Shown: in pieces, positions 1-64,000 of the stretch
Numbering within the stretch: position 1 is the stretch's first letter
Layout: each line of letters starts with the position of its first letter
Assembly: GCF_036711975.1 (NCBI RefSeq)
Contig: NC_091970.1
Span: forward strand, 1,123,501-1,187,500
DNA: 64,000 bases
Direction: 5' to 3'
Source of the DNA: Onthophagus taurus
Taxonomy: Eukaryota > Arthropoda > Insecta > Coleoptera > Scarabaeidae
Notes under the pieces: model-generated
Database searches by the model: none
Told to the model about the DNA's origin: nothing
The model's input: only the letters and a program-made list of their open reading frames with translations
Made by a program: the position numbers and the translations under genes

Positions 1-282
1 TTAAAGCAGGCGGCTAAATGTTTTATATAGCTACAAACAGATTCCAGATGATGGAACATTTTAATAATAATTGCATTTTTCCCATTAACTAAACACAACC
101 TCAAAGATTATTATTAAATTTGAAATTTACATAGGTTTTATAAAAAAATCAACAAGAACCTGTGGTTCTTCAATGCTGCTGAAACAGCTTATATTTTTGT
201 TAATATTTTGAATTGCGAGAAGAAATAAAAGCAAAAAGCTATTTAACAAAATCACAATAAAAATAATCGCTTTATCACTTAC

Positions 283-3200
283 TTGAATGTAGGGAAACAT
301 CGATGAAAATAAATGGCACGTTTCCGGTGGGGTGTACAATCTTAAACCTCCATAACAAGCCCCTGTGGTTCTATATCGAGGGTCTCCAGGATCCCATAAT
401 CCCGATAACGTTTCTATGTGGTTGTAAATCGGCAATTCGTATTCTACATCACCATCAACATCACACTAAAAACAAATAAATGTTGTTAGATAATAATTTT
501 CTCCAAAACGGATTTAGATTTACGAAATAAAACTTTTTTACGTTCATTTTAATTTGACGTTTTGATTTTTTGAAAAGTGAGGTTAAGAAAAATGACAGAT
601 TTCTGTATTAACGATCAACTATTAATAGGAAATTTTTTGTTCAAACATAAAAATCATCACGCTAAAAACAAATAAATTTTGATAGATAATAATTTTGTCG
701 AAAACGGATTTAGATTTACGAGATAAAACTTTTTTACGTCCGAAAGAAACGTTTTAGATTAGGTTACATTAAATTTTAATTTGACGTTTTAATTTTTTGA
801 AAAGTGAGGTTAAGAAAAATGAAAGATTTCTGTATTAACGATCAATTATTAATAGGAAATACTTTGTTCAAACATAAAATATTCATAAAATAACTATCAA
901 CATCACACTAAAAAGAAATAAATTTTGATAGATAATAATTTTATCCAAAACGGATTTAGAATTACGAGATAAAACTTTTTTACTTCCGAAAGAAACGTTT
1001 TAGATTAGGTTACACTAAATTTTAATTTGACGTTTTAATTTTTTGAAAAGTGAGGTTAAGAAAAATGACAGATTTCTGTATTAACGATCAACTATTAATA
1101 GGAAATTCTTTGTTCAAACATAAAATATTCATAAAATAACCATCACCATATCAACATCACACTAAAAAGAAATAAATTTTGATAAATAATAATTTTATCC
1201 AAAACGGATTTAGATTTACGAGGTAAAACTTTTTTACGTTCGAAAAAAACGTTTTAGGTTAGGTTACGCTAAATTTTAATTTGACGTTTTAATTTTTTGA
1301 AAAGTGAGGTTAAGAAAAATGACAGATTTCTGTATTAACGATCAACTATTAATAGGAAATTCTTTGTTCAAACATAAAATATTCATAAAATAACCATCAC
1401 CATATCAACATCACACTAAAAAGAAATAAATTTTGATAAATAATAATTTTATCCAAAACGGATTAAGATTTACGCGATAAAACTTTTTTACGTTCGAAAG
1501 AAACGTTTTAGGTTAGGTTACGCTAAATTTTAATTTGACGTTTTAATTTTTTGAAAAGTGAGGTTAAGAAAAATTAAAGATTTCTGTATTAACGATCAAC
1601 TATTAATAGAAAATTCTTTGTTCAAACATAAAAATATTCATAAAATAACCATCACCATAGCAACATCACACTAAAAAGAAATAAATTTTGATAAATAATA
1701 ATTTTATCCAAAACGGATTTAGATTTACGAGGTAAAACTTTTTTACGTTCGAAAGAAACGTTTTAGGTTAGGTTACGCTAAATTTTAATTTGACGTTTTA
1801 ATTTTTTGAAAAGTGAGGTTAAGCAAGAAAGAATGATAGATTTCTGTATTAACGATCAATTATTAATAGGAAATTCTTTGTTCAAACATAAAATATTCAT
1901 AAAATAACCATCACCATAGCAACATCACACTAAAAAGAAATAAATTTTGATAAATAATAATTTTATCCAAAACGGATTAAGATTTACGCGATAAAACATT
2001 TTTACGTTCGAAAGAAACGTTTTAGGTTAGGTTACGCTAAATTTTAATTTGACGTTTTAATTTTTTGAAAAGTGAGGTTAAGAAAAATGAAAGATTTCTG
2101 TATTAACGATTAACTATTAATAGGAAATTCTTTGTTCAAACATAAAAATATTCATAAAATAACCATCACCATATCAACATCACACTAAAAAGAAATAAAT
2201 TTTGATAAATAATAATTTTATCCAAAACGGATTAAGATTTACGAGATAAAACTTTTTTACGTCTGAAAGAAACGTTTTAGATTAGGTTACACTAAATTTA
2301 AATTTGACGTTTTGATTTTTTGAAATGTGAGGTTAAGAAAAATTAAAGATTTCTGTATTAACGATCAACTATTAATAGGAAATTCTTTGTTCAAACATAA
2401 AAATATTCATAAAATAACCATCACCATATCAACATCACACTAAAAAGAAATAAATTTTGATAGATAATAATTTTATCCAAAACGGATTAAGATTTACGAG
2501 ATAAAATTTTTTTACTTCCGAAAGAAACGTTTTAGGTTAGGTTACGCTAAATTTTAATTTGACGTTTAATTTTTTGAAAAGTGAGGTTAAGCAAGAAAGA
2601 ATGATAGATTTCTGTATTAACGGTCAATTATTAATAGGAAATTCTTTGTTTAAACATAAAAATATTCATAAAATAACGAAAGAAGCGGAAGAATAGACTA
2701 TATAATTTATTCTAGATACATGAGATATGCAGTATAAAAGATGAAGGTAATAAGAGCAGCAGAACTACCAACCTAAAAGCACCTCCGAAAGAAACAACAT
2801 ATGAAAGACTAAAATTGGAAATTGGAAAATCAGGAAAGAAGGGAGGAGTATGAAGGAGAACTTCAGGAGGAACTTTTTGCTGAATTTTCTGCAAAAATAG
2901 CTAAAAAAAATTGAAAATGGAAAATCAGGTATGGAATGCGGAAGAAACACTATGATGACTAAATATAGATGACAAACACTAAGAATTGCTTTTGAAAGGT
3001 TAGATATTGCTGGTAGATGACTAAATATTGATGGCAGAAACTAGATGTTACTAAGAGAAGGTAAGATATTGTTGCGAGTAGACTAGATGTTGATGACAGA
3101 AACTAATTATTACCAAGGGAAGGCTAGATACTGCTAGCAGATGACTAAATATTGATGGCAGAAAGTAAATTTTAATAAGGGATGGTTAAATGCTAGATTT

Positions 3201-6200
3201 TACTGGCAGAAAATAAGTATTACTAAAGGAAGACTAGATACTGCTGGCAGAAAATAGATATTGATGGAGGGTTAAATACTGCTTGCAGAGAACCAGATAT
3301 TGATGGCAGAGACTCCAATTACATCTGCAACGTTAAATAATGTATAACTAAGGTTGAAATTTTAAAACATCATATCTCAAGAACTAATTGAGATATAAAG
3401 ATGAAATAACCAGCATTTTAAAGCAAATTTAATTTAGTTTCAGCATCTAAAAAATTAATTCTAATACTGTATGAACCTCGTTTTCAGCAATTGTTAAATA
3501 CAACTTTGCGTGGTAAATAATAAATATCTAAGGTTAAGAGAAAGAAGAAGAAAGTGAAATTAAAAATGTTGAAAGTTTTAAAATAATAATTGAAGTTAGA
3601 TTATATTAAATTTAAGTATTAAATTGTTTAAAAATTTTGATTAATTACCTCGATGCATAATTCTAGAGATCTTAACAATTCCAAAACTCCAATAGCATCA
3701 CATTGATTATAACTGGCTTGAAAATCTTCAGCAGTATAAACTCCAGTAACCCGAGCGTGTAAAATAAATTGATTTGAAAGTAATTCGCCGATTAATTGAG
3801 TTCCTAACCAAGAAACGTTTAAAACGACCAAATCGTTTACGCAAAATACTTCACCCATGGCGTGCAATTGTTGGAGTAATTCGTGAATGTGATCGTCCGA
3901 CGCCAAGATATTAACGTGAAGACGTAGATATTCCGAAAAAATCGGGCGGGTTAAAACAGGAAATTGTTCGTGGTCTTTTTGAAGGGTTGTTAAATAATTT
4001 AAAGTTGATTCGAGTAATCCAGTCCAAGTTCCAATTGTTTGCTAAAAAAACAATTAATAAAATATTAAAAAAAAAAATTTAATATAAAATAATTAAGATT
4101 TTTGATTTAAAATTTGATTACGATTAACTTTACACACGAAATCAAAATAAAACGATTATGTACAGGAAAAAAATTGTGAATCACAACACATTTTGTGTGC
4201 TAAATGAATAAATTTTTTGAGTTTATTTAAAAATTGCTCTTAACACACAAGATACCTTCGTTTTAGACGTAATCAAATCGTAAGAGTTCCCTTTCCTAAC
4301 GCAAGATTTTACATAAACACCCTGTAAACGTTTATTTATTTCTTAGTTTTACAAATTAATTTTTTGAGTCAAATTACCTGGATACAATCTTGCTTAATTG
4401 ACGTCAAAATTGATTTTAATTGTTTAAAAGCGTGCGAAGCGGGAACATTGCAGTCCATAACAATGGGGTTTACGATCAAATTGGGGGCGTGTGGTACCAT
4501 TTTTCGTAGTGTTTCAACCGTTTTTTGGGCATCCGTACTAATCCACTCACCGTGTTGGTTTTTTATGGCGCGGGTGGTGTCTACGTGGGTTGCTATTAAA
4601 ATTATTTTACCATATTCAGCTAAAAATATAACTAAGTTATATAAAATTATTATTGCTTAATTAATTAACTTGTTGGAACATCCGCAGGTTGTCTCGCTAA
4701 AATAAAATTTAGCCAAAAACAAACTTGTTGGACTTGAACGGCGGGGGAGTCTTCCAAGTTAAAAAGAATCGCCGTTAAAGTATACGGGGAGGGCCATAAA
4801 AAATGGTGGTACGTGGGGAGAAAGTTTTCTTGGCCTGAAAAATCCCACACGCTTACATCGCCCACATTCGAAATTTCCACCTAAAATAAAGAAAAATTAA
4901 TAATTTAGGAAAATTCCATGTGAAATGACCCAAAAAACACGTTAAAAATAAAAAAGTGTAGAATATACCGAAAAATCACATTAAAGTTTCGAAGTTTTTT
5001 CATCGAAATTCTTAATCTCCATTAAATTTCCTTTAATATGAACCCAAACACGACTAAATTATCACTAAAAACAACCAAAATGTTAAAATAAAATTATTTT
5101 GACAGTTGACGTTTGACATTTTAGGTTAATTTTAATAAAAATGTATTTTTAAAGATAAATAAGTCGTGTTTGGGTTCATTTTAAAGGATTTTTCACCCTT
5201 TATGCAGTGGTAACGATGAAAAATAAAAAAAAAACGAAAAATGAGTACTTCCGGTTTTAAATATTTAAAGTTTTTTCATCGAAATTCTTAATCTCCATTA
5301 AATTTCCTTTAATACAAACCCAAACACGACTAAATTCTCACCAAAAATAACCAAAATGTTAAAATAAAATTATTTTGACAGATGACGTTTGACATTTTAG
5401 GTTAATTTTAATAAAAATTTATTTTTAAAGATAAATAGGATGTGTATGAGCTTAATTTTAAAGGATTTTTTACCTTTAAAGCATTGGTAACGATGAAAAA
5501 CAAAAAAAAACGAAAAATGAGTACTTCCGGTTTTAAAAATTTAAAGTTTTTTTCCTCGAAATTCTTAATCTCCATTAAATTTCCTTTAATACAAACCCAA
5601 ACACGACTAAATTATCACCAAAAACAACCGAAATGTTAAAATAAAATTATTTTGACAGTTGACGTTTGACATTTTAGGTTAATTTTAATAAAAATGTATT
5701 TTTAAAGATAAATAAGTCGTGTTTGGGTTCATTTTAAAGGATTTTTCACCCTTTATGCATTGGTAACGATGAAAAATAAAAAAAAAACGAAAAATGAGTA
5801 CTTCCGGTTTTAAATATTTAAAGTTTTTTCATCGAAATTCTTAATCTCCATTAAATTTCCTTTAATACAAACCCGAACACGACCAAATTCTCACCAAAAA
5901 TAACCAAAATGTTAAAATAAAATTATTTTGACAGTTGACGTTTGACGTTTTAGGTTAATTTTAATAAAAATGTATTTTTAAGGATAAATAAGTCGTGTTT
6001 GGGTTCATTTTAAAGAATTTTTCACCCTTTATGCAGTGGTAACGATGAAAAATAAAAAAAAAACGAAAAATGAGTACTTCCGGTTTTAAAAATTTAAAGT
6101 TTTTTTCATCGAAATTCTTAATCTCCATTAAATTTCCTTTAATACGAACCCAAACACGACTAAATTATCACCAAAAACAAGCAAAATGATAAAATAAAAT

Positions 6201-8083
6201 TATTTTGACAGTTGACGTTTGACGTTTTAGGTTAATTTTAATAAAAATGTATTTTTAAAAATAAATAAGTCGTGTTTGAGCTCATTTTAAAGGATTTTTT
6301 ACCCTTAATGTATTGGTAACGATGAAAACAAAAAAAATTAAGATAAATGACGTTTCACCTGTCATTATTGACATTGCAACGTATGTAGCTTTTTCATTTT
6401 TCCACCAAAACTAACATTCTTGGGTATCAATTCGAATAAATCCAACCTCCTCAATCCAAATTTAGTACTAAAAATTATAATTAATTACTAAAAAATCAAG
6501 ATGGCTTCCAATATGGATTTTTTTTTGAAAATGTGTTGTTGGGTGTATCATTTTGAATAATTTAAGTGTGATCTTTTCGAATTTCACACTTATTTTTAAT
6601 AAACTAAAAATCTGAAAACATTCATTAATTGTAACCACACTAATATATATAGATATCACAAGAAGTGACGTCACGTCGAAACTTTAGTGATTTTTCGGTA
6701 AGTATTACACAAAAAAATCGTTCGAGGTTGCAAAAGAATTTCGCTGGCTAAAATTTATAAATTAATATAAAACGACCAAATAAAGTAATGACATTTAGAA
6801 TTTGACGTTTCAATGTTATGTCTATTAATTAAACGTCACATTATAAATTTTCATTTAAACATGAAATGAAATGATAAAACAATTAAATGTTGATTGTTTT
6901 GTCAACTTTTAATAGGTTTTCGAAAAAATGATTATTTATTTACATTTTGCATATTAATCCCATTTGTGGATTGATAATTACAGGGTGACTCAAAAGTTAA
7001 CGAATTTTGGCGTGAAGTTATCCCCATTTCGATTTGGGAGTTAATTGGAGATGATGGTCGAGCTAAAATTAAAAAATTTTAAACTCAATTTAAAAAAAAT
7101 GTTTTACATTTACATTTATTGCTTTGCAACGAACTCGATCGTCGAAACAACGAACTAAAAAGTCCCGCATTTAACGATTTAACCAACGAAGTTTTTCCAA
7201 CTCCGCAATGTCCCAAAATGCGAAGCGAAATCCTCAAAGCCGGTTTCGAAGTTGGTACTAATTGTCGCGCAAAAACATCTCTTTGTCCCGTCGCTCTCAA
7301 TTTATCTAACAACTCTGCTATATCATTATGACCATATTTTAAAGCGGTTATATCGGCGCGGATATTATCAGAATTTTTTACTTCAATATTACAACCAGCT
7401 GTACATAAACATCTAAAAGGATTTTAATATATTTTTATTAAAACCCAAATAATTTAAAAAGAAATTCTTCTAAACTAAATTAAAACCAAAAAAAAAATGT
7501 AGGTTATGTCTAAATGAATAAAAAAAAAAGATTTCTACCTTACAACGTGAATATGTCCATTTCTGGCTGCTAGATGCAAGGGGAAAAGCCCCCCAGTTGT
7601 TGTAACCTCTACACTACAACCGAGAGCACACAGAGTTTGAACTACCTCTAATAAACCTAACGCGCAAGCTATATGAATCGGATAATCCCCATGCTAGAAA
7701 GAGAAATTACAGAAGAAACAACAATAAGATAATTCATGCCCCAAAACACCCTCCTTAATACTATAAACTAAAAAAAAAAACTAATAATTTCTTTGTTTTA
7801 GTTTTCTTACAGAGTCTTTTAACTCGAAATCAGCCCCTGCTTGTAACAAATAAAGGGCTATTGTTGTGTACTTTTTTCGTAACGATAAATGTAGCGCCGG
7901 ATCGGGGCCTACATCCAATTCGACCCCTTCCTCAACTAAATATCTAAAAATTTATTTATTTACACGATTTATAATGATTATAATTTTTATTATTACATAC
8001 CTAACCTCTAAAAGACACCCCTCAAGGGCGGCTATTTGTAATTTTGTGTAATCATCAAGTGAATACGACGATCTTCTACTCAT
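283..8083 (-). CDS. DAPK1-like ankyrin-Roc-COR protein, kinase-less, 3' partial
   Basis: Nine exons with consistent phases: 8001-8083, 7811-7943, 7539-7693, 7114 (or 7108)-7412, 6944-7062, 4670-4880, 4378-4619, 3649-4041 and 283-465; the gene continues past base 1. The start MSRRSSYSL leads straight into about five ankyrin repeats (residues 10-165). A Roc GTPase domain follows, with P-loop GHCGVGKTS (191-199), G3 WDFSGQ and G4 ATHVD, then a COR-like region (LLQQLHAMGEV). Order and many residues match recalled human DAPK1, for example QSTNGINMQN before VGDVSVWDFSG. DAPK1 couples GTP-binding Roc-COR to a death-associated kinase, but no kinase domain lies upstream: the divergent neighbour begins 900 bp away. 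A missed distant kinase exon cannot be excluded. Arrays A and B sit in introns 8 and 5. Confidence 0.85.
446..2682. repeat. Tandem array A, about 254 bp unit, about 9 copies
   Basis: The word AAAACGGATT recurs at about 505, 701, 947, 1201 and 1455 and onward, giving spacings of 196, 246, 254 and 254. Each unit contains a TTAGGTTAGGTTA stretch, GAAAAGTGAGGTTAAG and a CATCACACTAAAAA segment. The array occupies most of the 3' half of the last in-window intron of the DAPK-like gene and overlaps the exon at 283-465 by its last few bases. It does not obviously carry the box shared by arrays B-F. Confidence 0.9.
2690..3320. repeat. Degenerate 21 bp-type minisatellite (GACTAAATATTGATGGCAGA)
   Basis: From about 2945 the sequence is a loose head-to-tail series of roughly 20-40 bp words such as GACTAAATATTGATGGCAGA and GGCTAGATACTGCTAGCAGA. 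They belong to the same family as the 27.5-31.3 kb array. The first 250 bases (2690-2940) hold no gene I recognise, only two imperfect copies of a GAAATTGGAAAATCAGG-type word. All of this is intron of the DAPK-like gene. Confidence 0.65.
4985..6345. repeat. Tandem array B, about 276 bp unit, about 5 copies
   Basis: CGAAATTCTTAATCTCC recurs at about 5003, 5279, 5556, 5832 and 6109, giving a period of 276-277. Each unit has the box ACCCAAACACGACTAAAT and, about 150 bp on, its inverted form AAGTCGTGTTTGGGTTC, so one unit can fold into a stem-loop. ACTTCCGGTTT occurs once per unit. The array lies in intron 5 of the DAPK-like gene. The rest of that intron (6345-6940) shows nothing I recognise. Confidence 0.92.
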
Positions 8084-8195
8084 TATTCTATTTTTGATTA
8101 ATAATTTATTCGAAAAAACGCATTTATATATCAATATTTTTTATAATTTCGATATTTTCAATAATTCACCACCAATAAGGGAAAAAATGAATCAG

Positions 8196-8212
8196 AGCGC
8201 CATCTATTGGTG
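8196..8212 (-). promoter_or_regulatory. CTCF-like motif, intergenic
   Basis: AGCGCCATCTATTGGTG, which on the minus strand reads as AATAGATGGCGCT. It lies between the divergent starts of the DAPK-like and M6P-receptor-like genes. Related words lie at 8731 (CGCCATCTATTAATG) and 8895 (AGCGCCATCTATT). The match to insect CTCF sites is from recall; binding is inference. Confidence 0.4.
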
Positions 8213-8469
8213 AGAGTTTTAATACGATTTGTTTAAAAAGTAAAATAAAAGATCATTTTATTTTATTATAGTTATTAACTATATAATAATAATTCATTAA
8301 TTTTAATTATTTAAAAAAATATAATAATTTTGATATTAATACGACCGAGATGATCCGACTGATGTATATTAGCATTACCTACTTTAGCGACTTTTGTTTT
8401 GATTGATTAATTTTGTTAACTAATTTTTATTAAAGGGTTTTTAATTTAACTTTTAGATGTTATTTTAGA

Positions 8470-8660
8470 TATAAATAAAAAAATTGTATTGACATATTTA
8501 CCATGTATCCTTAATAACGTGTCATCATCTTGTCTCATTTTTGAACCTCAATGGGTTAAAATCCTAATTAGAACGCTTTGATGGATCCATGGGGCTCATA
8601 ATTGGTCAAAACATCAACTATCTTCCAGTGCTTTAAGTCTTCCAAGTTCTTATTGTTTGC
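8470..8660 (-). other. Orphan terminal-exon-like segment
   Basis: On the minus strand a polypyrimidine tract plus AG (about 8661) precedes an open frame with NLEDLKHWKIVDVL and ending EPHGSIKAF-stop. After it comes a 3' UTR-like stretch with an AATAAA near 8470. No upstream coding exon on this strand fits, because the M6P-receptor-like gene starts on the other strand at 8987. It could be a remnant, an untranslated exon of the DAPK-like gene, or chance. Confidence 0.25.
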
Positions 8661-8986
8661 TAAAAAAAAACAAATATTAAATGAATTCAAAAATTTTTAA
8701 TTCTTGCCTAACCTATAAAAGTTATTATTACGCCATCTATTAATGAGCGTTTCAACTTTCAATACGATTCGTTCTTAATTGAAATAAAGATATATTTTTT
8801 TATTATTATTTTAACTTTTTAATTATTTATTTGATTATCAAAAAAGAAAGATATAATAATAATAAAATTAATTTATTAATTAAAAAAAAAACTTAGCGCC
8901 ATCTATTATACTTTTCTTAAACCAACATTTGACATTATTCAAAACCTAACCTAAAATTTTATTTTGTTATTGTAAAGTAATGAATC

Positions 8987-10010
8987 ATGGCCTGGAAATT
9001 ACTCGAATTAGTTTATTACTCCCTCATATTCGTTATTTTACTAGCGGCGAAGACTTATGGTATCAATTGCGGTTCTGATCCATGTAAATGTCAGCTAAGC
9101 GAAGATAAATACCTGAATTTCACCGAATTGAAAGGTGATAGAACCGTGGGGAGCGTTACTTATCATTATTACGGGTGTAAAAATACCGTTTTAAATAACG
9201 ATTGTAAAGAGACAACCGTAAGTTTAACTTTCTTTTTAATTTTAATCGCGATTAATTTTTAATTCCGTAGTTGTGCTTGGAAGAAAAAATTAACGAAAAT
9301 ACAACCAAATGGACCAGTTTGGGTAATCAAAAGGATATGCAATTCGAAAACTCAAAGATCGGAGCCGATTATGATATTATTTATAGGTAGGTTGATTTTA
9401 AAATTTGACGGTTAGGTCTTTTTAATTTTTATTTTGTAGTAAAAGTAGAATTGGTTTGATTTGCACAGAACATTTTAATGAATCTGTATTAGTAGAAAAA
9501 GACATATCAAAAGTTAATGAGCCTGTAAGTTTTTATGTAAAAGAGTTCCTTAAAATAATTTAATGACATTTAGGTTAAATGTCAAATTTCAAGATGCCAA
9601 CTTTAAAAAGAAAAATTATTTTATCGAACTCAAAATTAAAAAAATGATTTTAAATCATCCTTTTTTTTTTAGGTGTTATTTATATTTTCGAATAAAGGTT
9701 GTGCAATAATCATTCAACATCATGGGATGAGTACAGGTGGGACTTTGGTTGTTTTATTATTAGTTGGATTTGCTGTTTATTTTGTGGGTGGATCGATTGT
9801 ACTTTATTGTATTAGAGGAGCTCGTGGAAAAGAGATGATACCAAATATTGATTTTTGGCAAAATTTGCCTGGTTTAGTAAAGGTAAGATTAAAAATAATT
9901 TGAAGGTTTGATTATTATAGCATATTTTGTTGTAGGATGGTGTAATATATTTATTAAATGGCTGTAGACCAACTGCTGTATCCACTGCTGAATCTTATGA
10001 TCGAATATAA
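8987..10010 (+). CDS. Cation-dependent mannose-6-phosphate receptor-like membrane protein
   Basis: Five exons: 8987-9217, 9271-9386, 9440-9524, 9673-9882 and 9936-10010; they encode 238 residues. A hydrophobic signal peptide (about 1-26) precedes a lumenal domain with cysteines spaced like an MRH (mannose-6-phosphate receptor homology) fold. One transmembrane segment follows (TLVVLLLVGFAVYFVGGSIV). The cytosolic tail keeps the FWQNLPGLVKDG block, which aligns with the FWQDLGNLVADG block of vertebrate CD-MPR; that Phe-Trp pair controls endosome-to-Golgi retrieval there. The likely role is sorting of lysosomal hydrolases or a related cargo between Golgi and endosomes. Sugar binding is not proven: I did not identify the conserved Gln/Arg/Glu/Tyr set. 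It is convergent with the ClC-7 gene. Confidence 0.75.
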
Positions 10011-10038
10011 ACTCTGAAATTATTTTCCTTTCATGTTT

Positions 10039-10057
10039 TTGTGTGTGTGTGTGTGTT
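10039..10057. repeat. (GT)n microsatellite
   Basis: A short run of alternating GT in the 3' UTR region of the M6P-receptor-like gene. Confidence 0.8.
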
Positions 10058-10117
10058 TATTATTAACTCCTCGACTGGATTCATTAGTGTATTTATAAAT
10101 TTTCTAATATAGATTAA

Positions 10118-10123
10118 TAATAA
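10118..10123 (+). promoter_or_regulatory. Poly(A) signal of the M6P-receptor-like gene
   Basis: AATAAA about 110 bp after the stop codon at 10008-10010. The following stretch to 10460 holds no gene; it separates two convergent 3' ends. Confidence 0.6.
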
Positions 10124-10463
10124 AGATGTTTAAATAAATTGATTTATGTTTAATTACCAACCTAAAATAATGATTAAATGAAGATGACTATTGCCAACTT
10201 ACTAAAGTTATGAATGAAAACGGTGGAAATTTTTGAAAAATTTACATTATTCCACTAAAATAGGAGAATTCAAAGAAAACCTGCTTGCAGGGTTTAAAGT
10301 AGTTGACAATCACGTAATTTGATCTTGCCTAGTAAGTAACAGTAGTAAATAGTGAAAAAGCAGAGGTAAAAAAAAAGTTTAACCTCACTTATTATGACAT
10401 GTTGATTATTTTACAAATTTAACTAAAAAAAATATACATATTTACCATAATCTTTTAACATTT

Positions 10464-13400
10464 TTAAATTTCTTTCGAAACCGGTAATTCTTCTATTCCC
10501 ATTCGCCCCCGATGCTTCCAAAGTCGATATCTAGCTAAATCTTTTCTCGTAACCATTCCTATAACCTAAAAATTAATTCAAAGTGAGGTTATGTTTGTCT
10601 TTTATGATTTTTAGGTTAAATCTTACTTCATTTCTGTCATTTACAACTGGTAAATGTCTCAAACCTAACGCTCTAAATAAACGGAACATTCTTGGTAAAG
10701 TAAACGACTACAAAAGAGAATTGTCACGAAAAATAAATTTAAATTAATTAATTTAATTACATGTAAAATTGTGTAAGGGGATCTATTCATGAACGGTCTC
10801 AAATCGATTGAGTAAGTTTTTTCTTGGTCGTCTATTTCGATTTCTTCGATTGTTGGGTATCTTGGGTATTCATCTCTGAAAATATTTGAGTCAATTTGTT
10901 CCCAATCGTCGACGGATTCGTTAAAAAGTTTCTTTTTTAAAATCACAATCAATTGAGATCGTAAAATTAACCCGCGAATTCTCCCGTAAGTTGTTACCTC
11001 TTGCTAAAAATGATTTTATTTCAATATGAGGCAATAAAATAAGGGATTACGAGTTTACTTGATCTGTTAGGGGTGGATCAACGACCGGAAATCCGTTATA
11101 AGTCGTTAATTTCAATAACTCAACGATATGTCCAACGTTTTCCACCGTTTTTAAAGTTACAACGGGATGTGACATAACCTCACTAGCATAAATGCTATTA
11201 GCCATCGGCGGGGGATCCCACGGTAATAAAGGAATCCCGTTTAATTGGATGTGAGTGTCGTAAATGCCTTCGTTAAAGAAATCGCCAGTCCATTTAGCCG
11301 CTATTAATGCAACGATTAGCGGTAAACCGAATGATATATTTCCAGTTGTCTCCATTATAATCACAGTTAAACTGATCGTCATTCGGACAATTCCTCCTAG
11401 TTGAGCGGCGGCTCCGATTAAAGCATACTTCCCTGGATGCATTGTAATCATTTCGGGGAAAATATTGTTTAGCCCAACAGCGAATAATCTCCCCCAAGCA
11501 GCTCCTGTTAATAACGACGGGATGAATAAACCGTTAGAAGTCGCTAAACCAAAAGTCCAACATGAAAGTAAAAAATAAAAAACCACGAAAACAGCCAAAG
11601 ATAAAGCGTTGTGAGTATTTGGAGGATCATGGAGTAGCGATCGCACGCTCGCTTCCGGAGTTTGAAACCAAATACTAGCCAAAACGTTATATTGGCCGTC
11701 TTCGCAATACATTTGCGTTGGATATTTCGTTGGATCTTGCCCAAGTGGTTTGCAATCATTTAGCGCAAACATCATCATTATTCCTAACGTTGCGGACATA
11801 ACGGCTACAAGACATGCTTCAATCACTCTTAACCAACGTTTTCTTAAATAACTAATTCAAAAATTAATTAATTAATTAAAAAATAATAAAAATACTTACA
11901 TAATTCTAAAAACCGATAATTTATAATTAATGTGATTCCACAACGCTCCAAATAACCCCCCTAAAAATCCCATAAATACAAAAAGGGGTAATTCAAATAT
12001 TTCGTATGATCCAGATTCAAATTTTCCTAAATTTAATAAACCCGGGTAACTCAAATCGCCGGGAACTCCGTGATAAGCGGATAAAATCGTGTTGAGTGTA
12101 AAAGTGCTCACGATTGAAGCGAAAAATGTCCTCCAAGTTAAACTTTGATTCCAAAAACTTGAACCTTCCTCCAAACTGAATAAAACGCCACCTAAAAAAA
12201 GTTCAAATAAAGTTTAAACGTCAATGTGACACAAATTCAATGTCACCAACTGTAACCAACTTCACAACAATTTGTCAAAATTAAATGTCAATTTTATGAA
12301 ACGTTTTCTTTTACGAAAATTAATTAATTTATGCTTATATATTAATATGTTTTTTTTTTGTATTTTTAAACATACTTATTGTTGTTTGCATGCGCTAGAT
12401 GGCAGTAATAAAAGGAAAATAAAATAAAATCCCTAGATTGTCAAAGTACCGAAATTTGCCGCCATTTTGGTTCGAAAATCAAGCGGGAAATTTAAAACTA
12501 TGTCGTTTTGTTGATAAAATTACGCCAAATTTCCTTTCTTTTTTTTTCTCGTGGTACTTTGAAGAGTCGAAACTCCTTCTTGCTGATATTTTTGCAGCTC
12601 CAAAGACAATAAGACGGCATTATTTTTGCAAATAAGTGGTGAAATGCACTGACAAGCTGTCAAACCGCCATTTTGATTTTTACTTAAAAATTTAACTCAC
12701 CAACGGGGGCTCCAAACGCCGCCGAAACACCCGCTGCGGCCCCACCACAAACGAAATCTCGTTTTTCATGGTCCTCCCGAAAATATTTAAACAATTTAAA
12801 ATCTGTACGAAAAGTTGTCGATTTTCCTTGCGAAATTCCAGCTGCAACGACCGCTCCGGAATGAATCATGGGACCTTCCTAATGAAATAAAAACTTTTTA
12901 TAAACATTGTTGTAACAAAATCGAAATAAAACAAACTTTTCCTCCGGCTAATCCTCCAACAACTGAACAAATTACTCCAATACTTTTAACAGCTAACGTT
13001 TTTATTCGAACAACTCTTGGAACTTTAACTCCATTTAAATAACATTTAACTTGTGGAATTCCACTCCCAGCTGCAATCGGCTTAAATAAAACAAATCAAA
13101 CAATAAATTGATTTAAAAAAAGAAATTTTAAGGTTATGATACCTCAACATATGCAACTAAAAGTGATCCAATTAAGACAGGAATTAAATTGTACAACATC
13201 CAATAAAGATAGGGAATATATAGCTTGCCTTCTATTACATATTTATCAACAACTAAATGTAAGATAAAGTAAAATATATTTATTTTGGTTAAAACATAAC
13301 CTAAAAATATTAATTTATTAAAAGGATACGTTTGCTTAACGATCTATATTTGATTTGAGACAACTCCTCAATTGATATATCAATGGTACAAGCTACTAAA

Positions 13401-13854
13401 GCAGTGACCATTCCTATTAATAAAAAAATAAACCATCGGGCTACGTTTCGTTTCATAAAATATGTGTCATCTTTTTCGCGTTCTTCGTCCAATAACAAAT
13501 GATTTTCGCATATATCATAATCTAAACTCTACAATGAACTCTTTAAACGATATTGAGGCAATGAAATTAATAAAATCACCTCATATTTAGCTGAGAGAAC
13601 GTTTAACGAGCCCGGTTCGACGAATCCGCCCCTTTTTTGCGTCCTACACCTAACCGAAGATAATAACGGATTTTCATCGTTTGTTGTAATTATTTCGTCT
13701 AAATCATCATTACTTGCTGAATTAACTGATTGGAGGTTCTACAAATAAGGAATTAATTACCTCATTTTTTTTGATTTTAACTTACTCTAAATCTTTTCGC
13801 TTTTATTTCATCTTGCGAGCTGGTACTCGCCCCTAAATCATTGTTTTCGTCCAT
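10464..13854 (-). CDS. ClC-7 (CLCN7 orthologue): Lysosomal chloride/proton exchanger ClC-7
   Basis: Eleven exons, phases consistent, 789 residues: 13786-13854, 13580-13738, 13330-13528, 13143-13252, 12937-13080, 12701-12878, 11900-12191, 11059-11851, 10761-11003, 10627-10707 and 10464-10565. CLC hallmarks in order are GSGIP, GKEGP (gating Glu about residue 228), SLEEG (about 292-296, proton-path Glu) and GLFIP, then two C-terminal CBS domains ending in [15 protein letters not shown] and RKDLARYRL. Alignment with human ClC-7 is close along the whole length, including KYESLDYD near the N-terminus. An acidic dileucine-type word DENPLL (44-49) fits lysosomal sorting. In animals ClC-7 exchanges 2 Cl- for 1 H+ with the partner OSTM1; OSTM1 is not in this window. 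The two Glu residues argue for an exchanger rather than a channel. Confidence 0.96.
12392..12405 (+). promoter_or_regulatory. CTCF-like motif in ClC-7 intron
   Basis: GCGCTAGATGGCAG, close to the animal CTCF core. It is the only clear intragenic copy in this gene. It lies in the 509 bp intron 12192-12700, which otherwise holds no feature I recognise. Confidence 0.35.
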
Positions 13855-14119
13855 ATTTGCCTCATTTAGGTTTCTTTTGTGTTATAGATAAGGAATGAGG
13901 ATGATTCATTAGAAGTAATTGAGATTTTATTTTATTTGAGGTTATGTTTTTTGTTTACCTTTATCTGTCAAAAAAATTTTTTTAGGTTAAGTCAATAAAT
14001 TGTTTTTGATATAAAATTGTTTTAATATAAAAAGTTTTTGATATTATGGACGGATTGGTTTCTTAACATACATTTTTTGTTAGATGAGATTCTATAATAC
14101 TAATTAAATTTTGTTTTAA

Positions 14120-14630
14120 CTAATAAAAATAATAAACGTTTAATAAAACGATAAAACCTAATCCAAAAGATAACTTTAGCGTCGTCGTTGAGTTGCATTC
14201 ATCACTTGAGCAATAACACTCTTGCCAAAAGACCCCATTGGGATAAACACCCCAATTGCAAACTCCAGTAATACCCGTTTCAGCAACAGAAGCACATTGT
14301 CGTATTACTTGTCTCCATCGTCCATCCCCTAAAGTAATTAATGTATAATAACACATTCTTAAAGCAGTCAAGAAACTTACAAATGAATCCTTTTGGGCTT
14401 TGTCGCGTGCTTTTTAAACAAAACGAACCAGGCATGTGGCTTTCATCGCTAGTGCATTCAATCGCGATGTGCTCCCGCTTATCAAACTTACGATAGGCCC
14501 CACAATTATCTTGATTTTTTCCATCGTTATCAGAACTACACTGAAAACACCTTATCGCTTCTGTTGTTAAAAATAACGATATGAATAAGACGAAGAAGAT
14601 ATTTAGGTGTTTTAGTGAAACTTTAAACAT
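14120..14630 (-). CDS. Ly6/uPAR-type GPI-anchored protein (quiver/sleepless-like)
   Basis: Two exons, 14381-14630 and 14120-14328, joined at a phase-1 intron (52 bp); they encode 152 residues. A signal peptide (about 1-24, ending TTEA) precedes IRCFQCSSD, the usual start of a Ly6 three-finger domain. Ten cysteines follow, ending in the family-typical CYCSSDECNS, then a hydrophobic C-terminus suited to GPI attachment. Insects have many such genes; members modulate ion channels, septate junctions or sleep, but the substrate of this one cannot be read from sequence. The start is chosen because it gives the signal peptide directly. Confidence 0.85.
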
Positions 14631-14897
14631 TGTTTAATATTCTTTTTTTGGTCTTAATTAAAATAATGGATTAATCATCCAGTTGTTGACAAAACATGGG
14701 TTGGGTTATTTTTTTACAGGTTTCTGTAATTTTTTTTAGGTTATGTTATCAACAACTAAATCATATCAAATTATCACTTATTTAATTATTATATTAACCT
14801 CGTTTATAATAAATAATAATAAAATTTCGTTATTAATTTCACCTTATCAAGGGTAATTCAAAATAACGAATTTTTTAATTTAATTTGATTTTAATGA

Positions 14898-14911
14898 CCG
14901 CCATCTATCGG
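14898..14911 (-). promoter_or_regulatory. CTCF-like motif upstream of the Ly6 gene
   Basis: CCGCCATCTATCGG, which reads CCGATAGATGGCGG on the minus strand. The duplicated copy of this segment keeps it at 15413-15427 as AGCGCCATCTATCGG. Confidence 0.35.
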
Positions 14912-14997
14912 ACAAAATTAATAAAATTATAATTCTTAAGGTTATCTAGCTTAAAATTGTAATAATCAAAAACTTCTCGCTAAAACACTGGAAAAAA

Positions 14998-15480
14998 CGA
15001 ACCGGGCAAGTGGTTTTCATCTCTGGTGCATTCAATCGCGATCAAACTTACGATAGGCCCATTAATTATTTGATTTTTTTTCCATCGTTATCAGAACTAC
15101 ACTGAAAACACCTTATCGCTTCTGTTGTTAGAAATAACGATGTGAATAAGATGAAGAAGATATTTTGGTGTTAATTAAAATAATGGATTAATCATCTAGT
15201 TGTTGACAAAACATGGGTTGGGTTATTTTTTTACAGGTTTCTGTAATTCTTTTTAAGTTATCAATCAACAACAAAATTATGTCAAATTATGACTTATTTA
15301 ATTATTATATTAACCTTATTTATAATAAATAATAAGAAAATTTCGTTATTAATTTAACCCTATTCAAGCAAAATTAAAAATAACGAATTTTTTAATTAAA
15401 TTTAACGTAATGAGCGCCATCTATCGGAGAGAATTCCTTCGTTCATAATTTTTTAGGTTATCTAGTTTAAAATTGAAATT
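14998..15480 (-). pseudogene. Decayed tandem copy of Ly6 exon 1 and its 5' flank
   Basis: 14998-15480 aligns with about 14427-14960. The copy retains recognisable signal-peptide and IRCFQC-coding sequence. It lacks a 14 bp stretch inside the coding part (frameshift) and about 45 bp that contained the ATG, and no second exon is present. It is therefore a non-functional partial duplication. The upstream flank, including the CTCF-like word, was duplicated with it. Confidence 0.8.
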
Positions 15481-15700
15481 TTCTTGTAATAATGAAAAAC
15501 TTATCGGTAAAACACTAGTAAAAGTTTTTTTATGGTGTGATATGGTGATTCTGCAGATTTAATTAGTTAACTTGTCTGTTTTAAATGTTTAAGGTAAAAT
15601 AGCCTTCAAAATGGAGTAAGGAGCCCCAACCAAAAGTTTTTTGTCTTAAAGAAACGTTTTAAAGGAATCCCGAAGATTTTATTTAAATAAAGACTCAACA

Positions 15701-18700
15701 ATGAATTCCGTTAATGAAACAGCTTTGAAAGAAACCACAAATGACTCAAGAAATAAGTCAACAAAGAACTCAAAATTAGATCCAAAACAATCAACCGAAG
15801 ATCCCCTTAAAGAATACTTCAACAGTATTGCAAATAGTGAAACTTTACGTTTAAACTTTCAATCGTTAATCTCAGTACTTTCAAGCAGTTTAAGAATTGA
15901 TTTGACAAATGTGTCACGGCCTATGAAAAATGTGCTTGCAGAATCGTTGTGTTATTTTATAAAAAATTGGTCTGGATGGAAAGAATATAAAAATTTGGTG
16001 TTAAAGGATGAATGTTTTTCGAAATTCAAAGATTATCTCCGGGCAAAGTTAACCTATATTGTTGAAAATGAGGGTGAATTTTGTAAAAGAAGCAATAAAC
16101 CAAAACCAACAATGGTTGCTGCTGAAACACAAACGGATTTGCCACCAAAAAATAATAAACCAGAAGCTCCTTTTAGTTTAACTATTTCTGGACCACCACA
16201 TTTTTTAAATAATATGGTTTTTGTTGAAATAAACAGTAAGTTTAAACATTAAGTTATTTTCAGATTTAAAAGTGAATTAATTTTTATTTTTAGATAACTT
16301 TTTGCTAAAACAGCATTCAGAGAAACCATGGAAGCTGGCACCCTCAACAACATTTTTTCTAAACCATCCTTATGTTAAAATTAGTATCAATTTACCCAAA
16401 ATTCTATTTTCACGCTCTAATATCCATGATTATAAAAGTTATTTAACAGATGATGGGGATATGGCATCTTGTCTCAAAACAGACTTTATTAGTGAAGTTG
16501 TAAAAACTTCTAATGTAACACCTAAAGTGTTTTCATTCAATTTCATCTCTGCTTATTTTGAACAATTAATATCCATCATGGCGAAATATAACGTTAAGAA
16601 TTGCTTATTGATTCAAAGCATCATGAATGAGTATTTAAGGGATATTAAGGACTGTAATATAAATGGATGCACGATGGCATCACCTTTTATGGTAACTTTT
16701 AATATTGGGAAAAATGTTTATGTTCGTAATAAAAAAACTGTTGCTTGTGCTAGCAAAAGGTAAGTTAATAATCAATTATACCGGGAATTTCATATAATTT
16801 GCAATATACCGGATGTTTCATAATCCAAAAATTTGAACAAAGTCCTGCGCATATATTATGAAACACTCTGTATATGAATGCAATAACCATAGTTATGAAA
16901 ATATTGTGCGCTTGCACTCTACCACATAAAATGCGACATAGCTTAATAGTACAGGAATTGAGTAGTTTTGTAACGAAAAAGTTTTGCTTGAAAATAGTGA
17001 CGTCCTTATAAGAAAAAAATGTCAAAACTTAAGGTTAGTATTAATATTTAAAAATTATGTTGCTAACTTCATTGTTGCCAACTTCAGGTTTAGTACTTTT
17101 TATTCTCATTTGAATGGTTATTTAATAAGGATTACGAATATATCAAGATTAAATTTGACATAACACCATGAAGTTGAGATGTCAACCTCAATTTTGACGT
17201 ATTCGTAATTGTCAATACGAATCCTTTGAAATGAGTACCAACACGACATATTTCATTTCAATTAATAAAGTTACGGTCAATTTCCGGTTTGAAATGTCAA
17301 TGTCAATTTAGACATATTCGTAATTTTAACAAAATGTCTTAAAATAAATACAATTTTTCATAAAAGCCGAAAATATAAAAAAAAAATGTCAAAAATTAAA
17401 GTTGGTATTAATATTTAAAAATTATGTTGCTAACTTCATTGTTGCCAACTTCAGGTTTAATACTTTTATTGTTATTTAAATAGTTATTTAATAAGGATTA
17501 CGAATACTTCAAAATTAATATTGACACATCACCATGAAGTTGTTAACCTTTGAACCTTTGGTTTGAAATGTCAACCTCAATTTTGACGTATATGTAATCC
17601 TCATTAAAAATCTTTTGAAATGAGTACCAACACGACATATTTTGTTTCAATATTAATAAAGTTACGGTCAATTTTCTGTTTGAAATGTCAACGTCAATTT
17701 AGACATTCGTAATTTTAACAAAATGTCTTAAAATAAATTTAATTTTTCATAAAAACCGAAAATATAAAAAAAAATGTCAAAAATTAAGGTTGGTATTACT
17801 ATTTAAAAATTATGTTGCTAACTTCATTGTTGCCAACTTCAGGTTTAATATTTTTATTGTTATTTAAATAGTTATTTAATAAGGATTACGAATACTTCAA
17901 AATTAATATTGACACATCACCATGAAGTTGTTAACCTTTGAACCTTTGGTTTGAAATGTCAACCTCAATTTTGACGTATATGTAATCCTCATTAAAAATC
18001 TTTTGAAATGAGTACCAACACGACATATTTAATTTCAATATTAATGAAGTTATGATCAATTTCCGGTTTGAAATGTCAACGTCAATTTTGACATATTCGT
18101 AATTTTATTAAAATGTCTTAAAATAAATATAATTTTTCATAGAAAACGAAAATACAAGTAAAAATCTCAAAAATTAAGGTTGGTATTAATATTTAAAAAT
18201 TATGTTGCTAACTTCATTGTTGTCAACTTTACGTTTAATATTTTTTTATTCTAACTTTTTTGTTTTTCGAGATAAATGCGTCATGTTTGGGCTCATTTGA
18301 AAGATTATTTAATAAGGATTACGAATACATCAATATTAAAGTTGACATTAACACCATGAAGTTGTCAACTTTGAAATGTCAACCTCAATTTTGACGTATT
18401 TGTAATCGTCACTGAGAATTCTTTGAAATGAGTACCAACACGACATATTTAATTTCAATATTAATGAAGTTATGATCAATTTCCGGTTTGAAATGTCAAC
18501 GTCAATTTTGACATATTCGTAATTTTATTAAAATGTCTTAAAATAAATATAATTTTTCATAGAAAACGAAAATACAAGAAAAAATCTCAAAAATTAAGGT
18601 TGGTATTAATATTTAAAAATTATGTTGCTAACTTCATTGTTGTCAACTTTACGTTTAATATTTTTTATTCTAACTTTTTTGTTTTTCGAGATAAATGCGT

Positions 18701-19513
18701 CATGTTTGGGCTCATTTGAAAGATTATTTAATAAGGATTACGAATACATCGATATTAAAGTTGACATTAACACCATGAAGTTGTCAACTTTGAAATGTCA
18801 ACCTCAATTTTAACGTATTTGTAATCGTCACTAAGAATTCTTTGAAATGAGTACCAACACGACATATTTAATTTCAATATTAATAAAGTTACGGTCAATT
18901 TCCGGTTTGAAATGTCAATGTCAATTTAGACATATTCGTAATTTTAACAAAATGTCTTTTAAAATAAATACAATTTTTCATAAAAGCCGAAAATATAAGA
19001 AAAAATGTCAAAAATTATCAGAAAACCATTTTATGTGGGATAAAATAAGTAGGTACTTCCTGGTTTCTATGGAAATATATTGTTGTATATTCTACATCTT
19101 AAATGAAATTCACTGTGTAGACGTAAAATTTAACAAACAACAATTTTATTTTTAGCAAAAACAAAAATGTAATACATTTTTGCCAAATCCTAACTCCAAA
19201 AGTCGCATTTTCACTCGAAGAATTTAACGTTGCAGAAAGCGGAAGCACAAATACTTTTATGGATTTAAATTCAATGGACAAATTACTTAAAATGGGGTCT
19301 AAACTATATTTACAGGTTCTTAATAATTGCGTTACGTTTAGTTGTACGTTGTGCAATAAAGTATATCAAGGAGAGCATTGCTATTTTGAATGTATGGACC
19401 ATTTCCGAATTGTACATAAAGGCGAACAAGAAGTTGTATGTTTTAAATGTCGCAACAAGTTTGATGTACCCAATTTGGCATCGACAAGATGGTATCATAA
19501 TTGCCAAACATAA
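15701..19513 (+). CDS. Unrecognised two-zinc-finger protein, paralogue 1
   Basis: Three exons, 15701-16235, 16294-16759 and 19156-19513; they encode 452 residues. The N-terminal half is conserved with the gene at 25121: AESLCYFIKNWSGW versus SECLCFYLQIWNGW, and FLNHPYVKISINLP versus FLHYPYVNVEINLP. The C-terminus has two zinc-finger-like motifs: CTLCNKVY with DHFRIVH, then CFKCRNKF with WYHNC. The first is C2H2-like and the second ends His-x-Cys. I do not recognise the family; a nuclear or nucleic-acid-binding role is only a guess from the fingers. Intron 2 (2.4 kb) is filled by array C, whereas the same intron in paralogue 2 is 53 bp. ATG 15701 opens the long frame. Confidence 0.75.
17015..19012. 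repeat. Tandem array C, 370-420 bp unit, about 5 copies
   Basis: GGTATTAATATTTAAAAATT (one copy with a mismatch) recurs at about 17035, 17404, 17790, 18180 and 18600. Units carry the shared box (AAATGAGTACCAACACGAC), TTCCGG and GTCAACCTCAATTTTGACGT. The array begins and ends at nearly the same point of the monomer, close to a whole number of units. The later copies have an extra segment with TTTTTGTTTTTCGAGATAAATG. It lies inside the intron that precedes the zinc-finger exon of paralogue 1. Confidence 0.9.
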
Positions 19514-19858
19514 GTAAAAGAAGATTAAGTGATGATTAGTGTAAGAGTTTATTTATATAATTTTATTGAAATTATTTAAAAACTCACCAGTAAACTGCAA
19601 CAAGTGGAAATATCACTTCTCATTTGGATCATCTGTAACGAAAAAATGAATAACAATTTCAAAAAACCTATAATAATTTAGTTAATAAAAATAAAATTTT
19701 AAAACAAACTAAAAAGAAAAAAAATTAGGTTGGTATTCCTGATTGTACTATATTCACACCGTTGATTGACAACATAAACCTGTCATTTTCTAGAAACTCG
19801 TCATCTTATCACAAAATATCCAGCTTTTTCGATTAAACCGGAGCGAAATCTTTGCGAA

Positions 19859-22800
19859 ATGGCTCGTTTCGGGTCATTTTTTAACGACATGGAGGATGAT
19901 CCTCTGTTTGGGTGCGTAATTTAAACCAAAACTCATTTCTTAATAAAATACTCATTCTTAACACATCTTTTCTTCCGCCATTTAATAAATTTCAATTTTA
20001 TTTTTTTTATGTAATATAACTTCTATTCTCTTTTAACCACCAGTTCCCATATGCGCACAATGCGTCAAATGAACACCATGATGAACTCGCTTTTTACGGA
20101 TCCTTTTGGAATAATGAACAATGATTTTGGGGATCGTATGTTAACTCACCGTGCTCCTGCACCGTCTATGGCCCTCTCCCCGTTCGCGATGCCAAACATG
20201 AATCGTTTATTAAGCGGTTCTTTAGATAATTTGGGGAATAATTCGCATTGCTACAGTTCGAGTACCGTTGTAAGCATGGTTTCGGGACCTGACGGTCGTC
20301 CCCAAGTGTACAAAGCAAGTTCAAGCACTCGTATCGCACCTGGCGGCATAAAAGAAACTCAAAATACCGTTTCTGACTCAAGAACGGGAACCAAAAAAAT
20401 GGCTATTGGTCATCATATCGGAGATAGGGCTCATATTATCGAACGCGAACAAAATGTGCACTCTGGAGATCAAGAGGAGCGCCAAGAATTTATTAATTTG
20501 GATGAGGACGATGCGGAGGGTTTTAATCATGAATGGGAGACTAAAGCTAAGAGTAGAAATGAAATTGGGGGTGTTTCGAGGTATAGAAGGCATCATGGGG
20601 TGCATCATTCTGGAGTTCCAGCTATTACAGCCGGTCCAAGGTGATTTTTTTGATTTATTAAAGTTATTTTTTCTTGCCTCTTTATTTTTATTTATGGTAG
20701 AAGTTTCTTTTTGTATATTTTTGATGTTTGCATGGTTTAGTAGTCGGCGACATAGAACGGGGTCGAGTTTGGTACCTGCCAGGCGAAGTATTAGACCATC
20801 TTTGAATGTTTCACATCAAAGCACTTCAAGGTACGGTTAATAAACGCACTTTTTTTGTTTGTTTTGTTGTTTGGGTGGCTTCTTGTAATATTTTGAGATC
20901 AAATTTTGTTAATATTTTGGTGTATGTCTTTTAGGTCCTTGAAAAGATATTGTTAAAGTATGGTGTAGTTTGTTTTTTGTAGTGAATGTAAGTAATTGGA
21001 TTGCTTTTTTGTTTGATACTGCTTTTGTTGTTAATGTTTTATGATGATTTTCGTTTTTATTTGTTTTTGAATTCGACATCACTTTACTAAGCGACAAATA
21101 AATAATGTTGAGAAAAACGGGATTTTCGTTTTCATCTCTCTAAAAATGTGATTTCTCAATATTTCTTTTTGTTTTGTTAAAAAAGTTACTAATTTACAAA
21201 ATTGAAGTTTAAAAAGTTGTAAAATGGAATTAAGGACGAAGTGTTACAAGTTTACAGATTAATTTCAGTTATAAAACTTTTATTATATGATAACTAACTT
21301 CAGGTTAAAAATGTCAACCTCAATTTTGACATATTTGTAATCTTCATTAGAAATCCTTTAAAATGAGTACAAACACGACATATTTATCTTCAATATTAAT
21401 GAAGTTATGGTCAACTTCCGGTTAAGAATGTCAATGTCATTTTGACATATTCTTAATTTTTATACAATGTCTTAAAATTTGTCACAGAAACAAAAATATT
21501 AAAAAAAAAATCATTAATTAAGGTTGGTATTAATATTTAAAAATTAAATTGCTACTTTCATTGTTGCTAACTTCAGGTTTAATGTTTTTTATTCTAACTT
21601 TTTTGTTTTTTGAGATAAGTGCGTCTTGTTTGGACTCATTTTAAAGGTTTTTTATAATAAAGAATACATCATGAAAGAACACCATGAAGTTGTCCATGTC
21701 TATTATATGATAACTAACTTCAAGTTTAAAATGTCAACCTCAATTTTGATATATTTGTAATATTCATTAAAAATCCTTTAAAATGAGTACAAACACGACA
21801 TATTTATCTCCAATATTAATGAAGTTATGGTCAACTTCCGGTTAAGAATGTCAACGTCAATTTTGACATATTCGTGAAAAATCCTTTAAAATGAGTCCAA
21901 ACAAGATACGTTAAATTCTAATATTACTCGAGATATAAGCAACTTCCGATTTGAAATGTCAATGTCATTTTGACATATTCTTAATTTTTATAAAATTTCT
22001 TAAAATTTGTCACAGAGACAAAAATATAATAAAAAAAAATCAAAAATTAAGGTTGGTATTAATATTTAAAAATTAAATTCCTACCTTCATTGTTGCTAAC
22101 TTCGTGTTTAATGTTTTTTATTCTAACTTTTTTGTTTTTTGAGATAAGTGCGTCTTGTTTGGACTCATTTTAAAGGTTTTTTATAATAAAGAATACATCA
22201 TGAAAGAACACCATGAAGTTGTCCATTTGTCTATTATATGATAACTATCTTCAGGTTTAAAATGTCAACCTCAATTTTGACATATTTGTAATCTTCATTA
22301 AAAATCCTTTAAAATGAGTACAAACACGACATATTTATCTTCAATATTAATGAAGTTATGGCCAACTTCCGGTTAAGAATGTCAATGTCATTTTGACATA
22401 TTCTTAATTTTTATAAAATGTCTTAAAATTTGTCACAGAAACAAAAATATAATAAAAAAAAATCAAAAATTAAGGTTGGTATTAATATTTAAAAATTAAA
22501 TTGCTACCTTCATTGTTGCTAACTTCGGGTTTAATGTTTTTTATTCTAACTTTTTTGTTTTTTGAGATAAGTGCGTCTTGTTTGGACTCATTTTAAAGGT
22601 TTTTTATAATAAAGAATACATCATGAAAGAACACCGTGAAGTTGTCCATGTCTATTATATGATAACTAACTTCAAGTTTAAAATGTCAACCTCAATTTTG
22701 ACATATTTGTAATCTTCATTAAGAATTCTTTAAAATGAGTACAAACACTACATATTTATCTCCAATATTAATGAAGTTATGGTCAACTTCCGGTTAAGAA

Positions 22801-24662
22801 TGTCAATGTCATTTTGACATATTCTTAATTTTTATAAAATGTCTTAAAATTTGTCACAGAAACAAAAATATAATAAAAAAAAATCAAAAATTAAGATTGG
22901 TATTAATATTTAAAAATTAAATTGCTACTTTCATTGTTGCTAACTTCGGGTTTAATGTTTTTTATTCTAACTTTTTTGTTTTTTGAGATAAGTGCGTCTT
23001 GTTTGGACTCATTTTAAAGGTTTTTTATAATAAAGAATACATCATGAAAGAACACCGTGAAGTTGTCCATGTCTATTATATGATAACTAACTTCAAGTTT
23101 AAAATGTCAACCTCAATTTTGACATATTTGTAATCTTCATTAAGAATTCTTTAAAATGAGTACAAACACTACATATTTATCTCCAATATTAATGAAGTTA
23201 TGGTCAACTTCCGGTTAAGAATGTCAACGTCAATTTTGACATATTCGTGAAAAATCCTTTAAAATGAGTCCAAACAAGATACGTTTAATTCTAATATTAC
23301 TCGAGATATAAGCAACTTCCGATTTGAAATGTCAATGTCATTTTGACATATTCTTAATTTTTATAAAATTTCTTAAAATTTGTCACAGAGACAAAAATAT
23401 AATAAAAAAAAATCAAAAATTAAGGTTGGTATTAATATTTAAAAATTAAATTCCTACCTTCATTGTTGCTAACTTCGTGTTTAATGTTTTTTATTCTAAC
23501 TTTTTTGTTTTTTGAGATAAGTGCGTCTTGTTTGGACTCATTTTATAGGTTTTTTATAATAAAGAATACATCATGCAAGAACACCATGAAGTTGTCCATT
23601 TGTCTATTATATGATAACTATCTTCAGGTTTAAAATGTCAACCTCAATTTTGACATATTTGTAATCTTCATTAAAAATCCTTTAAAATGAGTACAAACAC
23701 GACATATTTATCTCCAATATTAATGAAGTTATGGTCAACTTCCGATTAAGAATGTCAACGTCAATTTTGACATATTTGTAATCGTCGTGAAAAATCCTTT
23801 AAAATGAGTCCAAACATGTTACTTTTAATTCCAATATTACTTGAGATATAAGCAACTTCCGGTTTGAAACGTCAATGTCATTTTGACATATTTTTAATTT
23901 TTATAAAATGTGTTAATATTTGTCACAAAAAAAAAAATATAAAAAATTAAGGTTGGTATTAATATTTAAAAATTAAATTGCTAACTTCGGGTTAAATGTT
24001 TTTTATTCTAACTTTTTTGTTTTTTGAGATAAGTGCGTCATGTTTGGACTCATTTTATAGGTTATTTCATAAAGATTATGAATATAATATTAAAATTGAC
24101 ATTGACAACTGAAAGTTTTTTTCACGACTAAAGCCGAATGTTTCTAGTTCTCAAGATATCTTTTCTATCTAGTATTTTTGATATTTTAACTATCAAATTT
24201 GACATTTGTACATATTTTAATAGCAAGAAATCTTTCAAATTGTCAAATTTGACATTTTAACATCAAGAAATTTATTATTTCCAAATCTTTTGACATTTAA
24301 ACTGTCAAATATGACATATTTTCAAATTCTAAAATCAAAACCTTTAAAGTTATTGACTTTATACTGTCATATTTGACATTTGTAAACGTTTTAATAACAA
24401 TAAATCTTTTAATTCTAATATTTTTGACATTTAAACTGTCAAACTTGGCATTTTAATATTAAAAAACATTAAAAATAGAAATGATATGATTTTAAAATGT
24501 CGCTTAGTCAAGTGATGTATAACGCGGTCCAATTATTAATAAAGACTTTTTTGAATTAGCTCGACATCTCGAAGACCTTACAGTCCTCCAGGTTCGGCGT
24601 CAACCACCAGGAAGAACAAGAACATTAAAACAGTTTCTGGATCACCACCTCCCGATATATAA
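19859..24662 (+). CDS. Mlf: Myeloid leukemia factor (Mlf), alternative 3' ends
   Basis: Exons 19859-19911, 20044-20640, 20741-20830 and 24560-24662 give 280 residues. MARFGSFFNDMEDDPLFG, then MRQMNTMMNSLFTDPFG and the block GHHIGDRAHIIEREQN are typical of the MLF family, a nucleo-cytoplasmic adaptor that binds 14-3-3 and chaperones and modulates transcription and protein aggregates. Three C-termini are possible: read-through of the exon-2 donor stops at 20644 (217 aa); read-through of exon 3 stops at 20840 (249 aa, tail QSTSRYG); splicing to 24560 adds STSRRPYSPPGSAST and a stop. The last intron is 3.7 kb and contains array D. Phase agreement supports exon 4, but transcripts are needed to rank the forms. 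Confidence 0.9.
21076..24518. mobile_element. Candidate inverted-repeat-bounded element carrying array D
   Basis: 21076-21096 reads ACATCACTT, T, ACTAAGCGACA; 24498-24518 is its reverse complement with a single mismatch (G for T in the middle). Between them lies array D. No transposase frame is visible inside, and I could not find a clear target duplication next to the ends, so the element status is inference. It sits wholly inside Mlf intron 3. Confidence 0.45.
21290..24115. repeat. Tandem array D, alternating 420 and 528 bp units
   Basis: The word TTAATATTTAAAAATTAAAT recurs with spacings of about 528, 422, 421, 529 and 526. The longer unit has an extra piece of about 107 bp holding TACTCGAGATATAAGCAACT. 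Units carry the box AAATGAGTACAAACACGAC, an inverted box (CTTGTTTGGACTCATTTTAA) and ACTTCCGG. After the array, 24115-24480 is rich in TGTCAAATTTGACA-type palindromic words. Confidence 0.92.
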
Positions 24663-24991
24663 ATCCATCGATTTTCGTTTCAATATTAAAAAAATATGAT
24701 TATAGTATTGAATTGGGTTAAAATGGTTCAAAAATGTGTACCGCGTCATCTACTTTTTTTTGGTTGTTCAAAATCAAAGAGTTATTACTATTTAAAAGAA
24801 TTAAAATATTATTTTTTAATTTAAACGTAATTTTATATCGATTTTAGGTTATCCCAAACAAGGGACATTAAAAACTCATTTAATTTAGATAATATTATAA
24901 TTTAACTTAATAATTTTAATAAAACGCTCAGATAGGTCTTGTAAAATCCTGTTTGTTCTCTCCTCTATAATGTATTATTAAGTTCTAGATC

Positions 24992-24997
24992 AATAAA
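24992..24997 (+). promoter_or_regulatory. Poly(A) signal downstream of Mlf exon 4
   Basis: AATAAA 330 bp after the stop at 24660-24662 and about 120 bp before the next gene's start codon. Confidence 0.5.
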
Positions 24998-25041
24998 GTA
25001 CAATTTATTGAGCTTTTTCGTTTTTATCAAAACTTTAATTC

Positions 25042-25054
25042 AAGCGCCATCTAT
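25042..25054 (-). promoter_or_regulatory. CTCF-like motif upstream of zinc-finger paralogue 2
   Basis: AAGCGCCATCTAT, 70 bp before the start codon at 25121. Reads ATAGATGGCGCTT on the other strand. Confidence 0.4.
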
Positions 25055-25120
25055 ATTCAATTTGACAGTTTAAATTTGACATTGACAGTTGTTAAAAACT
25101 TAACATTATTAATAAAAAGA

Positions 25121-26463
25121 ATGGAAACACCGAAATTACCGGAAGGTTTCGCCGTTTTTAAACGCGAAACTTTATTTTCAACCTCAGAAACCGACAGAAA
25201 ATGTATTAAAACCACCAATCACCTCCAAGACATCTTCGGAAAATATAAAGGCGATTCTAACCTCGAAATTACGGTAACGTTAACTGTTTGCAAAGAAATC
25301 TTCATAAATGAGTTAAAAATCGACTACGAAAACGTTTCGTACTTAATGAAATACGGCCTTTCGGAATGTTTGTGCTTTTATTTGCAAATTTGGAACGGTT
25401 GGAGGAATTCTTCGGCGACGTTCGAAGATTTGAAAAGTTACATAACCTCAAAAATCAAATTTCTAGTTGAGCACCAAAAAAAATTCTGCAAACCGGCTAA
25501 AAACGTGAACGATTTGGAGTTTTTAAAACGGCGGAACGAACAAGATTGTTACGTTTTAACCCTTGAAGGGGAACAAAGTAAAATTAATAATAAACCTGCA
25601 AAACCTTACATCATCGAAGACGATGAAATACAACCTGAATGGTTACCATTAAACTTCTTAGAGTTCCTACATTACCCCTATGTTAACGTCGAAATTAATT
25701 TGCCATATATACAAATACGTAGAACTTCAATTATGGGGTATCAACGACACGGTTGGAGCAACGATTTTAATTTTGATGATTTGAAACCTACGGGAGATCC
25801 GAATCAAATCACTTCTAAAAAAATTGACTCCCTAACTTATAGGAAACATAAAAAAAAGGATATTTTAGAATTCATAGTGAAATTTTTAAAATGTACCAAA
25901 GACCTTAGAGATAAAATTGACGTCTGTTACCAATTAGGAGTCGTTTTTGAAGAATTCTGTTTAGATTTACAGAAAATAGGGGATGAGGAGATGGTGGAAG
26001 TTCCTGCAAGTATGGGTTGTCGTTACGGCGAAGAATTTTATGTGCGAAATAAACGAGTTGTTCACAAAGATAATACGTAAGTTAAGATTACTTAAAGAAT
26101 TAAAAATTAATCGATTTTTTTCATTTTAGGGGTGATCCAGATCCTTTATATTATAAAGAAGTGCTGGTACCACAAGTTATTCTCGCCATATTAAAATTTA
26201 AACCCCAATCGAGCTTGATTTCAACACCCAAACAGCGAAAACGCTTTGTTGATCAAGTAAACGATTCGGTTGTGTTCAGCTGCTTGGAGTGCTCAATAAG
26301 TTTTGGGAAAAGAGACAGTTTTGCGAAGGCAACTGAACATTTTAGGATTCATCATAAACCGGAAAGTACGTTTACTTGTTCGAAATGTAGGAAAAAGATT
26401 AAGATTTATGATGTGTTAGAAAATAGGTGGAAACATGATTGTATAAATAATAAGAATGTTTAA
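25121..26463 (+). CDS. Unrecognised two-zinc-finger protein, paralogue 2
   Basis: Exons 25121-26076 and 26130-26463; 429 residues starting METPKLPEGF. The frame is open upstream but without an ATG, so 25121 is chosen. It shares with paralogue 1 the SECLCFYLQIWNGW block, the FLHYPYVNVEINLP block, YVRNKRVV just before the last intron, and two C-terminal fingers: CLECSISF with EHFRIHH, and CSKCRKK with WKHDC. The last intron is at the same place and phase in both genes, showing descent by duplication. Only 172 bp separate the stop from the MSH6 start. Function is unknown; the fingers are the only functional hint. Confidence 0.78.
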
Positions 26464-26472
26464 AATACCACT

Positions 26473-26478
26473 AATAAA
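26473..26478 (+). promoter_or_regulatory. Poly(A) signal of zinc-finger paralogue 2
   Basis: AATAAA 10 bp after the stop codon, in the very short gap before MSH6. Confidence 0.55.
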
Positions 26479-26530
26479 GTATTTAAAAGCAAGTAGGAAT
26501 CTGTAATTATTTTAGTTGAAATTATAAATA

Positions 26531-26544
26531 AGAGATGGCGGTGG
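26531..26544 (+). promoter_or_regulatory. AGATGGCGG motif upstream of MSH6
   Basis: AGAGATGGCGGTGG, about 90 bp before the MSH6 start codon. It could be read as a CTCF-like or a YY1/Pho-like word; the core GATGGCG is common to both. Confidence 0.35.
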
Positions 26545-26635
26545 GATATAAAATATTTTTCAAAGTGACAGTTGAGGTTATGTTCCGCGCCAAAAACGAA
26601 GCGTTCAATATTAATGCATCAACATAAAAAGAAAA

Positions 26636-29600
26636 ATGTCGAAGAAAAGGGCAAGTACGCAAGGAAACACCTTACTTAATTACTTCCAATCGCCTAAATC
26701 AAAACCGAGGTTAGGATCGTCATCGAACTCGGAGAGTGAATCGAAAAATGAAACTCCCAAAAAAGCTCCAATAATCGAAGGTAAAAACTTAATTTTTAGC
26801 CTAAATAATCGTTTGTTAATAATCCCACGTTTTGTGAAGTCACAAACAATGTTAATCGTGCATTTTTATATTAAACCGATCAACACCTAACCTAAAGTTA
26901 TTTTTGCCTAAACTAGGTGAGATTACAACGTATATTTACGGATGAAATACCCTTGTTTTTCTTAGGCTTTCGATGTATAACGATTGAGTACCTGTCGTTA
27001 GATAGACTCTGTGTTTATCATTTGCTTATTATATGATAACTAACTTCTTCATTAAAAATCCTTTAAAATGAGTACAAACACGACATATTTATCTTCAATA
27101 TTAATGAAGTTGTGGTCAACTTCCGGTTAGAAATGTCAACGTCAATTTTGACATATTTGTAATTTTTATAAAATGTCTTAAAATTTGTCATAAAAACGAA
27201 AATATAATAAAAAAAAAGGTCAAAATTAAGGTTGGTATTAATATTTAAAAATCTTTATTGTTGCTAACTTCGGGTTTAATGTTTTTTATTCTAACTTTTT
27301 TGTTTTTTGAGATAAGTGCGTCATGTTTGGACTCATTTTAAAGGTTATTTTATAAAGATTACGAATATAATAATAAAATTAAAGTTGACATTAACACGTG
27401 AAAGTTTTTTTATAAGCCGTGCGTCGAAACTCTTTCAAAAACACATACTCGATATCGCTCAACAGAAGAATAGTTTTGGTAAATAGTTTTCAGCCAGTAG
27501 TATTGTAATCTCCAAGCACTTAGTAGTGTTTTGGCAGCAGTATATAGTCTTCTGAAAGCATTAAATAGTCTTTGTCAACAATATCTAAATGCAGAAAACA
27601 AATACTAGGTTAGCTATTGCTACCAATAGACTACACACTGATTGCAGAATATTAATACTGCTTGTAGAAGACTAAATACTGCCGACAGAAAACTAAAAAC
27701 TCCTTGCGAAAGACTAATACTACTTACACAATACTAGAAACTGCTTTAAAAGATAGATATTGTCTATAAAAGGCTAGGTACTGCTACCAAAAGACTAGAA
27801 ATTGATTGCAGAATACTAATATTGCTTGTAGAAGACCAAATAGTGCCGCCAGAAGACTAAAAACTTCTTGCTGAAGACAAATACTACCTATACAATACTA
27901 AAAAATGCTTGCAGAAGATAGATATTGTCTATAGAAGGTTAGTTATTGCTACCAATAGACTACACATTGATTGCAGAATACTTATACTGCTTGTAGAAGA
28001 CTAAATACTGCCGCCAGAAGATTAAAAACTTCTTGCTGAAGACAAATACTACCTATACAATACTAAAAAATGCTTGCAGAAGATAGAGATTGTCTATAAA
28101 AAGCTAGGCACTGCTACCAAAACACTAGAAATTGATTGCAGAATACTAATATTGCTTGTAGAAGACCAAATACTGCCGTTAGAAGACTAAAAACTTCTTG
28201 CGAAAAGCAAATACTACCTATACAATACTAAAAATGCTTGCAGAAGATAGATATTGTCTATAGAAGATTAGTTATTGCTACCAATAGACTACACATTGAT
28301 TGCAGAATACTTATACTGCTTGTAGAAGACTAAATACTGCCGCCAGAAGACTAAAAACTTCTTGCTGAAGACAAATACTACCTATACAATACTAAAAAAT
28401 GCTTGCAGAAGATAGATATTGTCTATAAAAAGCTAGGCACTGCTACCAAAAGACTAGAAATTGGTTGCAGAATACTAATATTGCTTGTAGAAGACTAAAT
28501 ACTGTCGCCAGAAGACTAAAAACTTCTTGCGGAAGACAAATACTACCTATACAATACTAAAAAATGCTTGCAGAAGATAGATATTGTCTATAAAAGGCTA
28601 GGTACTGCTACCAAAAGACTAGAAATTGATTGCAGAATACTAATATTGCTTGAAGAAGACCAAATACTGCCGCCAGAAGACTAAAAACTTCTTGCGGAAG
28701 ACAAATACTACCTATACAATACTAAAAAATGCTTACAGAAGATAGATATTGTCTATAAAAGGCTAGGTACTGCTACCAAAAGACTAGAAATTGATTGCAG
28801 AATACTAATATTGCTTGTAGAAGACTAAATACTGCAACCAGAAGACTAAAAACTTCTTGCTGAAGACAAATACTACCTATACAATACTAAAAAATGCTTG
28901 CAGAAGATAGATATTGTCTATAGAAGGTTAGTTATTGCTACCAATAAACTACACATTGATTGCAGAATACTAATATTGCTTGTAGAAGACTAAATACTGC
29001 CGACAGAAGATTAAAAACTCTTTGCAAAAGACTAATACCACCTACACAATACTAGAAACTGCTTTAAAAGATAGATATTATCTATAAAAAGCTAGGCATT
29101 GCTACCAAAAGACTAGAAATTGGTTGCAGAATATTAATATTGTTTGTAGAAGACCAAATACTGCCGCCAGAAGACTAAAAACTTCTTGCGGAAGATAAAT
29201 ACTACCTATACAATACTAAAAAATGTTTGCAGAAGATAGATATTGTCTATAAAAGGCTAGGTACTGCTACCAAAAGACTAGAAATTGATTGCAGAATACT
29301 AATATTGCTTGAAGAAGACCAAATACTGCCGCCAGAAGACTAAAAACTTCTTGCGGAAGACAAATACTACCTATACAATACTAAAAAATGCTTGCAGAAG
29401 ATAGATATTGTCTATAAAAGGCTAGGTACTGCTACCAAAAGACTAGAAATTGATTGCAGAATACTAATATTGCTTGTAGAAGACCAAATACTGCCGCCAG
29501 AAGACTAAAAACTTCTTGCTGAAGACAAATACTACCTATACAATACTAAAAAATGCTTGCAGAAGATAGATATTGTCTATAGAAGGTTAGTTATTGCTAC

Positions 29601-32600
29601 CAATAAACTACACATTGATTGCAGAATACTAATATTGCTTGTAGAAGACTAAATACTGCCGACAGAAGATTAAAAACTCTTTGCGAAAGACTAATACCAC
29701 CTACACAATACTAGAAACTGCTTTAAAAGATAGATATTATCTATAAAAAGCTAGGCATTGCTACCAAAAGACTAGAAATTGGTTGCAGAATATTAATATT
29801 GTTTGTAGAAGACCAAATACTGCCGCCAGAAGACTAAAAACTTCTTGCGGAAGATAAATACTACCTATACAATACTAAAAAATGTTTGCAGAAGATAGAT
29901 ATTGTCTATAAAAGGCTAGGTACTGCTACCAAAAGACTAGAAATTGATTGCAGAATACTAATATTGCTTGTAGAAGACCAAATACTGCCGCCAGAAGACT
30001 AAAAACTTCTTGCGGAAGACAAATACTATCTATACAATACTAAAAAATGCTTGCAGAAGATAGATATTGTCTATAGAAGGTTAGTTATTGCTACCAATAG
30101 ACTACACATTGATTGCAAAATACTCATACTGCTTGTAGAAGACTAAATACTGCAGCCAGAAGACTAAAAACTTCTTGCTGAAGACAAATACTACCTATAC
30201 AATACTAAAAAATGCTTGCAGAAGATAGATATTGTCTATAAAAAGCTAGGCACTGCTACCAAAAGACTAGAAATTGGTTGCAGAATACTAATATTGCTTG
30301 TAGAAGACTAAATACTGCAACCAGAAGACTAAAAACTTCTTGCTGAAGACAAATACTACCTATACAATACTAAAAAATGCTTGCAGAAGATAGATATTGT
30401 CTATAGAAGGTTAGTTATTGTTACCAAAAGACTAGAAATTGATTGCAAAATACTCATACTGCTTGTAGAAGACTAAATACTGCAGCCAGAAGACTAAAAA
30501 CTTCTTGTGGAAGACAAATACTACCTATACAATATTAAAAAATGCTTGCAGAAGATAGATATTGTCTATAGAAGGTTAGTTATTGCTACCAATAGACTAC
30601 ACATTGATTGTAGAATACTCATACTGCTTGTAGAAGACTAAATACTGCAGCCAGAAGACTAAAAACTTCTTGCGGAAGACAAATACTACCTATACAATAC
30701 TAAAAATGCTTGCAGAAGATAGATATTGTCTATAGAAGGTTAGTTATCGCTACCAATATACTACACATTGATTGCAGAATACTAATACTGTTTGTAGAAG
30801 GCTAAATACTGCCGATAGAAGACTAAAAACTGCTTAAAAAGATAGATACTGCCTATAAAAGGCTAGGTAACTGCTACCAACAGACTAGAAATTGGTTGCG
30901 GAATACTAATATTGCTTGTAGATGACCAAATACTGCCGCCAGAAGACTAAAAACTCCTTGCGGAACACAAATACTACTTAGACAATCTTTTCCACCAGTA
31001 TCTAGCCTTTTCGAGAGCATACCTCTTTTCTAAACAATAATTATTAAAGTCTTTGAAAACAATAAGTAGTCTTGGAAGCAGTATTCCGCCTATCCAAGTA
31101 GGTCAAAACCTTTGACAGCAGTGTTTAGCGTTCTGGAATCAATAGGTATTATTTTGAAAAGAGTATCTAATCTTTTCCTGCAGTATCTAGCATTTTAGAA
31201 ACAATAGGTAATTTTTTGAAATAGTATTTCCTCTTTCCAAGCAGTTTTTAGTCTTTTATTAGCAGTATTTAATCTTTTGATAGCAATATTTAGTCTTTTG
31301 CCAACAGTTTTAAGTTATCTTTAGTTTATAGATGGTATTTCACCCGAAAATATGCGTTTTAACATGATGATTTTTGAATTATACCATTAAAGTTTATATT
31401 AAAGTTGACAGGGAAATGAAAAATGAAGTATTAAGCGATGACGATGAAGATATAATAAAATCCTCGCAATCACGAAAACGCATCCGAGCTTTCAGTGATA
31501 GCGACTCAGACAACGAAAACTCTAAATCAGTTTTGAATGTATTAAAAACATCACGGAAAGATAAAAAATTAAAATTAGAATCTTCTCCACCCCCGCCACA
31601 AAAAAAAGTGGAAACTTCAATCTCCCCCGTTGAAAAGCATAGATGGACCCACGAAAAATTAGACTTTTTAAAACCGGAAAACATCCGAGATAAGAACAAA
31701 AAGAAACTAGGCGATCCTAATTATGACCCAAAAACTTTATACGTCCCTGAAAATTATTTAAACTCAATAACACCGGCTATGCGACAATGGTGGGAAATAA
31801 AAAGTGAACACACGGATTGCGTTATTTTTTTTAAAGTTGGGAAATTTTACGAATTATATCACATGGATGCGACAGTTGGGGTTAACAACTTAGGATTTTC
31901 TTATATGAAAGGGGAATTTGCGCATTCGGGGTTCCCCGAAATAGCTTACGGTCGAATGGCTTCGTCGTTAATCGAGCAAGGGTTTAAAGTGCTTCGAGTA
32001 GAACAAACGGAAACGCCGGAAATGATGGCGGATCGTTGTAAAGGGCGAAAAGTTACAAAATTTGATAAAGTCGTTCGGCGCGAAGTTTGCCAAATTTCTT
32101 CGAGGGGAGCCACAGTTTATGGAGCCCAATTAACTGATGCCAAAAATCCGTTACCTTGTTATATGATCTCAATAGCTGAAAAACAAATTTCGGGTTTCTC
32201 AAGTCGATATGGAGTATGTTTCGTTGACACATCAATCGGAATTTTTAATTTATCCGAATTTATTGATGATAAGCATTGTTCGAAGTTATTGGTTTTACTT
32301 GCGCAAAATCCCCCGGGATTAGTAAATATTAATTTTACGATAAATTTAGCTTTTTAAAAATTAATTTTATTTCAAATTTTAGATATTAACGGAAAATGGA
32401 CATTCCTCATTAGAGACAAACGATATTTTAAAACGTCGATTTGGAAATGTTCGCCGCGAAACTTTAAAATCTCAATCGCAATTTTATTCGGGATCGACAA
32501 CTTTGGAGAAATTACATTTTGGCTCATACTTTAAAAACGGAGATGGCGATTTTCATTGGCCCAATACTCTAAAGGAGTTAATATCGAATGGAGCGCCTAA

Positions 32601-35600
32601 ACCGGAATATGAATTGTGCTTAAAAGCTTTGGGTGGTGTCCTTTGGTATCTAAAAGATTCACAAATTGATGCCCAATTATTGAGCATTGGTAAATTTAAT
32701 ATGTACGAACCACTAATTGGAAGTGGTGTGGTGAATCAGCAAGAATATATGGTTCTTGATTCGGTTACTATTGATAATTTAAAACTTCTTGGTGGGAAAG
32801 GAACTTTGCAAGGAACTTTGGATTTATGCTCAACCCCGTTTGGGAAGAGGTTAATTATTTATTGAGGATTTTATGCAGAATTTAATTAATGTCTTCTTTT
32901 TTAGGTTACTTCAACAATGGATTTGTAGACCGTTATGCAATGTTGAGATAATAGAAAAGCGTCAAGAAGCTGTTTCAGAGTTGCTAAATAATTCAGAATT
33001 ATTACAAAACACTCGGGGTGTTTTAAAAAAACTTCCTGATTTAGAACGACAAGTTGCAAAGTATTTATAATTTAAATTAAAACTAGACCTAAAAATTTTT
33101 AGCCATGTGTCTTATGAAAAAGTGTTTGACGTTTTTGATGCCATGTCGTTCTTAGCATTAAAGGCTCTCCATATGGTGTGGTTAGCACCAAGGCGTTTTA
33201 TCATCTCTTCCTGTTCTTGTTCTGGTGGTGACTCAAAGCGATTTTTCAGTTCTATGCAGAATTCGTTTAGCAGCTACAATTTTCAGTCAGAAACAAGGTG
33301 CACTTAGTTTGTTCCTAACGTCCATTAAAGACTCTCTAAACTTGCTGCTCAGTACTATATGGTCTATCTGGTTCTCTGTAGTGTGCTCATTTGATGAAAG
33401 AGCAGTCCTTTTCTCCATATGGTGTTCTAAAAGTCAGCCTCGATATAAGCAGCAAGGTTGAAAATCAGATCCACGACAGAAAATAATAATGAATTTAATT
33501 CCTCGCCTAATGTTTTGGCGCCGGTCGGTATGGAGGCCACAGGGGAGTAAAGGGGAATGGTACAAGCGAAACATACAGCTGTGCTTTTTGTATTTCATCT
33601 TATCACTAAAACCAACTCCAATCTTTCATCAAAGAAATCACCCCTTAGGAATACGCGACAAATATATTGTCAAACTCAATGTGCTTGATGACGTCACGCA
33701 TGGAAGAAAATACTTAATTTATTCCATTCCATAAGATATAAGTGTGTATGTTACACCCAAGATGGTACGTTATAATTATAACCTCTTTTATTTTGTATAA
33801 TCTTTATATTTCTTTGCTAAATAGGCAGCTATACAGGGTGAATTAAATTTGTTTAAATGGAACACCCTGTATATTATGAATACAACTAAATTTGTTTATA
33901 CGACCGTATATGTTACTATTTCACAGCGTTCATAGTTCCTCTGTTCTTCCCAAATGTGCCCATTACATGATCACTATACAGGTTGTTTATAAAGCTTAGT
34001 TACTTTTGATGTTTTTCAAATGGAACACCCTGTGCATTGTGTGCTAGTTGAATTGCTCATCAAGTTCGCTTTAATTAATAATAAGTATGTCATATGTCTA
34101 ACTTGAATAGTTTTCCTGATATTTAGAATTTAAAGCAAAATGTGTAATAAAATGTCATTATTGTACTTAAAAAAGTGATAGAATGTAATTTTGTTTGTTT
34201 ATCTGTCATTTGTAAATCAGTAACATTATATTGAAATACAATTAAAAAAAAACTTTAATAAACAATCAAAACGTGATAAAAATACAAAAAATATAATTAA
34301 TTTTATATATTACAAAATTATTTGAAGGAAACGCAGCAACAAACTATAAACAATTACTAAACGTTGCTCAACAAGTAGGTATTAATTTATTTAATATTTA
34401 GAAATTGTTCAAAATGCTGCCCATTTTCTCTTCTACCATCATTAATGAGCCGTATAAAAGATCTTGAGGTATCTCTTAACATGTACAGGGTGTCCAAATT
34501 TCGAGGGATGCAGGATATCTCAGTTATGAAAGATAGAAAGTTGCGAACCTGAGTTATTTATAAACCTTGAAAGCAGACAAATCCAAATATGTAAAAATAT
34601 ACAGGGTGTTCCGTTAAAAAAATAAAGTAGGTGGCGATTTCCGATATAACCGGAAGTGCAAGAAATCTAAAAATATTTTAGTCGAAGAGATCGTAATTGA
34701 TAATACTTAAGTCTGAATTTTCAAATTTTTATTTTCGCCAGAACCCCAGAAACGTCTAATGACCGGTCTCGCTGAGACAACCTGTATTAACTTTTTTTGA
34801 ATTTTTGTTAATTATTCAATAACTATAAGAAATATACCCCACAAACTATATACAGGGTGTCACACAAAAAACGCCCCAACCTGTAACCTGTAACTCCGAT
34901 TTTCATGACCCAGGTATCAAATAAAATGGTTTTATAAATACTATGATTCATGCTACAAATAAATTTTTTCTAACGCCATCTTCAATTTCATACAATTATA
35001 AACTTTTGTCTTTTTTCTGCTAAAATTACATTCAAAATGGATGTATTGTACATCAATGGATTCAGAAAAAGAATCTCTATCCAATGACGTGAAGAAAAAT
35101 ATATGGAGCAATTTGAAAAACAAAAGTTAATAATCGCCTGAAATTGTAGATGGCCTTGGAATAAATTTATTTGTAGCATGAATCATAGCATTCATCAAAC
35201 CATTTCATTTGATACTTCGCTCATGAAGATCAGAATATAAATGACAGAGTTACAGCTTGGGGCGTTTTTTGTGTGACACCCTGTATATTTGTTATCAGAA
35301 GCAAATACCAAATCTACCTACGCCACTGAATTCTTCGTAAAAAGTTGCCCATATAATGTTTTATTTATAATACTCGACTATGCGGACATCGAAATTGGGA
35401 CATCCTGTACAGTGTGTCCAAATTTCGATGGGTTTGCAGGGTATCTCAGTTATTATGAAAGATAGAGACTGAGCTACTTTTTTGTGAAACTTCCAATGGC
35501 GCAAACCAAATTTTCATAGCCCTCTTCGTTTTTGATATACAGGGTGTGTTTCAAAATTTACGATTTTTAGAGACCCCTGTATCTCGACTATCCGTAAACG

Positions 35601-38600
35601 TAAAAACGGGTTCTAATAGATTTTTTCACGTAGAATCCAATGGTGGACGTAGAATTTTTCTATTCATCACGGTTATAAAGAGTTAAGTATTTTAGAAGTT
35701 GAGTATTCAGTATTTGAGTTGTGTTTATAACTCAAAACGTGAAAATATCTATAAAAACCCGTTCTTACTTTTTTACTAAGTTTGCGGATAGCCGAGATAC
35801 AGGAGGTGTCTGAAAATCGTAAATTTCAAACGCTCCCTGTATATCAAAAATGAAGAGGGCTATGAAAATTTGGTTTGCGCTGTACATTTCAGTATATTAA
35901 GCTGAGGTTGCTTGCGATCGATTAATACCATATCAACACAAGACTAGTGGTAAATAACGTACTGCCTCGGCCGCAAGCGACCTCGGCTTAATACACTGAT
36001 ATCATACATTTCAGTACATTAACCTGAGATTGCGTGCGATGGAAATAGTGCACTTAATACCATATTAACACAAGACTGGTGTTAAATAATCTACTGCCTC
36101 GGCCGCAAGCGACCTCGGCTTTATACACTGATATAGTACATTTCAGTGTATTAAGCTGAGGTTGCTTGCGATCTAAGTACTACAGTTAATACTATAGCAA
36201 TACAAGACTGGCGTCAAATAACGTACTGCCTCGGCCACAAGTGGCCTCGGCTTAATATACTGATATCATACATTTCTGTGCATTAAACTGAGATTGCGTG
36301 CAATGGAAGCGCTACACTTAATACCATATCAACACAAGACTGGTGTTAAATAAAGTACTGCCTCGGCCGCAAGCGACCTCGGCTTGATACACTAAAATCG
36401 TATATTTCAGTGTATTAAACTGAGGTTGCTTGCGATCGAGGCGCTACACTTAATACCATATCAACACAAGACTGGTGTTAAATAATGTACTGCCTCGGCC
36501 GCAAGCGACCTCGGCTTAATACACTAAAATCGTACATTTCAGTATATTAAGTTGAGGTTGCTTGCGATCGAGGCGTTACACTTAATACCATTTCAACACA
36601 AGACTAGTGTTAAATAACGTACTGCCTCGGCCGCAAGCGACCTCGGCTTAATACACTGATATCACACATTTCAGTGCATTAACTTGAGATTGCGTGCGAT
36701 GGAAACAGTGCACTTAATACCATATTAACACAAGACTAGTGTTAAATAACCTACTGCCTCAGCCGCAAGCGACCTCGGCTTAATACAATGATATAGTACA
36801 TTTCAGTGTATTAAGCTGAGGTTGCTTGCGATCTAAGTACTACAGTTAATACTATATCAATACAAGACTGGCGTCAAATAACGTACTGCCTCGGCCACAA
36901 GTGGCCTCGGCTTAATATACTGATATCATACATTTCTGTGCATTAAACTGAGATTGCGTGCAATGGAAGCGCTACACTTAATACCATATCAACACAAGAC
37001 TGGTGTTAAATAAAGTACTGCCTCGGCCGCAAGCGACCTCGGCTTGATACACTAAAATCGTACATTTCAGTGTATTAAGTTGAGGTTGCTTGCGATCGAG
37101 GCGTTACACTTAATACCATATCAACACAAGACTGGTGTTAAATAATGTACTGCCTCGGCCGCAAGCGACCTCGGCTTAATACACTAAAATCGTACATTTC
37201 AGTGTATTAAGTTGAGGTTGCTTGCGATCGAGGCGTTACACTTAATACCATTTCAACACAAGACTGGTGTTAAATAACGTACTGCCTCGGCCACAAGTGG
37301 CCTCGGCTTAATACACTGAAATCGTACATTGTATTAAGCTGAAGTTGCTTACGATCGAGGCTTCAATTAATACCATGTCCTTGACTTTGAATTTGTTTCT
37401 GAAGAAGGTTGCTGCACGGAATCCGAAACGTCGAACACTTATTCAAAAGACGCAGGGATAAACTCGAAAGATTATAGTCATAATTTATCTTAATCATTTT
37501 TAATCCTTTATTTATTTCTTTTATAGAATTCATACATTTGGCAATAAATATTGTGCAGAAAATCATCCCGATTCAAGAGCTGTCCTTTATGAAGCAAAAA
37601 CTTACTCAAAACGAAAAATTTTAGATCTTTTAACCACACTAAGAGGATTTGAGAAAGCACAAGAAATTTCCCAAATTTTTAATGGTTGCCAAGCTAAATT
37701 ATTAAAAAGCATCACTCAACACCCTCCCGAAGGAATGTTTAATGATTTAAGCGAAGATTTAAATTATTTTAAGGTTATCTCATAAAAATTCTTAATTTTC
37801 AAATAAATAAAAAAAATTAATTTTAGGAAGCCTTTGATCACGTTGAAGCAGAAAAAGAGGGCCAAATTTTACCACAAACCGGCGTAGAAGAAGATTACGA
37901 TAACATCGAGGACGAAATCAAAGAGATAAATCAAGAAATTTCGAACTACTTAGATTCGCAAAAGAAAAAATTCGGATCTCAACAAGTTTGTTATTTCGGT
38001 TCGGATAAAAAGCGCTATCAATTAGAAATTCCGGATAACAAATGTCACAAAGTTACCGATGAGTACCAATTGGAAGGGACGAAAAAAGGGAAAAATCCTG
38101 CGAAACGTTACTCAACTCCAACTACAAAAATGTTACTTTCAAAAATGATGAAAGCGGAATCGGAGCGTAACAAAATTATTCAAGATTTAAATCGAAGGGT
38201 GTTTCATAAATTCAGCGATCGATACGATGGATGGGATCAAGTTACGCAATGTTTAGCGATTTTGGATGTTTTATGTTCGCTGGCCGAGTACGCAAGGGTT
38301 TTCTCACAAGATATTTGCCAACCGAAAATTCTCCCCATTTCTAATAATCCCCACATTAAAATCGAAACGGGTCGACATCCTTGTATTCCAAACATCGATA
38401 ACTTCGTTCCAAACACCACAGAACTTGGCACTAAAGATCACCCATCCGTTTTATTATTAACAGGTCCTAACATGGGTGGAAAATCCACTTTAATGCGACA
38501 AGTTGCTTTAATTAACATCATGGCACAAATCGTAAGCATTAAATAAATTATTAAAAAATAAAGTATTAAATAGTTTTAATTTAGGGAAGTTACATACCTG

Positions 38601-39163
38601 GAGTCTCGTGCGAATTAACCATAACAGACCGAATTTTCACTCGATTAGGAGCACACGATGACATCATAAAAGGCCAATCAACGTTCTTAGTTGAAGCAAC
38701 TGAAGCATCCGCGATTCTTCAACACGCAACTCGTCAATCTTTAGTTCTCATCGATGAATTGGGCCGAGGGACATCAACGCACGACGGAAACGCGATCGCC
38801 ACATCTTATCTGCAAAAATTAACGGACATTAAATGCCGCGTTATGTACTCAACGCATTATCATAATCTCGTCGATCATTTCGAAGGGCACGGTGATGTCC
38901 AATTGGGGCATATGGAGTGTTTGGTGGAGAACGAGGGTGACGATGCGAAAGAAACGGTCGTGTTTCTGTATCAAATGGCGAGGGGGGTTTGCCCGAAATC
39001 GTATGGATTTAACGTGGCTAAATTAGCCGGATTACCTCAATCTATTATTAGTAGAAGCAGGGAGCTTGCTCGCGAACTTGAAAGTTTAACCAAAACGAGA
39101 GAGTTGATGAAAAATGTTTTTATGTGTGATGATGTTCTTAAAATTAGGGAGTTATTGATCTGA
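26636..39163 (+). CDS. Msh6: DNA mismatch repair protein MSH6
   Basis: Seven exons: 26636-26780, 31405-32321, 32383-32849, 32905-33060, 37527-37773, 37827-38531 and 38585-39163; 1071 residues. The MutS-family ATPase pairs with MSH2 to recognise mismatches. A PCNA-binding-like word GNTLLNYF (10-17) lies at the N-terminus. The mismatch-wedge motif FYE is at 196-198 in KVGKFYELYHMDA. Walker A GPNMGGKS is at 857-864, Walker B IDELGRG at about 935-941, and the STHYH switch is present. No PWWP domain lies between the PIP-like word and the mismatch-binding domain; only a basic, Ser/Asp-rich linker is there. Introns 1 (4.6 kb) and 4 (4.5 kb) are swollen by repeats, and the others are about 50-60 bp. 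Exon phases agree throughout. Confidence 0.97.
27020..27415. repeat. Single array-D-type unit in MSH6 intron 1
   Basis: One unit closely like array D (TATATGATAACTAACTTC, then the box, ACTTCCGG and the inverted box). It ends with GAATATAATAATAAAATTAA and TGAAAGTTTTTTT, the same terminus seen at the ends of arrays D (24080-24120) and E (50600-50655). Confidence 0.8.
27480..31330. repeat. 165 bp higher-order array of eight ~21 bp sub-repeats
   Basis: About 20 units of 165 bp (for example 28504, 28669, 28834). Each is made of eight words of 20-21 bp of the type GCTTGTAGAAGACTAAATACT, including GCCGCCAGAAGACTAAAAAC, GCTACCAAAAGACTAGAAAT and GATTGCAGAATACTAATATT. At both ends (about 27480-27590 and 30990-31330) the same word type appears in reverse orientation, such as AGTATTTAATCTTTTGATAG. 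The whole block fills most of MSH6 intron 1. Confidence 0.92.
33150..33480 (-). mobile_element. Decayed RTE-like LINE endonuclease fragment
   Basis: On the minus strand the frame contains ENQIDHIVLSSKFRESL and MDVRNK, typical of the endonuclease of RTE-clade non-LTR retrotransposons. Stops interrupt what follows. No reverse transcriptase is present. It lies in MSH6 intron 4. The next 350 bases (33480-33830) show nothing I recognise. Confidence 0.6.
33830..34850. repeat. Scattered ACAGGGTG / CACCCTGTA fragments
   Basis: Several pieces with ends ACAGGGTGA...ACACCCTGTA (33838-33877, about 33980-34035, 34487, 34600) look like degraded foldback or MITE-type ends. No complete element can be drawn except the two listed separately. 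Confidence 0.45.
34851..35285. mobile_element. Foldback MITE-like element 1, near-complete palindrome
   Basis: The left end TACAGGGTGTCACACAAAAA is the reverse complement of the right end. Homology continues inward with mismatches through ATTCATGCTACAAATAAAT and TTAACTTTTGT-type words, so each arm is about 190 bp of a 435 bp element. TATA sequence flanks both ends, compatible with a TA target site. There is no coding capacity. Confidence 0.7.
35499..35880. mobile_element. Foldback MITE-like element 2
   Basis: GCGCAAACCAAATTTTCATA at the left end is matched in reverse complement at the right end. The arms also share GATATACAGGG and CGAGATACAG words. Arms are about 145 bp each. The right end directly abuts the 132 bp satellite. 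Confidence 0.65.
35883..37370 (+). repeat. 132 bp satellite block 1 (MSH6 intron 4)
   Basis: GCCTCGGCCGCAAGCGACCT recurs at 35964, 36095, 36228 (variant), 36360 and 36492 and onward. Each monomer contains an imperfect inverted repeat of about 40 bp arms (that word against GAGGTTGCTTGCGATCGAGG) and a small dyad AACAC-AAGACTG-GTGTT. A set of five monomers repeats as a larger unit: 36001 and 36663 start near-identical series about 662 bp apart. Confidence 0.93.
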
Positions 39164-39218
39164 ATGTTACCATGAATCTTCATTTTAAGTAGTATTAAGA
39201 TCTTGTTTTTGTGTTAAA

Positions 39219-39224
39219 AATAAA
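39219..39224 (+). promoter_or_regulatory. Poly(A) signal of MSH6
   Basis: AATAAA 56 bp after the TGA at 39161-39163. Confidence 0.65.
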
Positions 39225-39389
39225 GAAAATTAAATATTTTGTAATATTTATTAACAAATTAATTTACACCTAATTTTATTGTAGTATTAAATTGAAGAAC
39301 TTTTAAGACGTATTAAAATTATCAGCTGAAAAACAAACTGAATTACACAAATCGCAAATTAAGCATATCCCAACAAGATTGGAAGTAGA

Positions 39390-39690
39390 GTATCTAATAA
39401 AGAAAGATATTCTAAACGTGAAGAAGTAGCCTGCAATAGAACAAGATAGATCTGCTTGTAGCTGAATGAGTATTGCTTGCATGAGACAAAATACTGCTAA
39501 TGGAAGACCAGATACTTATAGTATAATACTAGATGCTTGTAGAAGACTAAACACGGTATACACAAGATTAAATACTGCTCTCAGAGTAGCAGATGCCGTA
39601 TTGAAACATTAAATACTGGTAGTAAACTACTAAATAGCATTGGTAGAAGGCTAGGTCATCTTGAGACAGAAGATTCAATGAACAGTCTTG
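39390..39690. repeat. 21 bp-type minisatellite, left flank of satellite block 2
   Basis: Degenerate words such as GCTTGTAGAAGACTAAACAC and GAGACAAAATACTGCTAATG, of the same family as in MSH6 intron 1. The same family resumes after the satellite at 42230-42540. Confidence 0.7.
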
Positions 39691-40435
39691 TGATATGGTA
39701 TTAAGTGTAGCACCTCAGCTTAATACCCTGCAATGTACGATTTTAGTGTACTGTGCCGAGGTCGCTTGCGGCCGAGGCAGTACATTATTTAACACCAGTT
39801 TTGTGTTGATATGGTATTAAGTATAGGGTCTCGATCGCAAGCAACCTCAGCTTAATACACTGAAATTGACGATTTTAGTGTATTAAGCCGAGGTCGCTTG
39901 CGGCCGAGGCAGTACGTTATTTAACACCAGGCTTGTGTTGATATGGTATTAAGTGTAGCGCCTCGATCGCAAGCAACCTCAGTTTAATACACTGAAATAT
40001 ATGATTGAAGTGTACTGTGCCGAGGTCGCTTGCGGCCGAGGCAGTACATTATTTAACACCAGTTTTGTGTTGATATGGTATTAAGTATAGGGCCTCGATC
40101 GCAAGCAACCTCAGCTTAATACACTGAAATTTACGATTTTAGTGTATTAAGCCGAGGTCGCTTGCGGCCGAGGCAGTACGTTATTTAACACCAGGCTTGT
40201 GTTGATATGGTATTAAGTGAAGCACCTCGATCGCTAGCAACCTCAGCTTAATACACTGAAATGTACGATGTCAGTGTATTAAGCCGAGGTCGCTTGCGGC
40301 TGAGGCAATACGTTATTTACAACAGATTTGTGTTGATGACAATAGTATTAATTGTAGCGCCTCGGCCGCAAGCGACCTCGGCTTAATTCAAAGAATCATA
40401 CACCATATCAGCATGCCAAAGTAAGCAGGCCGAGG
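39690..40435 (-). repeat. 132 bp satellite block 2a, reverse orientation
   Basis: Monomers read GCCGAGGTCGCTTGCGGCCG then TTAACACCAG and TTGATATGGTATTAAG, the reverse complement of block 1. About five and a half copies. Confidence 0.9.
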
Positions 40436-42180
40436 CACTACATTGTTTCACACCAGTCTTGTATTGATATGGCATTAATTATAGTGCCTAGATTGCATGC
40501 AACCTTAGTTTAATCACTCAAATGTAGGATTTCAGTGTATTAAGCCGAGACCACCATATCAACACAAAACTGGTGTTAAATAACATACTGCCTCGGCCGC
40601 AAGCGACCTCGGCACAGTACACTAAAATCGTATATTTCAGTGTATTAAACTGAGGTTGCTTGCGATCGAGGCGCTACACTTAATACCATATCAACACAAG
40701 ACTAGTGTTAAATAACCTACTGCCTCGGCCGCAAGCGACCTCGGCTTAATATACTAAAATCGTATATTTCAGTGTATTAAGCTGAGGTTGCTTGCGATCT
40801 AAGTACTACAGTTAATACCATATCAAATACAAAACTGGTGTTAAATAACGTACTGCCTCGGCCGCAAGCGACCTCGGCTCAGTACACTAAAATCGTATAT
40901 TTCAGTGTATTAAACTGAGGTTGCTTGCGATCGAGGCGCTACACTTAATATCATATCAACACAAGACTGGTGTTAAATAATGTACTGCCTCGGCCGCAAG
41001 CGACCTCGGCTTAATACACTAATATCGTATATTTCAGTGTATTAAACTGAGGTTGCTTGCGATCGAGGCGCTACACTTAAAACCATATCAACACAAAACT
41101 GGTGTTAAATAATGTACTGCCTCGGCCGCAAGCGACCTCGGCTTAATATACTAAAATCGTATATTTCAGTGTATTAAGCTGAGGTTGCTTGTGATCGAGG
41201 CCCTATACTTAATACCATATCAACACAAAACTGGTGTTAAATAACGTACAGCCTCGGCCGCAAGCGACCTCGGCTTAATCACTAAAATCGTATATTTCAG
41301 TGTATTAAGCTGAGGTTGCTTGTGATCGAGGCCCTATACTTAATACCATATCAATTCAAAACTGGTGTTAAATAACATACTGCCTCGGCCGCAAGCGACC
41401 TCGGCTCAGTACACTAAAATCGTATATTTCAGTGTATTAAACTGAGGTTGCTTGCGATCGAGACGCTACACTTAATACCATATCAATACAAGACTGGTGT
41501 TAAATAATGTACTGCCTCGGCCGCAAGCGACCTCGGCTTAATACACTAAAACCGTATATTTCAGTGTATTAAACTGAGGTTGCTTGCGATCGAGACGCTA
41601 CACTTAATACCATATCAACACAAAACTGGTGTTAAATAACGTACTGCCTCGGCCGCAAGCGACCTCGGCTTAATACACTAAAATCGTATATTTCAGTGTA
41701 TTAAGCTGAGGTTGCTTGTGATCGAGGCCCTATACTTAATACCATATCAACACAAAACTGGTGTTAAATAACATACTGCCTCGACCGCAAGCGACCTCGG
41801 CACAGTACACTAAAATCGTATATTTCAGTGTATTAAATTAAGGTTGCTTGCGATCAAGGCGCTACACTTAATATCATATCAACACAAGACTGGTGTTAAA
41901 TAATGTACTGCCTCGGCCGCAAGCGACCTCGGCTTACTACACTAAAATCGTATATTTGAGTGTATTAAGCTTAGGTTACTTTCGATCGGAGCCTTTTACT
42001 TAATACCATATCAACACAAGACTAGTGTTAAATAACCTACTGCCTCGGCCGCAAGCGGCCTCGGCTTAATACAGTGAAATCGTACATTTCAATCTAAGCA
42101 CTACAGTTAATGCCATATTAATACAAGACTGGTGTCAAACAATGTACTGCCTTGGTCGCAAGCGGCTTTAGTTCAATATG
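40435..42180 (+). repeat. 132 bp satellite block 2b, forward orientation
   Basis: After a scrambled junction (about 40435-40560) the monomers run forward again (CTGCCTCGGCCGCAAGCGAC), about 12 copies, more uniform than block 1, with GTATATTTCAGTGTATTAAA between the dyad arms. Confidence 0.9.
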
Positions 42181-42229
42181 CTGGAAAAATATTAAATATT
42201 GTAAAAAAATATTGCAGACAAAACATTCG

Positions 42230-42540
42230 ATGAACCGCAAAAAACTAAATGCTGAACATAGAAGGTATAACTGCTTGTAGAATATTAAATACAACTTACA
42301 GAAGAATAAAACCTGCTGGTAGAACATCTGGAAATAGATGCTTCCGGAAAAATAATAAATCTTGCAAATAGAAACAACTACTCTTTTCAATAAACTAAAT
42401 TGGCCTACAGAAAACAAGTTACTGCTGGCAGAAGACTAGATACATCCCCCAAAACTCTATAAAGTACTTGCAGAAAATTGGATATTGTTTACAAGGACTA
42501 AATATTTTTAGCAGAAGAGTAGATGCTATCTCGATATTGA
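42230..42540. repeat. 21 bp-type minisatellite, right flank of satellite block 2
   Basis: Words such as TGCTGGCAGAAGACTAGATA and GAAAATTGGATATTG. From 42540 to the THAP gene (43025) I see only unique AT-rich sequence, with a TATATA at 42828-42833. Confidence 0.6.
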
Positions 42541-43024
42541 TGTATCTAAGAGCAGTAATGTTAACAATAAAATTTGCTACAACTTTTGTTCTAAAAATTT
42601 TGTTATAGCATGCTTTTTGACATCATTCTTAAATATTCCCTGTTTTTATGTCGGTTGAAGAATTTTTTAAAGAATCTTAATATTAACTTATTATTTATTT
42701 AACATCTCTTTTAACCATGGTAATCATACAATTCTGCATCTAAATCGTTACAACTAATGATGTTAACAATTGATCAACCTATGAAAGTGAAACTTTGAAC
42801 TATTGTACAATCGTTGCGGGACACCTGTATATACTGTCCCTATATCGCTGACTAGAGCAGCAACACATGTCTGTCTCTGTTTTGTAAATTCTACCCAAAA
42901 GGCATGCGTGAACACGCTATTTATTATACAGTTGGTACGGTAGATTCAAACACAATAACAGCTGATTTTCATCATCACATTAATGTTAGTGTATCTTTCT
43001 TTCAATTGCGTGTAAGTGTAAGCA

Positions 43025-44446
43025 ATGACTAAGAAGCGCCGGTGCTGTATATGTGGAAAGGGTCGTCCAGTAACGTTACATGGGTAAGTAAATTAATTCT
43101 TACATTAAACAGATTTGATACATTGATTTAACACAAAAGGATCTATATAATTCGTTTTTTTTTCTATAATACTTGTCAATGTACATTTTTTAGGGTTTGT
43201 GTTGGTATTATCTAGGACCCTTATAAAATTTATATTGTTTTCCTGATTTTTAGTAACGTTTTCAATAACTAAATAGTTGAGGTTAAAATACTAATAAATT
43301 TTTAAATAAATACGATTTTAACGAAGTACATATTTGTTGTAAAAACCTTTTCTTGGTAAATAAATGCAAATAAGCACCCCACAACATTTTTTATTCACCT
43401 TTTCTTTTTGAATAACGAAAGCTCAAACGTCAGAGTGACATATTTATTTGAAAACGTGATAAAACAAAACTCCCTGTTAATTTTGCCAACTTTACAATTT
43501 GACAGGTATTATAGAAAAAAAATGACACTTCTGGTTAATCAGTAAGAACAAAAAGGCCAGTTTCTATTATGAACCATATATATGTTTTTAATCTTGCCCT
43601 AACCTTAATTTTTGACAAAGAATCACTTACTGAAGTTTGTCAGTCTGGTAGAGAATCACCATGTATAGTTTCCTATAAAAATAAACCCTATTTTATTTAT
43701 TTTATTGCATTAAAAAGTGTTATGAAAGGTAACACCATCAATATTATTGCAGTTTTCCAAAAGATGATGTTAACCTTGCTTTGTGGAAACAAGTATGTAA
43801 TTACGATGACAAAGATAAGGTTTCTAACCTTTTGATATGTTCAAATCATTTTCTACCTGAAGATTATATTGACCCAAATGCCAAGAAATTTGGCGGAGTA
43901 TTAAAGTTAAAATCTAGTAGAGTTCCATCTGTATCTGTGCCAAATAGACTCATAAAATGTGAATCTATGGTCGCAGCTTCTGTATCGACAGAAAATGAGG
44001 TTACAAAATTGCCAGAAAGAGTAGTACCGTCGCCAGTTACTGTACAAACAATAGCTGCAACATTATTAATACAGCAGCAATTATTTCCTGCTGAACCACA
44101 ATTAACAGAAAGTGTGGATACTGAATTGGGTGTGTATTGTATTGTCTTATAAATAATTATGTCTTAGATTAATACTTTTTTAGACGAAACATTACCACAC
44201 ACTCCCAAGAAAAGAAGAGTCCACTCTCCTCGTTATATTGGCGAAATAACATCTGCTGATTTGGAAACTCCTCGAAGAGCCAAAAGGGCAGTGGCTTTAG
44301 CACAAGCCGAGGTACAAAAGAAAACGCGACTAATTAAATGTTTAAGATCAAAAGTAACAAGATTGGAAAAAAGGGTTGCATCCCTGGAGAACATCATAAA
44401 GCATCTAGCAGAGAATGTTCTATCTGAAGATGTCAGTGATACATGA
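43025..44446 (+). CDS. THAP-domain DNA-binding protein
   Basis: Exons 43025-43083, 43753-44129 and 44184-44446; 232 residues. The N-terminal THAP zinc finger is C2CH: CCICGKG, then LALWKQVCNYDD, LLICSNHF (C-x2-H) and the closing KSSRVPSV box. A middle Ser/Pro/Thr-rich part and a C-terminal leucine-zipper-like coiled coil (IKCLRSKVTRLEKRVASLEN) follow. THAP proteins bind specific DNA through this finger and derive from P-element-type transposases. Here no transposase catalytic region is present, so this is a host-type regulator or a remnant. The second exon frame is also open upstream of the acceptor, but that part is intronic because the THAP finger needs exon 1. Confidence 0.88.
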
Positions 44447-44499
44447 TCTCTGCTTTATCATTTATTAAAATATGTTTTGATTTTTATGGCTGTTTCATG

Positions 44500-44505
44500 A
44501 ATAAA
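44500..44505 (+). promoter_or_regulatory. Poly(A) signal of the THAP gene
   Basis: AATAAA 54 bp after the stop codon. Confidence 0.6.
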
Positions 44506-44678
44506 TTTACGGTTGGGAGCAAATCAATGTGTTTCGTAAATGTAATGTTAATTTTATCTTACATGTGCCTCACGATTTTATTACAAAAAATAATATAATA
44601 ATTAGTGTTAATAAAATTAAAGTAAATCTGACTTGAATTGTAGGTTACTGTAAATTTCTCTATTAGTTACCTCTATTC

Positions 44679-44696
44679 GCCGCTAGATGGCGCTAA
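44679..44696 (+). promoter_or_regulatory. CTCF-like motif downstream of THAP gene
   Basis: CGCCGCTAGATGGCGCTA, the fullest match in the window to a CTCF core. A second one, CAACAGATGGCGCCAC, lies at 46001-46016. Confidence 0.5.
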
Positions 44697-44699
44697 AAA

Positions 44700-46730
44700 T
44701 GATTTAACCTGTAATATTTTATTTCCTTTTAATTATATCACTTTTATATGTAAACGTCTAAACTATTTTACTTGAATCCTATATGTAACACATATTATTA
44801 AAATTAAGTTGCGATTCCTACCTTTAATAACTTAAAAAAGTAACCAATTCATCAAACTTTCACATATTTTCATACTTTTCTCGATATTGACGCACGAGAA
44901 CCGTATAATGTTCTGATGCGGAAGATATGGAATGTTTATAAATTCATTTATAAACTTTTACGAAACAATATTTTTTGACTTTGTATTTAAACCTACCGAT
45001 TTTTTTACCACTGATTCTACCGACATTTGGTTGGCAACGCTGGTTTGGTGTGAAGTTAAACATTACAAAAATAAATTTAAATTTAGTTTTTAACATTAAA
45101 CCAAAAACGTTATTTTGAATCATTTGAGATAATCATAATTGAAGAAACCGATTATTTACGTTTATTTTATTGAAATTGCTCTTATTTAACTTAATTGATT
45201 AAAAAATTTAAAACTTACCTGTTTTTGTAGGTTAGGTTGCTCGGCTTCTCTGGAATTCTTGCTTAAGCAGGATATTTGATCAATTTCGAGTTTCACATCA
45301 CAAAAATTACTTAATTATACGTTAGAATAAGATTAATTAAAGAAGATTCGATAAAATCAATCATCAAGAGACGCGAATTATTTAATGGTAAAAATTCAAC
45401 GAGAGGAGAACTTGGGACTGATTGTATGTCGAAATCCCACCGTAAGATGGCATTAGCGTCTATACTGAAATAATTTAATTAAACTAAAAATTTTATTATT
45501 AATAGTGGAAATGATGAGAGGCAGCAATAACAATTATTACCAGTATCATTCTTTTAATTTAAAAAGTATAGATTCCCATTCGTGTTATATTTTTAAATTT
45601 GACGCTAACTTCAGCTTTTAAAAAGTTGAAACACAGATGACAGAGGAAAACGTCATTTTAAAGTGATTTTTTGGTAAGAGTATAATGAAGTAATAATGGT
45701 ATGATTAAATAATTAGATTATAATTGATATTATAGCTTTGTTTCAGCTAACGTTATAGATGTTATAGCTATATTATGACGCCGTGATATTCAAATGTGAC
45801 GGGATTATTTGACAGGTGTAATTGCCATAGGTAATTGCATCTGAGGAATTCCCAACCAGTCGGAACGTTAATTGAAGCCACATAGTGATTGAAAACCACT
45901 TTCCAAACAGTTATTCTGTGGTTGGAGCTTTTATATATAAACCCAATCCACCTGTATTCTAGTGGTTCGGTTCTTCGCTGAATAATTGCAAAATATCCCC
46001 AACAGATGGCGCCACATGCGTTCAATTTTTCTATGCTTATTTTCTACGGTTATCTCGGATGAAATAATTAATGTTTTTACAAATTTAAGCTACATTATTA
46101 GTGAAAATTGAATAAATTAATTAATATTAATTAATCTTAAGATTAAATTATAAATAAAAATTGTAGCTGTCAAAAAATTTGAGGTTATGTATTAAAAAGA
46201 AATATTAATTAATAATTAAGTTTTTTTGAATATTTTTATTATTTACAAACAAAAAAGTACGTAATAAATAGTTTAAAATTGAAATTAGTTATTATTATAT
46301 ACAAAAAAATACACTATGTACACAATGTTTACTTTAATCTTAAGAGGAGAGAAGAAAAAAACATTATTATCCTTAAAAATATACAATAAAATATATTACT
46401 TCCTACTGTTTAATTAATTAATTGCTTATGTATTTTTTCGCTTATTTTTTTTTTAATTCACAACTTTTATAAATCTTTTTTTTAACACATTGGCTCATAC
46501 ATTACACAAAACTTAATTAAATTAACGCAATCTTAAATAATTAACTATTCGATAAACTTGGTGGCTAGTTGTTTTTTTCCAAGACATCGTGCTGTTTTGA
46601 TCATCATCATTGGCTGTGAATGTGGGTGTTGTTTTCTTCCTCTTTTATTTTAATTATTTTGTTTTAAGCTTTTTTTTTTGTAAATATCTCCATACTCTGG
46701 GGCGCTGTTACACCTATGGTTTTCCAAAAC
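44700..46730. other. Intergenic stretch without recognised gene
   Basis: Low-complexity AT-rich sequence. The open frame 45768-46025 (minus) resembles no family I know. 46150-46730 is very AT-rich and may be 3' UTR of the minus-strand gene that follows. Confidence 0.5.
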
Positions 46731-47311
46731 AACATTTCTCAATTAAAATTCCTTTTTGCCTTTCTCAGCAGCCGTGTTTGCGGATGGCGAGCATCTTTTC
46801 ACACCAAAAATAAAACTTATACAAAAACGGGGGCGCAAATATTACAACAAAATTTTAAACTTTAAATTAATTAAAAATGAAAAATAAACGAACATTATTT
46901 CCGTTTTCCGAACAATATTTTGCGCATATCGGTTTTATACAACGTATTTTTTTTTAATAACGAGATCGTTTTTAATCACTTTTAGTGTGCGCTTACTCTA
47001 CTATTATTTCGTTCATTTTTAAGTTGTTTTTTTTTAAATTAATCGAGTATAGAAAACGCACACGTTACACGTCTTTTTCATTTTAAACTATATCTAGAAA
47101 GAGTTTCCCTGGAAATTAATTTTTAACCCGTTTTCTTTTATTTTTATTTTTACTCACCATTTAATAAAATTGAAATTAAAAGGTCACTACGGGTTTTTTA
47201 CAACATTTGTGAATGAAATAAATAAGAAATCATTCATTCGTTTCGTTTAAATCATTCAAATAAACATGCATAATTAAGATTCACTCATTAAACTAAATCT
47301 TTTTTGTTAAA

Positions 47312-50300
47312 TCAAACAAAACCAATAAAAATGGCTTTGTACAAAGTTTGAAAATCAAGGAGGTATTTGATAATTTTTGGATATAATACCTGATCGGCAC
47401 GGCCCTTACTCTTTCCTTGGACCTTTTTCGGTTTGACCGTCTCTTGGGGACCCTCTCCGCCTCCAGAAGCGATTCCAAGCCTCAAATGTATCGGCATTTT
47501 TCCATCTTTCATCACAAATAAATACAAACTTTAATAAAATCTCATAAATAGCAAAATGAATTAATAATAACGAGGAAAAAAGGGCTCCAACAACTCTATG
47601 TTACCTGAACATTCTTCGACGAGATCCGATCGCAAAAATCTTACTTTTCTTTCGTTACATCTTAACCGGACGTTTCTAACCTTTACAAATGTAACGCTTG
47701 CGATCTTCGCGGTACGTTTAACAGCCGCGTATTCTACTCATTACCAAAATCAAGGAGATGAAAAAGGAAATTGGAAAAAGGGGTTTTAAAAAAAAAAAAT
47801 TTAATACCTTTAGGTGCTGTTTCATTTTCCGATTTAATTTTTTTCTGCTTTTTAAAGACAGCACCTTGCAGGGCGTTTTGTAATAATCTCGATGGCACAT
47901 TCTCGACGGTTGGTAATCTACTTTGACGTTCAGCCCTTTTCCTACTTAATTGAGCACGTAAATCTCCAGCTAAAACAAAAAATTTTTTTTTAATTTTAAT
48001 TCTAACTTATTAGACTTTGAGTTCGAAGTTACATCTGCGCCACCAGGAAAATAAAAGAATACAAAAGGAAGTATGAACCAAGTGATAAATGAGGTTAAAA
48101 TAAGCTGGAAAGGATAGAAAAAGGAAAGAGGATTAAGAGCAAATCCTGAGAGTTTTAATTTTATTATTATATTCGTAATCTTCATAAAATAACCTTTAAA
48201 ATGAGTCCAAACTCGACATATTTAACTTTAATATTAACGGAGATACAATCACTTCCGGTTTGAAACGTCAACGTCAGTTTTGACATATTTATCATCTTCA
48301 TTAAAAACCCTTTAAAATGAGTCCAAACAAGACGCACTTATCTCAAAAAACAAAAAAGTTAGAATAAAAAACATTTAACCCGAAGTTAGCAACAATGAAG
48401 ATTTTTAAATATTAATACCAACCTTAATTTTTGATTTTTTTTTATTATATTTTTGTTTCTGTGACAAATTTTAAGACATTTTATAAAAATTAAGAATATA
48501 TCAAAATGACATTGACATTCTTAACCGGAAGTTGACCATAACTTCATTAATATTGAAGATAAATATGTCGTGTTTGTACTCATTTTAAAGGATTTTTAAT
48601 GAAGATTACAAATATGTCAAAATTGAGGTTGACATTTTAAACTTGAAGTTAGTTATCATATAATAAACATGGACAACTTCATGGTGTTTTTTCATGATGT
48701 ATTCTTTATTATAAAAAACCTTTAAAATGAGTCCAAACAAGACGCACTTATCTCAAAAAACAAAAAAATTAGAATAAAAAACATTTAACCCGAAGTTAGC
48801 AACAATGAAGATAGCAATTTAATTTTTAAATATTAATACCAACCTTAATTTTTGATTTTTTTTTATTATATTTTTGTTTCTGTGACAAATTTTAAGACAT
48901 TATATAAAAATTAAGAATATGTCAAAATGACATTGACATTCTTAACCGGAAGTTGACCATAACTTCATTAATATTGGAGATAAATATGTCGTGTTTGTAC
49001 TCATTTTAAAGGATTTTTAATGAATATTACAAATATGTCAAAATTGAGGTTGACATTTTAAACTTGAAGTTAGTTATCATATAATAGACATGGACAACTT
49101 CATGGTGTTCTTTCATGATGTATTCTTTATTATAAAAAACCTTTAAAATAAGTCCAAACAAGACGCACTTATCTCAAAAAACAAAAAAATTAGAATAAAA
49201 AACATTAAACCCGAAGTTAGCAACTATGAAGATTTTTAAATATTAATACCAACCTTAATTTTTGATTTTTTTTTATTATATTTTTGTTTCTGTGACAAAT
49301 TTTAAAACATTTTATAAAAATTAAGAAACTGTCAAAATGACATTGACATTTCAAATCGGAAGTTGCTTATATCTCGAGTAATAGTGGAATTAAACGTATC
49401 ATGTTTGGACTCATTTTAAAGGATTTTCACGAATATGTCAAAATTGACGTTGACATTCTTAACCGGAAGTTGACCATAACTTCATTAATATTGGAGATAA
49501 ATATGTCGTGTTTGTACTCATTTTAAAGGATTTTTAATGAAGATTACAAATATGTCAAAATTGAGGTTGACATTTTAAACTTGAAGTTAGTTATCATATA
49601 ATAGACATGGACAACTTCACGGTGTTCTTTCATGATGTATTCTTTATTATAAAAAACCTTTAAAATGAGTCCAAACAAGACGCACTTATCTCAAAAAACA
49701 AAAAAGTTAGAATAAAAAACATTTAACCCGAAGTTAGCAACAATGAAGGTAGCAATTTAATTTTTAAATATTAATACCAACCTTAATTATTGATTTTTTT
49801 TAATTATATTTTTGTTTGTGACAAATTTTAAGACATTTTATAAAAATTAAGAAACTGTCAAAATGACATTGACATTTCAAATCGGAAGTTGCTTATATCT
49901 CGAGTAATATTGGAATTAAACGTATCATGTTTGGACTCATTTTAAAGGATTTTTCACGAATATGTCAAAATTGACGTTGACATTCTTAACCGGAAGTTGA
50001 CCATAACTTCATTAATATTGATGATAAATGTGTCGTGTTTGTACTCATTTTAAAGGATTTTTAATGAAGATTACAAATATGTCAAAATTGAGGTTGACAT
50101 TTTAAACTTGAAGTTAGTTATCATATAATAGACATGGACAACTTCATGGTGTTCTTTCATGATGTATTCTTTATTATAAAAAACCTTTAAAATGAGTCCA
50201 AACAAGACGCACTTATTTCAAAAAACAAAAAAATTAGAATAAAAAACATTTAACCCGAAGTTAGCAACAATGAAGGTAGCAATTTAATTTTTAAATATTA

Positions 50301-53300
50301 ATACCAACCTTAATTTTTGATTTTTTTTATTATATTTTTGTTTCTGTGACAAATTTTAAGACATTGTATAAAAATTAAGAATATGTCAAAATGACATTGA
50401 CATTCTTAACCGGAAGTTGACCATAACTTCATTAATATTGAAGATATATATGTCGTGTTTGTACTCATTTTAAAGGATTTTTAATGAATATTACAAATAT
50501 ATCAAAATTGACGTTGACGTTTCAAACCGGAAGTGATTGTATCTCCGTTAATATTAAAGTTAAATATGTCGAGTTTGGACTCATTTTAAAGGGTTTTTTA
50601 TGAAGATGACGAATATAATAATAAAATTAAAGCTGACATTAACTGAAAGTTTTTTTTGCGACTAAACCCGAATGTTAAGTAATGAAGAGTATGATGCTGA
50701 AGATGAATTACCACTCTCAACTTTGAAAAAAATACACTCTTTCACATTTTTCACACACCTTTCATTTTAAATCAATGTTAATTTGTCCAAATGACTTCTA
50801 AAGCAACTACAATTCTAAAGACATAAGGAAAGAGTTAAATATTAAGGCTTTGTACGATTTTATAGATAAGAGGCAGACATCTACAGGATACACAACGAAA
50901 GAAAAGATGTAAAAAAGAGTACTCTTTAAATATATTACTTACAATCACATTTTTGATTACTAAAACCATTTTCGTCATCTTCCAAATCAACTTTAGCATT
51001 TAACTCATTATTTTCCTCCTTTTTAGCAACTTCGACTTTCCGCGAAGGCCTCTCCTTTTCATTCTTAACATCATATTTACTCGTCGTTTCATATTTCGAC
51101 GGATTGCGAATCTTAATTTCAATCTTTTTACTTTCAATGGTCGGCACCAATTTCTCCTTTCTCTCCGTTTTAACTTTTCGCGTCGTCAAACGTTCTTTGT
51201 GGTCGCCCTTAACTTTATGATTATCGCGATTTCGTAACGACGTTCTCGTTCGTTCTAAAGGAATCGATTTCGGTTTTGAATCTAACAATTTACTGAAAGG
51301 GACGACGCGAACGTTCGATTTTTTCTCGTTGTTGATGGAATTTTTGAATCTTCCTTCGTTTTCCGAGTCGGTTTCTTCGTCCGAAAAGATATCGTCGACT
51401 TTTGGGTTTAATATGTCTTCGAAATTTTCTTCTAGATCGTCTTCGATGGTGTCGTGGGGTTCTGGGGAATCTTCTTCTTTTGGAAGGATGTTTTCGGTGG
51501 GATTTTCAGCGACCTTCTCATCTTCTATTTTGATGTTTTCCGTTTTAGGGGGCTCCATTTTGATGATGTCATCTTCTTGTTTTGGTCTTAACCTGATTAT
51601 TCCTTCTTTATTTTTAATTCCGTTCGTTTCAAATTTTCTTTTACGCGCTTCTAAAACGGGATCAAGCTTTTCTTCAAGTTTTTCTTCAATTTTTTGTATT
51701 TTATTTGTTACAGCTGGGGATAAACTTCTACTTCGTTTCTTTTTATTACCCAATCTTTCTTTAACTAACAAAAACATCATTATTAATAATTATTTATTTA
51801 ACAAAATCAAACATTTTTTACCTAATTTCTTTTTTAAGTTTTCTGGACTCCTTCTTTCAGCACTTCTCCTCCTAAGAGGTGATCTTTTCCTAATCTCCTT
51901 CACTGGGGTTATCCTCCTTTCATCTTTCAAAGGCGTCCTCGACCTCGACTTAGATTTAGATCGATGATACCTCGGGGAAGGACTCCTCGAATAACTCCTC
52001 CGCGGACTTTTCTTCCTACGTTCGATCGCATCCCTATTTTGAAGCACAAAAGCGGCACTTCTCGGCGATAACGGGGCCCTAGCGATCGTTAACACATCAT
52101 CAGTGTTTAATTTTAATGGTGAAAGGGGCCTCTCATAAAACATTCGGTGATGTAAATCAGGAGGGACGTTTTGTTGTTGCGGAATTTGGAGGTTAGGATG
52201 GATTTGTGGGGTAATAATCGGCGCTGGGGGATATTGGAGGGGGTTATATAAATGGGGAGGATTATATGGAGGTGGAACCTGATAATTTAAAGGACCAGGT
52301 GTGTACTGACTATGATTATTGTAAGGTTGACGCGGTTTTCGAATTTTTTGATCAAATTTTTGAAAAGGTCTCCGATTTCTTTGTAATGGAGGAGATCGTT
52401 TTTGTGGAAATAAATCTTCAACAACAGGAGGAACTAAATTAGGTTTAGTTTCAATTTCCTTCGTAATTTTAACTTCCTTTTCAATCTCAATTTTGACATC
52501 TTCACTTGTAAACGTTTCTTGGTTCACTTCCAACTTTACAATCTCAGGCACTTCATCTTTAACTTCTACTTCCAACCGTTTTTTGCGCTTCTTAATCTTC
52601 TTTTTAACCTCATCGCTTTTCGTTTGCGAATTCCCTTGGATTTCATTCTCTAATTCTTGCATTAAAGCCTCTAAACTATCCGCACGTTCCAATTTACCGG
52701 GAGATTCATTTTCCGTTTCAGAATCAGTTCGGTAATCGGTTTCACTCTCCGATTTATCCGAGTTATCGTATCGATCAAATTTACTCGATGACTCCGTTTT
52801 TTCATCCCCCTTTTTTACGTTGCTGTAACGATCTTGAGGTAAAATTAATTTAGTGAACGAATTTGTTTTAACATCTTGATTTCTTTGAGGGTTATCATCA
52901 ATCGTTGGAATTGAAATAAGATTAGTGTTTTTAATCCTAAATTGACCCTAAATTAACAAAAAAAAATTTTTTTTTAGGTTATGTCATTGTCATGTCAATT
53001 AAAAGATGGCGCCACATCACATCAATAAATAACTTTTTATTTTTCTTTAAATTATTCGAAATATCTTTAATTTCATCACCTCTAACGTTATACTTTGATT
53101 AAAATAAGATTGGTGTTTTTAATCCTAATTAACCCTAATTAACAAAAAAAAATTAGGTTGTCTTTATACATTGCCATGTCAACCGAAAGATGGCGCTATA
53201 TCACAACAATAAATAATTTATTATTTTATTTATTATTCTTTAAATTATTCGAAAAATCTTGAATTCCACGAACTCTAACATAATACTTACATTTCTGTTC

Positions 53301-53606
53301 CTCACAAAATTCCTCCGTTTATTATTATTCGTATTATTAATATTACCACCTTGAACGGAAGGTTTGAAATTATTAATCGGTGCCGGCTTTTTTAAGGATT
53401 GCAAAGCGACGAGTCGTAATTTCTCCAGTTCATCTTCTTCGTCCTCCGACTTAACATTGACCTGAAGAACAAAAATAAACAACAACTGCATTAATCACCA
53501 TAAGGTGCAAAACTAAACGATCGCGGCTTTATTAGGCTTAATTTAATCGGAAATGAATAATATTGGAGTAAATAAAACGTACCTCCTCTTTTAATTCCAT
53601 CGGCAT
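47312..53606 (-). CDS. Charged RS-rich nuclear-type protein, family not recognised
   Basis: Exons 53583-53606, 53291-53461, 51822-52947, 50943-51764, 47808-47969, 47605-47733 and 47312-47505, about 875 residues. Phases agree through exon 6. The protein starts MPMELKEEVNVKSEDEEDE, with ELEKLRLVALQSLKKP next. A Pro/Tyr-rich segment (YNPPHLYNPLQYPPAP), an SR/RS stretch (RSYSRSPSPRYHRSKSKSRS), long Lys/Glu tracts and DLRAQLSRKRAERQSRLP follow, with DGKMPIHLRLG near the end. This composition fits an mRNA-processing or nuclear-speckle protein, but I do not name it. The 3' end is uncertain: exon 7 may read to the stop at 47312, or splice at 47390 or 47410 to an exon near 46739-46794. Intron 4 holds array E. 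Confidence 0.6.
48157..50645. repeat. Array E: D-family repeats in reverse, bounded by inverted ends
   Basis: TTAATACCAACCTTAATT recurs at about 48412, 48833, 49243, 49772 and 50300, the reverse complement of array D units, again with 410-421 and 528 bp spacing. The first about 140 bp (48157-48297) and last about 140 bp (50500-50640) are inverted copies of each other: both contain the box next to ATTAACGGAGATACAATCAC and ACTTCCGGTTTGAAACGTC. Confidence 0.9.
53001..53198 (+). promoter_or_regulatory. Two CTCF-like motifs in intron 2 of the RS-rich gene
   Basis: AAAAGATGGCGCCAC at 53001-53015 and GAAAGATGGCGCTA at 53185-53198. They lie in a short local duplication: 52915-53050 and 53095-53230 share GTGTTTTTAATCCTAA and the downstream words. 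Confidence 0.4.
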
Positions 53607-54026
53607 CCCGAAATTCTTTAAAACCTCGATGATTTACTTTGCTGGCTTATTTGACAAACAACACTAAAAAATGGCGTACGTTTGGTTGTGTAAATGACCG
53701 TATGACAGATGTAGCGCTGACGTCATTTTCAATTAAATATCCCTAGATTTAATTTTTATAAATAATGATTTAATTTATAACTTTAATGTTTATATATCTA
53801 AAATTACTCATTAATTTGTTATTTAAGATATAAAATAAAATTATAAAGAAATTATTTATCACCATTCTTGTTAGTTAATGACGCATAGATGGCACAATGA
53901 AATTGTTAATAATAATGTTTTAAACAATAAAGAATTAATTAAAAAGTGTATGTTGTAAGTAATTAATGCATCTATTTGAATTAATAAATAATGTCTTTGT
54001 AAATAATTGTAAATTAAAATAAATCT

Positions 54027-54040
54027 GCAGCGCCATCTAT
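54027..54040 (-). promoter_or_regulatory. CTCF-like motif between divergent genes
   Basis: GCAGCGCCATCTAT, in the 750 bp gap between the RS-rich gene start (53606, minus) and the next gene start (54357, plus). CATAGATGGCAC at 53884 is a weaker copy. Confidence 0.4.
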
Positions 54041-54356
54041 ATTCGAGTAGTGAAAAGAGGTTTGTTACTTGGCTAATGTTTGTTGGTAAATGTCCGCATA
54101 TTCGGTGCTTAAGATTAATTTGTAGGAAAAAAGCGTATAAAAAGTAATAAAAAAAATTAAATAAATTGTTGAGGTGAGTGCCGTTTTGAATTATAATAAC
54201 AAAATAGCGATCCAAGTTAACATATGTCTCCCGTAGAGCGCTTGACTTTGAAGTGCAAGAAAATCCTAACCTTGTTTATTCTTCTGGATCTGAGAAATAC
54301 CACAAAAAAAAGTTTTTCTACGTGTGTTTAAATAAGAGAATGAGTTAAGTTTAACG

Positions 54357-57300
54357 ATGGAATCAATGGGGAAGAATGAGTTCCCCCTGGGAGTCTTTGA
54401 AAGCTTTGAAGCAAACGGAACTTTATTTCATAGAGAAAAGCTGTCTCCTGAGGCTTTAGACGACCGAGAAGACGACTTTTGGGGGTTTTCTAATGAAAAT
54501 AGCAAGGATATTTGCGAAACGAACGTTAAAATTGGAGCATGGATGGACTCATTGAAAGTATGCAACGAAAAGATGGAATATTTTAATTTCGAGCGTTCGG
54601 ATAATGAGCAAAAACGTAGCATTTTGGTCCGCCATAACTTTCGCGATTGTAACTCACCAAAAATGGATGAAAATTTAAATAAACAGTTATTAATTGATAT
54701 TCCTTTGAGCCCGGAATCTCAAAAAAAGAACGAATTATGCTCATATTTACAATTAATGAACATGAATAACACGGATAAGAAGACTGTAAGTGCTATACAA
54801 AATCGCCGGTCGAATAGGGTGAAAAATTTAAAGATAATGAGTGAGAAAAAGAGGATGGAACAAAATCTTTTGGAGGAATTTAAGGAGAGTTTGGAGAAAA
54901 AGTCTTTTGTTGAGCTTGGATTGGATGTTAAAGAAAGTTTTGATTTATCTGAGAGGTTTCAGTTTAAAATTGATGCAATTCCTGATGATGTTTTGAGGAA
55001 AATTCAAGATTTTGATGAAATAATTATTGATGTGTATGGGAGAGATATAAAAGAAAGGTTGGAAAATGAAAATAAGAATAATAATAATGTTAAAAAGAGA
55101 TTGTTAAAGAAGAATAAAAAGAAAGATGTGAAAATTAATCAAAAATATAGGAAGTCATTGAGAAGTTGTATTAATTTGAATGATGTCACGATAAAATCTT
55201 TAGCATTAAAAGAAAAAATTAAAAAAATTAAGTCACTAAGAAGCTGTGTTAATTTAAATAATGTGGGGATTAAGTCGCTTACTTTAAATGAAAGGAAAAT
55301 TAGAGATATTAAAAGAAAAAAGTTGGAGAAATTAATTCGATTTAATAAAAAGGAGGTGAGAAAAATCAAGAAAAAACGTGAGATTAAAATGAATAAAGAA
55401 AGGATTAATAATAATAAAAAAATAAAAAAGAAGGTTAAAATTATTAAAGATGAAAATGTTGAGCCTAAAATTAGAATGGATAAAGATATATTAATTGAGA
55501 ATGATTCGCCAAAAATAATAATTCAAAAACAACAAATTCTAGCTCAACCAAACGATACAAAAGAAATTTGTGAACCTAGAAAGTTATATTCGCCAAAAAC
55601 GGCGAGATTGTTAATGATTTCGAGGTTATCTAAAGATTTAAAAAATAGTTTTGATATAGATGATGAAATAACTAAAAAAAATGGGGCTGAATTAAACGAA
55701 AAAATCGAATATAAAAAAGTACAAAGATCGTTGTCTTTCAATCAAGATAAAACCCCAAAAAAGAGAAGAAAAATATCATGTTCTATTGAACCCTATATTC
55801 CTGATTCTACGCAAAATTTGGATGAATCAATATCGTCGATATCACCCGCATCATTAAAAAAATTAAGTTTTAAACCTGAAAAATTAAATAAACAAACACC
55901 CCCAAAAAATTCCTTCAACATAATCGATTTATCCCAAAACTCATATAATTGTTGGGAAGAACACAATTACATGAAATTATCCCCTGAAGATGAACACTTC
56001 AACAAAGAATTTTTATTAAACGAATCAAGTAGTAGCTCAGAATTATCAACCGACGTTGTAAGTTACAAAGAAATCCCCGTTATTTTAGAACAAAAAATAA
56101 ATTCAAATAAAAACGAAAACACCGACGATTGTTTCGATATTTCGAACTCGATTCGTATTGATTATGCGAAAGGAAAAGTCTTAGGGGCGCATTATATAGG
56201 GTATAATTTAGTTTTAGTTCAAGAACAATTGGTTTCATTTTGGACGCAAAGTCCTTTGGGGAACATGTTGGGTGCTCAAAATTTGTGGGTCTCAAAAGGA
56301 AGCGTTCAAAGATTACCTTTAGATAATAATTACACGAAATGTAAAGAATCGAGACAAGTCGTTGTTAATTTCGATAACAAATCGTGCGCTTACATCGAAT
56401 TATGGACGAAAGAACACAAATCCGAAAAACGGGAATTACCGCTCGCGGATGTTTTTGCGACGGTTTATTTTTGGACCAATTCGCAACAAGAATTAAATAA
56501 GAAATTATTACAATTAGCTAATATAAAAGGGTAAATCATTTTTGTTTCTTTATTACTTTTATTTACGTTGTAATTTTAGGAACATTGAGGATGTTCAATA
56601 CGTGGTGCTTCGAAATTCACGAAAAATCATCGTGAGTTGGGTCGAAAATCACTCACCTTCTTCATTAACAACAACCATAACTTGTTATACTTTATCCCCT
56701 GATTATCAAGCTGTGCTAAATGTGTTAGAGATGACCTCAGTTAATCATTATATACGATCTTTACACACCATGGGAGGTAAATTAAATAAAAATGAGTTAA
56801 TTTTAAATAATATTGTAACAAAATTAGATTATGGAAACTTCGTCGTCGGTTTTGGCGAAAATATATTAATCTTATGGGAGTTGGAATATGGGGAAGTATT
56901 CGAAACCGTCGAAATAAACCAAAAATACGCAAATCCTAAGTTATTGTGGTTAGAACGAGATCGGGTAATTAATTAATTCGTTAATTAATCATTTTGATTC
57001 GTAATTAAATTAATTTTATTATTAGGGGTTATTATTTTTCGTCCAATACCACAGTTTTCAAAGGATATTAATGTTAGTTGCTGTAAATGGTTACAGCAAA
57101 GAATCAAAAAGATTACAAGTTTTTCGAATACCAATAGGTTATGATGAGTAAGTAACATAACCTCAACTGTCAAATTAATTTAAACGTCAAATTTTTTTAA
57201 ACGTCAAATTAATTAATTTTAGGTTAAAAGGATTATGTGTGGATAATAACATGTTGGGTGCGGTGTTTGAAAACGGATTAATCTGTTGGAATATAAAAAC

Positions 57301-57442
57301 GGGTGATGAGATAATAGCCGAATTATCGTCCCATTCGAATTTGATGCCATCAAATAAACACGTGATTGAAATTCGATCTGATGTGGTGGAAGTATCACAT
57401 TTTCAATCGTACTTTTTAACGAATTTTGATCTACAAACTTAG
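54357..57442 (+). CDS. Long basic protein with beta-propeller-like C-terminus (PALB2-like?)
   Basis: Exons 54357-56530, 56580-56964, 57026-57147 and 57223-57442; 966 residues, phases consistent. The first about 580 residues are Lys/Asn-rich, poorly conserved in look, and hold two copies of a SLRSC-NLN-V-IKSL motif (about residues 263-310). The last about 380 residues have propeller-type strands: LVLVQEQLVSFWTQSPLGN, NIVTKLDYGNFVVGFGENIL, ILWELEYGEVFETV, GLLFFVQ and LGAVFENGLICWNIKTGDEI. The order of NNIVIWNLKTG-like and GLLFIV-like blocks resembles the PALB2 WD40 domain, which anchors BRCA2 in homologous recombination. The N-terminal BRCA1-binding coiled coil of PALB2 is not visible. The assignment is tentative; another WD40 DNA-repair or chromatin protein is possible. 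Confidence 0.5.
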
Positions 57443-57631
57443 TTGGAATAGTTTTTGTGTTATATAGTTTGAGCAATTAATTTATTTTGTGCAATTAATT
57501 TAAAAAAGAAATGATTTTTTAATCCTTAAAGATTGATTTTTTTAATTTAAGGAGAAAATTAAGGAAAGTGTACAAATAACACTAAATTGTAAATAGAATA
57601 GGTTAAGAAAGTATTTTGTAAAATCGATAAA

Positions 57632-57637
57632 AATAAA
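57632..57637 (+). promoter_or_regulatory. Poly(A) signal candidate
   Basis: AATAAA 190 bp after the stop of the propeller-domain gene; another AATAAA follows at about 57658. Confidence 0.45.
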
Positions 57638-57656
57638 TTCTTTTTTTCTATTAGGA

Positions 57657-58060
57657 AAATAAATCTTTCGTTACTTTAAATTACACTTTTATTGCCTAAA
57701 AGATCATCACACATTTCCTAACCTCAATTTGATTATCTAATTGTTGTAGTGCTATGGTAACAATTTATTTTTAATTTTTACTAATTATATTAAAATTATT
57801 AAAAAAAATCAAAAATTTCAAGTTTTTCGAATACCCATAGGTTATGATGAGTAAGTGACATAACCTTAACTGTCAAATTAATTCGAAAATAATCTTTCGT
57901 TACTTTAAATTACATTTTTATTGCCTAAAAGATCATCACACATTTCCTAACCTCAATTTGATTATCTAATTGTTGTTTGTGCGTTGCTATGTAAACAATT
58001 TGTTTTTAATTTTTTACTAAATATATAAAAATTATAAAAAAATCTATATACAGTGATACA
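57657..58060. repeat. Local tandem duplication with a copy of an upstream exon end
   Basis: 57657-57815 and 57887-58045 are near-identical (TTGCCTAAAAGATCATCACA in both). Between them, 57815-57886 copies 57113-57180, the end of exon 3 plus donor and intron of the upstream gene (TTTTTCGAATACC, GGTTATGATGAGTAAGT). Confidence 0.85.
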
Positions 58061-58289
58061 ATAAAGTTAATGTACACCCCAGAAAATGCTAGTTCCAAGT
58101 CTAGTGTTAGTTCTAGTTTTAATTCAATAAAAATATGCAATATAGTGACATCTTATAAATAATAACGAAAAACTTTATTTTTAGATCTAAAAGCTTAATT
58201 AAGCTTCTAAAAAACTTATTTCGTTAAGATCGAATCATTTTTCATTGAATTATCCGCCATTTTGTCTTTATTTTGACAGAATTTAATTA

Positions 58290-61200
58290 AACCAACATCG
58301 TATTCGTAATCTACATTAAATTCCCTTTAAAATGAGCCCAAACTCGGACGAGTTATCTTAAAAACCAACAAACACCACCAACTTCCGGTTGTCACTTTTT
58401 GAGGTTATGTCAAAATTAAACGTGGAATATCTCCGGTGTTTTTTAAGATAATTGGGTCGTGTTTAGACTCGATTTAAAGGATTTTTAATTTCCTACGTGA
58501 TTATGCACTAAGATAAAACCTAACCTCACTTTGTAAACGCCAAATAAATTTTATTCGATATTATCCGCCATTTTGTCTTTATTTTAACAGAATTTAATTA
58601 AACCAACATCGTATTCGTTATCTATATTAAATTCTCTTTAAAACGAGCCCAAACTCGGTCGAGTTATCTTAAAAGACAACAAACTTCCGATTGTCACTTT
58701 TTTGAGGTTATGTCAAAATTAAATGTTGGATATCTCGGGTGTTTTTTAAGACAATTGGGTCGTGTTTGGACTCGATTTAAAGGATTTGTAATTCCCCACC
58801 CGATTATGAATAAAAGAAAGAACCTAACCTCACTTTGTAAACGTCAAATTGATATTGTTTGATATTTTTCGCCATCTTGATTAATAATTTTAATTAAATA
58901 ATAATAAAATTCTTTATTTTTAGATCTAAAAATACCCGGCGAATTTAATTTCGTTGAAATCGAATCATTTTTCTTAAATCATCCTTCATTTTGTTTTTAT
59001 TACTAGCGAATTTAATTAATCTAACATCGTATTCGTAATCTACATTAAATTCCCTTTAAAACGAGCCCAAACTCGGACGAGTTATCTTAAAAACCAACAA
59101 ACACCACCAACTTCCGGTTGTCACTTTTTTGAGGTTATGTCAAAATTAAATGTGGAATATCTCCGGTGTTTTTTAAGATAATTGGGTCGTGTTTGGACTC
59201 GATTTAAAGGATTTTTAATTTCCTACGTGATTATATACAAAGATAAAACCTAACCTCACTTTGTAAACGTCAAATTAATTGTATTCGATATTATCCGCCA
59301 TTTTGTCTTTATTTTAACAGAATTTAATTAAACCAACATCGTATTCGTTATCTATATTAAATTCTCTTTAAAACGAGCCTAAACTCGGTCGAGTTATCTT
59401 AAAAGACAACAAACTTCCGATTGTCACCTTTTTGAGGTTATGTCAAAATTAAATGTTGGATACCTCGGGTGTTTTTTAAGACAATTGGGTCGTGTTTGGA
59501 CTCGATTTAAAGGATTTGTAATTCCCCACCCGATTATGAATAAAAAAGAACCTAACCTCACTTTGTAAACGTCAAATTGATATTTTTCGCCATCTTGATT
59601 AATAATTTTAATTAAATAATAATAAAATTCTTTATTTTTAGATCTAAAAATACCCGGCGAATTTAATTTCGTTGAAATCGAATCATTTTTCTTAAATCAT
59701 CCTTCATTTTGTTTTTATTACTAGCGAATTTGATTAATCTAACATCGTATTCGTAATCTACATTAAATTCCCTTTAAAATGAGCCCAAACTCGGACGAGT
59801 TATCTTAAAAACCAACAAACACCACCAACTTCCGGTTGTCACTTTTTTGAGGTTATGTCAAAATTAAATGTGGAATATCTCCGGTGTTTTTTAAGATAAT
59901 TTAGTCGTGTTTGGACTTAAATTAAAGGATTTTTAATTTCCCACGTGATTATGCACTAAGATAAAACCTAAGATCACTTTGTAAACGTCAAATTAATTTT
60001 ATTCGATATTATCCGCCATTTTGTTTTCATTTTAACAGAATTTAATTAAACCAACATCGTATTCGTTATCTATATTAAATTCTCTTTAAAACGAGCCCAA
60101 ACTCGGTCGAGTTATCTTAAAAGACAACAAACTTCCGATTGTCACTTTTTTGAGGTTATGTCAAAATTAAATGTTGGATATCTCGGGTGTTTTTTAAGAC
60201 AATTGGGTCGTGTTTGGACTCGATTTAAAGGATTTGTAATTCCCTACCCGATTATGAATAAAAAAAAGAACCTAACCTCACTTTGTAAACGTCAAATTGA
60301 TATTGTTTGATATTTTTCGCCATCTTGATTAATAACTTTAATTAAATAATAATAAAATTCTTTATTTTTAGATCTAAAAATGCCCGGCGAATATAATTTC
60401 GTTGAAATCGAATCATTTTTCTTAAATCATCCTTCATTTTGTTTTTATTAGTAGCGAATTTGATTAATCTAACATCGTATTCGTAATCTACATTAAATTC
60501 CCTTTAAAATGAGCCCAAACTCGGACGAATTATCTTAAAAACCAACAAACACCACCAACTTCCGGTTGTCACTTTTTTGAGGTTATGTCAAAATTAAATG
60601 TGGAATATCTCCGGTGTTTTTTAAGATAATTGGGTCGTGTTTGGACTTGATTTAAAGGATTTTTAATTTCCTACGTGATTATGTACAAAGATAAAACCTA
60701 ACCTCACTTTGTAAACGTCAAATTAATTTTATTCGATACTATCCGCCATTTTGTCTTTATTTTAACAGAATTTAATTAAACCAACATCGTATTCGTTATC
60801 TATATTAAATTCTCTTTAAAACGAGCCCAAACTCGGTCGAGTTATCTTAAAAGACAACAAACTTCCGATTGTCACCTTTTTGAGGTTATGTCAAAATGAA
60901 ATGTTGGATATCTCGGGTGTTTTTTAAGACAATTGGGTCGTGTTTGGACTCGATTTAAAGGATTTTTAATTCCCCACCCGATTATGAATTAAAAAAAAGA
61001 ACCTAACCTCACTTTGTAAACGTCAAATTGATATTCTTCGCCATCTTGATTAATAATTTTAATTAAATAATAATAAAATTCTTTATTTTTAGATCTAAAA
61101 ATACGCGGCGAATTTAATTTCGTTGAAATCGAATCATTTTTCTTAAATCATCCTTCATTTTGTTTTTATTACTAGCGAATTTGATTAATCTAACATCGTA

Positions 61201-64000
61201 TTCGTAATCTACATTAAATTCCCTTTAAAATGAGCCCAAACTCGGACGAGTTATCTTAAAAACCAACAAACACCACCAACTTCCGGTTGTCACTTTTTTG
61301 AGGTTATGTCAAAATTAAATGTGGAATATCTCCGGTGTTTTTTAAGATAATTTAGTCGTGTTTGGACTTAAATTAAAGGATTTTTAATTTCCCACGTGAT
61401 TATGCACTAAGATAAAACCTAAGATCACTTTGTAAACGTCAAATTAATTTTATTCGATATTATCCGCCATTTTGTTTTTATTTTAACAGAATTTAATTAA
61501 ACCAACATCGTATTCGTTATCTATATTAAATTCTCTTTAAAACGAGCCCAAACTCGGTCGAGTTATCTTAAAAGACAACAAACTTCCGATTGTCACTTTT
61601 TTGAGGTTATGTCAAAATTAAATGTTGGATATCTCGGGTGTTTTTTAAGACAATTGGGTCGTGTTTGGACTCGATTTAAAGGATTTTTAATTCCCCACCC
61701 GATTATGAATTAAAAAAAGAACCTAACCTCACTTTGTAAACGTCAAATTGATATTGTTTGATATTTTTCGCCATCTTGATTAATAATTTTAATTAAATAA
61801 TAATAAAATTCTTTATTTTTAGATCTAAAAATACCCGGCGAATTTGATTTCGTTGAAATCGAATCATTTTTCTTAAATCATCCTTCATTTTGTTTTTATT
61901 ACTAGCGAATTTGATTAATCTAACATCGTATTCGTAATCTACATTAAATTCCCTTTAAAATGAGCCCAAACTCGGACGAGTTATCTTAAAAACCAACAAA
62001 CACCACCAACTTCCGGTTGTCACTTTTTTGAGGTTATGTCAAAATTAAATGTGGAATATCTCCGGTGTTTTTTAAGATAATTGGGTCGTGTTTGGACTTG
62101 ATTTAAAGGATTTTTAATTTCCTACGTGATTATGTACAAAGATAAAACCTAACCTCACTTTGTAAACGTCAAATTAATTGTATTCGATATTATCCGCAAT
62201 TTTGTCTTTAACAGAATTTAATTAAACCAACATCGTATTCGTTATCTATATTAAATTCTCTTTAAAACGAGCCCAAACTCGGTCGAGTTATCTTAAAAGA
62301 CAACAAACTTCCGATTGTCACCTTTTTGAGGTTATGTCAAAATGAAATGTTGGATATCTCGGGTGTTTTTTAAGACAATTGGGTCGTGTTTGGACTCGAT
62401 TTAAAGGATTTTTAATTCCCCACCCGATTATGAATTAAAAAAAAGAACCTAACCTCACTTTGTAAACGTCAAATTGATATTCTTCGCCATCTTGATTAAT
62501 AATTTTAATTAAATAATAATAAAATTCTTTATTTTTAGATCTAAAAATACGCGGCGAATTTAATTTCGTTGAAATCGAATCATTTTTCTTAAATCATCCT
62601 TCATTTTGTTTTTATTACTAGCGAATTTGATTAATCTAACATCGTATTCGTAATCTACATTAAATTCCCTTTAAAATGAGCCCAAACTCGGACGAGTTAT
62701 CTTAAAAACCAACAAACACCACCAACTTCCGGTTGTCACTTTTTTGAGGTTATGTCAAAATTAAATGTGGAATATCTCCGGTGTTTTTTAAGATAATTTA
62801 GTCGTGTTTGGACTTAAATTAAAGGATTTTTAATTTCCCACGTGATTATGCACTAAGATAAAACCTAAGATCACTTTGTAAACGTCAAATTAATTTTATT
62901 CGATATTATCCGCCATTTTGTTTTTATTTTAACAGAATTTAATTAAACCAACATCGTATTCGTTATCTATATTAAATTCTCTTTAAAACGAGCCCAAACT
63001 CGGTCGAGTTATCTTAAAAGACAACAAACTTCCGATTGTCACTTTTTTGAGGTTATGTCAAAATTAAATGTTGGATATCTCGGGTGTTTTTTAAGACAAT
63101 TGGGTCGTGTTTGGACTCGATTTAAAGGATTTTTAATTCCCCACCCGATTATGAATTAAAAAAAGAACCTAACCTCACTTTGTAAACGTCAAATTGATAT
63201 TGTTTGATATTTTTCGCCATCTTGATTAATAATTTTAATTAAATAATAATAAAATTCTTTATTTTTAGATCTAAAAATACCCGGCGAATTTGATTTCGTT
63301 GAAATCGAATCATTTTTCTTAAATCATCCTTCATTTTGTTTTTATTACTAGCGAATTTGATTAATCTAACATCGTATTCGTAATCTACATTAAATTCCCT
63401 TTAAAATGAGCCCAAACTCGGACGAGTTATCTTAAAAACCAACAAACACCACCAACTTCCGGTTGTCACTTTTTTGAGGTTATGTCAAAATTAAATGTGG
63501 AATATCTCCGGTGTTTTTTAAGATAATTGGGTCGTGTTTGGACTTGATTTAAAGGATTTTTAATTTCCTACGTGATTATGTACAAAGATAAAACCTAACC
63601 TCACTTTGTAAACGTCAAATTAATTGTATTCGATATTATCCGCAATTTTGTCTTTAACAGAATTTAATTAAACCAACATCGTATTCGTTATCTATATTAA
63701 ATTCTCTTTAAAACGAGCCCAAACTCGGTCGAGTTATCTTAAAAGACAACAAACTTCCGATTGTCACTTTTTTGAGGTTATGTCAAAATTAAATGTTGGA
63801 TATCTCGGGTGTTTTTTAAGACAATTGGGTCGTGTTTGGACTCGATTTAAAGGATTTTTAATTCCCCACCCGATTATGAATAAAAAAAAAGAACCTAACC
63901 TCACTTTGTAAACGTCAAATTGATATTTTTCGCCATCTTGATTAATAATTTTAATTAAATAATAATAAAATTCTTTATTTTTAGATCGAAAAATACCCGG
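58290..64000. repeat. Array F: 725 bp dimeric satellite with 1.45 kb higher-order repeat
   Basis: CATCGTATTCGTAATCTACA (full units) alternates with CATCGTATTCGTTATCTATA (half units). Together about 310 + 415 bp make a 725 bp dimer (starts near 59030, 59743, 60473, 61196, 61926, 62640 and 63370). Alternate dimers differ in the same places, for example ACGCGGCGAATTTAATTTCG against ACCCGGCGAATTTGATTTCG, giving a unit of about 1.45 kb. Units hold the box (AAATGAGCCCAAACTCGG), its inverse (GGGTCGTGTTTGGACT), ACTTCCGGTTG and CCGCCATTTTG. The array runs off the window. Confidence 0.93.

What the first reader, a model, noticed from the sequence alone, without database searches (positions are those of the whole stretch)
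4985..64000. Arrays with different monomers share one box, inverted within the unit in B, D, E and F
Arrays B, C, D, E and F have units of 276, about 400, 420/528, 420/528 and 725 bp with mostly different sequence. All contain a word close to TTTAAAATGAG-YCCAAAC-NCGAC. In B, D, E and F the same word also lies in reverse complement about 100-200 bp away in the unit; in C the inverse is partial. ACTTCCGG sits nearby in each. Retention of one short box while the rest diverged suggests that it is the acting part: an element end, a protein-binding site (as the CENP-B box is in alphoid DNA), or the stem of a transcribed hairpin. I know of no named element with this box.
Basis: partly seen in the sequence, partly recalled or inferred. 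Interest (0 to 1): 0.78.

Follow-up and report, generated by a model that had tools for sequence, protein, structure and literature searches.

The report
Shared inverted box in repeat arrays
Three families of tandem repeats lying among ordinary genes of an animal (probably an insect) carry the same short inverted DNA box, most likely the ends of a small mobile element whose inside has multiplied; this is a known kind of repeat, in a family I could not find described.

Summary
The box is real. CCTTTAAAATGAGTCCAAACACGAC (<=7 of 25 mismatches) occurs 79 times against 0.38 expected, always in arrays B-F or one solitary copy, D2. Between-family identity is sharply peaked: 0.95 at CCTTT, 0.98 at CAAAC, 0.80 at TATCT, near chance (0.29) outside about -35..+55.

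Corrections: C, D and E are one family, so there are three (B, C/D/E, F). The box belongs to a ~108-117 bp module with ACTTCCGG about halfway; C has no exact ACTTCCGG. Facing boxes lie 124-280 bp apart.

Four of five complete loci (B, D, D2, E; not C) start with a forward and end with a reverse box. E ends in a 126-bp terminal inverted repeat (122/126). D, D2 and E share a right-end word seen nowhere else in the window.

Best reading: end boxes of a non-autonomous, foldback-like transposon that expanded internally into satellite-like arrays, as described for Tetris. Arm changes are mostly one-sided, against a selected RNA hairpin. Within arrays the box is not significantly less variable than the rest, so a site acting there now is unsupported. 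No target-site duplication, transposase (20 ORFs scanned) or outside relative was found. New member of a known kind.

The parts
4985..6337 (+). Array B, period 276-277, five + boxes and four - boxes (a fifth - box decayed at 5419-5494); facing boxes 133 apart
   Evidence: edges approximate
17010..19017 (+). Array C, periods 388-420, same family as D/E; two full inverse boxes for five forward ones; lies in an inferred 2396-bp intron
   Evidence: left edge judged by eye
21280..24142 (+). Array D, periods ~421 with extra 108/117-bp direct module copies; 15 boxes
27026..27411 (+). D2, solitary copy of the D unit: one box pair (27060+, 27320-), 260 apart
48151..50676 (-). Array E, inverted relative to D; 14 boxes; bounded by its own inverted terminal modules
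48151..48276 (+). Left 126-bp terminal inverted repeat of E (122/126 to the right one)
   Evidence: its 18-bp signature occurs once per strand in the window, at the two ends
50509..50634 (-). Right 126-bp terminal inverted repeat of E
58324..64000 (+). Array F (boxed part; runs off the window), units 716-730 bp, two box pairs per unit (spacing 132-133 and 124), two-unit higher-order period ~1.45 kb
21355..21379 (+). Example box, CCTTTAAAATGAGTACAAACACGAC
21414..21421 (+). Example ACTTCCGG at +59 from the box start, same orientation
21623..21647 (-). Inverse box of the same unit, CCTTTAAAATGAGTCCAAACAAGAC
24111..24142 (+). Right-end stretch of D (GAAAGTTTTTTT...CCGAATGTT); GAAAGTTTTTTT also at 27400 (D2) and 50645 (E), nowhere else in the window on either strand
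16760..19155 (+). Inferred intron holding array C; the matching intron of the related neighbouring gene (26077-26129) is 53 bp; both in phase 2
   Evidence: splice letters, lengths and phases; protein similarity on both sides of it; no RNA data

Best explanation
The box is the conserved core of the terminal/subterminal inverted repeats of a non-autonomous, foldback-like TIR DNA transposon family. Shown: a ~50-bp core is conserved in sequence between three repeat families; it sits in facing inverted pairs; 4 of 5 complete loci begin and end with box starts pointing outward; one array (E) has a 126-bp TIR; one solitary unit exists. Inferred: a transposase encoded elsewhere in the genome recognised the core, so it stayed constant while interiors diverged or were replaced; copies landed between genes and in an intron; then unequal crossing-over, slippage or replication of hairpins formed by the inverted arms multiplied the interior head to tail, giving satellite-like arrays and, in F, a dimeric higher-order repeat. 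The box in present arrays is then mostly a relic of mobility, not a working chromosomal site.
For: Peaked between-family conservation, near 0.29 outside about -35..+55. B and F1 keep 71% and 78% identical 45-bp arms and the same 133-bp spacing while their 68-bp interiors are unrelated (18/68 matches, shuffle p 0.70; 4 of 5 B and 7 of 8 F1 copies used). Over 53 columns and 5 groups: 19 invariant, 1 changed on both arms, 33 with arms differing in at least one group. Edges: + first and - last in 4 of 5 complete loci. E TIR 122/126, with a signature found once per strand, at the two ends, and a right-end word only at the right edges of D, D2, E. D and D2 also start at the same base of the unit, with flanks unlike the internal copies. 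Direct repeats of the 107-117 bp module inside D and E, as in foldback-type TIRs. C lies in an inferred 2396-bp intron that is 53 bp in the related gene. Precedent: Tetris (PMC4079207; abstract and 'Characterization of Tetris' section read).
Against: No target-site duplication above chance at the edges of B, D, D2, E (longest shared words 5-6 bp, P 0.76-0.99); C has a 12-bp shared word (P 0.01), but it is part of the unit itself. No transposase family at threshold in the 20 ORFs scanned with Pfam, out of 93 in the filtered list (one sub-threshold Tnp_DNA_bind match, E 0.038, in the ORF next to the THAP domain). C begins and ends with + boxes. The outer ends could not be fixed to the base, and E's left end lacks the last ~20-40 bp that the right ends of D, D2 and E share. 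B and F show no direct module copies like those of D and E. The genome is not held, so copy number and dispersal are unknown.
Confidence: 0.55

Rival explanations
1. Satellite diversification without transposition: a ~108-117 bp ancestral monomer (box, ACTTCCGG half-way) was duplicated in direct and inverted orientation by recombination and gave rise to complex units of 276, ~420 and ~725 bp; the box is just the slowest-changing part.
For: Direct module copies at 107-117 bp steps in D and E; ACTTCCGG in the nearest box's orientation at fixed offsets in all 26 array copies. Tribolium madens satellites derive from a ~110-bp element, with dyad symmetry inside the larger monomer (PMC13081366, abstract and passages).
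Against: Does not by itself explain + first/- last edges (4 of 5 loci), E's terminal signature, the right-end word shared by D, D2 and E, or a solitary unit between genes.
Confidence: 0.28
2. A host DNA-binding protein uses the box in the arrays today (CENP-B-like, boundary or promoter factor; ACTTCCGG as an ETS-type site, the latter recalled).
For: Sequence-level, split conservation (CCTTT, CAAAC, TATCT); within F and D/D2/E the box is numerically less variable than the rest; a satellite box conserved between otherwise diverged monomers is known from Meloidogyne (PMC3694981).
Against: The within-array difference is not significant and is reversed in B (P 0.36, 0.39, 0.88); two inverse boxes have decayed; the arrays lie among genes. 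Power is low.
Confidence: 0.11
3. The inverted boxes are the stem of a transcribed hairpin giving small RNAs.
For: Box-to-box segments fold far better than shuffles on both strands (8 segments, z -3.8 to -9.9), the two spacers tested do not (z -0.5 to 0.3).
Against: Any inverted repeat folds so. One column of 53 changes on both arms; one-arm changes outnumber both-arm 61 to 13. Rfam gives one match in these arrays at E <= 1, below its gathering score (MIR2599 in F, E 0.24).
Confidence: 0.05

Closest known systems
Tetris / DAIBAM foldback elements of Drosophila virilis (PMC4079207; abstract and one section read)
   Same: Non-autonomous, inverted ends with internal tandem repeats (~220 bp) that grow into satellite-like arrays; a related element shares the ends
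   Different: Tetris copies show 8-10 bp target-site duplications and TIRs up to 1735 bp; no duplication found here, other sequence and repeat lengths
Galileo (P superfamily) of Drosophila (PMC3573991, abstract only)
   Same: Long internally repetitive TIRs, exchange of sequence between copies
   Different: Galileo has a known transposase; none found here, superfamily not assignable
MITEs with tandem arrays, e.g. Xstir and miDNA4 of Xenopus (review PMC12628747, passages)
   Same: Inverted-repeat elements whose interior is multiplied into arrays of variable copy number
   Different: Sequence relation not tested
Tribolium madens TmSat1/TmSat2 (PMC13081366, abstract and passages)
   Same: Two satellites from one ~110-bp element, dyad symmetry inside the larger monomer
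   Different: Those fill multi-megabase regions, likely (peri)centromeric; here arrays among genes with element-like edges
Meloidogyne satellites with Box 1 (PMC3694981, abstract and one section)
   Same: A short box kept in satellites otherwise only 32-64% alike; proposed role in transposition-related rearrangement
   Different: Box 1 is a 17-bp CENP-B-like motif; here a longer split box in facing inverted pairs
Cg_HINE Helentron elements of oyster (PMC7492417, abstract)
   Same: Satellite-like central repeats dispersed inside non-autonomous elements
   Different: Here there is a 126-bp TIR; Helentron-type ends were not tested

Membership tests
Non-autonomous TIR (MITE/foldback-like) DNA transposon | Terminal inverted repeats | tested here: met
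   E: 122 of 126 bp; D, D2 and B have inverted ends that are more diverged or shorter (99, 49 and 43 aligned columns); not met by C
Non-autonomous TIR (MITE/foldback-like) DNA transposon | Target-site duplication | tested here: inconclusive
   None above chance in B, D, D2, E; C's 12-bp word is part of its unit; outer ends not fixed to the base
Non-autonomous TIR (MITE/foldback-like) DNA transposon | Dispersed copies with constant ends | tested here: inconclusive
   One solitary copy and several separate arrays in 64 kb; genome not held
Non-autonomous TIR (MITE/foldback-like) DNA transposon | No transposase of its own, mobilised by a related autonomous copy | tested here: inconclusive
   No Pfam match in the one array ORF scanned (59427-59696); an autonomous copy could not be sought
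Foldback elements (Tetris, Galileo) | Inverted arms containing direct tandem repeats | tested here: met
   Direct module copies at 107-117 bp steps in D and E; not in B or F
CENP-B-box type centromeric satellite | Box under constraint within the arrays | tested here: inconclusive
   Not significantly less variable than the rest in F, D/D2/E or B; low power
CENP-B-box type centromeric satellite | Centromeric location of long arrays | not testable with these tools
   Here the arrays lie among genes; F runs off the window
Selected RNA hairpin | Compensatory changes in the stem | tested here: not met
   1 of 53 columns changed on both arms
Known Rfam RNA (e.g. hammerhead) | Match to a family model | tested here: not met
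   9 matches at E <= 1 in the window, all below gathering, no hammerhead, one in these arrays

The most novel reading that the evidence does not exclude
The split box is itself a cis signal for array formation: a protein (transposase or domesticated transposase) that recognises facing box pairs cuts or re-replicates whatever lies between them, so that unrelated interiors are repeatedly turned into tandem arrays with the same box-to-box spacing (133 bp in both B and F1, interiors unrelated).
Probability: 0.1. Interest if true: 0.7.

Novelty: new member of a known kind. Interest (0 to 1): 0.36.

Why it matters
It shows within 64 kb several forms that are usually seen apart: a solitary inverted-repeat unit, arrays with element-like ends, an array with decayed boxes and a higher-order array, all with the same end box. 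It is a usable case for how small transposons become satellite DNA near genes. If the box itself drove amplification, the origin of satellites would become testable.

Tried and rejected
Five monomer types: rejected, since C, D and E are one family. CENP-B-like site under present constraint: no support. Hairpin RNA as the selected trait: not supported. Hammerhead or other known RNA: none at gathering score. tRNA-derived repeat: ARAGORN found no tRNA, run with the bacterial code.

Outside relatives: pattern scans of IMG/VR gave 0; GTDB genome contigs gave 0 and then 1 with a looser pattern. That one, L001, lies just upstream of a 335-aa bacterial ORF in a Chitinophagaceae MAG contig of 35-50% G+C, and was rejected as chance. 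blastn of D2 (window 27040-27400) against phages and plasmids gave no match. These collections hold bacteria, archaea, viruses and plasmids, so their silence says little about an animal repeat.

Literature: two searches for box strings printed in papers gave 1 and 16 papers; by titles and abstract starts none concerns such a repeat, and I opened none of them. That the family is undescribed rests on these open-access searches only; Repbase and Dfam were not available.

TSD search at the edges: nothing above chance except a unit-internal word in C.
Full report
Setting. The window is AT-rich (25-42% G+C per 2-kb step) and holds ordinary animal-type genes: Pfam finds MutS domains (31371-39163, which I read as MSH6 from recall), a chloride channel, Mlf1IP, a THAP domain and a sub-threshold COR-A match. 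I take it for an insect from gene content and repeat style; this is recall and inference, no call identifies the species, and no genome is held for it.

The box. With the seed CCTTTAAAATGAGTCCAAACACGAC, 79 sites have at most 7 of 25 mismatches (0.38 expected; 100 Markov simulations). Their order along the loci is B +-++-+-+-, C +++-+-+, D +-++-+-+-++-++-, D2 +-, E ++-+-+--+--+--, F 16 times +-. Of 73 neighbouring pairs 34 face each other, 29 point away and 10 point the same way. A module HMM also hits these places, plus two decayed ones, and nothing outside the arrays at E < 0.05.

Three families, not five. Self-comparison shows C, D and E to be one family: C-D 70-79% over up to 1456 bp, D-E 88-96%. 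B, C/D/E and F resemble each other only over 40-86 bp at 72-90% around the box (at most the eight best hits per pair were viewed).

Where conservation lies. Anchored on the box, with 13 module consensus sequences from 77 of the 79 boxes (those at 27060 and 48309 were left out) and between-family pairs only, identity in 5-base bins is 0.95 at CCTTT, 0.98 at CAAAC, 0.80 at TATCT (+30), 0.63-0.64 at +35 to +44 and at -10 to -1. It is 0.29-0.50 from -35 to -11, 0.40 and 0.36 at +45 and +50, and 0.23-0.38 further out on both sides, against 0.29 from base composition. So the profile is not flat. B and F1 are the clearest case: 45-bp arms 71% and 78% identical, both pairs 133 bp apart, yet the 68 bp between the arms are unrelated (18 of 68 matches, shuffle p 0.70; gapped p 0.31; consensus of 4 of 5 B and 7 of 8 F1 copies).

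The second word. ACTTCCGG occurs 27 times, 26 in arrays. All 26 have the orientation of the nearest box, at +57 to +59, -58 to -60, or -48/-49. With direct module copies 107-117 bp apart in D and E, I read the two words as two anchors of one ancestral ~108-117 bp module. C has no exact copy; 4 of its 5 units read TTTCCGG.

Element-like edges. Of five loci with both edges in the window, B, D, D2 and E begin with a + and end with a - box; C does not. E's outer 126 bp are inverted copies of each other (48151-48276 and 50634-50509, 122 of 126), with an 18-bp signature found once on each strand of the window, at those ends. GAAAGTTTTTTT is found only at 24111, 27400 and 50645, the right edges of D, D2 and E. 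D and D2 start at the same base of the unit (TATTATATGATAACTA at 21281 and 27027), with upstream flanks unlike each other and unlike the nine internal copies. C lies in an inferred 2396-bp intron (16760-19155). The matching intron of the related neighbouring gene is 53 bp (26077-26129), and both are in phase 2. The two genes are similar on both sides of that intron (BLASTP E 6e-7 and 4e-17, and 6e-14 for an earlier part). There is no RNA support. No target-site duplication stands out.

What the box is not shown to do. Within arrays, box columns are not significantly less variable than the rest: F 0.0225 against 0.0301 (8 copies, the last cut by the window end, P 0.36), D/D2/E 0.059 against 0.091 (12 copies, P 0.39), B 0.092 against 0.045 (5 copies, P 0.88). 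In F and D/D2/E the box is numerically quieter, in B noisier; power is low, and constraint in present arrays is neither shown nor excluded. Box-to-box segments fold strongly on both strands (8 segments, z -3.8 to -9.9, 60 shuffles each), the two spacers do not. However, among 53 columns in 5 groups 19 are invariant, one differs by a change on both arms and 33 have differing arms in at least one group; one-arm changes number 61, both-arm 13, of which 5 still pair. In that count the C/D/E family is represented by C and by D/D2; E pairs were left out as near-identical to D, and the B unit with the decayed inverse box was left out. The sequence, rather than the pairing, was kept.

Array growth. 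Of seven complete F units, units 3, 5, 7 are 99.2-100% alike, units 2, 4, 6 97.9-98.9%, and the two sets 96.9-97.5% to each other, giving a two-unit higher-order repeat; unit 1 stands apart at about 94%. This is the usual mark of local amplification (general knowledge).

Conclusion. The evidence fits best the ends of a non-autonomous inverted-repeat (foldback-like) element whose interior expanded into arrays, as Tetris did. Satellite diversification from a ~110-bp monomer, as in Tribolium madens, is the main rival, and the two can be stages of one history. The element's superfamily is open. The kind is known; the family was not found in the searches named under Tried and rejected.

Noticed in passing
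35922-37376 and 39712-42091: 132-bp tandem repeats containing a long near-palindrome (sub-gathering miRNA-like Rfam matches), one array between the MutS_I and MutS_V ORFs and one after them.
   Followed up: no
27607-30979: Array of a ~21-bp unit with a 165-bp higher-order period (and 494), A-skewed; a 21-bp repeat at 31240-31300 looks like its reverse complement.
   Followed up: no
655-2677: Array A, 255-bp unit with TTAGGTTAGGTTA; no box found by HMM.
   Followed up: partly
15650-19510 and 24989-26460: Two neighbouring related genes without a Pfam match in the parts scanned apart from weak zinc-finger hits at the end of the second (16281-16760 not scanned); array C sits in an inferred intron of the first, D and D2 flank the second.
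   Followed up: partly
43733-44443: THAP-domain ORF followed by a second ORF with weak coiled-coil-type matches, upstream of array E; THAP domains also occur in P-type transposases (recalled), so it is a conceivable but untested box-binding protein.
   Followed up: partly
58500-63900: F units also carry CCGCCATTTTG/CGCCATCTTG and AACCTAACCTCA words that resemble promoter motifs (recalled, not tested).
   Followed up: no
17010-19017: Array C starts and ends near the same point of its unit (AAAAAATGTCAA at 17014 and 19000), i.e. about five whole units, as might follow insertion of a circle; not tested further.
   Followed up: partly
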